Shown: piece by piece, positions 1 to 64,000 of the stretch
Layout of the letters: the number at the start of each line of letters is the position of its first letter
Position numbering within the stretch: the first letter of the stretch is position 1
Assembly (NCBI GenBank): GCA_026709335.1
Contig: JAPOTE010000061.1
Location: 1 to 64,000 of the forward strand
Length of the DNA: 64,000 nucleotides
Direction of reading: 5' to 3'
Origin: Bacteroidota bacterium
GTDB taxonomy: Bacteria > Bacteroidota > Rhodothermia > Rhodothermales > Bin80
The notes under the pieces: model-generated
The model's database searches: none
Told to the model about the DNA's origin: nothing
Seen by the model: the letters and a program-made list of their open reading frames with translations, nothing else
Made by a program: the position numbers and the translations under genes

Positions 1-203
1 AAACCCCCAAAATTGAGCATAAACATCGCTCTGAAAGCACCTGAGGGAGTCTTTTCTATCCGAAAACAGAGGTTTTGCAAGAATCTCTATTTATAGAGGA
101 TGCAGTATTCGATCGAGTCCATTGCCATTGAATTCTATATGGGACTCAGCGAGTAATACGAATGAATCAACGTAAAACTCTATGCAAATTCTACGGTATG
201 TGT

Positions 204-1592
204 TCAGTTTTTTGTACTGCTATCCAAATACATAATGTACTCTCTGGCGCGCTCCCTATCTCCATTTCTCCGATATAATTCGGCCAAGTACTTGATGAGT
301 GCGCTACGCTCGTTACCATTAAGTGCCTCAATGCGTGATTCTGCCATGTGTGCATACCGAATCGCTGCATCGGGGTTATTTCTCAGAAGAAGAGCTGCAT
401 CAAAAGCGCATCTAGCTATAATATCGGCATCTAATGAGGCGCACTGCAGCAGGTATGCGAGTGCATCTTTCAGGTTTCCGGCTTCACGTTGTTGTTGTGC
501 GAAATTATAAGCCATGATCGCGTAATCGTCTACAATCGCTCGACGCTGTGGATCTTCCGTGACTAAATCTTTCATGAGCTCAATTGCTTCCCCCTCAAAT
601 CCAGATCCATATTTGGCCAGAGCCAATTGATACCTGACATCTGTACGAGCCTCTTCACTCCGAACTTCTTCAAGCAAAATCAGCAATCCATCAACCACTT
701 TTTGCGGGTTCATGGGGGCTTCATTGAGTAATGCATCAAAACGCTTTCGGGCAGCCAGATTCCCATCATCCCAGGCCAACCAAACGCTGTCAGCATGAAT
801 CAGAGCATATTCTGATTCTGTGCGTTGCCAAGTGCGTGCTCTGTTTAATGACTCTCGGGCAAGCGAAACACGATCTGCCTGAATAAACGCACGACTCGCG
901 CGTACATGATATGCAAACAGGGCTGCAGAATCCGGTGCAGACCTGAATCCCATGTCCACATCATCCAGTGCAATCAGTGCAGCGCGCTCCCATAGCGCTC
1001 CCGCAGTCATACCATATGTTTCAGATTGCAGATCTTCCTGGGCAGCGGCTAAAAGTGCAATAAAATCGTGCCGATTCTGATTCCACATCACCAGGCGTTC
1101 TAAAACTCGGAGCCGATTCTGAATTGCCCCCGACTGATGAAAACGCTCAGCAAGCATTTTGTATACTTTGGCCAACCACTGCCTTGCCTCATCATCAAAT
1201 GCGTCGGCTTCAAGTGCTTCCTCAAATTTTTCTGCAGCGGCTTTGAGTAATTCAAGTGACTGCAAACTGTCCGTCTCAGTGAACTGTTCAAGCAACTCCG
1301 CTCCCGTGTTGAATGCCTCAATGGCACGAATTGTATCACGTTCCATGGAGGCCGTAGGAGATTCCATAAAACTGTCTGCAAGATCTGCTAATTCTCGCCC
1401 TTCCTCGGCTAAACGTGCTGCTTTTTCAATGTCTTTTGCAAACGATTCTTCGGCAAGTTGCCAAGCCGTCTGAATACGAATACTATCTACACCCGGGATC
1501 ACTGGCCGGTCTGGTTCTGAAAGTTCCATAATTACCGTCGGAGCACTGCAACCGGCGGTAAGAAAAACAAGCGTCAAAATTGTAGTTCTCAT
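204..1592 (-). CDS. TPR-repeat lipoprotein, last gene of the fimbria/motor operon
   Basis: The 462-residue product starts with a lipoprotein signal peptide whose lipobox ends at Cys15 (LTAGC). The rest is helical and Ala/Glu/Leu-rich with several TPR-like pairs, for example around residues 110-150 and 380-455. It should be anchored by lipid to an envelope membrane and act as a protein-binding scaffold. Its ATG lies in the stop of the preceding TonB-like gene (ATGA, 1589-1592), so the two are translationally coupled. By position it could be the lipoprotein partner of the ExbB/ExbD/TonB-like motor, much as Pal accompanies Tol; that role is inference. TPR lipoprotein is secure, the substrate unknown. 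Confidence 0.75.
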   Translation of the reverse strand: MRTTILTLVFLTAGCSAPTVIMELSEPDRPVIPGVDSIRIQTAWQLAEESFAKDIEKAARLAEEGRELADLADSFMESPTASMERDTIRAIEAFNTGAELLEQFTETDSLQSLELLKAAAEKFEEALEADAFDDEARQWLAKVYKMLAERFHQSGAIQNRLRVLERLVMWNQNRHDFIALLAAAQEDLQSETYGMTAGALWERAALIALDDVDMGFRSAPDSAALFAYHVRASRAFIQADRVSLARESLNRARTWQRTESEYALIHADSVWLAWDDGNLAARKRFDALLNEAPMNPQKVVDGLLILLEEVRSEEARTDVRYQLALAKYGSGFEGEAIELMKDLVTEDPQRRAIVDDYAIMAYNFAQQQREAGNLKDALAYLLQCASLDADIIARCAFDAALLLRNNPDAAIRYAHMAESRIEALNGNERSALIKYLAELYRRNGDRERAREYIMYLDSSTKN

Positions 1593-2530
1593 TGGAGTGT
1601 AAGTCGCATTTCATCCCACCAGGCAAGAAAGATATCATAGTGGAGGACGGCATCTTTACTGGAAGCTGCCCGCTCTTCGGAGGTGATTCCAGTGATCTCA
1701 TTACCGGCCCGCCGCGCAACACCAATCCGGAATCTCCGCCCTTCCCGTTTAAAACTTGGATCAACCACATAATACGTGTCATCTCCACGAACAATCACAA
1801 CATGCAATTCATCAGACGGCATTCGGGCCATCAGATAAATCTCCCATGTTTCACCTTCGTATTCAAGGAATGCTGTTGAAGTCAAATTACCTGGCTGATA
1901 ATCTACATGACGTTTGACCCCGGGAGGAAGCTCTGACCTTGAAATTTGCATCCATTGAATGATTTTTTTGGCTTCTTCCGCTTTAAGGACACGGGATGGT
2001 TGATGGCCAGTGCCCTTGCTGGCTTCTGGAGACTGGTTCGGAGCATTCGATCTTGCCGTCACTTCAGCCGTTGCGAGACGATTCGGTTGACCACTTCCCT
2101 GCAACTCAATTCCCGACGCTTTCCGTAAAGCCATTCCCGAAGAGGTCGGCGAAATTCTCGTGGTCACTTCTGGAGATGGAGCTACGGCATTTCTGTGTCC
2201 AGGTGTCAACTCAATTCCACCCCGCCGGGCATTAAGAGTATTTGTGAATATCCTCTGATTTGGAATGAGCCCTGGATTTTGTGTTTCCTCTAATTTGGGT
2301 ATTCGGGGAGTCCGCCGCCGAACGATTGGCTTCGCTAATGGTTTTGCAACCGGCGAAACAGAACTTGCAGGATCATTGGTGACAGATTCGAAGGATTCAG
2401 CAAATTCCAGATCTTGTAGCTCTGATATGTGGCTTTGCACTTCAATCCAGGCAGCAATCTGCCATAATAGAAGAAGAAGTGCGGCCGTGATCGCACATGC
2501 CAGAAACCGGTCTTGTGTGGAAGCCCTCAT
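1589..2530 (-). CDS. TonB-like periplasm-spanning protein
   Basis: I start this 313-residue protein at the ATG overlapping the stop of the ExbD gene upstream (ATGA, 2527-2530); a longer reading adds 15 residues inside that gene. It has a short cytoplasmic N-terminus, one membrane helix at about residues 10-28, then a long Pro/Thr/Ser/Arg-rich segment to about residue 190 that could cross the periplasm. The compact C-terminal part (about 195-313) is rich in beta strands and aromatics. That is the architecture of TonB or TolA, and ExbB plus two ExbD genes sit directly upstream. I do not see the canonical TonB C-terminal motif, so TonB-like rests on topology and neighbours. Confidence 0.55.
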   Translation of the reverse strand: MRASTQDRFLACAITAALLLLLWQIAAWIEVQSHISELQDLEFAESFESVTNDPASSVSPVAKPLAKPIVRRRTPRIPKLEETQNPGLIPNQRIFTNTLNARRGGIELTPGHRNAVAPSPEVTTRISPTSSGMALRKASGIELQGSGQPNRLATAEVTARSNAPNQSPEASKGTGHQPSRVLKAEEAKKIIQWMQISRSELPPGVKRHVDYQPGNLTSTAFLEYEGETWEIYLMARMPSDELHVVIVRGDDTYYVVDPSFKREGRRFRIGVARRAGNEITGITSEERAASSKDAVLHYDIFLAWWDEMRLTLQ

Positions 2531-2904
2531 GTCTGTATTGGTTCGATCGCACACCGGAGCGATAATGCACTGCAAATATCCAATAGAGTCACTATCTGTT
2601 GCACGGTCGAGTTTTCTTTAGGTGCAAGCAAAAAGCGAATAGATTTCTGGTTTTCCATGCATGCGGCAAGCTCCTCAACTGTTGTTGTCTGACAAAGCAG
2701 TTCTGAATTGGCCAAACGTTTCACGGTTGCATCCCAGTTTTGATTAAATGAAACTCGTGCTACAATGACCTTCTCTGATGCATCGGATTTACTAGGAAGC
2801 GCCACCTGCAGGGTGGGATTCAGTTCTGCCACCGACAAAAATGCAAGCAGCAATAATAGACCAAGGTCAATAAATCGAAGTAAATGTCCACTACTACGCT
2901 TCAT
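2527..2904 (-). CDS. ExbD/TolR-family protein (second copy)
   Basis: The 125-residue product has the ExbD/TolR plan: a short basic N-terminus, one membrane helix at about 10-30, and a periplasmic domain of about 90 residues. The helix carries the family's membrane-embedded Asp (RFIDLGLLLLL, Asp13), the proton-carrying residue in ExbD, TolR and MotB-like stators. It begins at an ATGA overlap with the previous exbD-like gene (2901-2904). The two adjacent ExbD proteins are quite diverged, suggesting distinct roles or a heteromeric stator. Two ExbD paralogs beside one ExbB are common in Bacteroidota. Confidence 0.8.
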   Translation of the reverse strand: MKRSSGHLLRFIDLGLLLLLAFLSVAELNPTLQVALPSKSDASEKVIVARVSFNQNWDATVKRLANSELLCQTTTVEELAACMENQKSIRFLLAPKENSTVQQIVTLLDICSALSLRCAIEPIQT

Positions 2905-3269
2905 GGAGAACTCGCATGTAACTGCAGTACCCTGAATGCTGCCTGTCGATTCTGCTGAGTCACAATGGCGTGGATTTCAAGTAACCTGCCTGCGGGAGCA
3001 TTGGCATCCGCGATGAACTCAATTTCTCCCGCCCATGTATGAGCTATGGACTCCAGCTCTTCCAGCGTAATAGGAGCTCCATCCATCGTAAAAATTGTCC
3101 CGTCAGTGGTAATTTCTATCTGCATTGGGAGTTGAAGCCTCCCTTCTTCTGCGAGTTTGTAGGTAACTGGCGGCTCAGTCCTTGACGTAGTAAAACTGGC
3201 GGTAGCCATCAAACTTAGTAACAGAAGCAGTGTGATATCTACCAATCGCAAAATCAAGGCCCCTCTCAT
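2901..3269 (-). CDS. ExbD/TolR-family protein (first copy)
   Basis: The start chosen is the ATG overlapping the ExbB stop (ATGA, 3266-3269), giving 122 residues; a longer in-frame reading adds 17 residues inside exbB and is unlikely. The N-terminal membrane helix contains the conserved Asp (LRLVDITLLLLL, Asp10), followed by a periplasmic domain of about 85 residues. ExbD works with ExbB to turn proton flow into movement of a TonB-type protein. The gene is part of a tight run exbB-exbD-exbD-tonB-like-TPR lipoprotein. Confidence 0.8.
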   Translation of the reverse strand: MRGALILRLVDITLLLLLSLMATASFTTSRTEPPVTYKLAEEGRLQLPMQIEITTDGTIFTMDGAPITLEELESIAHTWAGEIEFIADANAPAGRLLEIHAIVTQQNRQAAFRVLQLHASSP

Positions 3270-3919
3270 ACGTCTCCCTCTGTAATGGAAAGTATATAAG
3301 ACCGCACCTTCTGAGCCCACATTTGCGCAGATTCAATATACCGACTCACATATCCATGCATGACCGCCTCAAAGAACTCTAGCAGAATGCTGGTAATAAT
3401 TCCCAGGAGTGTTGAGACAACTGCAATAGCAATTCCTGCAAATATAGTTTGTGCATCGCGCGTTCCTGTGGAGAACAGAGCATAAATCCCAACCAATGTG
3501 CCAAGTAGCCCAAGTCCTCCGGCAGTACTGGAACAATAGTTGACAATTCGTTGAGTTCGTTCGTACGCCGCATGGGATGCAGTGGCTATATCGCTGACTT
3601 CCCGACCCATGGCTTCAGGGTTTCTATGAAGCTGTATCAATCCGGACAAAAGCTGTGTATAGAGGCTGTCAGCAGCACGTTTCCGCGCTTCCAGCAATGC
3701 AGAAAGCGTAATGGAGTCCAGGCTTAATTGCTTTAATGGTCGTGCAGCTAAATCATCTCGAATGAGACGTACCATGCGGAGCATCAAAATAATCAAACCA
3801 GCAATCAGAACTGCCAGAATCGGCCACTGAAACCCACCTGCCTGACTGAATAACTCGAGAATGGAAAAGGATTGAACCTCCTGTGGAAAGGAAGAAAAAT
3901 TCTGCAATGTATCTGTCAT
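3266..3919 (-). CDS. ExbB/TolQ/MotA-family proton channel
   Basis: The 217-residue product is of normal ExbB/TolQ length. It has a first membrane helix at about 28-50, a cytoplasmic helical region, and two further helices at about 130-150 and 160-185. The last two contain the Gly-rich GLLGTLVGIYALF and the small-residue stretch AGIAIAVVSTLLG typical of the family. It would form the pentameric channel of a proton-motive-force stator with the two ExbD proteins that follow. It starts 13 bp after the adhesin-like gene, so it is in the same operon as the chaperone-usher genes. Such fimbriae normally need no motor, so the pairing is unexpected. Confidence 0.85.
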   Translation of the reverse strand: MTDTLQNFSSFPQEVQSFSILELFSQAGGFQWPILAVLIAGLIILMLRMVRLIRDDLAARPLKQLSLDSITLSALLEARKRAADSLYTQLLSGLIQLHRNPEAMGREVSDIATASHAAYERTQRIVNYCSSTAGGLGLLGTLVGIYALFSTGTRDAQTIFAGIAIAVVSTLLGIITSILLEFFEAVMHGYVSRYIESAQMWAQKVRSYILSITEGDV

Positions 3920-3932
3920 GATCTATTTGTGA

Positions 3933-4808
3933 TTAATGGAGCGGATCGCATAAAAAAGTTAACGAGATGAGTCCCTCATAATCTGACTCGGGGCTTGTTG
4001 CATAAGTGGTTACTACGCCCCCGAGTCGGAATACAATCTGTTCACCGCCGGTATGAATTCGGCGACTCCCGGATCCTGTAATCAGAGGAAGGTATCTACT
4101 TCCCGAAGCAGCCTTATAGGCAAGTTGGCTGGTAAACCCCACATGTCCATAAGGGGATTGGAGTATATGAGGTGAAGTAACCGTAACCAGCGCGGATTGA
4201 GAGCTGGTAGTCAATGTAAGAGTGGCCACCTGATGGGCAAAGGTTCCAGGGCTTTGGCCATGATTCTCTTGATATTTTCGGAGGCCTGTCTCTGGGTCAA
4301 CTGTTATGATTCCAGCCCTGTTTGCTTTGGCACCCCCAAATTCCAGAGCTCCTGATGAACTTACCGCACAACTTGTCTTCGAAGCAAGAACTTCGTATGT
4401 GACCGGAACAGAAATCGAATGGGTTCCTGTCGGCCCTCGAACGATAAGAGTTACGGATCCTTGATACATTCCCGGAGATGGCAGGGACTGCGTGACTACC
4501 TCGCCGTACACATGCCAGAAAAGCGTGCGCTCAGCCCGAACTCGACACATGCTCGTAGTGGGCTTGTCATGAGAATGATTGCATGAAAGATGTGGAGTCC
4601 ACGGTAGTGTATGGCCACCCATTCTGAGGAACCCTCCCTGTATAGCTGCATCGTACCATGCACCGTATTCCCGTTCAGTGATCATCTCAATCAGTGCAGG
4701 AGTACCGTTTTCGCCCAATAACAATGGACGATCCACCCTGAGTTGGGCCATACAAACATGGATCGGTACATACAGGAGCAGCAATAGAAACAGGGCAACT
4801 CGAGTCAT
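3933..4808 (-). CDS. Two-domain fimbrial adhesin-like subunit with DUF4402-type C-terminal domain
   Basis: This 291-residue secreted protein has a signal peptide (about residues 1-21, hydrophobic core VALFLLLLLYV, cleavage after CMA). An N-terminal domain of about 120 residues resembles nothing I recognise. The C-terminal domain (about 150-291) resembles the three small DUF4402-type subunits of the operon, with EFGGAKANRAGIITVDPETG near its start and a final FRLGG...YEGLISLTF strand pattern. One unique domain plus one pilin-like domain is the usual plan of a fimbrial tip adhesin. The ATG overlaps the usher stop (ATGA, 4805-4808). The tip role is inference. Confidence 0.6.
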   Translation of the reverse strand: MTRVALFLLLLLYVPIHVCMAQLRVDRPLLLGENGTPALIEMITEREYGAWYDAAIQGGFLRMGGHTLPWTPHLSCNHSHDKPTTSMCRVRAERTLFWHVYGEVVTQSLPSPGMYQGSVTLIVRGPTGTHSISVPVTYEVLASKTSCAVSSSGALEFGGAKANRAGIITVDPETGLRKYQENHGQSPGTFAHQVATLTLTTSSQSALVTVTSPHILQSPYGHVGFTSQLAYKAASGSRYLPLITGSGSRRIHTGGEQIVFRLGGVVTTYATSPESDYEGLISLTFLCDPLH

Positions 4809-7051
4809 TCGCTATCCAGATTAATTGTTACAGAAAATGGGCCTGTATCTACCTCAATCATTTTTTCTGCCAGAACATTCTCATTCAGAACATCCATGAC
4901 GGTAAGCATATAGTCTCCCGGATTCACGTGGAATGCAAACCCGCCATCTCGGTACACTTCTGCACTTTTTTTCCGATCCAAATAGACTCGCAGTCGCAGC
5001 GGCGCTCGATCCATGTTAATAATTTTCCCCTTGACTGTAACAAGCCGCTGCATCGGTATCTGGATGATTTTTCTTCGACCAGGGTCCGCTGTAAAGCTGA
5101 ACTCAAAGCCCGTCTCCGGATGTAAAGATGGATCATGAACAGATGCTTCTATGAGTTGGACCTGATAGCGCTGATAGGGCTCCAGATTCGTGGCGTAGAG
5201 TGCACCTGTTTTGAGACGTCTCCATCCACCCTGATAAAGCTGTGCCTCAATATGTGGAAGAATTGCTTCGGAGCCGTCACGGATGCCATTTCCGTTGACA
5301 TCTTCAAAAATTTGAAGTTCAGCTGCACTTTCCTGGCGGTTAGGTGCAGCCAGTTTCACATCACGCCATATGTGAACACTTCCTTGCGCCTGTTGCGAAT
5401 GAGTCATTCCTCGATGATCCTGCCGTCCACGGGCAAAAAAGCTGCCCAGTGCCGATGAGATGTGAATACTGAGGCTACCGATCATGGTCTGATTTGCCGC
5501 ATCCCACCCCATACTGAACGTCATGGACTTGTTTGGAAGCGCCAGCATTCCTTCCAGGCCATACGTCTGATGAATGTATCCATGATCAGCAAAGGCGAGT
5601 AATCGCCCACGTGTCAGAGATCTTCCTGTGGCAAAGCGCCAATAATGATTGACTCTATTATCTACCAATGAGCCACGCAAGCGGTCAACCTCCATACTGA
5701 TTTGCATCAGCAAGCCACTGGGATGATGCAGCCAGAATTCCGGGTGTAGAGACAGGTACCCATAATGGCCAGCAACCTTTGTGTGTGATCCTCTTAACCA
5801 TAGACTGAGTGGCCCCTGATTGACTGATGCTGTTATACTCATATTCAGAGATTGACTGGTTTGAGCGTGGATTCGGGCGTTGACCTGAACGCCGGAGCGC
5901 CACATCTGCAGAGTGGCTTGCCACTTTGAGAACGGAACATGCATCTCGGCGCCAAGCGCCAGAAATGTTACTGGGTTCATTGTGAACCCGGCAATCATAT
6001 CCATGCGACGATATGTACGACTCAGTACACTGTGCAATGACAATCTTTTGCGTAATCCATACCGGAGGTTCAGGGCCTGTTCGTGCTCACGAACTCTTAA
6101 CTGATAGTACATCTTCCCCGGCGGGTTCAGCGAAGAGGGCGTGAGCAGATGATGAGAATCGGAGAGGATGTGTCCGCCCCCCAATGGTCGGGTATACATT
6201 TCCAATTTTGTGGTTCCATACCAGGCGGGGACATTCAATTGATATTTTCCTTCAGCATCGGCCTGTACCTGATCCACAACTTCGCCGCTGATCATGGCCT
6301 GTATGAGTGCATAGGGTGCAGACATTCCGCGAATAGCTCGCACTCGTTGCACTCGCTGTCTGGCTAATGGTATATTGGTGATTAATGCACCTGCGCCTCC
6401 ATTCGCCTCACGGCCAATCTCCACCTGGGTTAGCCATTTTCCGCGGGGCCAGTCGCTTCGATAGGCCCATGCGGAGTAGTTTCCAAGGTCGGCTTCTATG
6501 GTTCCGAGTAATGCACTGCCAGTAAGACGAAGAGATGGATGAACTCCGAATGCGTCCCTGCGAAGTTGCCAATTCACCATTGCACCACCCCAGAAATTGC
6601 GTGTGTGCCCGAAGAGGTGAGGACCTGGCGCTTCAATCCAACTTGCTCGCCTTTCACGAAGCACATCTACATCAAAAGTAGATGCAACCGATGACGCGCT
6701 CAGGTGCAGGCGTTTCTGATCAAAATGCAGTGCAGTACCAAGTCGGCCTAATACATCCGTCAAAAGGATTTTACAGGAATGATCTATGGGGAGGCCGCTA
6801 CATGGAAAGATGTGATGATGATGCGTATCCAGAGCTTCAAAGTTTGCTCCTCTGATCTGTACGGTAAATTGGAGAGCCTGAAAAAATTCTTTGCCATCTA
6901 CCAGAAAAACCTCTCCATCATGCCACGCGCGGATCAATTCCTGCCTGCCAGGCAGCTCCAACAGAAGAGGAACCTCCATCAATACCTGAGCGGTTGCAGT
7001 GCGAAGATTGAAGAGGATGAGCAGAATCAGGGAGAAATACTTCAGGCTCAT
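4805..7051 (-). CDS. Fimbrial usher-like outer-membrane protein
   Basis: The 748-residue protein has a signal peptide (about 1-21). A signature resembling the usher plug region (SGEVVDQVQADAEGKYQLNV, followed by a TRPLGGG turn) sits near residues 255-290. A long stretch of alternating beta strands (about 300-570) looks like a barrel. A C-terminal Ig-like part (about 590-748) contains the calcium-type loop EDVNGNGIRDGSE. Ushers secrete and assemble chaperone-bound pilins. The preceding gene is a PapD-like chaperone and pilin-like genes flank the pair, which strengthens the call. Similarity to FimD/PapC is remote, so it may be a CFA/I-type or novel usher. The ATG overlaps the chaperone stop (7048-7051). 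Confidence 0.6.
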   Translation of the reverse strand: MSLKYFSLILLILFNLRTATAQVLMEVPLLLELPGRQELIRAWHDGEVFLVDGKEFFQALQFTVQIRGANFEALDTHHHHIFPCSGLPIDHSCKILLTDVLGRLGTALHFDQKRLHLSASSVASTFDVDVLRERRASWIEAPGPHLFGHTRNFWGGAMVNWQLRRDAFGVHPSLRLTGSALLGTIEADLGNYSAWAYRSDWPRGKWLTQVEIGREANGGAGALITNIPLARQRVQRVRAIRGMSAPYALIQAMISGEVVDQVQADAEGKYQLNVPAWYGTTKLEMYTRPLGGGHILSDSHHLLTPSSLNPPGKMYYQLRVREHEQALNLRYGLRKRLSLHSVLSRTYRRMDMIAGFTMNPVTFLALGAEMHVPFSKWQATLQMWRSGVQVNARIHAQTSQSLNMSITASVNQGPLSLWLRGSHTKVAGHYGYLSLHPEFWLHHPSGLLMQISMEVDRLRGSLVDNRVNHYWRFATGRSLTRGRLLAFADHGYIHQTYGLEGMLALPNKSMTFSMGWDAANQTMIGSLSIHISSALGSFFARGRQDHRGMTHSQQAQGSVHIWRDVKLAAPNRQESAAELQIFEDVNGNGIRDGSEAILPHIEAQLYQGGWRRLKTGALYATNLEPYQRYQVQLIEASVHDPSLHPETGFEFSFTADPGRRKIIQIPMQRLVTVKGKIINMDRAPLRLRVYLDRKKSAEVYRDGGFAFHVNPGDYMLTVMDVLNENVLAEKMIEVDTGPFSVTINLDSE

Positions 7052-7821
7052 TTCTCGATCAGATGAATAGGCTCCGGAATTTCAAGTTGGCGTTGGATCG
7101 CCTGCCCCAAACCTGTATACTCCGTATCAAATTCCAGCCGTAAAGAGCTGGTCAGCGGAGTTTGAGATATCGGAATCCGTATTTTTCGGGTCGTATAAAC
7201 AGCAGATTCGGCCCTGCCAAGTTGCACATTGCCATGAAATACGCGAACCCCTCCAAGAAAAGGCCACTGACTGTGATTTTCCAGATACAAATGCAATTCT
7301 CCGGATGTACGATCGAGGATGCGAGCACTCAGGATCGGGCTTCCTCTGCCTTGAAGATAAATGAGTGGAGCAATCAGATTGTAGACAATGCTGAGGCCGC
7401 TGGCAACGGCGGGAACCTGACCATTTACGATCGCGCCACGCTCCTGCATTGCAAAATGCATGAGTGTGATGTGAGCACCTTCGGGAACGGAACGGATACG
7501 ATAACGGACTGTCTGTTCACCCCCCGCCGGAAGAATGCATCGATCCGGAAAAAATGTCAGATACGGAACTAAATCTCTCAACTTGCCCGCCTCCCCTAGT
7601 ACAATACCGGTCGTTGAGTCAGATGAGGCAATGACCCCGTAGTTCGAACGGATGGTGATTTCTACTCCCTCGGTACCCTCGTTGTAGAGGGTGAATGCCC
7701 CATAAGGCTTTTCATCTGTAACCAGAGCATAGGCCGGCGTGACACTAAGTGCCGCCTGAGCGTGCACCTGCTTTGAGAGGCCAACACCGGCGATCAATAA
7801 CAATGGCAAGATTTTCGTCAT
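7048..7821 (-). CDS. PapD-like periplasmic fimbrial chaperone
   Basis: I start at the ATG four bases after the preceding stop, which gives 257 residues with a clean signal peptide (MTKILPLLLIAGVGL, cleavage near VHA-QA). The mature protein has two Ig-like domains. The first (about 23-140) carries family hallmarks: SVTPAYALV at the N-terminus, an FTLYNEG strand, and a PAGGEQTVRYRIR segment matching the pG-Q-VR pattern of pili chaperones. The second domain (about 145-250) has the shorter beta-sandwich pattern. It should hold the DUF4402-like subunits in the periplasm and hand them to the adjacent usher. A longer upstream start would overlap the neighbouring gene and spoil the signal peptide. 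Confidence 0.75.
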   Translation of the reverse strand: MTKILPLLLIAGVGLSKQVHAQAALSVTPAYALVTDEKPYGAFTLYNEGTEGVEITIRSNYGVIASSDSTTGIVLGEAGKLRDLVPYLTFFPDRCILPAGGEQTVRYRIRSVPEGAHITLMHFAMQERGAIVNGQVPAVASGLSIVYNLIAPLIYLQGRGSPILSARILDRTSGELHLYLENHSQWPFLGGVRVFHGNVQLGRAESAVYTTRKIRIPISQTPLTSSLRLEFDTEYTGLGQAIQRQLEIPEPIHLIEK

Positions 7822-7825
7822 CTTT

Positions 7826-8344
7826 TTATAGTGGGGTAATTCGAACTGCAAGTTGTCCGGTATAGTGACCCTGGGCCGCACCAAACAGATCTATGGTTCC
7901 TCCAAATCGAAGGGTTGCACATCCATCATCACCCAGCACTCCGGCAGCCCCTTCCCTGAGAGAGCTGAGTGTGAATGCTCCCTGGTTACATCCTTTGCTC
8001 TGCGCCCAGGATGGTGTAAACCGAACCTCATGACTCCCGCCGGCTTGTTTGAGTGGAATTACGTGGTCAATGCTCACCAGAAACCCTGTTTCTGCTGGTC
8101 CATGCACGGTCACTTCTCCCATTGCAAATGCCCCTGCGGCTTTGTGATTGGCCAGCCCGGTTGCCGGATCAAGGATCACCGCACCTGCATCTGCGCGCTG
8201 TCTGGCAAAATCCAATTGGCTACTGCTCACACTGACAGTCAAAACTCTGGGGAGTACTTCCAGCTGAATCTGCATCGTACCACTCGTTTGTGCGTGAGCG
8301 GTCATGGAAAACAACACAAGGCCACAAAATGCGAACCGAGTCAT
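7826..8344 (-). CDS. DUF4402-type pilin-like subunit
   Basis: Starting at the ATG one base after the preceding stop gives 172 residues with a signal peptide ending at AHA-QT. The mature part matches the DUF4402 pattern: an early SQLDFARQRA strand, VILDPATG, a middle HGPAETGFLVSID strand, and a terminal LRFGGTID...GHYTGQLAVRI strand pair. Proteins of this type are secreted beta-sandwich subunits often found with chaperone-usher genes. It is the third of three consecutive paralogs and lies just upstream of the chaperone. The exact fibre role is inferred. Confidence 0.7.
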   Translation of the reverse strand: MTRFAFCGLVLFSMTAHAQTSGTMQIQLEVLPRVLTVSVSSSQLDFARQRADAGAVILDPATGLANHKAAGAFAMGEVTVHGPAETGFLVSIDHVIPLKQAGGSHEVRFTPSWAQSKGCNQGAFTLSSLREGAAGVLGDDGCATLRFGGTIDLFGAAQGHYTGQLAVRITPL

Positions 8345-8345
8345 A

Positions 8346-8891
8346 TCAGTTGCAGGTCGCCGTTGTAGTGATGGTACCTGTATAGGTCCCGTTCGCGTCA
8401 TTCAGGTCGATCCCGCTAATCGTGCCGCCGAACCGGAAATAGCGGTCAAATTGCGTCCCGGCACCACCGGCGGTGCCGCTATATGAGGCGCCACTAATCG
8501 CAGTATAACTGCTGCTGGAACTCGCAGATTGAGCCCATGTACCTGAATACGACAGCTTATCACTGGACTTCGTCAGGTCATCAGGAAACTCTCTGGAAAC
8601 AGAATAATTGGCCACATTTGAACCTTGAAGGCGCGCCTGCCCCGGCTTCGGAGCGCCGCTGCGTGTCAATGAGGTTGTGACGGCTCCCGTTGTGGCAGCG
8701 ATGGTAATCGATCCCGATCCTGAACCAGGCTTTTCAACCGTTCCATAATCAAGAGATGAGCTGCCGGAGAGGGTGCACGTAGGCGAGGGCGCGGAAAGAG
8801 AAATTGTTGCTGTTACGGTTGCGGATTGTGCGAACGCCGGAATTCCCCAACATAAAATCAGGAAAAGGAAAGTAATGGTAGATTTCATCAT
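8346..8891 (-). CDS. DUF4402-type pilin-like subunit, probable major subunit
   Basis: The start is set at ATG 8891, five bases after the preceding stop, giving 181 residues. A signal peptide ends near AFA-QS. The mature protein is unusually rich in Ser, Thr, Gly and Ala (serine runs around residue 130), has SSLDYGTVEKPGSG near its start, and ends YTGTITTTATCN. Two Cys (near the start, PTCTLSG, and the C-terminal TCN) could form a disulphide, as in many pilins. It shares the C-terminal pattern FRFGG...YTGTI with its neighbours. The low-complexity composition and middle position suggest the main structural subunit, but that is a guess. Confidence 0.7.
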   Translation of the reverse strand: MMKSTITFLFLILCWGIPAFAQSATVTATISLSAPSPTCTLSGSSSLDYGTVEKPGSGSGSITIAATTGAVTTSLTRSGAPKPGQARLQGSNVANYSVSREFPDDLTKSSDKLSYSGTWAQSASSSSSYTAISGASYSGTAGGAGTQFDRYFRFGGTISGIDLNDANGTYTGTITTTATCN

Positions 8892-8896
8892 AGTTG

Positions 8897-9388
8897 TTAG
8901 TTGCATGTGGTAGTGATAGAAATTTTCCCGACATACAGGCCGGGTTTTGTATTTGCAGAGAGTCCCTTGACGCTTCCACCAACTCGAAAATGTTGTTCAA
9001 ATGATCCCTTGGTAGCCTGATGCAACGTTTGTCCAGACACCGCTTTGTAAGGTTCGTTACTATTTTTCGCTTGTGCCCACTGACCTTCATAAGTGAGTGG
9101 ATTTCCCGGGCCTGTAATCTGACGTGGAAAATCAACGCTGACCATATAATCTGAGGTGTGCTTGCCTGTGAGCGTAAACCACCCGAATCTCTGTCTTTTG
9201 CCAGAAGAAGCATTCATGGACAAACTGACCACCTGCTCCGATCCCGTCACCGGTCCAAAATTCACGCCCTCTTGTAAAACCAGAGTACATGCGGCTTGGG
9301 GGACGATCAAGGAAAGTCGTACCTCTGTGCTTGCTGCCTGCCCATATGCGGTATGGGTAGCGAGAATCATCAATAAAACCAAATTCAT
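8897..9388 (-). CDS. DUF4402-type pilin-like subunit
   Basis: This 163-residue protein starts at the ATG overlapping the preceding stop (ATGA, 9385-9388); a longer reading adds two residues. It has a signal peptide ending at AYG-QA. As in the next subunit, the mature part has an early Cys (QAACTLVL) and a C-terminal Cys (ISITTTCN), probably bonded, and the matching segments NFGPVTG, LTYEGQWAQAKN and FRVGGSVKG. The shared EGQWAQ/SGTWAQ motif shows that the two subunits are diverged duplicates. It is the first of the three subunits transcribed. Confidence 0.7.
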   Translation of the reverse strand: MNLVLLMILATHTAYGQAASTEVRLSLIVPQAACTLVLQEGVNFGPVTGSEQVVSLSMNASSGKRQRFGWFTLTGKHTSDYMVSVDFPRQITGPGNPLTYEGQWAQAKNSNEPYKAVSGQTLHQATKGSFEQHFRVGGSVKGLSANTKPGLYVGKISITTTCN

Positions 9389-10053
9389 TCGCATGGGCGC
9401 GTATGGACCCGGCCCTGATCCGTATAGGTCTCAATACAATCGGAAGCGTCCTTGAAAGCCATCACAATCTCGGGGGATGCAAATCGGAATGACTGCCAGA
9501 GTGTATCCCTGGACACAGGTCGAATTGGAACTCTGTAATGCATCGCATCTGGATCGTAATTCCAGATTTCCAGACGCACACCTTGTGCATCCTGAGACAT
9601 CCGTAACTCGAACTCATCTCCATCATAGTAGCGGGAAACAGCACTGAGTACATCCGCGGTAAGTGCTGCCCGTGCATCCTGGCTCAAATGAGCATCGGCT
9701 GTGATCCGCTTTCCCTCCTGTCGGGTTGCATCAAGTCGATAATCGGCGGTGATTTCCCATGATTTCATGGATTCCTGCAGCAGTTGAGGTACATCGTCTC
9801 CAATTTCATAGGTCTCCATTGATGGATAGAGTATGACCAGATCGTTGGGGCCAAACCCATTTGAGGTAACATCCACGATATCTGCACGATCCACCCGTCC
9901 AATTGCCGGAATAAGGAGAGCATCCAACATGACCCAAATTTCTGTACTGTCTGACAGCGTGGCAACCGGGCGGGTAAGTTGGTCAAATTGTTGTGCATTC
10001 ACGGGCTGAATGCACCCGATGAGAAACAGAATGGTTGCGAGGATTTTAATCAT
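9385..10053 (-). CDS. Secreted or lipid-anchored protein of unknown function
   Basis: The ATG at 10053 is preferred; a GTG at 10062 would add three residues. The 222-residue product has a hydrophobic signal ending either at a lipobox-like LIGC or at VNA-QQ. The mature part is acidic, with beta-rich segments such as DLVILYPSMETYEIGDD and FELRMSQDAQGVRLEIWNY, and two Cys close to the C-terminus. I recognise no family. It is the second gene transcribed and overlaps the preceding gene by eight bases, so it belongs to the fimbria/motor operon. An assembly or outer-membrane accessory role is possible but unproven. Confidence 0.6.
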   Translation of the reverse strand: MIKILATILFLIGCIQPVNAQQFDQLTRPVATLSDSTEIWVMLDALLIPAIGRVDRADIVDVTSNGFGPNDLVILYPSMETYEIGDDVPQLLQESMKSWEITADYRLDATRQEGKRITADAHLSQDARAALTADVLSAVSRYYDGDEFELRMSQDAQGVRLEIWNYDPDAMHYRVPIRPVSRDTLWQSFRFASPEIVMAFKDASDCIETYTDQGRVHTRPCE

Positions 10054-10546
10054 GTGGCTCACGTTTGAAGTATTTTAGATCCGTGATGGGATGTATGATG
10101 GTCAATTGCAACGGAACTTTAGTCAGCAGGTGATTCCGCCAGTTCATTGGTTGTGGAAGCGGAATATGATAGGTAACCGAGTAGGCAAAACATTTCTGGT
10201 GATCTTCTTTATAAAGCTGTATGGGTCGGGCTGCGAGAAAAGCCTGTTCCAGAACATCTTTGGTTGCCTGCAACCGGATATTCACCGCATCGTAGTGATC
10301 CATAACCGCTTTACACCGCCCGGTTTTTTCGATGTGAACCAGAAGATCTCTCGTCAACAGATCTTTCACTAATTTTCTTGCAAGTGGACTGGCAGCACTG
10401 TCACTAACAACTGCGCGTGCAACCACCGAGGAATCGTGAGCAGCTCGCCTGTACAGTTCGCCGCTCACCGGTTGATCTTTGCGCATCCAGAACACCAACG
10501 CCACGATCAGTCCTATAAATCCCGCTCCATAATAAAGGTATTTCAC
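10046..10546 (-). CDS. Single-helix envelope protein of unknown function, first gene of the operon
   Basis: The 166-residue product has an N-terminal membrane helix (about residues 3-21, YYGAGFIGLIVALVFW) with positive residues after it, then a soluble domain of about 140 residues with two Cys (GRCKA, QKCFAY). The orientation is unclear, since the charge distribution permits either side. I recognise no family. Being first in the minus-strand run and next to the divergent T4SS operon, it could be an inner-membrane accessory of either machine. The topology recalls bitopic T4SS proteins, but there is no motif similarity to VirB8 or VirB10. Confidence 0.6.
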   Translation of the reverse strand: MKYLYYGAGFIGLIVALVFWMRKDQPVSGELYRRAAHDSSVVARAVVSDSAASPLARKLVKDLLTRDLLVHIEKTGRCKAVMDHYDAVNIRLQATKDVLEQAFLAARPIQLYKEDHQKCFAYSVTYHIPLPQPMNWRNHLLTKVPLQLTIIHPITDLKYFKREPHD

Positions 10547-10939
10547 AGTAATTCATCTGTTTGTTATGTGTTTATACGCTTAACCCTTATTGCGAATCGA
10601 TGATTGATCTACGGTATTGACAAGAAGCCTTGAAAGCAAGCCCCCGGAAGTATATAATGGCCTAAATGGGATAGACGATAGAATTGAGAAGGTGGGAGTA
10701 TGGAGATCATTTAGAACATAGAATAAACCTGAAAAATCAGCAAAGCCCCCACAGAAGATATATAGAGCATGTTTTAGCAACAGGCTACCTTTCTGGGCAG
10801 AACTCATTTATATGGATCAGGCAAGAACACTTGCGTTCAAATCAAATCTGAGATTTTCTCTTCTTGCCCATATCGTAACAAGGACAGTATTTCCAAAACT
10901 TCATTGATGTGTACCACAGGAAACAAAAACCTGTATCTC
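10547..10939. promoter_or_regulatory. Divergent promoter region between the fimbria/motor and T4SS operons
   Basis: About 390 bp separate the two divergent operons. No convincing gene is present; a 75-residue minus-strand reading (10580-10807) has unconvincing composition. The stretch must contain the promoters of both operons. A TATAAT-like string (10654-10659) and a TTGACA-like string (near 10617) are visible, but their spacing is too long for one sigma-70 promoter. The two-component system at 23.5-24.9 kb is the obvious candidate regulator; I see no clear direct-repeat binding site. Confidence 0.45.
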
Positions 10940-11272
10940 ATGCACATCAAGTTTCATCATCCACGCCCTCTGACTATTACTATCATAGCAATCGGAGCTC
11001 TCATGGTATTACTCCCCATTCTGGCCGATGCCAGTGGTGTCGGGGGTGTTAAAGTTGCGACCTCTACTGTGTCAAAGATTGTCGGACTTCTTACCGGGGA
11101 CCTGGCTACCGCTGCATTCCTCTTGATTATCGTTCTGGGGGGAATGGCGTGGTGGATTACCAGATCCAGCCGCGCAGGCGAAATTCTCGGACGAACCGTG
11201 ATGGGGGCCGTGATCATTTTTGGCGCCGCGCAGATTAGTGAATTTTTCTCGTTTCAGGGAGCAATTATCTGA
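10940..11272 (+). CDS. virB2: VirB2/TrbC-type T4SS pilin
   Basis: The product is about 110 residues from the ATG at 10940; an earlier ATG/TTG near 10904 would add 11-12 residues without improving the signal. It has the VirB2/TrbC layout: a long signal-like hydrophobic stretch ending near ADA-SG, a short loop, and two membrane helices (LATAAFLLIIVLGGMAWW and LGRTVMGAVIIFGAAQI) joined by a small basic loop. VirB2-type pilins are pulled from the inner membrane and polymerised. The TraF-like peptidase at 23 kb could process it, as in RP4. The stop overlaps the virB3 start (TGATG). Confidence 0.8.
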   Translation: MHIKFHHPRPLTITIIAIGALMVLLPILADASGVGGVKVATSTVSKIVGLLTGDLATAAFLLIIVLGGMAWWITRSSRAGEILGRTVMGAVIIFGAAQISEFFSFQGAII

Positions 11273-11601
11273 TGTCGGTACCTGGAGAAGAGCTACAGAC
11301 AGCCCCCGTACATACATCACTTCAGCGCCGCCCAACCATGGGCGGGTTGCCACAGGATGCATTTCTTCTCTTAGCCTTGATCATGGTTACGATGTGTATC
11401 GCATCGCGTTTGGATCCTAAGGTCTTGGCATGTTGCGGCATTGCATATTTGATATTGCTTCCTTTACTTCGCCGGATTTTCGAAAAAGACCCATTTTTCA
11501 TGTCCATTTTGCCGCGGGCCTTAAGATATGCTCCCCGTTATCTTCGTCAGGAAAAAGAAATGCCGCGACGCTGGCAAGATCGGATATCGAGAAGACCCTA
11601 A
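11272..11601 (+). CDS. virB3: VirB3/TrbD-like T4SS inner-membrane protein
   Basis: The 109-residue protein has a soluble N-terminus of about 28 residues, two close hydrophobic segments (about 29-46 and 50-66), and a basic C-terminal tail. Size, topology and position between the pilin and the VirB4 ATPase are those of VirB3/TrbD, which recruits VirB4 to the membrane. Sequence conservation in this family is low, so the call relies on synteny. Its start overlaps the virB2 stop, and its stop overlaps the virB4 start (TAATG), so all three should be co-translated. Confidence 0.75.
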   Translation: MSVPGEELQTAPVHTSLQRRPTMGGLPQDAFLLLALIMVTMCIASRLDPKVLACCGIAYLILLPLLRRIFEKDPFFMSILPRALRYAPRYLRQEKEMPRRWQDRISRRP

Positions 11602-14024
11602 TGGATCCAATCACTTTTGGATTAGGCATGGCCACCGGCGCTGGCGCCCTCTGGGGTACGCATCAATTGCAACGTTTACGCATGTCCACTGAAGGACTTG
11701 GAGATCTGTTGGGGTGGGCATTCCTGATAGACGACGGGATTGTCCTGATGAAGGATGGGTCATTTTTGAGCGGATTTGAGCTTGATCCCCCGGATTTGGA
11801 AACAACGACAACAGCCCAAGCAAACAGAGTAGCTGATACTGTCCATGATATGCTGATGCTTTTGGGCGAGGGATACGGGGTCGAAGTGAATACACGAAGA
11901 AGCTATTATGCCGAATATCCGATTGCAGGGAATCAGAGCTTTCCAACTGATTCTCTACGGATCATGGAGCGTGAGCGCCAGAAACAATTCCATGAAATTG
12001 GAAGCCATTACTCCCTTCATCACACAATCCTTTTCACCTATACTCCACCTCGAGATCTGTGGTCAAAATGGGAGCGTCCAATGGTTCGGGGGACACAAAA
12101 AGGCTTTGATTATGAGCAGATTCTGACTGGTTTCAAGCACACTCTGAACGAAATAAAGATGCTTCTCAACAGCTGGTTTAGTGTTACTTCACTCTCAAAC
12201 AGTGGCCTCCTGACCGAGTGCCACTCTGCCTTGACCGGACAGCACGAACCAGTCACATCTATGCCGAGCAGCTATCTCAGTCATGCCTTGGCCTCGAACG
12301 ATTTTCAGACCGGATTTTATCCAGCCATCGGCGCAGAACATATTTTTGTAGTCACGATCTCTTCTCTCGGGGAAGAGACAAAGGTGGGAAATGGCGCATT
12401 CTTCAATTGTATTCAAGGGCAGTGTCGTTGGCATATGAGATTTGTCGGAATGGATCGCCACGCTGCAGGACGGCGAATCAAACGCTTGCAGACCAGTTGG
12501 TTTCATCAGCGCCGTGGACTGCGAAATCTGATAGGATCCGGTGAAGATGGATTTGAAGATCAGGATGCAGTTGTGATGCAACACGAAACCGCTTCTGCAC
12601 ATGCAGAATCGGCCAGTGGTCGAGTTCGGTTTGGATATTTTACCAATACCTTTATTCTGCGTGATACAGAAATTCAACGCGGCCTGTCTCAAAGCCAGCA
12701 GCTGTTGCAGGCTTTACGAGATCAAGGCTATACCTGTGCGCTCGAAACTGTCAATGCGACAGATGCTTTTATCGGAACGCTCCCTGGGCACGGCTACGCA
12801 AATCTTCGGCGCCCCCTCGTATCCAGCCGAAATATCGCACATCTCTTTCCTGTATCTGCACCATGGCAGGGGCACTTGAATTGTCCCAGCCCGTTATTCC
12901 CGGAAGAGAGCGCTGCCTTGGCCTGTGCACGAACATCAGGAGGCATCCCCTTCATGATCAACCTGCACCAGGGAGATGTAGGGCATACTCTTGTCATTGG
13001 AGCAACCGGGGCAGGAAAAAGCGTACTTGTTGGGTGGTTAGCACTTAATTTTTTGCGCTACCCCAAGAGTCGAGTTCATCTCTTTGATATTGGCCTGTCT
13101 CACCAAGTTCCCTGTTTGGCAGCAGACGGTGTTCATTTCTCGTTTGGAGAAGCCGGATTGCATTCAGTACAACCTCTTCGTCACATTGATGAAGAGACTG
13201 AAAAGCTGTGGGCATTGACCTGGCTAGAGACGATCTATGATCTTGCGAATGAAATGCCAGATGCCAACGGCCGCCTGGCACTTGCAGGTACCCTTGACCT
13301 ACTGAGCCAGTCATCTCTGGAGCATCGAACTCTATCGGCTTTTCATCTCCTGTCGCCTCAAATGCTTCAGAGTACGATTGTTCGCTATACGGAAGCAGGT
13401 CCTTATGGCCAATTATTTGACGGGGATACAAGTGTTACAGCTTCAAAACGTATGCAAGTTTACGAGTTGGGTCAGGTGCTGGATCATGGGGATGCTGTCA
13501 TGGTTCCTCTTCTGTTGGCGCTGTTTCGCAATATTGAGCGCACACTGGACGGGTCTCCGACACTGATTATCATTGAAGAAGCATGGGCTGCACTCATGCG
13601 ATCTCGTTTTGCCGAGCGAATCAAAGCTTGGCTTCTTACCCTCAGAAAGCGCAATGCGGCTGTTCTCCTAGTAGCACATTCACCAGCGCAGATCTCTGCA
13701 CTTCCGAATGCGGCTCTAATTACGGAGTCATGCCCAACAAAAATCATTTTGCCCAACCCGGAAGCACAGACCGAGGAAGGGTTGGCAATGTACAGAGCAT
13801 TGGATCTCAGCAGTCGCGCGATCAATCTGATTGCCTCTGCAAAGCCAAAGCGTGACTATTTCTACAAGAGCCCTGAGGGGAGCAGAATTTTTGAGTTGAA
13901 TCTTGACAGGGTTGCACGCACTCTCTTAATGCCACTTCCCGGCATGAATGGAGAAACTTCTCGTAAACGGATTCAGCAAGCAATCCAGAGTCATGGACAC
14001 GATTTTCTTCACCAGATATTATAA
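11601..14024 (+). CDS. virB4: VirB4/TrbE-type T4SS ATPase
   Basis: The start is placed at the ATG overlapping the virB3 stop (TAATG), giving 807 residues; the open frame runs 57 codons further upstream inside virB3. The N-terminal part has a short hydrophobic region near the start and the CagE/TrbE-like domain. The C-terminal ATPase has Walker A GATGAGKS (about 467-474) and Walker B LIIIEEAW (Glu at about 659-660). VirB4 powers pilus assembly and substrate transfer at the inner membrane. The length is normal and both nucleotide-binding motifs are intact, so it looks functional. It is the best-supported T4SS gene in the window. Confidence 0.93.
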   Translation: MDPITFGLGMATGAGALWGTHQLQRLRMSTEGLGDLLGWAFLIDDGIVLMKDGSFLSGFELDPPDLETTTTAQANRVADTVHDMLMLLGEGYGVEVNTRRSYYAEYPIAGNQSFPTDSLRIMERERQKQFHEIGSHYSLHHTILFTYTPPRDLWSKWERPMVRGTQKGFDYEQILTGFKHTLNEIKMLLNSWFSVTSLSNSGLLTECHSALTGQHEPVTSMPSSYLSHALASNDFQTGFYPAIGAEHIFVVTISSLGEETKVGNGAFFNCIQGQCRWHMRFVGMDRHAAGRRIKRLQTSWFHQRRGLRNLIGSGEDGFEDQDAVVMQHETASAHAESASGRVRFGYFTNTFILRDTEIQRGLSQSQQLLQALRDQGYTCALETVNATDAFIGTLPGHGYANLRRPLVSSRNIAHLFPVSAPWQGHLNCPSPLFPEESAALACARTSGGIPFMINLHQGDVGHTLVIGATGAGKSVLVGWLALNFLRYPKSRVHLFDIGLSHQVPCLAADGVHFSFGEAGLHSVQPLRHIDEETEKLWALTWLETIYDLANEMPDANGRLALAGTLDLLSQSSLEHRTLSAFHLLSPQMLQSTIVRYTEAGPYGQLFDGDTSVTASKRMQVYELGQVLDHGDAVMVPLLLALFRNIERTLDGSPTLIIIEEAWAALMRSRFAERIKAWLLTLRKRNAAVLLVAHSPAQISALPNAALITESCPTKIILPNPEAQTEEGLAMYRALDLSSRAINLIASAKPKRDYFYKSPEGSRIFELNLDRVARTLLMPLPGMNGETSRKRIQQAIQSHGHDFLHQIL

Positions 14025-14030
14025 CACATT

Positions 14031-14774
14031 ATGAAAAGAATATTGCATCTGATCCTTATTCTCGGGTGCGTGGGCGAGGCCCGTGCACAGATTCCCGTTG
14101 TTGATGTAGCCGTTTTGACAGAAACGATCACGACCGTTGCCGAGCTTCGTCGGCAGGTGAGCCTACTCCTGAAAGAGGTTGCCCTATCAGCAGAAATTAA
14201 ACAGAACACAAAAACTCACTTGCACAGGTATGAGCGTGCGTTATCAAAACGTGGCATCATTCCATCTGAGGAACTTGGAACATATGTCCGCAAAATAGGA
14301 CAGGCCTATCAGTCTACAGGTGGCCTTAACTGGAAGCAGCCTGATGCATTGCGGGGAGTCTTTCCGATGTATCAAAATCCGGCAGATCCGCTGGAATCCC
14401 AGCGTGTTGCACATGAGCAAACGATGGCCACACTTCAAGGTACTCTTGCTTCGTTACAGGTCCACAGCAGCTCGGTTGATCAGGCACATTATGAACTAAA
14501 GCATCTGAAAACCGAACTTGTACAAGCGAAAGAGCCTCAGCAAATGCGAGATGTACAGGCCAACCTGCAGATTATGCATACCCGTGAATTACTGCTTACA
14601 CGTCAAGCCTTGATGTCGTTTATGAACCTCGAAGCAGTCCGTGCAGCCGCCGCTATCAGTCAGAAGGCACAGGAGCGCATGCGCTATGATGCTTTTGTAG
14701 GGCAAGCAGAATGGCTGGGAAGTCCCACCAGATATGAAGTGAATCACTTCCTGAGAATGCCAGGTACCCCATAG
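14031..14774 (+). CDS. VirB5/TrbJ-like T4SS protein
   Basis: The 247-residue product begins with a signal peptide (cleavage near ARA-QI). The mature protein is almost entirely helical with heptad-like stretches (VAELRRQVSLLLKEVALSAE; QAHYELKHLKTELVQAKEPQ). This is the profile of VirB5/TrbJ, a minor pilus or periplasmic component. It starts 6 bp after virB4 and precedes a TrbL-like gene, as trbE-trbJ-trbL in trb operons. Sequence identity in the family is low, so topology and order carry the call. Confidence 0.7.
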   Translation: MKRILHLILILGCVGEARAQIPVVDVAVLTETITTVAELRRQVSLLLKEVALSAEIKQNTKTHLHRYERALSKRGIIPSEELGTYVRKIGQAYQSTGGLNWKQPDALRGVFPMYQNPADPLESQRVAHEQTMATLQGTLASLQVHSSSVDQAHYELKHLKTELVQAKEPQQMRDVQANLQIMHTRELLLTRQALMSFMNLEAVRAAAAISQKAQERMRYDAFVGQAEWLGSPTRYEVNHFLRMPGTP

Positions 14775-14835
14775 CTGCATCGAAGTTGATGTTCGACACG
14801 AAGCTTGCACCCACTCATCCGAATCATTCACATCA

Positions 14836-15738
14836 ATGCAACAAGCCATACAGAACTGTGCTCCGTCGATGTTTTTCGATTGTGCGCAGGAGATATTTCG
14901 GTTAACCACTGAAACATGGTTGACCCGTTCTCTGGATGCAGCACAGACACTCTTTCTCAGTTTGGCAGTTCTGGAGATTGTTGTGACAGGGTACATGGTT
15001 TGGGCAGGACGCCAAAAACAAGGCGTTGATCTGATCAGTCAATTTGTATTCAAGATTGGCCTATTGGCCTTTGTACTTGGTCTCTTGTCAACATATCACA
15101 GATGGTTACCATTGATTACGCAAGGGTTTGGGGAAACGGCCGTTTATATTGGTGGCAGCAGTGTCACACATCTGTCACCAGCTCATCTTTTGAATGTTGG
15201 ACTCAGCATGCTTTTGAGTGTGATGCAGTCCGTGGGATTGACTTCTGGTTTTGTCACATCTCTGGCTGTTATTCCTGCTCTGATCATGCTGTTGTGTTTC
15301 GTTGCACTTGCGGCACATCTTCTTGTAACGATGATTGAAAGTTATGTAGTGGTAACAGGAGGGCTTTTCTTTGTTGGTTTTATGGCGTTCCGTGGCACGG
15401 CTCCTCTTGGCGAAGGATACCTGAAGTATGTGGTGTACGTGGGAGTGAAGCTGTTCTTCATCATTCTGATTGCCGGAGTAGCGGCTTCTATTGGTGATGA
15501 TATGGTAGAGCTTTTACAATCGTACAACAACCTGTGGCTGGCTTCTTTCGAACAGCTCTTTTCCCAAAACCCCGGTGGTGTCACTGGTATGGTTTCTTCT
15601 CGGATGGGATTTTTATGGTCTATGACTGCTGTGGCCATTCTTTTGGCAGGATTAGGCCTTCATATGCCTGGGCGCATAGCAACCCAACTTAGTCATGGCT
15701 TAACGATCAACTTCAAAAGAGCATTACAGAACTTGTAA
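14836..15738 (+). CDS. VirB6/TrbL-like polytopic T4SS channel protein
   Basis: The 300-residue protein has a soluble N-terminus of about 30 residues followed by at least six membrane helices (about 35-55, 68-90, 115-135, 140-165, 175-225 and 255-280). A Gly-rich segment GGLFFVGFMAFRGTAPLGEG between helices is reminiscent of TrbL. VirB6/TrbL forms the inner-membrane channel through which substrates pass. The gene follows virB5 after 61 bp and precedes virB8 by two bases. The position in the trbE-J-L-F order supports TrbL rather than an unrelated transporter. Confidence 0.8.
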   Translation: MQQAIQNCAPSMFFDCAQEIFRLTTETWLTRSLDAAQTLFLSLAVLEIVVTGYMVWAGRQKQGVDLISQFVFKIGLLAFVLGLLSTYHRWLPLITQGFGETAVYIGGSSVTHLSPAHLLNVGLSMLLSVMQSVGLTSGFVTSLAVIPALIMLLCFVALAAHLLVTMIESYVVVTGGLFFVGFMAFRGTAPLGEGYLKYVVYVGVKLFFIILIAGVAASIGDDMVELLQSYNNLWLASFEQLFSQNPGGVTGMVSSRMGFLWSMTAVAILLAGLGLHMPGRIATQLSHGLTINFKRALQNL

Positions 15739-15740
15739 CA

Positions 15741-16403
15741 ATGGCACGGGAAGGGCATCCGTATCTGGATGGACGATATGCGTTTGAGAGACTCTTTGGC
15801 GATCTTGCCCGAGGCAGGCGTTCGTGGCAGTCTATTGCGTTCCTTTCATTACTGATCAATCTTGTTCTTGGTGCAGGATATGTACATTTGTCTTCACAGC
15901 ATAAAGTCATCCCATATGTTGTTGAGTTGGATGCACTGGGGGAGATGCGGGCATCCGGAAAACTCTCTATTCGGGATGTTCCCGAGAGAGCAATCACGGC
16001 AGCCTTACGTCGATTTGTACACAACCTGAGAACGGTTCCCACTGATGCGCGTCTATTGAATGTGCGTCTGCAGGATGCCCGTACTCATGTGAGTGGTCGG
16101 GCAGCAAAAGCAATGGTAACATCTTTAGATCGCGATCGAGAAAACTTGGAGCGCATGCTGGCGCGAGGGGATACCCGCTATGTGGCAGAAATCAGCAGTG
16201 TTCTTAAAGTCCCTGGCGAAGGAATTTTGTACAGGGTGTCCTGGCGAGAACTTACTAAAACCGGATACGAGGAACGTGCATCAGCTTACGAAGGACATTT
16301 TCAGGTTCATGTTGAGCCGGCAGAAGATGAAGAAGCTCTGAAAGGGAACCCGCTCGGCATCTATATCATGGATTATTCGATGACCGAGGTCAGTACGCTT
16401 TAG
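15741..16403 (+). CDS. VirB8/TrbF-like T4SS inner-membrane protein
   Basis: The 220-residue product has a basic cytoplasmic N-terminus, one membrane helix at about 31-50, and a periplasmic domain with the TrbF/VirB8 pattern (HKVIPYVVELDALG just after the helix, RVSWRELT and YEGHFQVHV further on). VirB8 nucleates the T4SS inner-membrane complex and touches the outer-membrane core. It is the last gene of the operon: a strong hairpin follows within about 100 bp. In Ti-type trb operons the next genes would be trbG, trbH and trbI, and none is present here. Confidence 0.85.
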   Translation: MAREGHPYLDGRYAFERLFGDLARGRRSWQSIAFLSLLINLVLGAGYVHLSSQHKVIPYVVELDALGEMRASGKLSIRDVPERAITAALRRFVHNLRTVPTDARLLNVRLQDARTHVSGRAAKAMVTSLDRDRENLERMLARGDTRYVAEISSVLKVPGEGILYRVSWRELTKTGYEERASAYEGHFQVHVEPAEDEEALKGNPLGIYIMDYSMTEVSTL

Positions 16404-16503
16404 CATGATTTTGGATGACATGCTGGAAATACATGACGATGCATACACTGTTGCGGATGTAAACTGTTGAATGGATCGAATCTCACCAAGGCCCTTCTGA
16501 AGT

Positions 16504-16545
16504 AAAAAGCGCCCCGATACTTTTAGTACCGGGGCGCTTTGGTTG
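16504..16545. terminator. Bidirectional terminator between the T4SS operon and the giant surface-protein gene
   Basis: A 15-bp stem (16506-16520 with 16526-16540; one G-T type mismatch, 5-nt loop) has a GC-rich core (AAAGCGCCCCG) flanked by A-rich sequence on the left and T-rich sequence on the right. It therefore works as an intrinsic terminator in both directions, between two convergent genes. Confidence 0.85.
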
Positions 16546-16581
16546 TACTGGAATCAACTCGTATGAGCTATTCCATGTTGG

Positions 16582-19500
16582 TTATTTCACCAGTGTCATG
16601 CGACCGGTTTTCACGTAGCGGCTCTCCGCTCCGGTTGCAATCATCCGGTAGAGATACGTGCCACTGGAAAGGTTGATTGCGTTGAGCTCAATGCTGCGAT
16701 TGGCTCCCGCTGCAAACTCTTTCGCCGGTAGCGCCATCACTTCACGTCCCAGCATGTCCACGATCTGTACCGTCACCTGTGCAGATTCCGGAAGATCAAA
16801 CTGGATCCGGGTAGATGGATTGAACGGATTCGGATAGTTCCCATGCAACGTAAACTCGGTCGGAATCTCGGTGATTTCGGATTCGGTGCCGGTCACGACA
16901 TCGGCGTTCACTCTGTTTCCGTTCACATCCACGACATAGAGATCAAGATTGTTGGCAGCCCTGGAACCCGACAGGTTCGCAATCAGTGTCTGCCCTTGAT
17001 ACCCGGACAGGTTCAGATCAAACACCGCCACTTTGTTATTTCCAGAGACTGCCTCAATCCGATAGTAATCAGGATCCATCTGGATGTAGTTGCTTGCCTC
17101 ATCAAATAAGAAGTTGCTCGCAAGCAGTCTTGTCGGATTCGCCGTACGCGGATCATCCAGAATATTGATCGTCTGCAATCTCACGCTTCCCAAGTCAGCA
17201 GATCCATGGACCAGAAGTACATCTATCTTCGCAGAGGCCAGTGATGTCAATCGGGTTTCCAGAATCTTGGCCGAAACCTGTACTCCGGCACCATGCGCAA
17301 TTACCGCGTAGCTACGATCATTCACCAAAGATCCCAAAGAAACCTCAATGGCTTGATCCGCAGGTGCGCCCACTGGCTGAAGAGTGGTTGCATGCTCTCC
17401 GGCGGCCACGTGCAGATACCCAGTGGCGCTCTGGAAGGTCAATCCATTTGCAATCCCAACACCGTCCAATGACAGGTTAACCGGGGCCGGAAGTTGCGCG
17501 TTGTGCACAAACTGTACCCGAGAACGTCCACTGGCCAGAGATTCCTGATGAATCGGGTTCTCAATCTGATTGGCCGCGATCCCGAAGATGGAACAGCTTC
17601 CGAGATCAATCCCTTCCTGTGTGAGGTTGAACACCCCATTCACATAGTCATTGACGGCGAAGGTGGCCGGGTTCACTGCGCCTGCAACATCATAGAGTCC
17701 GGCCTGCTGCGGATTCTCCCAATCACAATTCCACTGCACAATGCGGAGGCCTTTGGGATCAAACACATTATTGATTCCGGCCGCTGCAACCCGAAGGTTC
17801 ACATTGTCCTCTAGCTCGTCTTCGCCCAAATCTATCTTCCAGAAGATATCGGAATAGACATCCAGCGTCAGGAGTCCGCCATTATGTCCCTGAACCAACT
17901 GGCTCTCCCATTGTGGCGTGACCCCCGTTGGAATGCTCGTCAAGGAAACCTCTACCTCGTGCATCTCCGCAGGATCCACCAGTAATTGCAGAATGGCCGG
18001 GCGGTAGTAGGAAACGTCTTCTTTCATCGTGCCCAGTGGGAAGAGATATCCACCCGTGACTTCGCCGCCACCCGCATTCCCATCAGTGATATGGCGAGTC
18101 AGCATGGCGGAGATATGGGACTGACGGGAGCCTCGCAGAATGGACGCACTGCAAGCCTGATCGTCGTCCGGGCCACAGGTCTTATCTCCAGGTCGTGCGG
18201 CGGAGCGGCGAACCAGGTTCTCTTCAATCTTCGTGTTTTTGATCACCCAGGAGGAATCGCCACTGATAGTACCTTTTTTCAAGGTCAGGGTGCTGCTTGC
18301 AGTTTGAGATACATCGCTTGCAAGCATGATGCCCGCACCGTTGATCGTCACTTCCCGCAGATCAACCTTGCCAGTGGACACCGATTGCTTCTCCTTGCCA
18401 GAGAACTCGATATGTGCGTTGAGGGAATCTCCGGCCAACCCGAAATTAAAGCCACCCTTCAGGTTCAACTTCGTATCTGCGGATGATCCAAACCTTTGCG
18501 CCGTTCCTTCACCAGACACCGTAAAATCTCCCTCGACCGTCAAGTTGGTAAACTTACTTAAATAGGTCGCTCCTTCGGGGTGATTCATATCCGCTCCACC
18601 TGTCTTCTGGGTGGTCTTCTGAGAAAAACCTCCTCCGATGGTTGCGGATCTTCTGGCATCCGCGGTGCCACCACGGGACGAGAACCCGCCCGTTCCACTA
18701 ATCGCAAGATCTTTCTTGAATTCCAGTGTTGGAGTCTCCTGGTACAAGCTCGCAGAACTGACCGCCACATTCTTGTTGATCGTGACTTTCTTTTTCGCGT
18801 CTGCGACGAAGTCCGCGCCACCATTGGAGACACTCACGGAGTCAATTGTTACGTTTTGACCTGATCTGGCCACGACATATACACGTCCTTCATAATTGTC
18901 TGACCCACTCACTTTCGGATTTTTGGTCCCGTCAAGAACGATCGTGTCAAAGCTTTCGCCGGTCAGAACGGTCCGTTTGCTTCCTTTCGGAATCGTAACC
19001 TTGCCCTTTACCATTCCTACACTAGTCAATTTTACCAAGGGTCTGCCGGATGTCCGCGTCGCAGAGGTCGTATAATCGTAGGGGGGGCCTCCTAATCCAT
19101 TTTTCTTGAATGTGTATTCTGGACCGAGTTGGAGCGCCCCCATTCCCACGTCAATTACACTCTTAGCACTGACCGTAACGGCTGCAGTGCCATCCTGATA
19201 GTCTCCCTTGAGCTCCCCAGTTGAAATATTCCAATCATTTCCCAGCACACGCAGATTTCCACCGTCAGTTATGATTTTGGCCGTATGCGTCTTCACTGTT
19301 CCGACATCTACTGGGCCATAAACGATCACGTTGTTCCCATTGGAGTGAAGCTCACCGTTTTCGAGCCTAAGATACCTTTCGTCATCAGCAATTCTCCTGA
19401 ACTTGCCAGATGCTCGGAACCTCCCCACCGTCAGATCCGCACCTTTGACATGAAAGTGTCCCTTGCTGATCGTAAGATGTCCAGGAATGTCTGCGGGAGT

Positions 19501-21705
19501 TTCACTGTTATAGATTATGACAGCTTTTGAATCATTAATCACAACATCTCGTGCGCCAAACCACTCTGGGCCCACGGTGCGCTCATTCGCATTTACATAC
19601 CTCAGTGTGTAGCCATCATTATCCGTTCCGATACTTCCAGGCTCATTTACGTCTTTTTCCATATAGCCATCCCGCACGGTAAGGGTTCCATGGACGGAGA
19701 TTGTTGAATCTTTGTCTGTACCTGCCTCACGGAGTAACAGAGTTCCACTGCAAAGCCCCAAATTCTCCGCATCTGTCTTTTCATCGAGTCTCAACTCAGC
19801 CCGCTCGTGGACCTGAATGGCGATGTTCGGTTCTTCCCTAGTGCTCCCACTACCTTTCCCAAGAGCAGCACGGGCGATGATGTCGGTAACAGTGCTGGCA
19901 TAGGTAAGCTTTGTGATAGTGGACGTCGGATCCAGTGTACCATCGAGTCCATCACCCTGAAGAATAAGTCCCTCGGTCACGGTCACATCTTCATTTGCTT
20001 CGAGTTCCCCTCCATCACCAACATGCAGAGTGGTGACCGTTAGATCTCCGTTGATTACATCCAGTTCATCAAGAACGACTAATGCATCCAGAGTCAAACC
20101 GCCAGAAATCACATGATCTTTGCCGTCCGTTAGTGTAATGCGGGTTCCATTCGTCAGGGAAATATCCTTCGTCCCCGTACACAGCCCATCTGCCCGAGAT
20201 TCCGCAGGCTCGGCCATGGTGATTGTCGCGTTATTAGCGTAAATATCACCATCCAAGTTCAGGTTATGGGCACTCGACCTAGTGGAGCTAAGTCGTCGAC
20301 CCTCCAAATAAACTCTTTCCTCATCTTCTTCAACATTTTCTATGATTAAATCTCCATCAATGTGAGATGTCCATTCTTCATGCCCCCGAGAGGGCGGATC
20401 AGGAGCGATGAACGATGCGTTGGGATAGCATGCTTTAATGTTGCTGGAGCGTATGTCCAAATCTCCCTCAATCGTCGTACTCTTGCCGCTGAACAAAACA
20501 GTTCCAATAGAAGGAAGTGGAGAGCCCCCAGCACATTCCGATCTGAATACCGTATAACCATCTCCATCGTCAATCCTTGCGCGACCAAAGCTATCATCAT
20601 CCAGTGGAGTCGCCCCGTCATCTAGAATGACACTGCCTTTGATTGTAGTAGCTGCTCCCAAGAAGTGTATTCTAGCATCATTCCACTGCTGCACATCGCC
20701 ATCAATTTTCACATTACTTCCGAATCTGATGTCCGTTGTGATGGAGTCCTGTGTAGCACTTCTTGCTTCGCTGCCGAGTTCAGTGATGCTTCCTGCGGCG
20801 ACAAGATTGCCAATTTCAGGCACGTTCACACACACATTGCCAGCGGCAATGAAGCGGAGTTCAGCTTCGATGCTTCCACGCCCGGTGATCGAGACGCAGT
20901 CCAAATGATTTGGAACACGACCATTATCATTAAGGTCGTACTCCTCAGGAGTATGAAAGAATTCATCGGCAGAGATCGGGGGATTTGCGCCAGGATCTCC
21001 TGCATCTCCCCGCCCGTCATCGTTATTTATGTGTGCGATCCAGATATTTCCTGTCCCATCTATTTTGCCATTGACGGTGAGAATACCTTTTTTATCGCTG
21101 GCAGTCTCTCCTTTCTTCAGGGGGACTCGTAGATCTGCGGGTTTGTCTACATTTCCAACTTTTGTCCCGATGGTGAGGGTATGTCCGGCATTGACGGTCA
21201 ATTCATTCACAACAAGGATTTGTCCATCCTCATTCCCCTCACTATACACCAACACATCCCCTGTGGTCGTGATCTTATCAATGGTTGCCCCCTGATTCGG
21301 TGCCGTATCGGTAAGTACGATCTCCGTGAACTCGATGGTGGTTGATGGGTGGGTCGTAAGGCTGTTCTCTCCACCGAATTCTACTGCTCCCCTAAAATTC
21401 AGGGTACCTCGGACAGGCTCAGTTCCCCTTCGCGCATAGGTGCCGAGGGTGATACTATTCGTCTCCAGATTAAAGTCTTCGGAAATGGTCGTGGTTCCTC
21501 CTGCCCGCCTCACCTGGATCAGGAGCGTACCGTCATTAGCCGCTGTAATACCGGCAGTTAGCGAACAGGGATTGTCTGAAATCGAACAGTCGCCTCCAGT
21601 GCCACCTACAGCAGCATAAGAATAAGTTGTTTGTCCTTGTGCACTTTGTATAGTAAGTAGTAGGAGGGGGATGGTGAGTAGGGTGAATTTGAGTCGTTGT
21701 TTCAT
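16582..21705 (-). CDS. Giant T9SS-sorted surface protein with DUF4397-like domain
   Basis: The 1707-residue protein has a signal peptide (about 1-25). About 1300 residues are repetitive and beta-rich, full of short motifs such as GDLTV, GTLTV and DGDIY, suggesting a parallel beta-helix stalk. A DUF4397-like module (about 1393-1600, starting SRVQFVHNAQLPAPVNL) follows. The last 90 residues are a T9SS type A sorting domain (GNYPNPFNPSTRI, then SGTYLYRMI). It should be exported by Sec, crossed by T9SS and attached to the cell surface. It is the largest gene here and lies between the two T4SS blocks. An adhesin or fibre role is plausible; no catalytic motif is visible. Confidence 0.8.
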   Translation of the reverse strand: MKQRLKFTLLTIPLLLLTIQSAQGQTTYSYAAVGGTGGDCSISDNPCSLTAGITAANDGTLLIQVRRAGGTTTISEDFNLETNSITLGTYARRGTEPVRGTLNFRGAVEFGGENSLTTHPSTTIEFTEIVLTDTAPNQGATIDKITTTGDVLVYSEGNEDGQILVVNELTVNAGHTLTIGTKVGNVDKPADLRVPLKKGETASDKKGILTVNGKIDGTGNIWIAHINNDDGRGDAGDPGANPPISADEFFHTPEEYDLNDNGRVPNHLDCVSITGRGSIEAELRFIAAGNVCVNVPEIGNLVAAGSITELGSEARSATQDSITTDIRFGSNVKIDGDVQQWNDARIHFLGAATTIKGSVILDDGATPLDDDSFGRARIDDGDGYTVFRSECAGGSPLPSIGTVLFSGKSTTIEGDLDIRSSNIKACYPNASFIAPDPPSRGHEEWTSHIDGDLIIENVEEDEERVYLEGRRLSSTRSSAHNLNLDGDIYANNATITMAEPAESRADGLCTGTKDISLTNGTRITLTDGKDHVISGGLTLDALVVLDELDVINGDLTVTTLHVGDGGELEANEDVTVTEGLILQGDGLDGTLDPTSTITKLTYASTVTDIIARAALGKGSGSTREEPNIAIQVHERAELRLDEKTDAENLGLCSGTLLLREAGTDKDSTISVHGTLTVRDGYMEKDVNEPGSIGTDNDGYTLRYVNANERTVGPEWFGARDVVINDSKAVIIYNSETPADIPGHLTISKGHFHVKGADLTVGRFRASGKFRRIADDERYLRLENGELHSNGNNVIVYGPVDVGTVKTHTAKIITDGGNLRVLGNDWNISTGELKGDYQDGTAAVTVSAKSVIDVGMGALQLGPEYTFKKNGLGGPPYDYTTSATRTSGRPLVKLTSVGMVKGKVTIPKGSKRTVLTGESFDTIVLDGTKNPKVSGSDNYEGRVYVVARSGQNVTIDSVSVSNGGADFVADAKKKVTINKNVAVSSASLYQETPTLEFKKDLAISGTGGFSSRGGTADARRSATIGGGFSQKTTQKTGGADMNHPEGATYLSKFTNLTVEGDFTVSGEGTAQRFGSSADTKLNLKGGFNFGLAGDSLNAHIEFSGKEKQSVSTGKVDLREVTINGAGIMLASDVSQTASSTLTLKKGTISGDSSWVIKNTKIEENLVRRSAARPGDKTCGPDDDQACSASILRGSRQSHISAMLTRHITDGNAGGGEVTGGYLFPLGTMKEDVSYYRPAILQLLVDPAEMHEVEVSLTSIPTGVTPQWESQLVQGHNGGLLTLDVYSDIFWKIDLGEDELEDNVNLRVAAAGINNVFDPKGLRIVQWNCDWENPQQAGLYDVAGAVNPATFAVNDYVNGVFNLTQEGIDLGSCSIFGIAANQIENPIHQESLASGRSRVQFVHNAQLPAPVNLSLDGVGIANGLTFQSATGYLHVAAGEHATTLQPVGAPADQAIEVSLGSLVNDRSYAVIAHGAGVQVSAKILETRLTSLASAKIDVLLVHGSADLGSVRLQTINILDDPRTANPTRLLASNFLFDEASNYIQMDPDYYRIEAVSGNNKVAVFDLNLSGYQGQTLIANLSGSRAANNLDLYVVDVNGNRVNADVVTGTESEITEIPTEFTLHGNYPNPFNPSTRIQFDLPESAQVTVQIVDMLGREVMALPAKEFAAGANRSIELNAINLSSGTYLYRMIATGAESRYVKTGRMTLVK

Positions 21706-22041
21706 GAGGATATTAGGGGGGTTAATGTTGGGTTGGGTACGGGATGGACAGGGAACGAAGAAGGGGGAGGGTGGGCGGGGTCCCGGGTCCTGCCCCCGGG
21801 GGGAGGTTGAGTGTTGAAGAGCCTGTAAGCTTTGGAGCTACCGAGGCAAGCGGTCAGGGTAATCTGGAATGGGCTGCCAGGTCTGGGGTTTTGGGCTGTG
21901 CCACTTGTGAGCGGCACCCATCGATGGAGGCGCGCCGTTCTCTTCTCACAGATGCAAAAAGAGGCCGTAAGCGAAGAGGATTAGCGCAAAGCAGAAATTA
22001 TCAATCTGCCTCTCAGTTCGCAGGAGCGAAAATCACTGGCC
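21706..22041. promoter_or_regulatory. G-rich leader with two G-quadruplex motifs upstream of the giant surface gene
   Basis: This 336-bp gap has no supported gene. Plus-strand G-tracts form two sets that fit a four-run quadruplex pattern: 21763-21780 (GGGGGAGGGTGGGCGGGG), and 21730-21753 with runs at 21730, 21735, 21741 and 21751. A GC-rich inverted repeat (CCCGGG...CCCGGG) follows at about 21782-21799. The downstream gene is on the minus strand, so the G-tracts are on the template strand 25-75 bp from the start codon and the mRNA leader is C-rich. Confidence 0.6.
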
Positions 22042-23004
22042 TTACTTATTTGGCCTTGGGGATAGAGATTCCATCGTAAAACCGCTTGGAGTCAATCCGA
22101 TAACCTTTTCAATCTGACGAACTCGGCGTGCTTTGCCAAACCCTGCAATTACGACAACTATGTGCACGGCTTGTTGGACAAGGTGCCGTTGATCAATTCC
22201 CCGTGCACCTTCACGAGCCAGATCACTCAATCTTTGCAAGGCCTTGATGACATTTTCACCATGAATTGTTGCGCATCCGCCGGAATGTCCGGTGATCCAT
22301 GCATCCAGAAGATCTTTGGCGGAGCCATCACGCACCTCCCCAACGATAATCCGATTTGGAGTGGCACGCAAACTGAACTTGAGTAGTTCGGTCATTCCAA
22401 ATTGAGCTGTAGTCTGAAGTTGGAGTGTATCCATTGCGTGAACTATGAGTTCTGATGTATCCTCGAGAATAATCAGGCGCTCATCAGGAAAAGTATCAAC
22501 AATGGCCTTTAGGATCGCGTTGCAAAGAGTGGTTTTTCCGCTTCCTGTAGGCCCTGCGATCAAGATATTCTGACGTGATTTAATGGCTGCGGTAATAGTG
22601 GAGAACTCATCTTTCGTTAGCCTTCCTGTATGTACATAATCTTCCAGAGTGGGGATCTGGAGGCATGGTTTGCGGATATTGAATGCCGGGCCAGAAGTGA
22701 GCGGAGGAATGAATCCCTGAATCCGGCATTTTCCAAGTTCCTTTTGGGCGACTGCGGCCGCCAAGGAAGGATGATCTCGGTCAAAACGGGTTGAAGTAAT
22801 TGAAGCGATCATGCGAAGAAAGGCTTCAGCATTTTGCGAGAGTAATGTGATAGAGGTAGAGATTCTCTTTCCTGAAGTGGTAATTGCACGCACGCGAAGA
22901 TCAGGGTTGAGGTATAGCTCTTCAATATCCGGGCTCTGCAGAAGTGATAGAAACTCTGCACTGAGATAATGACGAATCAAGGCACTAAGGCGCTCCGAAT
23001 TCAT
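22042..23004 (-). CDS. virB11: VirB11/TrbB-type T4SS ATPase
   Basis: The 320-residue protein is a complete secretion ATPase of the VirB11/PulE superfamily. It has an N-terminal domain (about 1-125), Walker A GPTGSGKTT (151-159), an Asp box LIILEDTSE (177-185), Walker B RIIVGEVRD (218-226) and a His box GHSGGCATIH (239-248). It would form a hexamer on the cytoplasmic face and alternate with VirB4 in pilus assembly or transfer. It lies apart from the main T4SS operon, downstream of the TraF-like gene with a 20-bp overlap, and 336 bp separate it from the giant surface-protein gene. Confidence 0.92.
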   Translation of the reverse strand: MNSERLSALIRHYLSAEFLSLLQSPDIEELYLNPDLRVRAITTSGKRISTSITLLSQNAEAFLRMIASITSTRFDRDHPSLAAAVAQKELGKCRIQGFIPPLTSGPAFNIRKPCLQIPTLEDYVHTGRLTKDEFSTITAAIKSRQNILIAGPTGSGKTTLCNAILKAIVDTFPDERLIILEDTSELIVHAMDTLQLQTTAQFGMTELLKFSLRATPNRIIVGEVRDGSAKDLLDAWITGHSGGCATIHGENVIKALQRLSDLAREGARGIDQRHLVQQAVHIVVVIAGFGKARRVRQIEKVIGLTPSGFTMESLSPRPNK

Positions 23005-23539
23005 AACTTGTCAGCGTATAATAGGGTGGTGCTCCACAAGGGACTGGGCCATAATATCTACTGTCATAACTGAGCTTGCTGTGCGTGCTGAGCAAAAAAC
23101 ATTCGCCGGGTGAGAGAATGTGGACTCCTATGGCATTCGGTAGCCTTCTGCCTCTGCGGTCAAATGCATATACAGGAGCGTCAAAAGCTCCGTATCCTGC
23201 AACCCGGATTTTATCTTCCAATACGGTTACGGTATCTCCTTGCAGAGCGATCACCGGTTTTCCAATTCGGGTTGAGCCACCAGGGCAGACACCTCGGCGC
23301 AGATAACCACGCTGAATGGCCAGTTGAGTTAGCGTATCAGGAAGACATGTGCGAAGAATGTCTCCATGCTCCAGGGTCCGCTTCTTCGTTGTGCGGTAAA
23401 AGCCAAGTGGGAGAGATGTTGATGTATTCACAAAAAGAGGCAGGCTTGTTCGGTTCACAGGCAACTGATGAACCCCGATTGCAAGAATGCAGAAAGTACC
23501 AGTCACGAGAACCCCCAGCCATCGCAGTTTGAGCATCAT
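22985..23539 (-). CDS. traF: TraF-like S26 family signal/pilin peptidase
   Basis: The 184-residue product has an N-terminal membrane helix (about 7-24) and the catalytic layout of TraF/LepB. The Ser42 box reads TSLPLGFYR, close to the family pattern S-hydrophobic-P-x-G-hydrophobic-Y. Lys94 sits in RIGKPVIALQGDTV. A later acidic-box region reads FLLSTHSKLSYDSRYYGPV. In RP4, TraF trims and cyclises the TrbC pilin, so this enzyme could mature the VirB2-like pilin at 11 kb. It comes 8 bp after the response regulator gene, putting pilin processing in the same transcript as the two-component system. Confidence 0.85.
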   Translation of the reverse strand: MMLKLRWLGVLVTGTFCILAIGVHQLPVNRTSLPLFVNTSTSLPLGFYRTTKKRTLEHGDILRTCLPDTLTQLAIQRGYLRRGVCPGGSTRIGKPVIALQGDTVTVLEDKIRVAGYGAFDAPVYAFDRRGRRLPNAIGVHILSPGECFLLSTHSKLSYDSRYYGPVPCGAPPYYTLTSYEFGAP

Positions 23540-23547
23540 AAAATGAT

Positions 23548-24276
23548 TTATTCCTCTATAAGCGTGAATTCATTCAGCCGATAACCAACCCCGTGAACCT
23601 TCAGAATATGTTGAGGATTTAGCGGATCTTCATCCAGTTTGCATCGGAGTGCATACGCGTGACGGTCAATGGTACGTGTTGGCAGATCATGGGGAATTTT
23701 CAGGACTCGTACATTGAACTCGGCCCTGGAAACCGCATGCCCCTTCCGAAAGGCTAGATGACGCAGGACCTTCCACTCCAACGGAGTGAGATGCACAGGC
23801 TCGCCTTCTTTTTGTGCAGTATGCGTTTCAAAATCACAAAAGGTTTTCCCGACTTGAATTTTTTTGGGCAGGTTGCCGCCGCGCTGCACGCGCCGACAAA
23901 GTGCTTTTGCCCGGATCATCAATTCATGTGCATTGAAAGGCTTCCCCATATAATCGTCTGCACCTGCTTCAAGGCCTCGCACGCGATCTCTCACGGAATC
24001 GCTCCCCGAAACCATAATCACAGGGGTGTGGCATCCAAACTCCCGCATCCGCTGCACGAGAGAAACTCCGTCCAGACCTGGCATGGTCACATCCAGAATA
24101 GCGACATCCAGAAAATCTTCGGATTGCATGAAGGATGCAGCATCATGCCCATTGTCTGTAATGGTGACTTGTGCGCCCTCTTTTTCAAAGACACGCCTGA
24201 TGGCTCTGGCAGTTGCATTGTCGTCTTCGGCAACAAGTACTTTGGAAAAGGTTTCCGGCATAGATGTATAGATCAT
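23548..24276 (-). CDS. OmpR/PhoB-family response regulator
   Basis: The 242-residue protein has a receiver domain (about 10-125) with acidic pair Glu17/Asp18, phospho-acceptor Asp62 (AILDVTMPGLDG) and the Lys of YMGKPF. A winged-helix DNA-binding domain of the OmpR type follows (about 140-235, HLTPLEWKVLRHLAF). The ATG overlaps the kinase stop (ATGA, 24273-24276), so the two form a pair. It most likely controls the T4SS/fimbria genes around it, because traF and virB11 follow directly, but no binding site was recognised. A few residues precede the receiver, and a start a little downstream is possible. Confidence 0.93.
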   Translation of the reverse strand: MIYTSMPETFSKVLVAEDDNATARAIRRVFEKEGAQVTITDNGHDAASFMQSEDFLDVAILDVTMPGLDGVSLVQRMREFGCHTPVIMVSGSDSVRDRVRGLEAGADDYMGKPFNAHELMIRAKALCRRVQRGGNLPKKIQVGKTFCDFETHTAQKEGEPVHLTPLEWKVLRHLAFRKGHAVSRAEFNVRVLKIPHDLPTRTIDRHAYALRCKLDEDPLNPQHILKVHGVGYRLNEFTLIEE

Positions 24277-24929
24277 GGTAATTCAACAAATATGCTTTGT
24301 GGAAGAATGATGCGGATAACGGTTCCCACTCCAACGGTACTGGCAACTTCAATGTATCCGCCATGCGCATGAACAATCTCCTGTGCAATAGCAAGCCCCA
24401 TTCCGTTGCCGGGAACCGTTAAGTTCCCCCGAAACTGAGGTTTGAAAATGTAGGGGAGTTGATTGGGTTGGATCCCGTCCCCTCGATCACGTATGCGGAT
24501 CTGTATCCCACCTGACTGGAGCTCTGCAGCAATCACGATCAGAGTCGGTTGACTGTAGGCAATGGAGTTATCAAGTAAATTCGTCAGCACACGCCCCAGC
24601 GCAGGGCCGTCTCCCCAGACAGGAGGAATGAGGTTGTCTATATTAACCAGAAATGTATACTCCGGATGGAGTTTCTGATATATGGATGCTGTATCTTGAA
24701 GCAGGGATATGAGGTCTATCTGATCGTGTCCTTCCGGTCTCGTATTCTGTTCAAGAATACTGCGCGTAATATGTACGAGATGGTTGATTTGATCAGCAAT
24801 CACCTCGTGACAAATCTGACGCTCAGGATCGTCAAATTCCATCGTACGGAGCAGATCATTGTAGAGTGCAATAGCATTGAGAGGGGTTTTTATATCGTGT
24901 GATAGACTGTTGATGTGTAAATGCGTCAT
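24273..24929 (-). CDS. Minimal cytoplasmic histidine kinase without a sensor domain
   Basis: This 218-residue protein consists only of a HisKA domain and a HATPase domain. The phospho-acceptor is His11 (LSHDIKTPLNAI), followed by the N box (NLLDNSIAYS), G1 box (DRGDGIQ) and G2 box (GNGMGLAIAQE). There is no membrane helix and no sensory domain, so the signal must come through another protein or the kinase is soluble. The start codon overlaps the stop of a 72-residue open frame upstream, but that frame does not look like a protein. The kinase core looks intact. Confidence 0.88.
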   Translation of the reverse strand: MTHLHINSLSHDIKTPLNAIALYNDLLRTMEFDDPERQICHEVIADQINHLVHITRSILEQNTRPEGHDQIDLISLLQDTASIYQKLHPEYTFLVNIDNLIPPVWGDGPALGRVLTNLLDNSIAYSQPTLIVIAAELQSGGIQIRIRDRGDGIQPNQLPYIFKPQFRGNLTVPGNGMGLAIAQEIVHAHGGYIEVASTVGVGTVIRIILPQSIFVELP

Positions 24930-25980
24930 AGGGATGGTGTTAGTTTTTGTAGTTGAAAAGGCGCGAGAGCTGTTTCGTCATATCTCAAAACAAGACATGA
25001 AATAGAACAAGCGGCGAAACAGAGTCGCCAGCTTTGATCTTGGAGCTGGCAGAGTGGAGATACAGTCCCCATTTGATCCATTTTAGTGAGACCATTGATG
25101 TGATTGTAGTGCCTGAACAGTAAGTGCAGATTGCAAAATTGCATGACCGTCGGAAAACCATGAGACGCAGCGTGTCAAATTTGAATTGGATCAAGATCTT
25201 TCCCATGGTAGCAGAGAGAGTATATTTTATAAATAATAAATATATAATATAATGCAAATCAAATTAATTTGCAACGCAATGGAAACGATTTTCTGAAAAA
25301 CGGTAGATCGACTGCAGAAGCCGTCAAGACAGGGTACCTTTATGTGACCGAACCATCTCGCATCTTGGTAAGATGGAGTAGTCGGGCCGAAATCTGTTGA
25401 AAATCATATCAGGTGTAGAGATGCACCTTATATATAAAGAGGTGTCAGTGCGGAGCAGATAAAAGACCGTACGCAGAATGGATCCTCAGAACTCCCCGAT
25501 ACGTACAGAAGATTCTGTATATATATCCAGGTTTCCCGCTCAACCAGGGGAAGCAGTATCAATCGCTTCCATTAACTGATAAGGGCGTTCGTGCAAGAAA
25601 TCATTTCGATTTGAACTGCTGATCGAAGAAGCGATATCGAGTAACCGGTGAGATTCTCGCAGGCCACTTGTATATTTTCATTTGTACAAATCTTCACTTC
25701 AAACATGTAATGCCTCTTCGAATGGATTTACTCTTCGGGCGAAACACTCTATCGATCGCCGGTCAGGGAGATGAAGTTCAAAATCAAAAAATTTTACTAT
25801 ATTGTTCTGTAGCCACTTTAAGTTTGAGCTTTCAAAGTCGGGTATGATTGGAAGCTCTTCCAGAGTTAGATCTTCAAACATGAAAGCGCTTTCATATATT
25901 ATTCTAGCAGAATCAGAGTTGTCGGCTCAGCCGAAAATAACTCACAAATCAAACAACCAGAAGCAAAAAGAGGACTTACC
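24930..25980. other. Long intergenic region, no supported gene
   Basis: About 1 kb separates the kinase (minus strand) from the next plus-strand gene. It contains an AT-rich stretch at 25225-25260 that probably includes promoter sequence, and short inverted repeats, for example GCCAGCT with AGCTGGC near 25030. Open frames of 60-90 codons exist on the minus strand (for example 25699-25881), but none has a convincing composition or recognisable family. An AGAGGA ribosome-binding-like sequence sits just before the ATG at 25981. Confidence 0.5.
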
Positions 25981-26409
25981 ATGAGATTCAAACAGTTACT
26001 GAGTTTTTTGGGATTATTGGTATTCATCGCGCCAACGGCACTTGCTCAGCAGGGCAAGATTGACGGGGTCGTCACTGATGCGGCTACGGGGGAGACAGTT
26101 CCCGGGGCCAGCGTTGTCATTGAGGGTACCGCCCAAGGTGCTGCCACACAGGCGGACGGCTACTTTTTCATTAACAATGTCCGCCCGGGGACCTATACAT
26201 TGCTAGTTTCCTTCATCGGATACACAACCCAGAGGGTTGAGGAAGTTCGCGTGTCTACGGGACTAACTACGACCAGAGATATTCAATTGACCGAAGAGGC
26301 AGTCGGCATGGATGAGCTCGGGGGATTCCGTATTGGAGCAGATTATGCATACACCGATTTTGGAGTCTTTGGGGCTGTGAGCCGTATCGGTCTTCAAGTT
26401 GGTCTGTAG
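25981..26409 (+). CDS. Short secreted chimera: carboxypeptidase-regulatory-like domain plus a terminal barrel strand
   Basis: The 142-residue protein has a signal peptide (cleavage near ALA-QQ) and a complete carboxypeptidase-regulatory-like domain (about 24-110; GVVTDAATGETVPGASVVIE, GYFFINNVRPGTYTL). This is the kind found at the N-terminus of SusC-type TonB receptors. The last 28 residues switch abruptly to a pattern of aromatic residues like the final strand of an outer-membrane barrel (GADYAYTDFGVFGAV). In a receptor, about 700 residues would lie between these parts. It may be an internal-deletion remnant that stayed in frame, or a small family of its own. A ribosome-binding-like site and a strong terminator flank it. 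Confidence 0.7.
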   Translation: MRFKQLLSFLGLLVFIAPTALAQQGKIDGVVTDAATGETVPGASVVIEGTAQGAATQADGYFFINNVRPGTYTLLVSFIGYTTQRVEEVRVSTGLTTTRDIQLTEEAVGMDELGGFRIGADYAYTDFGVFGAVSRIGLQVGL

Positions 26410-26444
26410 ATGTGATCATTCTGTATCACAGAATTTAGGAGAAG

Positions 26445-26484
26445 GCGGAGAATCGGGATAAACCCGGTTCTCCGCTTTCTTTAT
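26445..26484 (+). terminator. Intrinsic terminator after the chimeric gene
   Basis: A 13-bp stem (GCGGAGAATCGGG at 26445-26457 with CCCGGTTCTCCGC at 26463-26475, one G-T pair, 5-nt loop) is followed by the T-rich run TTTCTTTAT. It ends exactly where the next gene starts (ATG at 26483), so that gene must either read through or use a promoter inside the hairpin region. Confidence 0.85.
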
Positions 26485-28213
26485 GAGAATGAGATATTCA
26501 CTGGATTGTCTACATGTGGCAGGGTCAGGGATTGGATATCTCCTGATGATCATAGTGGTAGGATCGGGGTGCCAGAAAGCGCCACAACAAAAATTCATCA
26601 ACTTCACCGAAGTGACAGCAGAGGCGGGCCTCGGCTCATTCATGCATGATAACGGAGCAGACGGCAGAAAGTATTATGCAGAGCAGATGGGTTCCGGCGT
26701 TGGCTTTATTGATTACGATGGAGATGGCTGGCTGGATATACTGTTTGCGGGTGGAGGATATTGGCATCGTGACCCGTATCCATGGTATAAACCTTTGTGG
26801 ATGTACCGAAATATGGGAGATGGCACCTTTACAGATGTCACAGATCAGGTGGGATTAGCAGGCATTAATGCCTATACACTAGGCATTGCCGCAGCTGATT
26901 ATGACAATGATGGGGATTCAGATATTCTGATTACAAATCTGAACGAGAATATTCTTCTGGAAAATCAAGAAGGAATATTTAGACAGAGACAGAATGACTC
27001 CGGACTCAGCACGGAAAATGAATGGAGCAGCTCAGCTCTCTGGATTGATGCCAATCGGGATGGCCTGTTGGATGTATATGTTGGCGGATATGCGGATTGG
27101 CGCCCGGAAACAGACAAATTTTGCCCCGAGGGTGGTAGCGAAAAACTGTACTGTATTCCCGCTGACTACAAGGGACAGGCCAGTCGCTACTATGAAGCGC
27201 AAGGGGGTGGGATCTTTTTGGATCAAACCCGGGAATCAGGCCTGTATCATTCACTTGGAAAGGCGCTTGGGATGGCAGAATGGGATTTTAATCAGGATGG
27301 CTGGCCAGATTTTGTTGTAGCCAATGATGGGGAGGGAGATCTTCTTTTTTTGAACGAGGGAGATGGATCGTTTATTGAGCGCGGCGTTCAGAGTGGGATT
27401 GCATTCAGCGAGCACGGAGAAGCCCGCGCTGGAATGGGAATTGATATAGGAGTTGTAGATACGACTCGCTCTCCATCGGTTTTTGTAGGAAACTTCTCAA
27501 CGGAAATGATAGGAGTTTACCATTATCGGGGCAATAACTTGTTCTCGGACCGTGCTGCACGATCCCAGATTGGCCAGCCAAGCCTGAATACACTTACTTT
27601 TGGGCTTATGCTGATGGATGTAGATCTGGATGCCGATTTAGATCTGTTCGTTGCGAACGGACATGTATATCCGGACCGGTTGGTAGGTCAGGATAAAATC
27701 ACCTATGAGCAACGGGCGCAGTTGTTTGAGAACAATGGAACGGGTCTGTTTTCGGAAGTCCCGCCTTCCACCACGCCCCCACTCGATATTGAGATGGTTG
27801 CCCGTGGCGCCGCCTATGGAGATTATGATCGGGATGGAGATCTGGATATACTGATTGTTGAAAATAACGGTCCCGCACATTTATGGCGCAATGATGTTCA
27901 TGGCCGAAATTGGCTTCGTGTAACGGTCGCGGGGACCAACGGGAATCGGGATGCATTTGGCACACGGATTCGCTTGTATACCGAAGGCCAAGTCCAGGAG
28001 CGCCGAATTCGTTCGGGATCAAGCTATTTGTCCCAGAATGAAGTGGTTGCCGCATTTGGCTTAATGAACGATACAGCTGTGGATAGCATACGTATTGACT
28101 GGCCCGATGAAAAGGTTCAGATATTGTATGATCTACCAGTGAATATTGAAGTACATATTATTCAGGGGCAAGAGAATTGGACAGAGCATTCAATGCCTGG
28201 CGTGATCAATTAG
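26483..28213 (+). CDS. FG-GAP/ASPIC-UnbV (CRTAC1-like) lipoprotein, copy 1
   Basis: The 576-residue lipoprotein has a lipobox ending at a Cys near residue 30 (VVGSGC). A predicted seven-bladed propeller is built from FG-GAP/VCBS repeats with calcium loops such as DYDGDGWLDIL, DYDNDGDSDIL and DYDRDGDLDIL. An ASPIC/UnbV domain fills the last 100 residues (NRDAFGTRIRLY, RRIRSGSSYLSQN). These proteins resemble CRTAC1 and are thought to bind ligands or other proteins on the outer surface. It is the first of three tandem copies. A Cys pair (KFCPEGG...LYCIPA) is conserved in all three. Confidence 0.88.
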   Translation: MRMRYSLDCLHVAGSGIGYLLMIIVVGSGCQKAPQQKFINFTEVTAEAGLGSFMHDNGADGRKYYAEQMGSGVGFIDYDGDGWLDILFAGGGYWHRDPYPWYKPLWMYRNMGDGTFTDVTDQVGLAGINAYTLGIAAADYDNDGDSDILITNLNENILLENQEGIFRQRQNDSGLSTENEWSSSALWIDANRDGLLDVYVGGYADWRPETDKFCPEGGSEKLYCIPADYKGQASRYYEAQGGGIFLDQTRESGLYHSLGKALGMAEWDFNQDGWPDFVVANDGEGDLLFLNEGDGSFIERGVQSGIAFSEHGEARAGMGIDIGVVDTTRSPSVFVGNFSTEMIGVYHYRGNNLFSDRAARSQIGQPSLNTLTFGLMLMDVDLDADLDLFVANGHVYPDRLVGQDKITYEQRAQLFENNGTGLFSEVPPSTTPPLDIEMVARGAAYGDYDRDGDLDILIVENNGPAHLWRNDVHGRNWLRVTVAGTNGNRDAFGTRIRLYTEGQVQERRIRSGSSYLSQNEVVAAFGLMNDTAVDSIRIDWPDEKVQILYDLPVNIEVHIIQGQENWTEHSMPGVIN

Positions 28214-28216
28214 TTT

Positions 28217-29884
28217 ATGCGTGGTCAATTTTTGATATATGCAGGGATCGTTTTGATGGCAGGATGCACCGCGGAAGCCCCCCAGTCCCAACAGGAGCTG
28301 ACTACTTTGTTCACAGACGTAACCGAATCGGCCGGGTTGGCAGGTGTCGTTCATCATAATGGTGGGTTTGGAGAATCCTGGGCGCCCGAAATTGTTGGTG
28401 GTGGCGGCGGGTTCTTTGACTATGATCAGGATGGCTGGCAAGACATTCTGATTGTTACAGGTGGTGCATTTCCGGGAGAGCATCCGCTAGGAGCACACCC
28501 GGCACTCAGGCTCTTTCGTAATCTGGGGAATGGACAGTTTGACGAAGTCACACAGGAGGCGGGTTTGGCACTTTTGCGTACATACAGCATCGGGGCTACC
28601 ATCGGAGACTATGATAATGACAATGATCAGGATATTTATGTAACCACGCTGGGGATGGACTTATTGCTACAGAACCAGGATGGTATTTTCGTTGATGTGG
28701 GAGAAGTCTCAGGGGTGGGGCAAGTCAGTGAATGGAGTACGAGTGCGATGTTCTTTGATGCGAATCGGGATGGATTTCTGGATCTGTATGTAGGAACGTA
28801 TGTTCACTGGACGCCGGAAGATGATATCTACTGTAGCTTCGGTGGAAATAAGGTGTATTGTACCCCCCAAGTATATGAGGGGATTGCAAGTCGATACTAT
28901 GAAAATCAGGGAGACGGGACTTTTATGGATGTGACGGAGCGGGCAGGCTTTTGGTCGGGGGTAGATGCAAGCCGGGATAAAACATTGGGGGTTGCCGAAC
29001 TAGATGTGAATCAGGACGGATGGCCCGATGTAGCGATTGCCAATGATACTGAGCGGGATATGTTGTTTATAAATCAAGGGGATGGCATCTTTGAGGAACG
29101 AGGAGTCATCAGTGGTATTTCGTATGATTCGCACGGAAAACCTCGGGCTGGTATGGGGATTGATGTTGGTGTAGTAGATGAGTCGGGGGAGCCATCCATT
29201 TTTGTAGGGAATTTTTCGGACGAGATGGTTGGTGTCTATCAGCATATCGGAGGCGGAATATTTAATGATCGATCATCGGTTTCCCGAATCGGGCAGCCGA
29301 GTTTTAAGACACTCACATTTGGTCTGATGCTCTTTGATGTGGACTTGGATGCAGATCTGGATCTTCTGATTGCGAATGGGCATGTGCAGACACACATTGC
29401 CCAAATTGTAGATGGAGTCACATTCCGTCAGCGACCACAACTGTTTCTCAATGATGGAAGCGGTATGTTTGCAGAGAAACACCCGGATGGAGTGCTGGCA
29501 GAGTTTTTTGTTGGGCGGGGTCTTGCCACAGCAGATTATGACCGCGACGGGGATCTTGATGTGCTTCTCGTTGAGAATCACGGTCCAGCACATCTATGGC
29601 GTAATGAATCGCAGGGTGGGAACTGGCTCCGGGTTCAACTCACCGGAACCGTAAGCAATCGGAATGCTTATGGCTCACAAATTCACCTTTGGGGTCAGGG
29701 GCATATGCAGGTTCGGCGTATTCGTGCAGGATCCAGTTATCTGTCCCACTCGGAATCTGCCGCATTTTTCGGATTCACTGAATCTCCGGATAGCTTGTAT
29801 GTACGCTGGTCAAGTGGGCAAGAAACCTGGTTGTATGAGTTACCCGTCAACTCAACCGTTCATCTCAGGGAGAATGAGTATTAA
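28217..29884 (+). CDS. FG-GAP/ASPIC-UnbV (CRTAC1-like) lipoprotein, copy 2
   Basis: The second copy (555 residues) starts three bases after the stop of the first, so it is in the same transcript. It has a lipobox (VLMAGC), the same set of calcium-loop repeats (DYDQDGWQDIL, DYDNDNDQDIY, DVDLDADLDLL, DYDRDGDLDVL) and a C-terminal ASPIC/UnbV domain with RRIRAGSSYLSHSE. The segment VYVGTYVHWTPEDDIYC of this copy recurs almost exactly in copy 3. Copies 2 and 3 are closer to each other than to copy 1. The function is unknown. Confidence 0.88.
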   Translation: MRGQFLIYAGIVLMAGCTAEAPQSQQELTTLFTDVTESAGLAGVVHHNGGFGESWAPEIVGGGGGFFDYDQDGWQDILIVTGGAFPGEHPLGAHPALRLFRNLGNGQFDEVTQEAGLALLRTYSIGATIGDYDNDNDQDIYVTTLGMDLLLQNQDGIFVDVGEVSGVGQVSEWSTSAMFFDANRDGFLDLYVGTYVHWTPEDDIYCSFGGNKVYCTPQVYEGIASRYYENQGDGTFMDVTERAGFWSGVDASRDKTLGVAELDVNQDGWPDVAIANDTERDMLFINQGDGIFEERGVISGISYDSHGKPRAGMGIDVGVVDESGEPSIFVGNFSDEMVGVYQHIGGGIFNDRSSVSRIGQPSFKTLTFGLMLFDVDLDADLDLLIANGHVQTHIAQIVDGVTFRQRPQLFLNDGSGMFAEKHPDGVLAEFFVGRGLATADYDRDGDLDVLLVENHGPAHLWRNESQGGNWLRVQLTGTVSNRNAYGSQIHLWGQGHMQVRRIRAGSSYLSHSESAAFFGFTESPDSLYVRWSSGQETWLYELPVNSTVHLRENEY

Positions 29885-31553
29885 GATTGCAACTGTTCAA
29901 ATCGCCGGGATTGTCCTTATAGTTTCGTTCATGGGATGCAGCCAGCCCGGTTCGGAGGAGTCGGCACCCGAAGAGGTTCAGCGTGACGTGCAAATTGTAT
30001 TTACTGACGTCACCGCGTCCGCGGGTCTGGGAGATTTTTTGCATGAGACAGGAGCATTCGGAGAAAAGTGGTTTCCGGAAACGATGGGAGCCGGAGGTGG
30101 CTTTCTGGATTACAATGGAGATGAAATTCTTGATATTGTGCTGGTTTCCGGCAGTAAGTTCCCGTCACAAGGGGAGAGTACTGAGCCTGCGATTCGCCTG
30201 TATGAGGGAAGTGGGGAGGGGCAATTTACAGATGTAACCAGTGAGGCCGGGTTGGAATCTTTTCGGAGTTACGCATTTGGAGTCAATGTGGCGGATTATG
30301 ATAATGATGGCGATCCGGACATATTTGTGACTGCATTATACAAGAACCTCCTGTTCCGCAATGATGGGGGAATCTTTCAGGAAGTCAGCCAGCAAGTAGG
30401 TCTTGGGGGGCACAGCGAGTGGAGTACAGCGAGTGTTTTTTTGGATGCTGATTTAGACGGGTTTTTGGATTTGTATATCGGCAACTACGTTCACTGGACC
30501 CCCGAAGAGGATATTTATTGCACGCGCGTTGGAGACAAAAAATCGTACTGTACCCCAGAACAGTACGAGGGAATTACCAGTCGTTTTTACAGAAATCGGG
30601 GTGATGGTACATTTGAAGAGCAGTCAGATGGTTTTACAGAGTTGCCAGGCAAGACACTTGCTGCCGCGAGTATAGATTTTAATCGAGATGGATCGCCGGA
30701 CCTGATTGTGGCCAATGATACTCAGCGTGATCTTTTATTTGAAAACCAGCAAGATGGAACCTTCATTGAAAAAGGGATTCCCAGCGGGATTGCATTTGAT
30801 GAGCGGGGTCGCGCACGTGCGGGGATGGGGGTTGATGTTGGAGTGGTGGATCAGACGGGAGAAGAGACCATATTTATCGGACATTTTTCCGGTGAAATGG
30901 TAGGAGTCTATCAGCATTCAGGGAACGGAACATTCAGAGAACGCGCAGCAGTTTCTCAGATTGGGCGCTCGAGTCTACGCACTTTGACATTTGGACTTTT
31001 GCTCGCCGATTTTGATCTAGATAAAGATTTGGATCTATTGACGGCGAATGGCCATATTACAGATGATATTGGAGAAGTTGAAGAAGGGGTTACATTTCGA
31101 CAGAGGACGCAGTTGTATGTGAATATGGGGGACGGGAAATTTTCTGAAGCGGAGCCAGTGGGTGTTCTTTCCGAGTTCATGGTAGCTCGAGGAGCTGCCT
31201 GGGCAGATTATGACCGGGATGGAGATCCCGATTTGTTAATTACCGAAAATGGAGGACCTGTACATCTCTGGCGTAATGATACTCCATCGGGGAATTCATT
31301 AGCGGTGAATTTGATTGGATCCAGAAGCAATCGCGACGCACTTGGTAGTCGTATTCGGGTGAACGTCAACGGAGTGTGGCAGGAGCGTTATTTGCGGACA
31401 GGCACAAGTTATCTTTCACAAAGTCAACGTTGGCCGCTGTTTGGGCTAGGTACGGCAAATTTCGTAGATTCACTGGAAGTGTGGTGGCCAAGTGGTACAC
31501 TATCCAGGTATACGAATATCCCGTCCGGGACCGTTACGCTCACCGAAGAATAG
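29874..31553 (+). CDS. FG-GAP/ASPIC-UnbV (CRTAC1-like) lipoprotein, copy 3
   Basis: The start is placed at ATG 29874, which overlaps the end of copy 2 by 11 bp and gives 559 residues with a proper lipoprotein signal (VSFMGC). A frame reaching back to 29664 lies inside copy 2 and would destroy the signal. Calcium loops include DYNGDEILDIV, DYDNDGDPDIF, DADLDGFLDLY and DYDRDGDPDLL, and the ASPIC/UnbV domain ends the protein. Loop 1 (DYNGDEILD) is slightly degenerate. All three products should sit on the outer surface and might form a multicomponent receptor. Confidence 0.88.
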   Translation: MSIKIATVQIAGIVLIVSFMGCSQPGSEESAPEEVQRDVQIVFTDVTASAGLGDFLHETGAFGEKWFPETMGAGGGFLDYNGDEILDIVLVSGSKFPSQGESTEPAIRLYEGSGEGQFTDVTSEAGLESFRSYAFGVNVADYDNDGDPDIFVTALYKNLLFRNDGGIFQEVSQQVGLGGHSEWSTASVFLDADLDGFLDLYIGNYVHWTPEEDIYCTRVGDKKSYCTPEQYEGITSRFYRNRGDGTFEEQSDGFTELPGKTLAAASIDFNRDGSPDLIVANDTQRDLLFENQQDGTFIEKGIPSGIAFDERGRARAGMGVDVGVVDQTGEETIFIGHFSGEMVGVYQHSGNGTFRERAAVSQIGRSSLRTLTFGLLLADFDLDKDLDLLTANGHITDDIGEVEEGVTFRQRTQLYVNMGDGKFSEAEPVGVLSEFMVARGAAWADYDRDGDPDLLITENGGPVHLWRNDTPSGNSLAVNLIGSRSNRDALGSRIRVNVNGVWQERYLRTGTSYLSQSQRWPLFGLGTANFVDSLEVWWPSGTLSRYTNIPSGTVTLTEE

Positions 31554-31656
31554 AAGAAGCATGGCTACTATAGCTAAGTCACATCTCACGAGGGCCTATT
31601 CAAGCAGCAATCCGGATTCAGAAGAAAAGCGTTTGCCTTCTTTCATTGGAACTTCG

Positions 31657-32967
31657 ATGTACAGATCAGTCTACCAAACCGGAAAATTCAACCTTGTTGT
31701 AATTCCTGGCATTCTGTTTTCTTTGATCATATTGATATCAGGTTGCAGGGAAGAGATTGGGATCGCAGAAAAACAACGTCTCCTTCTCCCTCCCGAGACA
31801 GCTATGCATATGGTTGAGGCTAAGAAAGCATTTGACCGTGGGGTTTATCAAGTAGCACTGGCTTATACGGACAGTGCAGAGATTTTTGCACCTGACCTGG
31901 CAGATCTTCACTTTTTGCGTGGCAAGATTTATACACGCCTCAACCGAATAGATATAGCACAAACTGCCTACCAGGTTGTTTTGGAGATTGATCCGTACTA
32001 CCCAGGTGCTCGGTTTGATATGGGGTTAAATAGCTTTCGGCGAGGAAAACTCCGGGATGCGATCAATTATTATCTGGAGGAAGAATCTGAAATTGGCCCA
32101 ACGCCTGCACTTTATCATGAATTGGGACGGACCTATGCCAAACTTGGTGTACCGGATAGTGCAAGAACTGCATATGAGAAAGTACTCTCGATAGATTCGG
32201 AGCATACCATGACGTATATGTGGCTCGGACAGCTGCTGGAAGAGGTTGGAGATCTGGAGGGAGCTCTTGAGATGTCATTAATCGGCCTCAGTCAGCGCCC
32301 GGATGATTTGGATTATCAATATATTGTGGGAACTCAATATTTCAGGCTCGACAGTGCTGAAGCAGCGCTTCCGCATCTTGAGCCTGTTGCAGAAACCTGG
32401 TCCTGGCATCACGGTGCACAATTTAATCTTGGGCAGGTCTATATGCGGCTTGGGCGAGAGGAGGATGCAGAGGTTTATTTTGCGAGAGCAGAGAAGGCAC
32501 AACAGTTACAGCAACGTGTGAATGAGGCACAGGATGCGATTAATAATGATCCAAGTTCTCCAGCAAACTGGATTAACCTTGGGAACAGGCTCCGAGAGGC
32601 AGAACAATATGGTCGAGCGATTGAGGCATATAAGAATGGATTAACGACTGAAGTTCCTCCTGGGCTTGCTCTTTACATGCAAACAAATATTGCCTCACTT
32701 TACATGGAGTGCGGGGATTTTGATGCGGCAATCAGGCGGCTAAATGCAATCTTGCGTCTCGATCCTGAATTAAGTGCTGCCCGGCTTAATTTGGGTGTAG
32801 CTTACGTGCAATCAGGCAGATTTGAGGAGGCACGTAACGCATGGGAGGAACTCCTCGAAAGAGATCCCGGGCATGCAGTTACGAAAGGCTATTTGAAACA
32901 GCTGGAATCATTGAATCAAGCTGAATATGAAGAAACAAGTACTGCTGATTGTCTTATTGGTGGCTAG
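31657..32967 (+). CDS. TPR-repeat lipoprotein downstream of the CRTAC1-like genes
   Basis: I place the start at ATG 31657, giving a compact lipoprotein signal (FSLIILISGC) and 436 residues; ATG 31561 would add 32 residues before the signal and looks too long. The mature part consists of about nine TPR repeats, visible as repeats of the form A-x-x-x-[LY]-G-x-x-[LY] (for example YHELGRTYAKLGVPDSARTA and AWYEALL-like endings). It follows the three FG-GAP lipoproteins by 100 bp and overlaps the next gene by 41 bp. A scaffold for the same surface complex is the simplest inference. Confidence 0.8.
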   Translation: MYRSVYQTGKFNLVVIPGILFSLIILISGCREEIGIAEKQRLLLPPETAMHMVEAKKAFDRGVYQVALAYTDSAEIFAPDLADLHFLRGKIYTRLNRIDIAQTAYQVVLEIDPYYPGARFDMGLNSFRRGKLRDAINYYLEEESEIGPTPALYHELGRTYAKLGVPDSARTAYEKVLSIDSEHTMTYMWLGQLLEEVGDLEGALEMSLIGLSQRPDDLDYQYIVGTQYFRLDSAEAALPHLEPVAETWSWHHGAQFNLGQVYMRLGREEDAEVYFARAEKAQQLQQRVNEAQDAINNDPSSPANWINLGNRLREAEQYGRAIEAYKNGLTTEVPPGLALYMQTNIASLYMECGDFDAAIRRLNAILRLDPELSAARLNLGVAYVQSGRFEEARNAWEELLERDPGHAVTKGYLKQLESLNQAEYEETSTADCLIGG

Positions 32968-34153
32968 CTCTGCCTTGGGGGTACGCTCCCAGACGATTCA
33001 AGACGGAGACTGGATTGGAAAGATCATTCACAGGAGTGGCTACTATATGGATGTGATCTATGAGGTTCGCAATAGCAAAGGCAGCTTACAGATTACTTTA
33101 CAAGTGGAGCAATACGGTCCTTTTGAATTCAAGAATATCCGTATTACTGCGGATAGCCTATACTTTGTATGGACCCCCGCATTTGACCTGCCATGCACCC
33201 TTGCACGTCTACCTGATGGGGTATACCACGGTGTATGCAAGGACCCGTGGGGGGGCTTTGGAGGAGCTATCATGGCGCCTCCTGGATCGGATCGAGATTT
33301 GCTAAGACTTGATGAAGAGACATTTTTGAGTATTGCAGGGGTGAATCCAGATGACTCAACCCCGAAGGAATGGCTACTTGGAGAATTGTATCCGAAGGGG
33401 AGTACTGTAGAACTTGATGGGGGGGCTGTGAATTATGTTGATGTTGGAAACAGCCCTGTGACTGTGATCTTGATGAGTGGTTTGGGTGATAACCTTTCTT
33501 CCTGGGAGTCACTCCAGCAGCATTTGGCTTCGGATTTCCGCGTAATTGCGTATGATCGTCCCGGATTGGGTTTATCGGAGGGGTCGGAGAGTTCCCGCAC
33601 TCCTGAACGGATGGCAAAAGAATTGAAGCATCTACTTCAGAACATCGATGTCAGTCCACCTTATCTACTCGTTGCGCACGCAGAGGCCTCATGGGCGGCC
33701 CGTCAGTATGCGGATTTATATGCCGAGGAGGTACAAGGTCTGGTATTGATTCATCCCCACCATGAACACCAGGCTGAGCTATGGGAAACTCTGGATCCGG
33801 AATCATGGAATTCCTACTGGACTCGTGTTAAACGTTTTCAGTCAATGCTACCCGGGGCAACAAGCCAAGAATTTAATGTTTATGCCGGAATTATCGATGG
33901 AGAAGATGTTTTGGACTTATCAAAGGTGCCCCCCGTTCCGACGTTCGTTTTAAGTGCTGGACGTGCATCGGAGGCTCCAAGATGGATTGGAGATTCAGAA
34001 GAAGGCCGTCAGGCGTGGAGTGAGTTTCATGCATCTTGGGTAGAAGAGATGCCTCAAGGGCAGCATATGATCATAGAAAGTAGCCCCTATATTCATCAGG
34101 AGCAACCTGAAAGGGTAGCTGAGGTCATTCAAAATATGATTTCTGCCAAATGA
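32927..34153 (+). CDS. Secreted alpha/beta-hydrolase-fold protein with degenerate nucleophile
   Basis: The 408-residue protein has a signal peptide (about 1-21), an N-terminal beta domain of about 130 residues (30-155), and an alpha/beta-hydrolase fold (about 165-405). The oxyanion region (MSGLGDNLSSW), the strand motif VIAYDRPGLGLSEG and the C-terminal His (GQHMIIES) match active hydrolases. The nucleophile elbow, normally G-H-S-x-G, reads AHAEA at residues 250-254, so the catalytic Ser is Ala252 and both Gly are lost. It is probably a non-catalytic binding protein. The start overlaps the TPR gene by 41 bp. Confidence 0.8.
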   Translation: MKKQVLLIVLLVASSALGVRSQTIQDGDWIGKIIHRSGYYMDVIYEVRNSKGSLQITLQVEQYGPFEFKNIRITADSLYFVWTPAFDLPCTLARLPDGVYHGVCKDPWGGFGGAIMAPPGSDRDLLRLDEETFLSIAGVNPDDSTPKEWLLGELYPKGSTVELDGGAVNYVDVGNSPVTVILMSGLGDNLSSWESLQQHLASDFRVIAYDRPGLGLSEGSESSRTPERMAKELKHLLQNIDVSPPYLLVAHAEASWAARQYADLYAEEVQGLVLIHPHHEHQAELWETLDPESWNSYWTRVKRFQSMLPGATSQEFNVYAGIIDGEDVLDLSKVPPVPTFVLSAGRASEAPRWIGDSEEGRQAWSEFHASWVEEMPQGQHMIIESSPYIHQEQPERVAEVIQNMISAK

Positions 34154-34560
34154 TTCCCCTCGACTACTTGACATTCCCTTTCTTTTCAATGAATTGTCTG
34201 TATTTCGTCTTTTAACTGGTTTCTCCAGTGATTGAAGCAACCCCTTCATATACTTATCTTAATGCATCTGTTCAGTGGTCTTTCTTGATCCGCATAGGTG
34301 CAAATGCGCTATAGGTATCACTGAGCGGCGCGCGTACTCAAAGCATACAGTATCTTTGATATCCGGTAGGGGACAGAAGATAGGATTGAATCAGTTGACC
34401 GTACCCGTAAGAGCCTTTTTGTATCGGGTAATTGTTACCTTTTGGGGGAGGTGCTCTTATGTATTATGTCAGAGATCGTGGAGTGTACGGAACCAATACT
34501 GGGCATGATTCAGACCCAGTTTGAACCATTGGATCATGTGAGTAGAGATTCAATCTCTAC
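34154..34560. other. Intergenic region with a terminal hairpin
   Basis: There is no supported gene between the two convergent genes. The last part holds a perfect 15-bp inverted repeat with a one-base centre (34536-34550 and 34552-34566). It overlaps the stop codon of the minus-strand gene that follows and could fold with a 5-base loop. No T-run follows on the minus strand. Confidence 0.5.
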
Positions 34561-34980
34561 TCACATCCCGACCGCTATCTGTTCTTCTTTCTCGTCCTCC
34601 TCAACCTGCGTATCGCTCCCAAAGACATGCCCAAGTAGCCGACTTACTTTTCCGTTCAGAATATAGAGTTCGATATGGAAGCGTTCTAGTTTCGAATCAA
34701 GTTGTTCCACGGAGTGTTCTAGCTTTATCTCAAGCTGTTTTGTGTCTGAGCGTAACTGCTCCACAGAGTGATCGATTCTTGCTTCTAGCCGCTCCACAGA
34801 GTGATCGATTCTTGCTTCTAGTCGCTCCACAGAACGGTCAAGTTTTGCTTCTAGTCGCTCATTAGAATGTTCGTTTCGGCGAAAATGCGGCAATAAAACA
34901 GCGAGCAGTATACCTACTGTCAGAAACACTATACCAACTGAGGCCACGATTAGGTGAAGTAGCGTAATTTCTATCTGCAT
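34561..34980 (-). CDS. Small membrane protein with repeated coiled coil
   Basis: The 139-residue protein has an N-terminal membrane helix (about 7-30) followed by a charged coiled coil made of 11-residue near-repeats (ERLEARIDHSV twice exactly, plus variants), and an acidic tail. The topology fits a bitopic inner-membrane protein with a long rod. Similar small proteins lie at 40.6 kb and 50.3 kb, all single genes, so this may be one family in this genome. It resembles DUF1640-like coiled-coil proteins loosely. No function can be assigned. A long hairpin covers its stop codon. Confidence 0.7.
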   Translation of the reverse strand: MQIEITLLHLIVASVGIVFLTVGILLAVLLPHFRRNEHSNERLEAKLDRSVERLEARIDHSVERLEARIDHSVEQLRSDTKQLEIKLEHSVEQLDSKLERFHIELYILNGKVSRLLGHVFGSDTQVEEDEKEEQIAVGM

Positions 34981-35192
34981 GAGAACTTAACCCTAAATTT
35001 TTCCTATGTGTACAGTCGGGAGTACCCTTTTGTACATGAACCTGCTACACTAGTTTCTTATGTCGTCAAATAGCAAGTTGGTTGGGCCCCATGACGGCGA
35101 TATGACTTTAAATCAAAGCCTCGAAGTTCTCCATTTATCTTGGTGAAAGAAAATCAATTTCTGATTCCAGAGGCACAGAGACCCGTCTGCGA

Positions 35193-37379
35193 TTATTGCA
35201 GGTCATACCGATCAAGGTTCATTACCTTTTCCCAGGCATCAGCAAACTTCTGTACAAATAGCTCATCAGCATCGTCAGAGGCAAATACCTCTGCAATAGC
35301 TCGAAGCTGTGAGTTTGAACCGAAGATCAGGTCAATGGATGAGCCGGTCCATTTGAGTTCACCAGATTCATGGTCTCGTCCTTCAAAGACCCCATGGGTA
35401 TCATCTGAAGATGCCCATACGGTGTTCATATCGAGCAAATTTATAAAGAAATCACGGGTAAGGTGTTCTGGTTTGTCTGTGAAGACTCCCAGATCGGAGG
35501 CATCAAAATTTGCCCCCAAAACACGCAAACCACCAACTAGCACCGTCATCTCAACCGCTGTTAAGGTTAACATATATGCCCGATCAATCAGGAGCTCTTC
35601 GGGAGACTTTGCTAAACCCGATCTTACATAGTTGCGAAATCCGTCGGCTACAGGTTCCAGTACGGCAAAGGAATCTACATCGGTTGTTGCCTGGGTTGCA
35701 TCCGTACGGCCAGGCAAGAACGCAACATGAATCTCATGACCAGAGCGTTTGGCAGCTTCCTCAACTGCGGCGCAGCCTCCCAGAACAATCACATCAGCGA
35801 GTGAGACAGTCTTGTTATATTCCAAACTGAAATTTGATCGGATGTCCTCCAGAGTATTCAGAATCCTGTTAAGTTCGGAAGGGTTATTGACCGTCCAGGT
35901 TCTCTGCGGATCCAATCGAAGGCGACCACCATTGGCACCACCGCGCTTATCCGTTCCCCTGAAGGTGGCCGCAGAAGCCCAGGCAGTTCGAGTCAATTCA
36001 GAAATCGAAAGATCGGATGTCAGAATAAGGCGTTTGAGAGCTTCAATATCTCGGGAATTGATCAATTCGTGATTCACCTCTGGCACGGGATCCTGCCAAA
36101 GTAGTGGCTCGTCGGGAACCAGGGGGCCAAGGTAGCGGCTGACCGGTCCCATATCTCGATGAGTGAGCTTGTACCACGCGCGTGCAAATGCATCGGAAAA
36201 CTCATCAGGGTTGGCATGAAATCGTTTTGAGATTGGAGCATACACCGGATCCATTCGAAGTGCCAGATCCGTTGTCAGCATCATTGGTGCATGCCGGATG
36301 GATGCATCATGTGCATCCGGTACGGTTCCATTCGCAGATGGATCGATGGGGGTCCACTGTTGTGCTCCCCCGGGGCTTTTGACCTGCTCCCACTCATATC
36401 TGAATAAATTCTCGAAAAAATTACTGTCCCAGGTAGCGGGTCTTGTCGTCCAGGCTCCCTCGAGTCCGCTCGTAATCGTGTGGCGCCCCCTACCATCTCC
36501 AAATTGATTCTTCCATCCTAGTCCCTGCTCCTCGATCGGGGCGCCTTCGGGTTCAGGCCCAACATATTCGCTATCCGGGGCGGCGCCATGTGCCTTGCCA
36601 AATGTGTGTCCACCGGCAATAAGAGCAACAGTCTCTTCGTCATTCATGGCCATACGGGCAAACGTTTCACGTATATCTATCGCAGCGGCCAAAGGATCTG
36701 GAGTGCCATTCGGTCCTTGGGGATTCACATAGATCAGCCCCATTTGAACTGCACCAAGTGGCTGCTCCAGGTGTCGATTGCCCGTATATCGTTCATCCCC
36801 TAACCAGGTAGTTTCTGATCCCCAGTAGATATCCTCCTCAGGTTCCCAGACATCTTCGCGGCCTCCTGCGAAGCCATAGGTTTGGAGCCCCATGGATTCA
36901 AGTGCGCAATTTCCGGTCAAAATCATCAGATCGGCCCAAGAAATTCTGCATCCGTACTTTTGCTTGATAGGCCAGAGAAGACGCCGTGCTTTATCAAGGT
37001 TCGCATTGTCCGGCCAGCTGTTCAGGGGAGCAAAACGAAGTGTTCCGCTGGATGCTCCTCCACGTCCGTCTCCTATGCGGTAGGTTCCTGCACTGTGCCA
37101 AGCCATACGAATGAAGAAAGGTCCATAATGGCCATAGTCGGCCGGCCACCAGTCCTGCGACTGGGTCATCAAAGTGTATATATCATTCTTCAGTTCGTTC
37201 AGATCCAATTTGCTGAATTCTTTGGCATAGTCAAAATCCTCTCCAAACGGGTTTAGCTGAGGAGGGTTTTGTGCAAGAATCTTCAGGTTTATCTGATTTG
37301 GCCACCAGTCCAGATTGGAGGTACCTTTTTTGATTATTGGGAGTTTGCCATTTACAGGGCAGCTAGCTTCTGCGCTCAT
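35193..37379 (-). CDS. katG: Catalase-peroxidase KatG
   Basis: The 728-residue protein is a full-length bifunctional catalase-peroxidase. The distal site is intact (Arg91, Trp94 and His95 in [11 protein letters not shown]). The covalent adduct residues match Trp94, Tyr217 ([11 protein letters not shown]) and Met243 (RMAMND), and the proximal haem ligand is His258 ([10 protein letters not shown]). It breaks down hydrogen peroxide in the cytoplasm using haem. It is a single gene between intergenic stretches of 212 and 582 bp. I see no obvious OxyR or Fur site upstream. Confidence 0.97.
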
Positions 37380-37961
37380 AGGAATCGTGAATTAGTTGAT
37401 GATCGGCTGTCAATTAGAGGAGAGAAGTCTGCAAATTTATTACAGGCCTCGAGGAACGAAAAGCATGAATCAAATACGGTGATGATCCTCAGTATAATAA
37501 CGAAAATTTCAGTTCATCCAGCGAGTAAAGAGAGTCACTTGGGTGGAGCGTAGCAATCCGGCCTGTTGCTCCTTATAACACATCCCCATTCCCTCATTCC
37601 ACTGGTACTATTCTGCGGAAAGTTGTAATAATTCCGGGAAGGTTTGTTCGCCCTATGCAAGTGCTCAACCTTGTAGTTCAATTCACAACAAGGTTCGCCC
37701 CGAGGGCGGTGTAGAATTTGTAAATTTCGACCTCCTTCAAACCTGTCAAGTCAAAGGGGGCTTCCTGATGGACATTCCATTCAAAAAGGCGTTTCTGCAT
37801 AGTATTGATCATGCAAATACACACCGCAAGATGGGACAGATCGCGTTAAATTTAGATTGCAGGCAAAAAACGAGAGTATTAATCAGTTTTGTTAGTGTCT
37901 CTGACAAGATTGGCAACTTCAATTGTCGTAACTTTAGGGTTCAACAACACAACAATCCACC
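37380..37961. other. Intergenic region upstream of katG and the metalloprotease gene
   Basis: About 580 bp hold the divergent promoters of katG (minus) and the metalloprotease (plus). A small plus-strand open frame at 37768-37965 has random-looking composition and overlaps the next start. An 8-bp inverted repeat (AACCTTGT at 37667-37674, ACAAGGTT at 37688-37695) is the only visible structure. Confidence 0.45.
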
Positions 37962-40439
37962 ATGAAATTGTTTGGTAGCGTAGTTATTCTCTCATTTGCA
38001 GTGATTATGATCACTGGCTGTGCCTCCACTCGTCAATCTGCACCGGTCACTATCGATCAGCAGGAAGAATCGGAGGATCAAAAGAAGGAAAGTTCAACAA
38101 AATACAGTGATGTAATTACTGAGGATGCTGTAACAGACGAGGGACTGTTCAAGGTGCATCAGATCGAAGACAAGTTGTTCTTCGAAATCCCGGATTCTCT
38201 CCTGGATGTAGAAATGCTTCTGGTTACACGTATAGCATCTACCATGAATAATATCGGTTACGGGGGAATGAAAACCAGCACCCAAGTGCTGCGCTGGCAA
38301 AAGCAATCTGACAAAATTATGCTACGTATTGTTTCCCATGAGAATGTTGCAGACGAAAGCCTTCCGATTTTCAAGGCGATACGCAATTCAAATTTTGAGC
38401 CAATTCTGCAAGCATTTGAGATTGAGACGCTGAATGATGATTCAACAGCGCATGTGATTGAGGTCACCGATCTTTTCACTTCGGATGTGCCATCGCTTGG
38501 ACTGCCATCATTTCGGAGAGAGCAATTCCGTGTACGGCGTCTGGATTCGGGTCGAAGCTATATTTCTGTGGCAAACAGCTATCCTTTGAACATTGAGGTC
38601 AAACACGTACTGAGTTATGAGGCGTCAGAGCCACCATCGAATTCTGCTGCGGGAACGATTTCAGTTGAAATGAATCAGTCAATGATTTTGCTGCCGGAGA
38701 ATCCGATGCAACCAAGGCTCTGTGATCAACGTGTTGGATTTTTCAGTGTAACCATGATTGATTATGGCCGGGATGCGCAGAAGGCCGAGGAGAGATGCTA
38801 TATCACGCGCTGGCGACTTGAACCCAAGGACCCTGAGGCATACGCGCGTGGTGAATTGAGCGAGCCTGTTAAGCCAATTGTTTACTACATAGATCCTGCT
38901 ACTCCCATGAAGTGGAGGCCGTATCTGAAAGAGGGGGTGGAAGATTGGAATCGGGCCTTTGAGGCTGCGGGGTTCAAGAATGCGATTATGGCAAAAGATC
39001 CTCCTACGAAGGAAGAAGATCCAGAGTTTAGCCCGGAAGATGTACGCTATTCAGTGATTCGCTATTTCTCTTCGGATATACAGAATGCGTTTGGCCCACA
39101 TGTTCATGATCCACGTACAGGTGAAATTCTGGAAAGCGATATTGGGTGGTACCACAACGTCATGAATCTCCTTCGCAATTGGTTCTTTGTACAGACCGCC
39201 GCTGTCAACCCGGATGCTCGTTCAGTCAAATTTAGAGATGAAGTGATGGGGAGATTGATTCGTTTTGTATCCGCACATGAAGTGGGGCATACGATTGGGT
39301 TACCGCATAACTGGGGATCAAGTGCAGCTTATCCTGTGGATTCTCTTCGTTCGCGTTCATTCACCGATGTTCATGGCACAGCGCCCTCAATTATGGACTA
39401 TGCTCGATTTAACTATGTTGCGCAACCGGGGGATGGAGTGGTGAATCTGATGCCTGATGTCTCGGTTTATGATAATTGGTCAGTCAAGTGGGGATACACC
39501 GTATTTCCTGATGCAACATCACCAGATGAAGAGCGCGAAACCCTGAATGCATGGGTTATTGAGCGTGCAGGGGATCCCCTTTATTTCTATGGACGTCAGG
39601 GCCCACGTGTGGACCCGCGTTCTCAGAATGAAGATCTGGGGAATGATGCGGTTAAGGCCAGCGATTATGGTATTGCAAACCTAAAAGTAATCTTGAATGA
39701 GCTTATTGACTGGACGGCGGAAGATGCCAAGGATTACGGGGATCTGAACGAACTCTATGGGCAGATTGCAACTCAATGGAATCGCTATATCGGTCATGTA
39801 GCCGCAAATGTGGGTGGGCATTACGAGAACTTCAAGACCTATGATCAGGATGGTGTGGTATATACGCCGGTACCTGCTCAGATGCAGCGAAGTGCGATGG
39901 ATTGGTTTGCGAGAGAAGTATTTGAATCGCCTACCTGGATGCTGAATCAGGATATCCTACGTCGTATTGAGGGAGCCGGGGCGCTGGATCGTATTCGACG
40001 TTACCAGGTCGGTGCAGTGAATACACTTCTGAGTCCAATCCGAATTGGGCGTCTCATGGAAACCGAGGCATTAGCCAATGGAGCTGAGGTGTATACGTTT
40101 TCGGAACTCCTGGAGGATTTAAGAGACGGAATTTGGACGGAATTGCCAAGGGCCTCGGAGATTGACCCCTTCCGACGCAATCTCCAGAGAGGGTATTTGG
40201 AGAGGCTTGAATATTTGATGACTGAAGAGCCTCCTGCTCTCCCACCCTTCTTTGTCAGCTTTGGCATGGCACCCGTGGATGTGAGTCAGTCCGATATTCG
40301 CGCGCACGTTCGTGGTGAACTTAGGTCATTGAAAACGGCGGTTGACCAAGCCGCCAGGCGGACGGGTCATCATATAACTCGACTACATCTGGAAGACGTT
40401 AGTGTGCGAATTGAGGATATTTTGGACGGTGAGAACTAG
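37962..40439 (+). CDS. Zinc metalloprotease lipoprotein (DUF5117/DUF5118/DUF4953-like)
   Basis: The 825-residue protein starts with a lipoprotein signal (VIMITGC). It carries a metzincin-type zinc site: HEVGHTIGLPH with His439, Glu440, His443 and His449, and a downstream Met-turn-like SIMDYAR near residue 477. The region before it, with MKWRPYLKEGVEDWNRAFE, is typical of the Bacteroidota family annotated as zinc-dependent metalloprotease with DUF5117 and DUF4953 domains. It should be anchored to an envelope membrane and degrade proteins outside the cytoplasm. Both ends look complete. Confidence 0.85.
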   Translation: MKLFGSVVILSFAVIMITGCASTRQSAPVTIDQQEESEDQKKESSTKYSDVITEDAVTDEGLFKVHQIEDKLFFEIPDSLLDVEMLLVTRIASTMNNIGYGGMKTSTQVLRWQKQSDKIMLRIVSHENVADESLPIFKAIRNSNFEPILQAFEIETLNDDSTAHVIEVTDLFTSDVPSLGLPSFRREQFRVRRLDSGRSYISVANSYPLNIEVKHVLSYEASEPPSNSAAGTISVEMNQSMILLPENPMQPRLCDQRVGFFSVTMIDYGRDAQKAEERCYITRWRLEPKDPEAYARGELSEPVKPIVYYIDPATPMKWRPYLKEGVEDWNRAFEAAGFKNAIMAKDPPTKEEDPEFSPEDVRYSVIRYFSSDIQNAFGPHVHDPRTGEILESDIGWYHNVMNLLRNWFFVQTAAVNPDARSVKFRDEVMGRLIRFVSAHEVGHTIGLPHNWGSSAAYPVDSLRSRSFTDVHGTAPSIMDYARFNYVAQPGDGVVNLMPDVSVYDNWSVKWGYTVFPDATSPDEERETLNAWVIERAGDPLYFYGRQGPRVDPRSQNEDLGNDAVKASDYGIANLKVILNELIDWTAEDAKDYGDLNELYGQIATQWNRYIGHVAANVGGHYENFKTYDQDGVVYTPVPAQMQRSAMDWFAREVFESPTWMLNQDILRRIEGAGALDRIRRYQVGAVNTLLSPIRIGRLMETEALANGAEVYTFSELLEDLRDGIWTELPRASEIDPFRRNLQRGYLERLEYLMTEEPPALPPFFVSFGMAPVDVSQSDIRAHVRGELRSLKTAVDQAARRTGHHITRLHLEDVSVRIEDILDGEN

Positions 40440-40559
40440 CATCATATTTGATGCTATCTGTATTCAACATGAAGGATGGGAGTACTGATTGATTCAGACC
40501 CGTTCGACGAAGATTCATGCGCCGCACATTGATATTTACTGGCCGTAAAAAGCTACGGG

Positions 40560-40588
40560 ATAGTTCCCAGCTAAAATCTGGAAACTAT
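40560..40588 (-). terminator. Hairpin downstream of the 40.6-kb coiled-coil gene
   Basis: An 11-bp stem (ATAGTTCCCAG with CTGGAAACTAT, one mismatch, 7-nt loop) lies 41 bp downstream of the minus-strand gene's stop. A second small hairpin (TAGCATCA/TGATGCTA, 40437-40456) covers the stop codon of the metalloprotease gene on the other strand. Neither has a long T-run, so both are weak terminator candidates. Confidence 0.45.
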
Positions 40589-40628
40589 TGAGGAGAGGTA
40601 GCCATCATGAATGATGTAATCCTCGTGC

Positions 40629-40922
40629 TTATGCAAAGAATTCAGCAGCGATGATGAGTGCTCCAATTGCAGCGATAGTCCCGACAATCCAGCGAAGTTG
40701 ACGCAACTGGGAGGCTTTATCGTGCACGCGATTTTCTGCATTTTCCGTGCGTAACTCTGCGAATCCTGTTTGCATTTCTCCGCGTAACTCTGCAACCTGG
40801 CTGACAACGAATTCTTTGGTTGCAACCTTCTCAAGGGCATCGTCTACGGCAGTCATGATCGCTTCTTCCCATTCAATTCCACCGGAGTTCAGTTTGCGGG
40901 CAATTGTAATCGTATCTGACAT
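40629..40922 (-). CDS. Small coiled-coil protein with C-terminal membrane helix
   Basis: I choose the ATG at 40922, giving 97 residues; an in-frame reading up to 41000 adds 26 residues of poor composition. The protein has a helical soluble part with a coiled-coil segment (about 35-65, AELRGEMQTGFAELRTENAE) and a C-terminal membrane helix (about 78-95, WIVGTIAAIGALIIAAEF). This tail-anchored layout resembles DUF1640-type proteins. It is one of three similar orphan genes in the window and has no neighbour that suggests a role. Confidence 0.6.
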   Translation of the reverse strand: MSDTITIARKLNSGGIEWEEAIMTAVDDALEKVATKEFVVSQVAELRGEMQTGFAELRTENAENRVHDKASQLRQLRWIVGTIAAIGALIIAAEFFA

Positions 40923-41275
40923 GATTGGTAAGGTTTGAGGTGAATTCATGTGATACAAGCACGTACCAAAGCAGGTTCCTGAAATTGTAATATGCTTCAA
41001 TGCTATACTTGGAACTCTCTTAAATTTTAGAATCAGAACATCGTATCAAAACTGGATGGAATAATTTTACCACTTGAGCACAGTCATGCCATTTATTACA
41101 CAGAGCGAATAGAGTGTATCCTCCATATATCGTCATACGAATACGAGGGCCGTTAGTGGGGAACGCTGAAACCATCACGAAGATATCATAAAAAATCAGA
41201 ATTTTCGAAAGCGCTTACAATCGAACCAATTGAATTCTATGCGTTAATGCGCGAATCACTAACTACTTTGATTCA

Positions 41276-41575
41276 ATGATTCTCAAAAAGATCAGCCCAA
41301 AAGGGCGCTCAATACGGGTAACCTTTGAAGTTCCTCTGGAGTATGCTGCACATGCTGTCAGCGTTGTTGGCGACTTTAATAACTGGGATACAGAAGAGCA
41401 TCCAATGACGCGTAATATCCGCAAAGGGGTTTGGACGAAATCAGTCTCTTTCAAGCCAGGTACCAGCGTGGAATTCCGCTATTTTATTGATGGACATAAA
41501 TGGCACAACGAGCCACATGCCGACGCACAAGCACCAAATCCACACTATTCGGAAAATAGCGTGCTAACGCTTTAG
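41276..41575 (+). CDS. Stand-alone CBM48/isoamylase-N-type domain protein
   Basis: The 99-residue protein is only the E-set domain found in glycogen-branching enzymes and AMPK beta: VTFEVPLEYAAHAVSVVGDFNNWD, the signature VGDFNNW, then WTKSVSFKPGTSVEFRYFIDG. These domains bind glycogen-like glucans. No catalytic glycosidase or kinase lies nearby, so it may act as an adaptor or regulator. The stop overlaps the convergent spmB stop by four bases. It is complete for the domain, with no signal peptide, so it is cytoplasmic. Confidence 0.85.
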   Translation: MILKKISPKGRSIRVTFEVPLEYAAHAVSVVGDFNNWDTEEHPMTRNIRKGVWTKSVSFKPGTSVEFRYFIDGHKWHNEPHADAQAPNPHYSENSVLTL

Positions 41576-42114
41576 CCAAAGAGGAACAGAACGACATAAA
41601 CCGCCGCAAACATTGCGAAAATATCCGCAATGAGCCCGGCAGGGACGGCGTGCCGTGTCTTTCGAATGTTGATGGCCCCAAAGTAAACCGCAATCACGTA
41701 GAACGTGGTTTCGGTGGAGCCAAACATTGTGGCCGCCATTTTGACGAAGATGGAATCTTCGCCAAACTGGTTGATCATGTCAAGAATGATTCCGACGGAT
41801 CCCGATCCCGTGAGCGGACGCACGATCCCCATGGGGATCACTTCGGCGGGAATGCCGATCAATCCGACTACAGGTCGGAGAAGGTCGGTCAGAAAATCCA
41901 TTGCACCGCTTGCACGAAACATTCCAATCGCAAACAGGATTGCGATTACGTAAGGGATGATCATCACGGCTACATGGAAACCCTCTTTGGCTCCGTCAAC
42001 AAAGACTTCATAGATCCTGACCTTACGGATCATGCCATAAAGTGGGAAACCTACCAGGATGGCAGGCAGGACCAGAGCAGATGCGTAATCCAGAAATATT
42101 TGCAAAATATTCAT
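41572..42114 (-). CDS. spmB: Spore maturation protein B family membrane protein (SpmB-like)
   Basis: The 180-residue protein has four to five membrane helices and the nucleoside-recognition/Gate domain motifs of SpmB, including GIVRPLTGSGSVGIILDM and MFGSTETTFYVIAVYFGA. In Bacillus it acts in spore cortex dehydration, but non-sporulating Bacteroidota also carry spmAB, and its role there is unknown. It follows spmA with an ATGA overlap (42111-42114). The length is normal. Confidence 0.9.
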   Translation of the reverse strand: MNILQIFLDYASALVLPAILVGFPLYGMIRKVRIYEVFVDGAKEGFHVAVMIIPYVIAILFAIGMFRASGAMDFLTDLLRPVVGLIGIPAEVIPMGIVRPLTGSGSVGIILDMINQFGEDSIFVKMAATMFGSTETTFYVIAVYFGAINIRKTRHAVPAGLIADIFAMFAAVYVVLFLFG

Positions 42115-43055
42115 GAGTTCACCTCGCGGTAGCGTTTGAGTCGGCCGAGAAGCTTGACGGCAGTTATGCCCACTGTCAGAGAAAGAACGGTCGTAATCAG
42201 AATGGAAAAGAATAGCTGGTTGATTTGTAGCCCCATGATGGCAACGAGTGTGACAGGGGGCATAATCTGTACGCTGGCAGTATTCATGGCAAGCAACATA
42301 ACCATTGGATCAGTGGCGGTATCCTCGGTTTTATTCAAGGTTTGAAGCTCTTGCATCGCCTTAATGCCTAGTGGGGTAGCTGCATTGCCCATCCCTAACA
42401 TATTCGCCGACAGGTTTAATACAATCAGGCCCAGTGCAGGGTGGTCCTTTGGAACTTTTGGAAAAAGTGGTCGGATCAACGGCTGCGTAAATCGAACCAG
42501 AGCCTGCAGCATGCCGGAAGCTTCTGCGATCTTCAAGAGCCCCATCCAGAGTCCCAGCCCACCAATCAGCCCCAGAGCAAGTGTGACTGCCGTTTCTGCA
42601 AAATCAAGGGCAGCCGCCGCAATCGCATTCATCTTGATCCAGCGAACAGGCCTAAATGTGATGGTTGTTTGCCAATTGGAACTGATAGGAGTTCCCCGCA
42701 CAGTACCCCGGCAATCATCCTGGCCGGTTTGATCACAGATGGTATGTAAAGGCTCAGGGAGTGAGGCTCCCTCTGCAAACCGAAGTTCTTGCCCCGCAGA
42801 AGTTTGCAGGAATACGCCAGGCCAAGTATTCCCCGTGATCAAGCTGTCTCCATAATGGGACATAAGATCTCTGTTCAGAATCTGCACATCTACCGGTTGC
42901 CGGAGGGCGTCAGCGCTATAGTTTTCACCAAAGATGACCGTCACAGGGAGGGGTTTGCCGTTACGGTAGGTGTCTTGTATAAAATCACTAAGATCGCTTA
43001 CAAGCGCGAAAACAAGACTCAATACAATTAACCCACCCCAGATGTAGTTTAACAT
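42111..43055 (-). CDS. spmA: Spore maturation protein A family membrane protein (SpmA-like) with an extra loop domain
   Basis: The 314-residue product is about 110 residues longer than typical SpmA. The first membrane helix (LNYIWGGLIVLSLVFAL) is followed by an extra soluble segment (about 30-140, with two Cys in CDQTGQDDC). After it comes the conserved Gate region: FAETAVTLALGLIGGLGLW, NLSANMLGMGNAATPLG and a last membrane helix. The extra segment is probably extracytoplasmic. It is co-transcribed with spmB. Confidence 0.88.
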   Translation of the reverse strand: MLNYIWGGLIVLSLVFALVSDLSDFIQDTYRNGKPLPVTVIFGENYSADALRQPVDVQILNRDLMSHYGDSLITGNTWPGVFLQTSAGQELRFAEGASLPEPLHTICDQTGQDDCRGTVRGTPISSNWQTTITFRPVRWIKMNAIAAAALDFAETAVTLALGLIGGLGLWMGLLKIAEASGMLQALVRFTQPLIRPLFPKVPKDHPALGLIVLNLSANMLGMGNAATPLGIKAMQELQTLNKTEDTATDPMVMLLAMNTASVQIMPPVTLVAIMGLQINQLFFSILITTVLSLTVGITAVKLLGRLKRYREVNS

Positions 43056-43060
43056 GTGAG

Positions 43061-43450
43061 TCAGGGAGTGATGGATGGACGGGGAGTTTCCTCGATCGGA
43101 GAGGTTAATGAAATTGTATCCATATTATCTACGGTAAGAAGTTCATTTGGGCCAAGGAGGTCAGCGCGTTGGAGTAGCCATGCAGTTACGTTCAGGTAGT
43201 CTTCATCCGAGAGGATACCTCCTGCATTATAGGGCATTTGCTGTTTGTTGTAGAGATACAGGCGCACGGCCGTGAGGCGCGATGCTAGAACTGCAGGAAT
43301 TAATCGGGGGCCTGTCCCCGGTGCTTCATGGCAGCTTTGACAGTAGGTGATGTAGACTGCATGACCAAGTTCCTGTTGTACCTCCGGAGCTTGACTTGAG
43401 CAGGCAGATGCGACAAATATTCCAGAACCAATCCAGAGTGCCATGCGCAT
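43061..43450 (-). CDS. Small c-type cytochrome lipoprotein, probable electron acceptor of the sulfite-oxidase-like enzyme
   Basis: The start is the ATG overlapping the preceding stop (TGATG), giving 129 residues; a TTG one codon earlier is also possible. A lipobox-like ASAC near residue 18 suggests lipid anchoring. The haem motif is CQSCH, the distal ligand probably the Met of QQMPYN, and the fold is that of a single-haem class I cytochrome. It is directly downstream of the molybdenum enzyme, matching the sorA-sorB arrangement in which the cytochrome takes electrons from sulfite oxidation. Confidence 0.85.
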   Translation of the reverse strand: MRMALWIGSGIFVASACSSQAPEVQQELGHAVYITYCQSCHEAPGTGPRLIPAVLASRLTAVRLYLYNKQQMPYNAGGILSDEDYLNVTAWLLQRADLLGPNELLTVDNMDTISLTSPIEETPRPSITP

Positions 43451-44592
43451 CAATTCAAAACTTGAATGGGGTGAGGCAGTTGCATATTGAATAGATAACC
43501 TTTTTCGTTGAAAGGGATCGTGGCAGGCTGTTCGGTTCCCAGCGAGTCAACTGCGCAAGTTGTGATGGTGTGATTTCCAAGAGTTGCATTCCAGTCAAGT
43601 TCAAACCGGGTCCAGCCATAGCGCATACGAGGTTCCAGTAGCTTTGCATCTTGCCAGGTACTCCCGCTATCCGGGCTCCACCGGACTCGGGTGATTGGCC
43701 CATTCGGCCCATATGCGTATCCATAGATACGATGAAATCCAGCTCCTAATGTGGCCGGCCAGGGCAAGGCCAGTGTGCTCTTGAGAGATTGTTTATTCGC
43801 AATCTTGCCAAGTGCTTGGCCCTCAGGAGGATAATCTTTTCCAATCAGCACATAGGAGGTCGTATTGTTGCGGCTCCAGATTTGCGTATCCGATACTTCA
43901 ATTCGTCCCAGCCACTTCACACTACTGCTACCCACCCATCCGGGCACTAACGCCCGAACCGGTGCGCCATGATCTTTGGGAAGCAGGGAGCCGTTCATTC
44001 TCAGTACGAGAAGTGTGTCGGGATCCATGGCCTTGATCATGGGGAGAGGCCTTCTAAATCCTCCCTCAGGAGCTCCTTCATCCATTCCGATCAGTTGGAC
44101 TGCAACTGCAGATTTCTGAACTCCTGCAGCCTGGAGAACCTCGACCAACGGGACACCGGTCCATTCGGCCATCCCGACTGCGCCGCGTGCCCACTGTGTC
44201 CCGGTCGCGATCTGTTCAAGCAGTTCTCCAAAGAAAGCGCGCTGGTTTCCTCCGCATTCCAGGTAGGAAAAAACGGTGCGACGAGGCATGGAGCGGAGAT
44301 CGTTATAGGATAAACTCAGAGGGCGTGCAATTGCATTTCCCTCCACAACGAGGCGATAACGGTCTGTGGGAATGTCAAGACTCACATCGTTATTGCGTAC
44401 AAAGAACTGATCCACAGGCGTCAGGAATCCCTCCTGATTTTCGAGTTTAGACTCCAGGTTTGCGGTGCCATGTTGGATGAAGGGAGCTGAGTTCTTGAAA
44501 TAGGGATCCGGCGTGCCCTGTGTATCGGAACATCCTGCAACAAGGCTGATGGCTCCTACAGTTTTTAAGAAATCTCGGCGATTATTTGACAT
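43450..44592 (-). CDS. Molybdopterin-dependent sulfite-oxidase-like enzyme with Tat signal
   Basis: Starting at ATG 44592 (11 bp inside the end of uvrC) gives 380 residues with a twin-arginine signal (NNRRDFLKTVGAISLVAGC). A longer reading adds 18 residues without purpose. The Mo-coordinating Cys is in YLECGGNQRAFF, and MKWLGRIEVSDT plus the C-terminal dimerisation domain (about 270-375, TRVRWSPDSG) match the sulfite oxidase family. It should oxidise sulfite, or a related substrate, in the periplasm and pass electrons to the cytochrome that follows. Confidence 0.88.
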   Translation of the reverse strand: MSNNRRDFLKTVGAISLVAGCSDTQGTPDPYFKNSAPFIQHGTANLESKLENQEGFLTPVDQFFVRNNDVSLDIPTDRYRLVVEGNAIARPLSLSYNDLRSMPRRTVFSYLECGGNQRAFFGELLEQIATGTQWARGAVGMAEWTGVPLVEVLQAAGVQKSAVAVQLIGMDEGAPEGGFRRPLPMIKAMDPDTLLVLRMNGSLLPKDHGAPVRALVPGWVGSSSVKWLGRIEVSDTQIWSRNNTTSYVLIGKDYPPEGQALGKIANKQSLKSTLALPWPATLGAGFHRIYGYAYGPNGPITRVRWSPDSGSTWQDAKLLEPRMRYGWTRFELDWNATLGNHTITTCAVDSLGTEQPATIPFNEKGYLFNMQLPHPIQVLN

Positions 44593-46450
44593 TCGATTGT
44601 CCCAGAAAATACTCCTGAATATCCTTTGCCAAAGATGGGCCAACAATGCTACTCAGCTCGTTTTCGTCGGCATGTTTAACCTTCCGAACTGTTCCGAACG
44701 CTCGAATCAATCTTTGCATTATTCTGGGGCCCACCCCCGGAATATTCAGCAGTTCCGAATGTAGCAGGCGGCTTTTGCGCTGTTTTCGTTGAAGTTTGAC
44801 CGCGAATCGGTGTGCCTCATCTCGAACTCGCTGGATCAGTTGCAGGGATGCACTTTGCTTTGAGATGTGATACGGATCCTTAATATCCGGGAAATATACT
44901 TCTTCCAGTCGCTTGGCAAGTCCTATGACAGGGAATTTTCCGTACGTACCTGTCTCTTTCAGGGCCTTGATTGCACTGGAGAGCTGTCCCTTTCCTCCGT
45001 CAATTACAACCAGGTCAGGCCAGGGAGTACCTTCCCTTTGAATACGTTTGAACCGGCGCCGGACTGCCTCTTCCATGGAGAGAAAATCATCCGGTTTTCC
45101 ATCAGGTACATCTCGAATTTTATAGCTCCGATAATCACTTTTACGGGGACGCCCATTATGAAACACAACACAGGAAGCAACCGTACCGGTACCGCCCAGA
45201 TGGGATACATCAAAGCATTCAATCCTTCGGGGTAACTTTCTAAGTTTTAAATCTGTCTGCAGAGTTTTGACTGCAAAGGGAATCCGATCTTCTCCACGCT
45301 TGAGCAAGGCAAGTTTGAATTCCGCAAGCAAGAGATCTGCATTTGCCTGTACCATACGCATGAGCTCGGCCTTTTGTCCACGCTGGGGGGTATACAGCAA
45401 GACTTTTTTTCCGCGTTGTTTATTCAGGAATTCATTTAATGTATTCGGTTCGGCGGTGGATGTCCCCAGAAAGACCTCGTCAGGAAAGAACGCAGCTTGT
45501 GTGTAGTAGTTCTCAAGGTAGCGTTGCATAAGGATTGCATCTTCATGTCCATCAATCTGACGCATGATCTTATGTTCGCGTCCAATGATTTTTCCTTCCC
45601 GTACCTTAAAGCAAACCCCCACGGCTGCATTTTCATCACGCGCAGTTGCAAGGGCAAACAGGTCCCGGTCCACGGGAGTTTTGGTGACGATTTTTTGTCG
45701 CTGGGTATAGGTCTCTACAGCCTTAATCTGATTCCGCAGGCGAGCGGCCTCTTCATATTGTTGTTGTTGACTGGAAGTTTGCATCATTCCCTTAAGTGTC
45801 TGCCTCAGTGCGTTGGTGTGACCTTTAAGTAGCAATTCCACCTGAGCGATGGTTTCATCATAGGATTCTACAGATTGATAGCCAACACAGGGTCCCTCAC
45901 ATTTTTTGATGTGATATTCCAGGCAGGTCTGATATTTTCCTCGCTGAATTGCTTCCGGAGAAAGATCCAGAGAGCATGTGCGAAGCTTGAAGATAGACCG
46001 TACGGCTTCCAATGCACGCTTCATGCTCTGAACATCGGTATAAGGACCAAAGTACTTGGAACCATCATTAATAATACGCCGGGTTATAAAGACGCGAGGA
46101 AATGGTTCGTTTTTGATACAGATATAGGGATATGTTTTGTCATCGCGAAGATTGATATTGTAGCGAGGCTTTCGTTTCTTGATTAGGTTGTTTTCAAGGA
46201 TGAGAGCTTCCGCTTCATTATCGGTCAAAATCACTTGCACATCAATGGCTTTGGCAACCAAAAGCCTGATCCGTCCCTGTAGTTGTGGATCCTTGCGGAA
46301 ATAAGATCGGACTCGACTGCGCAGGTTCTTGGCTTTACCAATGTAGAGTGGATTGTTGTTCTTGTCCAGAAATTGATAAACGCCACAACCAGTCGGTAGC
46401 TCAGATACTTTCGCCTGTAGATCTGTTTTATGTGTTGAAGATTCACCCAT
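44582..46450 (-). CDS. uvrC: Excinuclease ABC subunit C
   Basis: The 622-residue protein has all UvrC parts: an N-terminal GIY-YIG nuclease (about 18-95; GVYQFLDKNNNPLYIGKAKN), a UVR motif (about 205-240), the RNase H-like C-terminal nuclease (CFDVSHLGGTGTVASCVVF, VIDGGKGQLSSA) and helix-hairpin-helix motifs at the end (LLNIPGVGPRIMQRLI). It makes the two incisions beside DNA lesions after UvrAB recognition. Eight bases overlap with the upstream epimerase gene. The length is normal. Confidence 0.97.
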   Translation of the reverse strand: MGESSTHKTDLQAKVSELPTGCGVYQFLDKNNNPLYIGKAKNLRSRVRSYFRKDPQLQGRIRLLVAKAIDVQVILTDNEAEALILENNLIKKRKPRYNINLRDDKTYPYICIKNEPFPRVFITRRIINDGSKYFGPYTDVQSMKRALEAVRSIFKLRTCSLDLSPEAIQRGKYQTCLEYHIKKCEGPCVGYQSVESYDETIAQVELLLKGHTNALRQTLKGMMQTSSQQQQYEEAARLRNQIKAVETYTQRQKIVTKTPVDRDLFALATARDENAAVGVCFKVREGKIIGREHKIMRQIDGHEDAILMQRYLENYYTQAAFFPDEVFLGTSTAEPNTLNEFLNKQRGKKVLLYTPQRGQKAELMRMVQANADLLLAEFKLALLKRGEDRIPFAVKTLQTDLKLRKLPRRIECFDVSHLGGTGTVASCVVFHNGRPRKSDYRSYKIRDVPDGKPDDFLSMEEAVRRRFKRIQREGTPWPDLVVIDGGKGQLSSAIKALKETGTYGKFPVIGLAKRLEEVYFPDIKDPYHISKQSASLQLIQRVRDEAHRFAVKLQRKQRKSRLLHSELLNIPGVGPRIMQRLIRAFGTVRKVKHADENELSSIVGPSLAKDIQEYFLGQSNVK

Positions 46451-47189
46451 TCTTCACTGATGCCCAGAAGTTAAGGAGAACTTCGGGAAGACATGTGTAT
46501 TGTGAACTCTCCGGGAGGACGGCCAATTGAGCGTTCGGCCACCTTTCGTGGAGAGTATGTGCAAAGTGAGATGCCGTACTGGTTTCACTAATCAGAATTG
46601 GCACAGGCGGAGGCGCAATATTATGCTGAGACAATTCAAATGATGCATTGTGAAGGACGAGGCTTTGGCATAGTTGTGGCAGGGATCCTGCAGTCACTAC
46701 GTGTTCGGGGGCGTCATTGTGGGGAATGCAATGCCCTGTGAGTTCCATGGTTCTTTCCAGTTTCGGGCAAGAGTCAAATCGAACGTGATATTGATTTTTG
46801 GGCTGACAAAATTCTACCAAAATACCACTGGTGTGTTTTGGATGCAGAAAGAAGATGCGCTTACCGTCGGCCCCGAGGACAGGGGTTTCGGTTAACGGTT
46901 GAAATCCTGCCATATGCATGCGTTCAAGCTGTAATTGCACATTGGCTACCCTGAATGCAATATGATGAAGCCCTTCTCCCCGTTTTGAAAGAAATTTCGT
47001 CACAGCAGAATCTGGACCGAGTGCTTCAAGAATCTCAAGACGTGTTCCCTTGCCGTAGAAGCGGATGCGAACCCCTTGTTGATTCAGGTCTTCAGGCAAA
47101 GCAGGGGTAGCAAGAGCGAGTTGATTGAGCAGGTGCTCGGCTTTCTTGCCATCATGTACAGCGAGTCCAATGTGATCAATAGGTAGCAT
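46443..47189 (-). CDS. Methylmalonyl-CoA epimerase fused to an extra C-terminal domain
   Basis: The ATG at 47189 gives 248 residues and a clean family start (MLPIDHIGLAV); a reading to 47234 adds 15 poor residues. Residues 1-135 are a complete epimerase of the glyoxalase fold with metal ligands in DHIGL, GLHHIAF and GILVEF. It interconverts the two methylmalonyl-CoA epimers in propionate metabolism. A further 110 residues (about 138-248) do not belong to the family. Their pattern (PPPVPILISE, then PEVLLNFW at the end) resembles the C-terminal part of an alpha/beta-hydrolase, but the match is weak. Confidence 0.8.
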   Translation of the reverse strand: MLPIDHIGLAVHDGKKAEHLLNQLALATPALPEDLNQQGVRIRFYGKGTRLEILEALGPDSAVTKFLSKRGEGLHHIAFRVANVQLQLERMHMAGFQPLTETPVLGADGKRIFFLHPKHTSGILVEFCQPKNQYHVRFDSCPKLERTMELTGHCIPHNDAPEHVVTAGSLPQLCQSLVLHNASFELSQHNIAPPPVPILISETSTASHFAHTLHERWPNAQLAVLPESSQYTCLPEVLLNFWASVKNG

Positions 47190-47272
47190 GAGATTACAGA
47201 AGAGATAACTACAAGTTAAACGATAAAGTATCAATTTGCGTCACAATCAGAGATACTGCGTATACACATCCC

Positions 47273-48589
47273 ATGAAAAAAGTGATTCAGGCTGATTTTG
47301 AGACATCTACGGATCGCAGCGATGCAATTCAGCAGCTCTTACGCATTACATATGACGGTGCGTATCGCAGTCTTGTAGATCGGAGTGCAAGCCCAAGAGT
47401 GGTTGCACTCGTTTCCACGGTCACGCGCTGGCGGCGATACCTGCGGTTTCTGCTTCGAAGCTTTTTGAGGAATAAACTTCGGCCAATCCCGCAAGCTTTG
47501 GAGCAGCTTCTGCTGCTGGGAATCGCTGAAATAGTTCTGTTAAATGCTCCACCTCACGCAGTTGTAAACGAAATAGTAAACCTGGCTCGCTCCATGCGAT
47601 TCTCCACGACATTGACTAACGGGGTGCTCAGGTCTGTTGTACGTGCGCATGCGAGGCTCCCCGAGCCGGAAACTGGAGATTCTGTACGTGATTTGGCAAT
47701 TCGTTGGTCACATCCAACCTGGCTCGTTCGTAGATATGTAAAACGTTTCAGCGTGGAGGAGGCGGCTGTTCTTTTGCAGCGTAATAATGACCCTCCTGCC
47801 TATACCGTTCGCATAAATCAGATCTTCATGGAAACAGTACAATTTATAGAAGAGCTTGAAGATCATGGTTTCCAGGCAAACCAGTCGGGTTTACTGGAAG
47901 AGTATGTTCATCTCAAATCTTTGGGGCCTCTGATTCGAGAAGGTTTCATAGATCGCGGATTGTGTTCTGTGCATGATGAGAGTTCTGGGCTTGTGGTCGC
48001 ATTACTTGATCCACAGCCCGGTGAAACGATTTTGGATGCATGTGCAGCTCCCGGAGGGAAGGCTTTAGCAATTGCATGTCGGATGGGTGGGAGCGGGCAA
48101 TTACACGCATGGGATATTCATCCCAACCGGCTTCGGAAAGTAGAAGAAATGGCAAAGAAGCAAGGTCTGGAGAATGTTCATACGAGAGCCGTCAATTTTT
48201 TGAAGAGTTCGGAGATACAATCGGACCGGGTACTTCTGGATGTTCCATGCAGCGGAACCGGGGTTCTGAACAAGCGGGCCGATTTGCGCTGGCGGCGAAG
48301 AGAAACAGACCTGATAGAATTGGCCAAGTTACAACACGATCTTCTGGATGCTGCTGTGACTCATGTGCGACCAGGTGGTCAACTTGTTTATAGTACCTGT
48401 TCCATAGAGCCTGAGGAAAACGAAATGCAGGTAGATTCGTTTCTGCGCCGTCACTCAAATTTTGTGATTGAGCATGCAGGAGACTTTCTTCCCGCAGCTA
48501 CGGTCACCCAGGGAGGATATCTGGCTACACTTCCGCACCGCCATCAAATGGATGGTGCGTTTGCAGCTCGTTTGCGCAGGTGCATGTAA
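47273..48589 (+). CDS. rsmB: 16S rRNA (cytosine-967-C5)-methyltransferase RsmB
   Basis: The 438-residue protein has an N-terminal NusB-like RNA-binding domain (about 1-135) and a class I methyltransferase domain (about 160-438). Motifs are ILDACAAPGGKALAIACRM for S-adenosylmethionine binding, the Cys motif LDVPCSGTGVLNKRADLRW and the second catalytic Cys in VYSTCSIEPEENE. It adds a methyl group to C5 of C967 in 16S rRNA. It is a single gene transcribed away from the epimerase, with an 83-bp gap. Confidence 0.93.
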   Translation: MKKVIQADFETSTDRSDAIQQLLRITYDGAYRSLVDRSASPRVVALVSTVTRWRRYLRFLLRSFLRNKLRPIPQALEQLLLLGIAEIVLLNAPPHAVVNEIVNLARSMRFSTTLTNGVLRSVVRAHARLPEPETGDSVRDLAIRWSHPTWLVRRYVKRFSVEEAAVLLQRNNDPPAYTVRINQIFMETVQFIEELEDHGFQANQSGLLEEYVHLKSLGPLIREGFIDRGLCSVHDESSGLVVALLDPQPGETILDACAAPGGKALAIACRMGGSGQLHAWDIHPNRLRKVEEMAKKQGLENVHTRAVNFLKSSEIQSDRVLLDVPCSGTGVLNKRADLRWRRRETDLIELAKLQHDLLDAAVTHVRPGGQLVYSTCSIEPEENEMQVDSFLRRHSNFVIEHAGDFLPAATVTQGGYLATLPHRHQMDGAFAARLRRCM

Positions 48590-48759
48590 CGCTCTCATGA
48601 CTTTATCTCAATTCGAGGTGTATTTTCGGGAAATGAAAGTGCATGGTTTTTTTATTAACGTGTAGCAAGGGAGGGAGTGCTCACTATATTCGTACGAATT
48701 GCCCGGATGTCAGTACAAGGGACTCGCGTGTATAAGTTTTGATTATAATTCCCATTGAA

Positions 48760-49890
48760 ATGACCGTGCATCGCATTATTCCGACTGTGTTGATCGCATT
48801 GGTATACTGTATGCCTGTGTCAGCGCAGCGGGTTGCCAAATATGGAGCGGATTTTCTGGCGGGAGGTGTGGATGCCCGGGCGCTGGCCATGGGTGGGGCA
48901 AATGTTGGGCAGACCCGGAATGTGAATAGTGTATACTGGAATCCTGCGGGGTTGGCGCATACAGAGTATCCTGAAGTCGCATACATGCATGCGGAACGTT
49001 TTGCAGGTATTGTTTCATTTGATTTTGCAGCAATTGCATACCCGGTCACCAGGAATTCTACGGTGGGCTTGAGTTTTTTCCGGAGCGGAGTCAACGACAT
49101 TAAGAATACGCTCAATGCATGGGATGCGGAGCGGAATCGGCCCAAAGCAAATCCTGAGACATACATTACAAGTTTTTCTGCCGCTGATATTGCATTTTTG
49201 CTTAGTTACGCAAGGAGGTTGAATCAGCGATTCACATTTGGTGCATCGGGGAAAATCATCAGGCGCACAATTGGAGATTTTGCAGATGCATGGGGGTACA
49301 GCATTGATGCCGGCGCCCAGTGGACAGGTAGCAGGTTTATGGTTGGAGTACAAGTTCAAGACCTGTCCACAATGCTCCAAAGCTGGAGCGTGAATCCATC
49401 CGCATTTTTAATCGAAGGAGTTAATCCAGATTCAGGAGAGCCTTACACGTTTATTGAGGTATTTGATCAGGATTTGCCGACCGGAGATACATTTATTGTG
49501 CTACCGGTTGTTCGGCTCGGTTCGGCTCTGATCGTACCGGTTGGTACTCGGAGTACGGTGACCCTCGGGTTGGATTTGGATATTGCCTTTGACGGACAGC
49601 AGGCCGATGCATTCAATTTGGGAGAAATATCTTTTCATCCAAGAGGCGGTGCAGAGTTTTCATTTCGAGATCTTGTCGCACTCCGGGCGGGGGGCAATCG
49701 GATTTCTCAGACTGACAGTTATGGCCTGGATATCGTTCCTTCTGTGGGTACGGGGATACGGCTGGGGCCTTTGTCAATTGATTATGGGTTTGGAGATTTT
49801 GGTGGGTTGGTCAGCGATTTAGGGTACTCGCATAGAATTTCCGTTCATTTTACTTGGAAGCAGGAGCGATTTCGTCGCCCGCTTGAGTAG
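48760..49890 (+). CDS. PorV/PorQ-family outer-membrane protein
   Basis: ATG 48760 gives 376 residues and a signal peptide (cleavage near VSA-QR); a TTG start 21 bp upstream would add seven residues. The mature protein begins AKYGADFLAGGVDARALAMG, the hallmark of PorV/PorQ and FadL-like barrels in Bacteroidota, followed by NSVYWNPAGLA and a 14-strand-like barrel pattern. PorV moves T9SS cargo from the translocon to the attachment complex. Which Por this is cannot be told from sequence alone, but two T9SS cargo proteins occur in this window. Confidence 0.82.
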   Translation: MTVHRIIPTVLIALVYCMPVSAQRVAKYGADFLAGGVDARALAMGGANVGQTRNVNSVYWNPAGLAHTEYPEVAYMHAERFAGIVSFDFAAIAYPVTRNSTVGLSFFRSGVNDIKNTLNAWDAERNRPKANPETYITSFSAADIAFLLSYARRLNQRFTFGASGKIIRRTIGDFADAWGYSIDAGAQWTGSRFMVGVQVQDLSTMLQSWSVNPSAFLIEGVNPDSGEPYTFIEVFDQDLPTGDTFIVLPVVRLGSALIVPVGTRSTVTLGLDLDIAFDGQQADAFNLGEISFHPRGGAEFSFRDLVALRAGGNRISQTDSYGLDIVPSVGTGIRLGPLSIDYGFGDFGGLVSDLGYSHRISVHFTWKQERFRRPLE

Positions 49891-50276
49891 TCAACATTGG
49901 AGTAATCTGAGGAAACGAATGAACGTGAAATCTCGGCTGGCGTGATCAAATACGGGAATATGTTTTCGGCTCTTCGTCCATTTTTGTGAAAATTTGATTT
50001 TTTTCGAATCTCAATAGGAGGTGGAGGCATCACCCTGGAGGTTTGAAGATGAATCTTGTGGTTCGCAGTGTGGTTTTCGATAAAGATTCTTGATGACCTG
50101 AAGGCATATCTGCTCAGGATAGATGAGTGCAACCCGAGGTATACACGAACAGGCAACAATCAGCAACTGGCAGGAATACTCAACTAAACGCACCCAGGTT
50201 AACGCATGAGTGAATTTGGATCTCACGGACGTGTCTTAATCGGAACCAGCGAAACAGTGCTTCATTCAACCGGGTC
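49891..50276. other. Intergenic region, no supported gene
   Basis: About 390 bp between the PorV-like gene and the third small coiled-coil gene. Only short open frames occur, and no repeat or hairpin stands out. Promoter sequence for the following gene is presumably here. Confidence 0.5.
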
Positions 50277-50621
50277 ATGGAAGATCAACCATTCTCAGAA
50301 CTTTCGCGATTGTTTCGTGAGGCCGGACTTGATCCAGATGGCGCAAACAATCTCACAGAACGCATCATCAACATGGCATCTGCAAATGTATTAGATCGGA
50401 TTGACACGAGTTATGCCCGCCTGGAATCCAAGCTTGACGCCAGCAATGCTCAGTTTGGATCGGAACTGAAAACAGTCAGCAAAACTCTTGAATCCAAGAT
50501 TGATGTTCAGAATTCCAAGATTGATGCTCAGAATTCAAAGTACAATACGTTGATTGTAATTTTGAGCTTGTTAGCAGCCACCGGCGTTCTTGGCTTTTTA
50601 GCAAACATCTTCGAGTGGTGA
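50277..50621 (+). CDS. Small coiled-coil protein with C-terminal membrane helix
   Basis: The 114-residue protein has a coiled-coil central part (about 42-85) with near-repeats (ESKLDASNAQ, ESKIDVQNSKIDAQNSK) and a C-terminal membrane helix (about 90-109, TLIVILSLLAATGVLGFLA). The N-terminal 35 residues are helical. It shows the same tail-anchored layout as the 40.6-kb protein and is related in style to the 34.6-kb protein. No neighbour gives a functional clue. A long hairpin lies 230 bp downstream. Confidence 0.7.
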   Translation: MEDQPFSELSRLFREAGLDPDGANNLTERIINMASANVLDRIDTSYARLESKLDASNAQFGSELKTVSKTLESKIDVQNSKIDAQNSKYNTLIVILSLLAATGVLGFLANIFEW

Positions 50622-51250
50622 TTCAGATTGACTTGCCGTCCGTGCAAGTGAAGACGGTTTTGGAGGTAAGAACAGAGAATGCACTGGCCTGATTTATGCT
50701 GAATCCCGTTTGATCATATCATAACCCCGTCAAAGGACGCTAGACTTGCCATTTTGAACTGATCTGGAGCGGTTTAAGCGGGTTTGAGATTCCGAGTGGT
50801 AAAAAAAACAGCACATCAGATTTAAGGGTATCTGTGAATTTTTTCAAGTTTTTCAGAAGTCAAACAGTCGTCCTTTTTGACTTCTGAAAAGGGCAAATTC
50901 GCCGACCTTGAATCTTCTTACGAATTCCCAATTGTTTTTATTTAATTCAATAGGGATGAGTAATCGAATTGCCAGGAGTACGAAATCACCAAATTTTGAG
51001 CGCAGGGCCAGGAAAAGTGTGTACAGACCCTAAATACGTGTTTTTTTGCCTGAATTAAATGTCCTCGCAACAGGAATACCTTCCAAGATGGTTTTTTTGA
51101 GGGTAACTAGAATATAACGCCCCCAAACCATGATATACGATTTTCGGGTATTGAACCTGACAGGTGAGAGATAAAAATTCTGACTATTACTCGGCTTTGA
51201 TTTGTTTTTTTACATAGAATAGTGTATATTTAGACTAAATCTAAATAAAA
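50622..51250. other. AT-rich intergenic region with a long inverted repeat
   Basis: About 630 bp without a supported gene. It contains a perfect 15-bp inverted repeat (50850-50864 and 50876-50890, arm TTTTCAGAAGTCAAA, 11-nt loop). The repeat has no T-run and is not close to any stop codon, so its function is unclear. The end of the region holds the metal-regulator-like palindrome described separately. Confidence 0.6.
51228..51246. promoter_or_regulatory. Palindromic DtxR/IdeR/MntR-like operator overlapping the promoter of the TonB receptor gene
   Basis: The 19-bp sequence ATTTAGACTAAATCTAAAT is a perfect inverted repeat of 7 bp with a 5-bp centre. Its ends match the TTTAG...CTAAA shape of DtxR/IdeR-family metal-repressor boxes. 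A Bacteroidota-type -7-like string (TATATTTAG, 51226-51234) overlaps it, and the start codon lies four bases downstream, so binding would block transcription. The controlled genes encode haem/iron uptake, which fits. Confidence 0.65.
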
Positions 51251-53419
51251 ATGATAATTCAACGCTTAAGTCAATCTTGGATGGGATTATTATGGACTGT
51301 TTGCATACCTGTGTGTTTTTTCGCACTGGCGGCAAATGCGCAGCAGGCGTCCTCTGATTCTAGTCAGACAGATTCTATGCGTATCGTTCAAATGGATCCT
51401 GTGATTGTTACGGCGACTCGTTCCGAGAAAATTCTTGAAGATGTGGCGGTTCCCACAAGCATCATTACGGTAGATGTCATGGAGCGTGAAGGAGCATTGC
51501 GTCTTGGTGATGTACTGGCCAATCAAATGGGTATTGCTTTATTTGATGATCATGGCACGGGTATGCAGGTGCAAGGGTTTGCATCTGACTATACGCTCGT
51601 TTTGCTGGATGGTGAACCGATGATTGGTCGCACGGCAGGTACGCTTGACGTGGATCGGATTAGTGTGAAAGGATTAAGCCATTTGGAAATCGTTCGAGGC
51701 CCATCCTCATCACTTTATGGAAGTGAAGCGCTTGCCGGAGTCGTGAATTTGGTTACAGCGCCGCCTGCGGAAAGCATGCAGGGGGCAGCTAGTTTTCGAA
51801 TCGGCTCTCATGCCACCTCAGATATGATGCTTCAGATGGAAGGTGGCCTTAAGCGCACAGGACTCCGGCTTGTTCTGAATCGGTATGCGTCCGGTGGCTA
51901 TGATTTGACTCCTGCAACCTATGGTCCGACTACTCCTTCCTTTGCCGATTGGACAGTTGATCTAAGGAGCCGTTTCGTCATATCTGACCGTATTCGGGTC
52001 AGACTCGGTGCCCGCGGAGCGCTGGAAAATCAAGAGAGTGTATTTGCTTCCGGTACGAATGAATTTCTTGAGGAGCGGTACGACGATGAAGGGAGACGCC
52101 TGGAATGGAGTATTCATCCAGAAATTGAACTTCAGTTAAGTAGCAAATTTCGATTGAATACGACACTCTACGGCACAGGCTATCAGACGGAAACATATCA
52201 TCGTCGACAGAATGATGGAGCTCTGAATTATGAAGACAAGTTTGATCAGACACTTGTGAAAGCGGAGATGCAACTGGATATGCTTTGGGGCGCAAAGCAT
52301 ATGACCAACCTAGGAGGTGGAGTGATTGGTGAACAGATTGGGGGAAGCAGATATGGGGCAACCAGAGGCGACTCAGGTCCGGAATCAACACAATCGTACT
52401 TGTTTGCCCAGCACGAATGGTATCCTTCAGGTTTGCTTCATTTTAATACGAGTATACGTTTTGATCATCATTCGGATTACACAGGTAGGGTTACCCCGAA
52501 ATTTGCCGTACTGATTCGCCCTTCAGACAAGATACGCTTGCGTGCAAGTGTAGGCAGTGGCTTCAAGGCACCTGCCTTTCGTCAATTGTATCTGTCTTTC
52601 ACCAATCCTGCAGGAGGCTATTCTGTATTCGGTTCACTGCCGATGCTGGCTGGTATCCGCCGACTGGAGGCAGAGGGTCAGATTGAACAGAAATTTTTTG
52701 ACCTGTCAAAAATGGATCCTTTGAGAGCGGAAAGTTCAATCGCATTTAATCTAGGAGGCTCCATAGAACCATTCAAGTGGCTCCATGTCCAGGCGAACGT
52801 CTTTCATAACAATGTTCGAGATCTGATTGAAACCCAGCCAGTGGCCCAAAAAACGAATGGTGCTTTTGTGTACGGTTATTTTAATTTGGCCCGAATCTAT
52901 ACACGCGGAATAGAGCTTGAAACGAAGATTCAGTCACATCTGACAAGTAATGCTCTGGTTGACATTACACTGGGCTATCAGTTTCTTCAGGCTCGAGATC
53001 GCGAAGTTGTTTCTGCATTGAAAGAGGGAACCGTATTCGGTCGTTACTCGAATGGGCGGGACTACCGGCTCCGTCTCGGGGATTATACGGGTATGTTCGG
53101 ACGCTCACCCCATTCAGCGTCACTCCGTGCCGCCTATACCAATACGACTGCTGGTGTGATCGCGAGTATTCATGGCCGCTGGCGGAGCCGTTATGGGTAT
53201 CGGGATTTGGATGGGAATAATCTGGCCAATCGTTCGGATGAATTTGTGCCGGACTATGCTGTACTTGGAGTAGCGGTCACCAAAACATTTTCACTTGTCC
53301 GGGCAGTTGAGGCAGCTGTTCAGATTGGCTTGGATAATGCTTTTGATCACACCTACCCCACGCTGGTGCCATCCCTTCCCGGGCGCAGAGGATATGTATC
53401 AGTTCAATTCAACTTTTAA
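51251..53419 (+). CDS. TonB-dependent outer-membrane receptor (haem/iron type)
   Basis: The 722-residue protein has a signal peptide (cleavage near NA-QQ), a TonB-box-like segment (MDPVIVTATRS), a plug domain (about 50-165; LVLLDGEPMIG, HLEIVRGPSSSLYGSEALAG) and a 22-strand-type barrel ending in the usual aromatic residue (YVSVQFNF). There is no carboxypeptidase-regulatory domain. The next gene encodes a HmuY-like lipoprotein, so this receptor resembles HmuR and probably imports haem. The operator at 51228-51246 suggests repression by metal. The length is normal. Confidence 0.93.
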   Translation: MIIQRLSQSWMGLLWTVCIPVCFFALAANAQQASSDSSQTDSMRIVQMDPVIVTATRSEKILEDVAVPTSIITVDVMEREGALRLGDVLANQMGIALFDDHGTGMQVQGFASDYTLVLLDGEPMIGRTAGTLDVDRISVKGLSHLEIVRGPSSSLYGSEALAGVVNLVTAPPAESMQGAASFRIGSHATSDMMLQMEGGLKRTGLRLVLNRYASGGYDLTPATYGPTTPSFADWTVDLRSRFVISDRIRVRLGARGALENQESVFASGTNEFLEERYDDEGRRLEWSIHPEIELQLSSKFRLNTTLYGTGYQTETYHRRQNDGALNYEDKFDQTLVKAEMQLDMLWGAKHMTNLGGGVIGEQIGGSRYGATRGDSGPESTQSYLFAQHEWYPSGLLHFNTSIRFDHHSDYTGRVTPKFAVLIRPSDKIRLRASVGSGFKAPAFRQLYLSFTNPAGGYSVFGSLPMLAGIRRLEAEGQIEQKFFDLSKMDPLRAESSIAFNLGGSIEPFKWLHVQANVFHNNVRDLIETQPVAQKTNGAFVYGYFNLARIYTRGIELETKIQSHLTSNALVDITLGYQFLQARDREVVSALKEGTVFGRYSNGRDYRLRLGDYTGMFGRSPHSASLRAAYTNTTAGVIASIHGRWRSRYGYRDLDGNNLANRSDEFVPDYAVLGVAVTKTFSLVRAVEAAVQIGLDNAFDHTYPTLVPSLPGRRGYVSVQFNF

Positions 53420-53525
53420 TAGACTCCCGTTTTTGAATTCGGGATTCATAGCTCCAGAACTGTGATTCCATAATCATCTCGGAATATGGAATTGCATTTT
53501 AAGAACTCTATATCAAACAGATCAA

Positions 53526-54272
53526 ATGATAAATATTAAAGAAACGGTGTCTAACTACCGAAATATCCGGTTTATGATGATGGCCTTCATCATCTTTGTC
53601 GCGGCATGTGATAGTGCAGATCCAGATCCAGACCCCATTCCCCTTGAGACACAGGTAGCTGAGGATGTCCCAGCCGATCCGGCTTCGGGCAGAGATCCAA
53701 CGACCGGGCGAGCAATTTCAAACAACTTGTTTACGCTGTATGATCTTGACGCAAATCAGGTCGTTCTTTCCTCATCTGTAACAGACCCTGCTCAACGTCA
53801 GTCGGATTCAACCGGAACGGTATGGGATTTGGGCTTTAAATCGACTACGATCATCTTCAATGGAGGTAGTAGTGGACCCGGCGAGGCAAGTGCTCAAATC
53901 CTTCGACAATCTTTCGATGAGGTAGTCGAGGCACCAGCTGCCGGATATATCTCCGATGGAGAGAATGCAGATTGTCCACAAGTTCAAACACCGATAGGTC
54001 CAAGGCCAGGTAGTACGCTAGCAATCTGCACAGGATCTGACAATGGATGGTACAACTATGATTCAAATGCCGGCCTCATCAGTCCAATTCCCGGGCGTAC
54101 CATTGTAATGAAAACCGCAACGGGAAACTATGCGTCCCTTCGAATTCTCAGCTATTATCGGGGAAATCCCAATCCTCCAGATACAAATGCTCCCTCACGT
54201 TATTATACGTTTGAGTTCATCATACAGACTGACGGATCACGTGATCTTCGTAATACGGTCTCTATGAAATGA
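53526..54272 (+). CDS. HmuY-family haem-binding lipoprotein
   Basis: The 248-residue lipoprotein has a lipobox near residue 28 (FVAAC). After an acidic linker the HmuY-like fold is recognisable from WDLGFKSTTIIFNGGSSGPG and the late strands KTATGNYASLRILSYYRG and YYTFEFIIQ. In Porphyromonas, HmuY takes haem from host proteins and hands it to HmuR. It lies 107 bp after the TonB receptor, giving the classic receptor-lipoprotein pair. Two Cys (NADCPQ, LAICTG) might pair. Confidence 0.88.
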   Translation: MINIKETVSNYRNIRFMMMAFIIFVAACDSADPDPDPIPLETQVAEDVPADPASGRDPTTGRAISNNLFTLYDLDANQVVLSSSVTDPAQRQSDSTGTVWDLGFKSTTIIFNGGSSGPGEASAQILRQSFDEVVEAPAAGYISDGENADCPQVQTPIGPRPGSTLAICTGSDNGWYNYDSNAGLISPIPGRTIVMKTATGNYASLRILSYYRGNPNPPDTNAPSRYYTFEFIIQTDGSRDLRNTVSMK

Positions 54273-54291
54273 CGATTCAAAACGCTAAATA

Positions 54292-54307
54292 CTATACCCG
54301 GGTATAG
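54292..54307. other. Perfect 16-bp palindrome after the HmuY-like gene
   Basis: The sequence CTATACCCGGGTATAG is a perfect palindrome located 20 bp after the stop codon. No T-run follows, so it is not a standard terminator. It may be a protein-binding site or chance. Confidence 0.5.
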
Positions 54308-54647
54308 ACTCTGGATTGCTTTGATGTTCTCTTGGCAGCCCGTGGGCAAAGTCTGTCGTAAAAAAGGGAAAGCTTAGATTGACTGAAAATCGTTAGTCTT
54401 TGTTATCAAAACGCTTAAATTCGTTGCTTGCAGTACGTTTTGCTTGTCAAATGTGCAAATTCAGCATCAAAAACTACTGTCCAAATTTATCTGGCTGGGG
54501 TTGTTAAGATTCGGAGTGGAGAAATATTCATGCAGCTCCAGACAGGATCCAGAGGGGAACGTGTGAATATTTCAGATAGCGAAGTATAGAGTAACTTCAA
54601 CGCGTGTGTGATCATTCCAAAGGGCTCACATAGGTGTAAGTGATTGA

Positions 54648-56703
54648 GTCACGGTTCTTCTTCACTTGGGAGCCTGTGAGGAAAAATTATTTCTATGGGG
54701 CGAAGTCCCGTGGGAAGGTCAACGTACTTCAAAATCAGATTTACCTTTTGCTGCAACGTCAAAGAAGCTGGTGAGCGGGGCAGCAGTAGCGAATCTTCAT
54801 CTTTCTGAGAAAGAAAGTCAGTGTGTCCATATATGGTTACCCATACAGCAGAGGATTCCTTTGCCTTCAAGTCCGTTGGTAGCAGATATTTCGCCTGATG
54901 GCACTGCTCCGATCCTGACTCCTTGGCGTATTCCGGCGATTGCCCTTTCCGATGAGGATGTGATTGATTTTCTTGCAACCTGTTTTGGCAAGGAAATGCT
55001 CGCTCCCGGTATTTTGACAGGGACCGATATACGCTTCTTTACAAAAGTACTCCGGTTTGTCGGGGCACTGATGGCCAAAGAACAATTTATTCCCGGCCTA
55101 TCTGAACGAGATGGAATTTTTAAGGCTGTATGGGAGCCAGTCATCGCAGGAAAGGATACAGAAATACTCTCCACACTTGCTCGGATCATGCCTCACGCTT
55201 GCCGCGCATTGACAGAGAATAAGAAGGTTAGGCCCAATGCAAATCCGGTCGATGTGATTTCGTGGGTAGCGGGATTCTTTGTTGATTATCTGGTAAGGCT
55301 GTACTGGATTGACAAACCACGTTCAAAGGTACGCAAGGCCGTCAAAAAAACCGTTTGCCACTATGCATGATCAGTGGATTCATGCATTACGCAGTTGGCA
55401 TCCCGAGATGTCTGGTGAAAAAGAGGAGTTGAGTTATTTGGCTGGACAGATCAAGGCCTGGAGGCGCACACTCTTTATTTCAACGAATACTCCGTTACGT
55501 CTCGGTTTTCGTCTTGAAGAGCCCGCAGAGGATGATCCCTCGGAAGAATGGTATGTACGCTATTTGCTAAATGCTGTTGATGATCCCAGTTTGTTCATTG
55601 AAGTAGCCGATGCATGGAACCCGGACAAACACACAAAGTCAATTATTGCAAAATATCAGATAAATCTTCAGGAGTATCTACTCACCTCATTGGGACATGT
55701 ATCTGGTTTGCATTCGGTACTCGGCGAGAGCCTTAAGAAGCCTCGGCCAGGTGGTGTCAGCCTGGATACCAGAGGTGCTTATATGTTTGTGAACGAAGTA
55801 GCTTGACTACTGCAACAGGCTGGGTATGGTGTCCAATTTCCGGCATGGTGGAGTTCTACCGCGCCCCGGAGGCAGATGTCGGTACGAGCATCGGTCACAT
55901 CTCCGTCCATGCAGAGTCAGGGTGGGTTTTCGCTTGAAAGTGTGGTGGAATTTGACTGGTAGCTGGCTCTCGGGGATGAGAATCTCTCATTTAACGAGAT
56001 AGAAGCTCTGACTCGTATGAAGATGCCACTCGTTAAAATTCGAGGACAGTGGATGCAATTTGATTCCGAAGCCATTGAGGAGGCAATCAAGTATTGGAAG
56101 AAGGTAGCAGTGGGCAAATTAATGCTCGTAGTGTTGTTCAAATGGCACTCGGCACCGCGCAAGTACCGGGAGAGCTTCCCCTTGAAGGAGTTGAGGCTAC
56201 GGGATGGATTGGAGATCGGATACTCATCTTTACGCAGTTTACCGAAATGGGCAATATTCTCCGTCAACATCCACAGGAGGCCTTCGGGCGAGAGGTTTTA
56301 TTCTTGCATGGTAGCGTACCCAAAAAAACAGCGAGATCGTATGGTGGAGCGGTTTCAGATGGAGGAAAATGGGCCACTCGTCTTTCTGTTATCCCTGAAA
56401 GCCGCGGGAACAGGTCTTAATCTTACACGAGCCAATCATGTATTTCATTACGATCGATGGTGGAATCCGGCTGTGGAAAATCAGGCGACCGATCGTGCTT
56501 TCCGGATTGGACAGTCCAGGCATGTGCAGGTATACAAATTTGTATGCACCGGTACCGTAGAGGAGCATATCAACGAAATGATTGAGAAAAAACAGGAGGT
56601 TGCAGACAGTGTTGTGGCGACAGGAGAACAGTGGATTACGGAAATGACTACCCGAGATCTCAAGAAAATTCTTCGCCTCCAAAAGCAAGCAGTTGAGTCA
56701 TAG
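54648..56703 (+). pseudogene. SNF2-family helicase, decayed (frameshifts, stops, lost ATP-binding domain)
   Basis: Pieces of one bacterial SNF2 helicase follow each other in order: the N-terminal part (54648-55350), the SNF2-associated middle (55350-56210) and the helicase C-terminal domain ([12 protein letters not shown], then [19 protein letters not shown]). Defects are an extra A in the A7 run at 55344-55350, TGA for Trp at 55804-55806, TAG for Glu at 55960-55962, loss of one G near 56100, and an extra A in the A7 run at 56322-56328. The whole Walker A/DEAD domain (about 400 residues) is missing at about 56211-56219, where GWIGD joins RILIF. It precedes the broken SWIM gene by 28 bp. Confidence 0.88.
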
Positions 56704-56731
56704 GCGATAAGACAGAATACAAATTTCTATT

Positions 56732-57529
56732 ATGCTGCATTACTATTACCTTCCACCCTCTCGGCCTCGTACTGTGAAAGGCGGTATCAAGGCGTAGTCC
56801 AAGCGGGGCGGCTTTGGACAAACTTGGTGGGGGCGTCAATGGATCGCCACACTGGAGGGTTTTCGTATTGGTGCCCGGTTGGGGCGAGGCAAGGCTTATG
56901 CGCGTAGTGGACAGGTATTATCAATTGACGTGAAAAAAGGTCAAGTAACAGCTGATGTGCAGGGATCCCGCCGGTCACACTACAAAGTGAACATTCGCCT
57001 GACGGCCTATAAACATTCAGTTTGGAAGAAACCTGCTCAATCTTTGAGAGAACAGCCTTTCTATGTAGCACGACTTCTGGCCGGTGAGATCCCTCAAGAT
57101 TTTGAAGATGTGCTGAAAGCTGCCGGGATCTCACTTCTTCCTGAACGTGGAGCGGATCTCAAGACGGGTTGTACCTGTCCGGACTGGTCGAATCCATGTA
57201 AGCATATCGCGGCGGTCTATTATCTGTTGGCGGAAGAATTTGATCGAGATCCGTTTCTGCTTTTTGAATTACGTGGAATTACGCGAGAAGAGGCTCCTCA
57301 GATATCTGTGCCCGTCACACCCGATTCAGATTTCTGGGAGGAGGGCTCGCTACCGGAGAATTTGTATGGAGAAGTTCGTAGAGCACCTGTGACTGCAGCA
57401 CTGCTTAAACGTCTGGGCAAGGTTCCCTTCTGGCGCGCAGAGGAGGCTCTGATGGGTGTGATGGAGCCCTTCTACAAAAAAGCATCTCAATATGGATTGA
57501 GATGCTTCCGGGTCGAAGAAGAGTCGTAA
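56732..57529 (+). pseudogene. SWIM zinc-finger protein, interrupted by an amber codon
   Basis: Reading from ATG 56732 gives a family-typical N-terminus that stops at TAG (56795-56797, probably from CAG or AAG after KGGIKA). The same frame then continues with SKRGGFGQTWWGRQW to the true end at 57529. The zinc-binding motif CTCPDWSNPCKH is complete. Such proteins accompany SNF2 helicases, and here the partner is also broken. A shortened protein could still begin at an internal TTG (56879), but the conserved N-terminus would be missing. Confidence 0.85.
57480..57507. repeat. Perfect 12-bp inverted repeat inside the end of the SWIM pseudogene
   Basis: AAGCATCTCAAT and ATTGAGATGCTT form a 12-bp stem with a 4-nt loop, inside the last codons of the open frame. 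It may serve as a terminator start, but no T-run follows. Confidence 0.6.
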
Positions 57530-57647
57530 GCGACATGCCTCCGGTTATCGATACACTCGTTGTTGATCTCGGATTTGGCTACCAACCTCAAAGATTCCAT
57601 CAGAACATTGCGGATAGAAACTGGATTTTTTCAATAAAAAATATCGG

Positions 57648-58913
57648 TTAGACAGGTTCACTTTCCCAGAGCATACGAATGGGTACAGAATACATATTGT
57701 CCCCCCAGGCTCTACAAATCTCTCCATCATAGAGGACCACACCGCATCTGAATCGATCACCATGAGTGGCTTTGATTTTTCGTAATCCCTTAAAATCAGA
57801 ATTAGATACGGAAGCAGTAGATTTAACTTCAATTCCAGCTAGTTCGAAGGCGCCAAGTTCCATAATTATGTCTACTTCAACGCCATCTTGATCTCGGAAA
57901 TGGTAGAATTTGTATGGTTCATCGGAAAAGCTAGCTTGCCTCTGTAACTCCTGCAAAACAAATGACTCCACCAACTGCCCAAACAGCGCTCGATTTTTTC
58001 GAAGTGATTTTGCACCAGTTCTCAACAAGGCACTGGCGATTCCTGTATCACTAATGTGGATCTTGGGTGTTTTAATCAGCCGCTTCATTTGATTGGTGTA
58101 CCAAGCGGGAAGTCGATAAATCAGAAATTGACGTTCCAGTAGAATCAAATAGTCTCGAACTGTATTACGGTTCATCTGTGGCGTCGATGCGATTGCAGAA
58201 ACATTAAAAAGTTGGCTCGATAAATTGGCTGCGGCCGTTAGTAGTGTGGGCAATGCCTCTGATGAGTGAATACTGGCTAACTCAGTGACGTCTTTTTGAA
58301 CAAGATTATTCAGATAGTTTTGATACCATGAAAAACGTCTACTATCAGTGAGACGAGTAAGTACTTCCGGGTAGCCCCCGATCACTATTCTCTCCGCAAG
58401 GTTATCCTTCAACCGCTCGCATCTTCCCGTCCTGAAAATTCCAGCAAATAGATTTTCTATGAAATGGGGCGAATCATTATGCTCTATTTCTAGCTGTGAG
58501 AGCGGATGTAAACGCACAATCTCCATACGACCAACAAATGCATCAGCTAACCCGGAAACAAGTAGCAGATTCGTTGATCCGGTCAGGATAAATCGTCCGG
58601 GTATTCTGTTTTGATCCACTGATAATTTGAGTGTACGAAATAATGATGGTACACATTGCACTTCATCAAGAATGACGTGCTCAGGCAGATCATCTACAAA
58701 TCCTCGTGGATCATCCTGTGCATATTCTAGGGTATCCTTGTCGTCAAATGTATAGTATGAATAACCAAGTGGTAATCCCACCTTTTTTGCCAAGGTAGTT
58801 TTCCCGCACTGTCGTGGGCCATGTATCAAGGCGATCGGTGTGTCTTCAATGACTTCGGCGAGTAAGGATTCGGATGAACGAGGGATAATCCTTTGATGAG
58901 GCATTTGGATCAA
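57648..58913 (-). CDS. AAA-family ATPase with DUF4143 domain
   Basis: The 421-residue protein has a Walker A HGPRQCGKTT (31-40), a Walker B VILDEVQ (80-86), the sensor motif RFILTGSTN and a C-terminal DUF4143 domain (about 205-375; KIHISDTGIASALL, then HFRDQDGVEVDIIME). Members of this family are widespread and their role is poorly known; they are often in mobile or defence-type contexts. Here the neighbours are a decayed helicase pair and a repeat-containing gap. An alternative ATG three codons later (58904) is possible. Confidence 0.9.
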   Translation of the reverse strand: MIQMPHQRIIPRSSESLLAEVIEDTPIALIHGPRQCGKTTLAKKVGLPLGYSYYTFDDKDTLEYAQDDPRGFVDDLPEHVILDEVQCVPSLFRTLKLSVDQNRIPGRFILTGSTNLLLVSGLADAFVGRMEIVRLHPLSQLEIEHNDSPHFIENLFAGIFRTGRCERLKDNLAERIVIGGYPEVLTRLTDSRRFSWYQNYLNNLVQKDVTELASIHSSEALPTLLTAAANLSSQLFNVSAIASTPQMNRNTVRDYLILLERQFLIYRLPAWYTNQMKRLIKTPKIHISDTGIASALLRTGAKSLRKNRALFGQLVESFVLQELQRQASFSDEPYKFYHFRDQDGVEVDIIMELGAFELAGIEVKSTASVSNSDFKGLRKIKATHGDRFRCGVVLYDGEICRAWGDNMYSVPIRMLWESEPV

Positions 58914-59353
58914 TTACAAGGAAATTATGCAGAAATTCGTCAGATATTTCTTAGGCAGGTTGTGGGTAAACGCTTCGGTAGATTGTCAGATTCACACCTG
59001 ATAATTGTCAAAAATAAATGCGGTAGATTGTCAAAAAAACTACGGAAAATTAGCAATTTCTGCTCTTAGTCCCGCTGGATTTTGGCTTATTTTAGGTCAA
59101 AAATCATTGTTGTTCGGCCACCCTGTATGGTAGAATCATGATTGGAGAGACAATAACCATTTCACTGCTACAGAGCCTCCGTGAAAAAGAAGTTCAGTTA
59201 ACAAAAATAACTGAAGGGTCAACTTGTGAAAGACTTTATTGATTTTCGTGATGCATCGTACAGTGCATGTGAGTTCATCCGCGGAATTCGTGGACGAAAG
59301 TCCGTTTTATCATTAGAGCAATCTTCTCACACGTTGATGTTGGGAGAAATGAT
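58914..59353. repeat. Intergenic region with direct repeats upstream of the AAA gene
   Basis: The 440-bp gap holds an exact 13-bp direct repeat, CGGTAGATTGTCA, at 58976-58988 and 59021-59033 (45-bp period), with a shorter ATTGTCA copy at 59004-59010 between them. These lie 60-120 bp upstream of the AAA/DUF4143 start codon and could be regulator sites. Otherwise only very short open frames of 34-44 codons appear, and none is convincing. Confidence 0.6.
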
Positions 59354-61324
59354 TTATTGAATGTGCAGGATCTGCTGTGAAGAGACAGGGCGTCCATCAA
59401 GAAAGCCGCGAACAAAATAGATCCCGCTGGATAAATTCTCGGCGTTCAAATTTACACGCACAGGTGAGTGTAAAGGCGGTGTACCGCTAAATAGTGTACG
59501 GATTCGGCGTCCAACCAGATCATACAGTTCAATGGAGACAGATCCGTGTGTTCCAGAAGTAAATTCAAACGAAGTTTCTGAGGTGAACGGGTTGGGATAA
59601 GCCGCACCGGTTACAAGATCTTCCGGGTAGAGTACAACGGTAATCGATTCCGTAACCTTAGTGAGACCGTTCGCAGCAATTTGTCGGATTTGAAATGAAT
59701 GTTGGCCGGGATCTAAATCGTTGACCGTATATGTAAACGTGGCTGGGGCATCCATACTACCGGATATTTCTGCAAGAGAAACCAATGGATCGGTGCGTTC
59801 AACCACAAAGGTGATTGAAGTGGATGGCAGGATTGCAGACCAGATAAGTTTCACAGACTGTTTACCGGGGATCGCATTCAAGTCACTGAATGCAATAAAA
59901 TCGTATCCCAAGCAATCTCCGCGCAAGGGCAATTGACAGATCGGGTTCACGTTCAGGGTTGCATATTCCATGCTATTTGGTACACAAATACCTGCATTCA
60001 TTGACAGATTGCACTGACTTAACTGTGCGCCAAGCGTTGCCATTGGTAGTGACAGTATGCCGGTGAGTTCATTGCTGCTAAGATCTAAAGTTTTGAGTTG
60101 ACCCAGTTCTGTATACCCGTCAGGAATACTCCCTTGCAGAGTATTTTCTGAAAGATCAAGGATTTCCAAGTTCTGGAGGGAGGAGAGTGAGCGAGGTATA
60201 ACACCGGTCAGTCCATTGTCGGGCAGGATGATACTGGTAATTTTTTGATCATGACAACGGATTCCATGCCACGTACATGGATCTGCATTGGCAAGCCATC
60301 CATGATTCCGAGTCCATGATGGACCTTCAGTTTCAAAATATACTGACTCGAGGCTCATACAATCTGATCCCTGACATACCTTGCATTCGCTCTGGGGAAG
60401 AATGGAACATACCTGATCCAGATTTGCATAGGGAGGAGCATCCGGGAGGCAGATACGGTTTCCTTGCAGATTACAGTTTTGGATATTCGCAGCAAAGGTC
60501 GCTGTCGGGAGAGAAAGTGCTCCCTCCAGATCATTGTCAGCTAGAGAGAGCCAAAAAAGATTATCCAGATGAATGAGCTCTTCGGGGATAGTCCCGGAGA
60601 GCTGGTTTTGGCTCGCATCAAAAAAATTAAGTGCATCCAGCTTTCCTGTCCAGGCTGGAAGCGTTCCGATAAACAAGTTCTGGCTCAGATTGAAGTATTC
60701 AAGTCGCAAGAGGTTTTGGAGTGTATCGGGGAGGTGTCCGCCCAGTCGATTTTCATGGAGATCCAGATGTTGAAGGTTGATTAATTGCCCAAAACTTTCG
60801 GGTACAGGTCCCAGTAATTGATTTGCTGAAAGGCTCAATTCACGCAGATTAGTCAGGTCTCCGAGTTCCGGGGGAATCGTTCCCGTAAACGCATTGTTGC
60901 CCAGCATAAGGACTTCCAAGTGTTCTAGATCTCCGATCGAAGGCGGAATCACACTGATCAGTTTTCTCAGGCGGGCACCCCGGCCAGTATTATCGATACG
61001 AATTGATTGTAGCTCTGTAAGTAAGGCCAAGTCGCCGGGAAGGACACCTGTGAGATTATTGGCAGACAGATCAATATGAGTAATTTCTCTTGGCCAGGCT
61101 GAAGACTCGCAAGTGATGCCGTACCAGTCGCATGGCTGATTAGTGACAAGCCATCCTCGAATATTGAACCAGTTATATCCATCGGTATCCATAAAGAGTT
61201 TTTCCAGAACCGTACAGTCCTCAGTGGTAATCTGAGTAATCTGGCGGCATCCTAAAAATTGCGCTTTCAGATCAGCGATAGAAGCGATTGAAATGATCAG
61301 AACTATAGTGGAGATGCGGATCAT
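59354..61324 (-). CDS. Leucine-rich-repeat surface protein with T9SS sorting domain
   Basis: The 656-residue protein has a signal peptide (cleavage near LKA-QF). Two blocks of plant-type leucine-rich repeats follow (about 75-290 and 355-445; LSANNLTGVLPGDLALLTEL, IPPELGDLTNLRELSL), each led by a conserved WYGITCES/WHGIRCHD cap. A fibronectin-like domain lies at about 475-560. The last 85 residues form a T9SS type A sorting domain (AAYPNPFTSETSFEF, SSGIYFVR). It should be surface-attached and bind other proteins. The duplicated cap-plus-repeat design suggests internal duplication. Confidence 0.9.
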   Translation of the reverse strand: MIRISTIVLIISIASIADLKAQFLGCRQITQITTEDCTVLEKLFMDTDGYNWFNIRGWLVTNQPCDWYGITCESSAWPREITHIDLSANNLTGVLPGDLALLTELQSIRIDNTGRGARLRKLISVIPPSIGDLEHLEVLMLGNNAFTGTIPPELGDLTNLRELSLSANQLLGPVPESFGQLINLQHLDLHENRLGGHLPDTLQNLLRLEYFNLSQNLFIGTLPAWTGKLDALNFFDASQNQLSGTIPEELIHLDNLFWLSLADNDLEGALSLPTATFAANIQNCNLQGNRICLPDAPPYANLDQVCSILPQSECKVCQGSDCMSLESVYFETEGPSWTRNHGWLANADPCTWHGIRCHDQKITSIILPDNGLTGVIPRSLSSLQNLEILDLSENTLQGSIPDGYTELGQLKTLDLSSNELTGILSLPMATLGAQLSQCNLSMNAGICVPNSMEYATLNVNPICQLPLRGDCLGYDFIAFSDLNAIPGKQSVKLIWSAILPSTSITFVVERTDPLVSLAEISGSMDAPATFTYTVNDLDPGQHSFQIRQIAANGLTKVTESITVVLYPEDLVTGAAYPNPFTSETSFEFTSGTHGSVSIELYDLVGRRIRTLFSGTPPLHSPVRVNLNAENLSSGIYFVRGFLDGRPVSSQQILHIQ

Positions 61325-61461
61325 ATATTTAGGAACCCGTGAGAGAAATCGGGACTAAATCCCCTCTTGGCACAAGGCCAACAAGCCTACCAGATGACAC
61401 GAACACAGCCTAGGGAAGCGCCAAGGATTTGCCCCGGCAGTTCAGAAAACGTTCTCGCAAA

Positions 61462-62136
61462 CTATTGATGCGGGGTTACCATTAGGTCACTTATGTGTAC
61501 GTTGAGCGCATGGTTGATTCGAAGACCCACAGTTCCATCGATCATCATCTGGTCACGAGAGAAGCTGGCAACCTCGATGCCATTTATCGAAAAGGCGACC
61601 ATATCTTCGAGTGCATCAATTCGTAAATGGTTTTTGACGGACCCTTCTGTTTCAGGCCCAAAGACATTGATTGACTGACTGGCTGTCCAATCCTGAATGA
61701 TCGATGTTTCGGACCCCGTGCGGCGTTTGATTAAAAATTCTCCGGAGTTGCGAAGGAGAAAATAATCATATTTGATCTCATCATCTTCCAGCTTTTGGCC
61801 ACCCAAAAACACACCATAGGCCTCTCGGCGTTCACCTGGATCAAACAGATGGATAGTTGACTCCAGCGTATAGCCTCCACTTGCTACGAGATCAGGGTGG
61901 TAGAAAATTGCGGCAGGACCGGTGGTAATATGCCAGCCGGGAGTCATGTTGACAAAGAAAATGTCGACAGAATCTTGATCTGCACCAACAACTAACTCCG
62001 GATTTGGGCGGTCAAGACGTACCTTCCAGGATTCAGGAACCATTAGGTTCTCTCCATCTGGCTTGGCAGGATCCGGCTGAGCCAAAGCAATGAGTGGAAG
62101 AAAAAGAAGCAACGCTATGGATGAAACTTGTTTCAT
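61462..62136 (-). CDS. Secreted LamG/DUF1080-like beta-sandwich protein
   Basis: The 224-residue protein has a signal peptide (cleavage near ALA-QP) and a jelly-roll-like domain with WHITTGPAAIFYHPD, YGVFLGGQ and VGLRINHALNVHISDL, as in 3-keto-disaccharide-hydrolase/LamG-like (DUF1080) proteins. No catalytic residues can be named. It may bind sugars or proteins outside the inner membrane. It is a single minus-strand gene, 130 bp from the miaB start. Confidence 0.7.
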   Translation of the reverse strand: MKQVSSIALLLFLPLIALAQPDPAKPDGENLMVPESWKVRLDRPNPELVVGADQDSVDIFFVNMTPGWHITTGPAAIFYHPDLVASGGYTLESTIHLFDPGERREAYGVFLGGQKLEDDEIKYDYFLLRNSGEFLIKRRTGSETSIIQDWTASQSINVFGPETEGSVKNHLRIDALEDMVAFSINGIEVASFSRDQMMIDGTVGLRINHALNVHISDLMVTPHQ

Positions 62137-62265
62137 TGGAATACAATTTGTGAAAGTAGTCGGATCGATAATTTACAACTTCCGAGACTATACAGCAAAA
62201 GTTTCGTAGAACAAATTCGGGTAGAAATGCGTTTTCCGCCATCTATGCAATCAGATTAAGCCCCC

Positions 62266-63654
62266 GTGCAGGAAAATCTCCCCATACTTGAAGATCTGGA
62301 TACAGCTCGGTTACCTCACTCAGAATGTGAGGGCCGTTCGTCTGTATATCTGGAAACCTATGGATGTCAAATGAATGTGTCCGACTCCGAGATCGTAGCC
62401 TCTGTTCTGCGCACTGCCGGATTTGGATTGACACATGACCCCCTTCAGGCAGATGTGATTCTGATCAATACATGTGCGATCCGAGAGAATGCTGAGCAGC
62501 GGGTTCGCAGACGCCTTGAGTTTTTTCGGGCCCGAAAACGAAAACACCAGCCTGATCTGAGGATTGGGGTCCTTGGTTGCATGGCCGAACGGCTTCGCCA
62601 TAAACTTCTGGAACAAGAGCGCCTGGTGGATATCGTTGTAGGGCCGGATGCGTATCGCGATCTTCCTCGACTGTTGCGCCACGTCGAAAAAACAGGCCAG
62701 AGTTCAGTCAATGTTGAATTATCACGTGAAGAAACCTATGCAGATATTGCACCGGTGAGATATGATTCCAATGGAATCAGTGCATTTGTTTCCATCATGC
62801 GAGGATGTGACAATATGTGCGCCTTTTGTGTTGTTCCTTTCACACGGGGACGTGAGCGTAGTCGGAATGCTGGAACGATTGTTCGAGAGTGCCAAGATCT
62901 CTTTAACGCCGGATACCGAGAGGTAACACTACTTGGGCAGAACGTGAATTCGTACCGGGATGGCCCAGTAGATTTTGCAACGCTGGTTTATCGTGTCAGC
63001 TTACTCTCCTCTGAGCTCCGCATTCGTTATTCAACCAGTCACCCAAAAGATTGCTCTGAAGCACTGTTGGAAGTCCATCGAGAACGTTCGAATGTGTGTA
63101 ATTTCATTCATCTCCCCGTGCAACATGGAAACTCAGATGTTCTGGGGCGTATGCGTCGTGGTTACTCTTCTGATGAATACCGGGCTCTCATTGAACGTGC
63201 ACGCCGGATCTGCCCTGGAATCTCCCTCTCAACCGATATTATCACAGGATTCTGTGGTGAAACCGAAGCAGAGCATCAGGACACACTTTCGCTGATGGCA
63301 GACATTGAATATGATCATGCGTTTATGTTTATGTATTCGGAACGGCCTGATACTTATGCGGCTCGCAAGTATGATGACGATGTCCCGGAGCATACAAAAA
63401 AGCGCCGCCTGAATGAAATCATCAAACTTCAGAACTCAATATCACTGAAAAAAAACAAAGAGGAGGTTGGATTTGTACGTACGGTGTTGGTGGAGGGCCC
63501 AAGTCGCCGCAGTGAAACTCAATTTTGTGGTCGCACGGATACCAATAAAATGGTTGTTTTCGATCGTGGTTCACTCCAGGCGGGGATGTATGCACAAGTA
63601 CGGATCACCGGGTGTACCTCTGCGACACTCTTTGGTGATGTGGTAACTCTCTGA
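62266..63654 (+). CDS. miaB: tRNA-2-methylthio-N6-dimethylallyladenosine synthase MiaB
   Basis: The 462-residue protein begins with a GTG; no in-frame ATG lies close upstream before a stop. The N-terminal UPF0004 domain has the three Cys ligands ([22 protein letters not shown]). The radical-SAM domain has [13 protein letters not shown] domain closes the protein (about 395-460). It adds the methylthio group to i6A37 of tRNAs reading codons that begin with U. In Bacteroidota a sigma-54 activator commonly follows miaB, as here. It looks intact. Confidence 0.96.
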
Positions 63655-63674
63655 GTCAAAAAATTCTCCGTCTC

Positions 63675-64000
63675 ATGGATCGTCAAACAGTTCAGGATCG
63701 GTTTGGAATCATCGGTGAGTCCAGTGGAATTCGCCATGTGATTGACCGAGTTCGCCTAGTTGCGGGCACTGACATCTCTGTGCTTATTGAAGGAGAGAGC
63801 GGAGTTGGCAAGGAACTGATTGCCCAAGCGATTCATGAACTCTCTCGTCGCAGGCATAAAGCTCTCAAGGTCATCAATACAGGGGCGATTCCTGAAGGCC
63901 TGATTGAATCCGAGCTCTTTGGTGCCGAAAAAGGTTCTTACACTGGTGCTACTGAACGCCGTCGAGGACTGTTTGAGGAAGCGGATGGAGGCACGATTTT
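63675..64000 (+). CDS. Sigma-54-dependent transcriptional activator, 5' part only
   Basis: The open frame from ATG 63675 runs off the window after 108 full codons. It begins directly with the AAA+ central domain: Walker A GESGVGKE (about 40-47), then ELFGAEKGSYTGA containing the sigma-54 loop as GSYTGA instead of GAFTGA, and EADGGTIF. There is no N-terminal receiver or GAF domain, so it lacks a classical sensory domain at this end. The miaB stop is 20 bp upstream, so the two may be co-transcribed. Confidence 0.9.
   Translation, partial: MDRQTVQDRFGIIGESSGIRHVIDRVRLVAGTDISVLIEGESGVGKELIAQAIHELSRRRHKALKVINTGAIPEGLIESELFGAEKGSYTGATERRRGLFEEADGGTI

Follow-up and report, generated by a model that had tools for sequence, protein, structure and literature searches.

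Introduction

Chaperone-usher fimbriae have so far been described as passive fibres, which classical ushers assemble without an outside energy source. Among envelope-spanning proton-channel systems, TolQ-TolR-TolA-CpoB has a make-up similar to that of the motor set described below. The gliding and sporulation core AglRQS-Glt of Myxococcus combines one ExbB-type and two ExbD-type proteins with TPR proteins and with GltG, which is bitopic, proline-rich and TonB-like (PMC3169522).

Here we analyse a locus within the first 64,000 nucleotides of contig JAPOTE010000061.1 from a Bacteroidota bacterium of the Rhodothermales (the window), in which genes for a chaperone-usher fimbria, an ExbB/ExbD-type motor and a type IV secretion system (T4SS) lie side by side. 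All of the genomes compared are metagenome-assembled genomes (MAGs), and the family to which the window belongs, known from genome bins, appears to be sponge-associated. A literature search which fell short of most subscription papers and of all preprints found no paper on the pairing of ushers with motors, and nothing relevant on ExbB with ushers, on FliG with ushers or on sponge T4SS in Rhodothermales.

Results

The minus strand of the window at 204-10546 carries 13 co-directional genes which form a single string, with gaps between genes of -59 to +13 bp and a distance of 357 bp to the divergent virB2. Besides two proteins that are conserved but unknown, it codes for DUF4402-type pilins, a chaperone-like protein and an usher, and further for ExbB, two ExbD proteins, a coupling protein and a TPR lipoprotein; all coordinates given for it below are on the minus strand. 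Open frames were present at the given positions for all of the genes named in the first-pass annotation, which had missed the two conserved unknown genes, both supported by alignment. The membrane-anchored hyp166 (10046-10546) heads the string, tracks the T4SS and is present in locus configurations A and B but missing from C, while the secreted hyp225 (9385-10062) tracks the usher and is present in A and C but missing from B.

Of the four DUF4402-type subunits previously claimed, three could be upheld, with Pfam matches ranging from 2e-7 to 0.014 for the pilin-like SU1 (8897-9394; 3e-5), SU2 (8346-8906; 2.3e-7) and SU3 (7826-8401; 0.014); they are candidate donor-strand-exchange pilins. The fourth, SU4 (3933-4808), is a large secreted subunit, possibly a tip or adhesin, which showed only a weak SCPU match and is missing in some loci. 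Directly upstream of the usher, and overlapping its start by 4 bp, lies the gene of a periplasmic protein (7048-7884) that is conserved in the alignment and had no match in Pfam, NCBIfam or PDB sequences; its context and the motif reading of the first-pass annotation make it chaperone-like, possibly of PapD type with two Ig-like domains. The usher itself (4805-7051; 748 aa), conserved in the alignment, likewise had no match in sequence and profile searches of Pfam, NCBIfam and PDB sequences. Its AF2 model, which predicts a barrel with a plug region and a pair of domains at the C-terminus, matched FimD (3rfz; E 8.2e-23) and PapC (2vqi; 1.2e-11) in Foldseek, so that the identity of the usher-like barrel was confirmed by predicted fold alone.

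The motor genes follow SU4. ExbB (3266-3919), of the MotA/TolQ/ExbB family, matches PF01618 at 9e-13, and a single further PF01618 gene was found in the genome. ExbD1 (2901-3320) and ExbD2 (2527-2904) match the ExbD Pfam family at 3e-5 and 1.5e-3, both below the cut-off, and their channel aspartate is invariant, in 18/18 ExbD1 and 12/12 ExbD2 sequences. A PF01618 protein and ExbD proteins with the transmembrane aspartate, as in an ExbB/ExbD-type proton channel, are thus both present, in agreement with the earlier reading. The next gene encodes a bitopic coupling protein (1589-2575; 328 aa) that had been called TonB-like, a name which did not hold up: it belongs to no Pfam or NCBIfam family, no TonB or TolA C-terminal domain was detected with either collection, and its C-terminal domain, although well predicted, matched no solved fold when the AF2 model was compared with the PDB. 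The protein is predicted to consist of an N-terminal transmembrane helix, a long disordered linker and a C-terminal alpha+beta domain, with residues 199-327 mostly at pLDDT >90. Weak matches to a CapZ-like fold (TM-score about 0.12) were discarded as noise. The string ends with a TPR lipoprotein (204-1592; 462 aa), which has a signal peptide and LTAGCS lipobox recognized by eye and weak TPR Pfam matches, and which is a conserved neighbour in all three configurations. No TolA, TonB or Pal domain and no TonB-dependent receptor was found in the string by Pfam.

On the plus strand the divergent operon encodes the VirB2/TrbC pilin (10904-11272; PF04956, 9.5e-12), VirB3 (11272-11601; PF05101, 1.2e-4), the VirB4 ATPase of the VirB4/TraG family (11598-14024; PF19044, 1.6e-13), VirB5 (14031-14774; PF07996, 'T4SS', 1.5e-4), VirB6 of the VirB6/TrbL family (14836-15738; PF04610, 5.9e-20) and VirB8 (15741-16403; PF04335, 8.5e-27). 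VirB4 likely starts at 11598 rather than at 11430, and the seeming in-frame stops in its relatives are probably an artefact of a query start placed too far upstream. Back on the minus strand lie the VirB11 ATPase (22042-23004; T2SSE, PF00437, 4.4e-30), the conjugative signal peptidase TraF (22985-23539; TIGR02771, TraF_Ti, 2.1e-32, above cut-off, and the S26 peptidase Pfam family), an OmpR-type response regulator (23548-24276; PF00072/PF00486) and a histidine kinase (24273-24929; PF00512/PF02518). Pfam and NCBIfam agree here with the first-pass annotation on both the genes and their arrangement, and the order kinase, regulator, TraF, VirB11 is retained in three relatives (G134, G137 and G140). 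A 1707-aa T9SS-tailed protein (16582-21705) stands between VirB8 and VirB11.

The inner-membrane set of a conjugation T4SS (VirB4, VirB11, VirB6 and VirB8) is present in the window, and VirB9, VirB10, VirD4 and a MOBP relaxase are encoded on another contig of the same genome (C11). Pfam searches showed that VirB9/VirB10, VirD4 and the relaxase adjoin the T4SS in relatives. A T4SS without an outer-membrane core was ruled out by VirB9 and VirB10 on C11. Judged by gene content, the VirB2-8 operon with VirB11 and TraF makes up one half of a MOBP conjugation T4SS that is separate and complete and whose putative DNA-transfer function is read from the genes.

The fimbria-motor string was found, whole or in part, in 14 genomes, and its occurrence in the window is therefore not a matter of chance. 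All loci of usher subfamily A (16/16) and of subfamily C (10/10) have ExbB next to the usher, in two differing gene orders; these 26 ushers represent two divergent subfamilies from the window's family and a sister family. Elsewhere in the phylum none of 14 evaluable ushers has ExbB beside it. Subfamily C keeps the full motor set, has no VirB genes in its string and is usually found without T4SS genes. A motor set without usher, chaperone or hyp225 occurs at G133:C9, directly downstream of a relaxase and divergent from a complete T4SS, and ExbB and ExbD1 occupy the matching position at G135:C65, where the contig ends.

VirB4 homologues are present in 14/16 genomes of the family. T4SS and fimbria genes lie within about 15 kb of each other in 10/14 genomes, and in four genomes T4SS core genes are joined with the fimbria string into a single co-directional run; VirD4 precedes the fimbria string by 28-65 bp in G142, G146 and G147, and in G144 the two overlap. 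In many cases the VirB2-8 operon lies 7-30 kb away or on another contig. Distances for UvrC, VirB4 and the usher agree (Mantel r 0.94-0.97, p 2e-4) and the three trees are largely congruent, which indicates joint inheritance of the T4SS and the fimbria genes. A recently acquired mobile element (ICE) found no support, as VirB4 and usher follow UvrC in distances and trees. In G143 and G146 the relaxase sits in a chromosomal context that matches. Some MAGs show gaps: G141 has the fimbria string and lacks VirB4, VirB10 and relaxase, G136 lacks VirB4 and relaxase, and G138 and G135 have VirB4 and no close usher. Such gaps may be due to binning or to true gene loss.

Ushers of the same superfamily also occur in further families of the class, where they are followed by a FliF-FliG fusion, a TPR lipoprotein, MotA and MotB. 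The MotB aspartate is retained in 10/10, and no flagellar export or filament genes were seen in these operons. The ExbB-type and MotA-type channel lineages are far apart, a distance to be read with long-branch effects in mind, and this favours separate recruitment; derivation of the ExbB of the window's family from the MotA of the sister families is unsupported.

Discussion

We consider it probable that the minus-strand string, which lies inside a resident conjugation region, encodes a chaperone-usher fimbria and, coupled to it, an inner-membrane proton motor of its own. ExbB would assemble with both ExbD proteins into a proton channel of the 5:2 type, and the bitopic coupling protein would transmit the channel's motion through the periplasm. 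At the outer membrane this motion would reach the TPR lipoprotein, which in turn would act on usher or fibre, with the result that the fibre is moved, by rotation or retraction, or the usher is gated. Physical coupling of motor and usher and the action of the motor, including power and rotation, are what we infer from this set of parts, and that the coupling protein touches the usher or the lipoprotein is conjecture, given its lack of a TonB fold. As fimbria and T4SS are inherited together in a family of apparent sponge symbionts, the most likely role of the fimbria is attachment, in mating or in contact with the host.

The first-pass annotation had instead proposed one apparatus, with the usher as the outer-membrane part of a T4SS without its own core. 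The co-directional strings of four genomes and the co-inheritance of both systems would suit this, but a T4SS core is encoded in this genome, so that the usher is not needed in that role; with the remaining conjugation genes on C11, a finding which that annotation had itself named as counter-evidence, the same genes beside the T4SS in relatives, and usher-motor sets found without a T4SS, it is very improbable. What survives of the proposal is the link of a proton motor to the usher, seen in 26/26 loci and mirrored by the motors in the same position in sister families, along with a looser tie between T4SS and fimbria through shared inheritance and gene linkage. Co-occurrence of the two blocks, suggested then as a check, was borne out by the linkage in 10/14 genomes and contradicted by loci with usher and motor without T4SS, or motor and T4SS without usher. 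Since the latter exist (G133:C9 and, up to its contig end, G135:C65), the motor's partner could be the T4SS, e.g., for pilus dynamics or mating-pair contact, with the fimbria genes as passengers. That is unlikely in view of subfamily C, whose full motor set has no VirB genes in its string, and of the usher superfamily relatives with MotAB/FliFG instead.

An ordinary Tol-Pal or TonB energiser sitting there by accident would be in keeping with the composition of TolQ-TolR-TolA-CpoB and with the single other PF01618 gene found in the genome, but constant linkage to the usher across two shuffled gene orders and a string free of TolA, TonB and Pal domains and of a TonB-dependent receptor make it decidedly improbable. 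More weight, though still with doubt, can be given to the fimbria-motor unit and the T4SS being functionally unrelated neighbours in one island. The frequent distance or separate contig of the VirB2-8 operon and the usual lack of T4SS genes around subfamily C speak for such independence; the four genomes in which VirD4 and the fimbria string are no more than 65 bp apart, the 10/14 with both systems inside about 15 kb and the T4SS-tracking hyp166 at the head of the fimbria string speak against it.

If the motor-coupled fimbria is accepted, the pairing of ushers with two unrelated proton-channel motor types within a single class would extend the known fimbriae by a powered type, would pose the directly testable question of what the motor does to usher or fibre, and would place a motorised adhesin next to a conjugation system that is passed on vertically in an uncultured, apparently sponge-associated family. 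It is quite possible, and we propose it tentatively, that the ushers of this class work with ion-driven rotary motors to turn or pull back a chaperone-usher fibre anchored on the outside, which would be a powered surface appendage of a separate kind, with an ExbB/ExbD-type motor here and a FliF-FliG rotor with a MotA/MotB stator elsewhere, and that in these sponge symbionts it is used with conjugation.

Comparison with known systems

The locus resembles chaperone-usher systems of the FimD/PapC type in usher fold and in an operon with a chaperone-like and several small pilin-like genes, but its usher sequence falls outside the Pfam and NCBIfam usher models and the operon adds a proton-channel motor, a coupling protein and a TPR lipoprotein. 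With Tol-Pal and ExbBD-TonB it shares the aspartate-bearing ExbB/ExbD channel, a bitopic transducer and a TPR protein; it differs in two ExbD paralogues, a transducer matching no solved fold and the dedicated usher linkage. In comparison with MPF-type conjugation T4SS (MOBP, TraF, TrbC/VirB2), VirB2-6, VirB8-11, VirD4, TraF and relaxase are all in the genome, whereas the genes stand in several blocks, are vertically inherited in the family and are physically tied to the motor-fimbria operon. Parts of the flagellar motor (FliF, FliG, MotA and MotB) lie downstream of the usher superfamily in further families of this class and are absent from the window's version, which has ExbB/ExbD. By composition, AglRQS-Glt matches in its one ExbB and two ExbD proteins, bitopic output protein and TPR protein (PMC3169522), but has no usher or chaperone, and the coupling protein of the window carries neither a TonB Pfam domain nor an FHA domain.

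Results

The contig carrying the window (bases 1-64000 of its 85.6 kb, in a 2.8 Mb genome of 125 contigs) ends about 200 bases beyond the fimbria string, a run of 13 minus-strand genes at 204-10546. The gene list of the first-pass annotation was borne out by open frames and Pfam, with TraF scoring above the NCBIfam cut-off. The string reads, on the minus strand, hyp166, hyp225 (both conserved genes), the pilin-like or secreted subunits SU1, SU2 and SU3, a chaperone-like gene, the usher, SU4, ExbB, ExbD1, ExbD2, the coupling protein and the TPR lipoprotein. Adjacent genes are spaced by -59 to +13 bp; virB2 is divergent from the string, its start lying 357 bp away. Also in the window are three FG-GAP/UnbV-ASPIC proteins in a row, after which come a TPR protein and a hydrolase (26483-34153), and a TonB-dependent receptor gene followed by one for an HmuY-domain protein (51251-54272).

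Neither the usher nor the chaperone-like protein received a sequence-family assignment in Pfam, NCBIfam and PDB-sequence profile searches. The predicted usher model (mean pLDDT 73) has usher architecture, and its fold matches FimD at 8e-23 and also PapC. The coupling protein, previously called TonB-like, does have a transducer-like layout: a single TM helix leads into a disordered linker, and residues 199-327 make up a C-terminal domain predicted with good confidence. Membership of the TonB/TolA family did not hold up, this predicted domain having no match among solved structures.

The window's family comprises 16 genomes in six genera and corresponds to Rhodothermales MAGs, among them bins which we take to derive from sponge metagenomes; a close usher is present in 14/16. 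Three gene arrangements were found, with linkage counts that rest on simple longest-frame gene calls in which short genes were possibly missed. Arrangement A combines the usher with the Exb set (ExbB to TPR lipoprotein); the usher string occurs in 14 genomes, most of which also have the T4SS, and ExbB accompanies the usher in 16/16 cases. Arrangement B joins the Exb set to a complete T4SS without an usher; the set is full in G133:C9, and in G135:C65 only ExbB, ExbD1 and a trace of ExbD2 are seen because the contig ends there. Genes resembling, by eye only, ubiquitin-like, E2-like and JAB/E1-like genes adjoin the second T4SS of G133:C9 (28341-31902). Arrangement C has a second usher subfamily (22-26% identity over the alignment) and a different Exb order, and its string lacks VirB genes. 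It was found at 10 loci in the window's family and sister family f15, ExbB being with the usher in 10/10. Two f15 loci were read: that of G243 has its complete set on the adjoining stretch, and that of G240 has a set cut by the stretch read. Across the arrangements hyp225 tracks ushers and hyp166 tracks the T4SS, and the channel Asp is invariant in the ExbD proteins compared.

Another contig of the window's genome, C11, carries the genes for VirB9, VirB10, VirD4 and c30 together with that for a MOBP relaxase, identities confirmed by Pfam matches of the relatives' genes. In G142, G144, G146 and G147 (VirB10 of the last located by genome search) the VirB9-VirB10-VirD4 genes continue into the fimbria string, across gaps of 28-65 bp or, in G144, with an overlap. 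A single contig of G140 holds the fimbria string, VirD4-B10-B9-relaxase and HK-RR-TraF-VirB11, where HK-RR is a histidine kinase and response regulator pair. By our count, same-contig T4SS genes lie within ~15 kb of the fimbria string in 10/14 genomes; in three of the other four the string is on a short contig of 9-24 kb. A long distance separates the relaxase from the VirB genes in G142 and G145, and in G143 and G146 the two are on different contigs; in these last two (8848-9855 of L135; 2295-3371 of L129) the relaxase gene has the same neighbours, chromosomal genes of oxidoreductase type, well away from VirB genes. Members of a single family of very large, T9SS-tailed proteins (window 16582-21705, minus strand; L123 694-6366, plus strand) stand repeatedly at the edges of T4SS/fimbria blocks in the window's genome and several related genomes, and may mark rearrangement points.

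UvrC, VirB4 and the usher have strongly correlated pairwise distances (0.94-0.97; Mantel p 2e-4). Their trees are mostly concordant, with small conflicts at forks of weak support and in how G142, G144 and G145 are ordered. Together these sequence comparisons argue against a recently mobile element.

Wide usher superfamily profiles found ushers in many Bacteroidota; outside the class, no channel gene lay within 7 kb of the usher at any of 14 evaluable loci. In other families of the class MotA, a FliF-FliG fusion, a TPR lipoprotein and MotB lie directly downstream of the usher at 11/43 evaluable loci, and at least a FliF-type gene at 14/43. A genome search with comparison of coordinates placed the fusion next to an usher in 19 class genomes; the protein matches the FliG PDB profile at 4.7e-26 and the FliF M-ring at 5e-4. 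The tight operon runs usher, FliF-FliG fusion, TPR lipoprotein, MotA, MotB (OmpA, sometimes SPOR) in L153 (7073-15035), L154, L164, L166, L184, L188, L191, L194, L197, L199 and L249. Usher-less clusters of FliF-FliG, a ~370-400-aa protein, TPR lipoprotein, MotA and MotB were also seen: that of L247 extends from 7847 as far as its MotB gene (12212), and that of L248 from MotB (4970) to FliFG (8317). A long usher of 1163 aa with a SPOR domain near its C-terminus (L151, 7322-10813) has no motor genes nearby, as is true of most other long class ushers. The wide separation of the ExbB and MotA lineages favours independent recruitment of the two, with a warning for long branches.

Discussion

The gene content and linkage, the invariant channel residues, the usher fold, the co-inheritance and the T4SS core elsewhere in the genome are established by this work. 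From these we infer that the motor would act on the usher or the fibre, and that the fibre would serve mating or host contact. A rival explanation holds that the fimbria string and the T4SS are merely neighbours: it rejects the T4SS link and leaves the usher-motor link intact, and since only the former is denied, the levels of confidence in the explanations do not exclude one another. Ushers are without mention in a review of 5:2 motors (PMC9389320), and the closest working analogy to the Exb-set/usher system is the AglRQS-Glt core of Myxococcus (PMC3169522).
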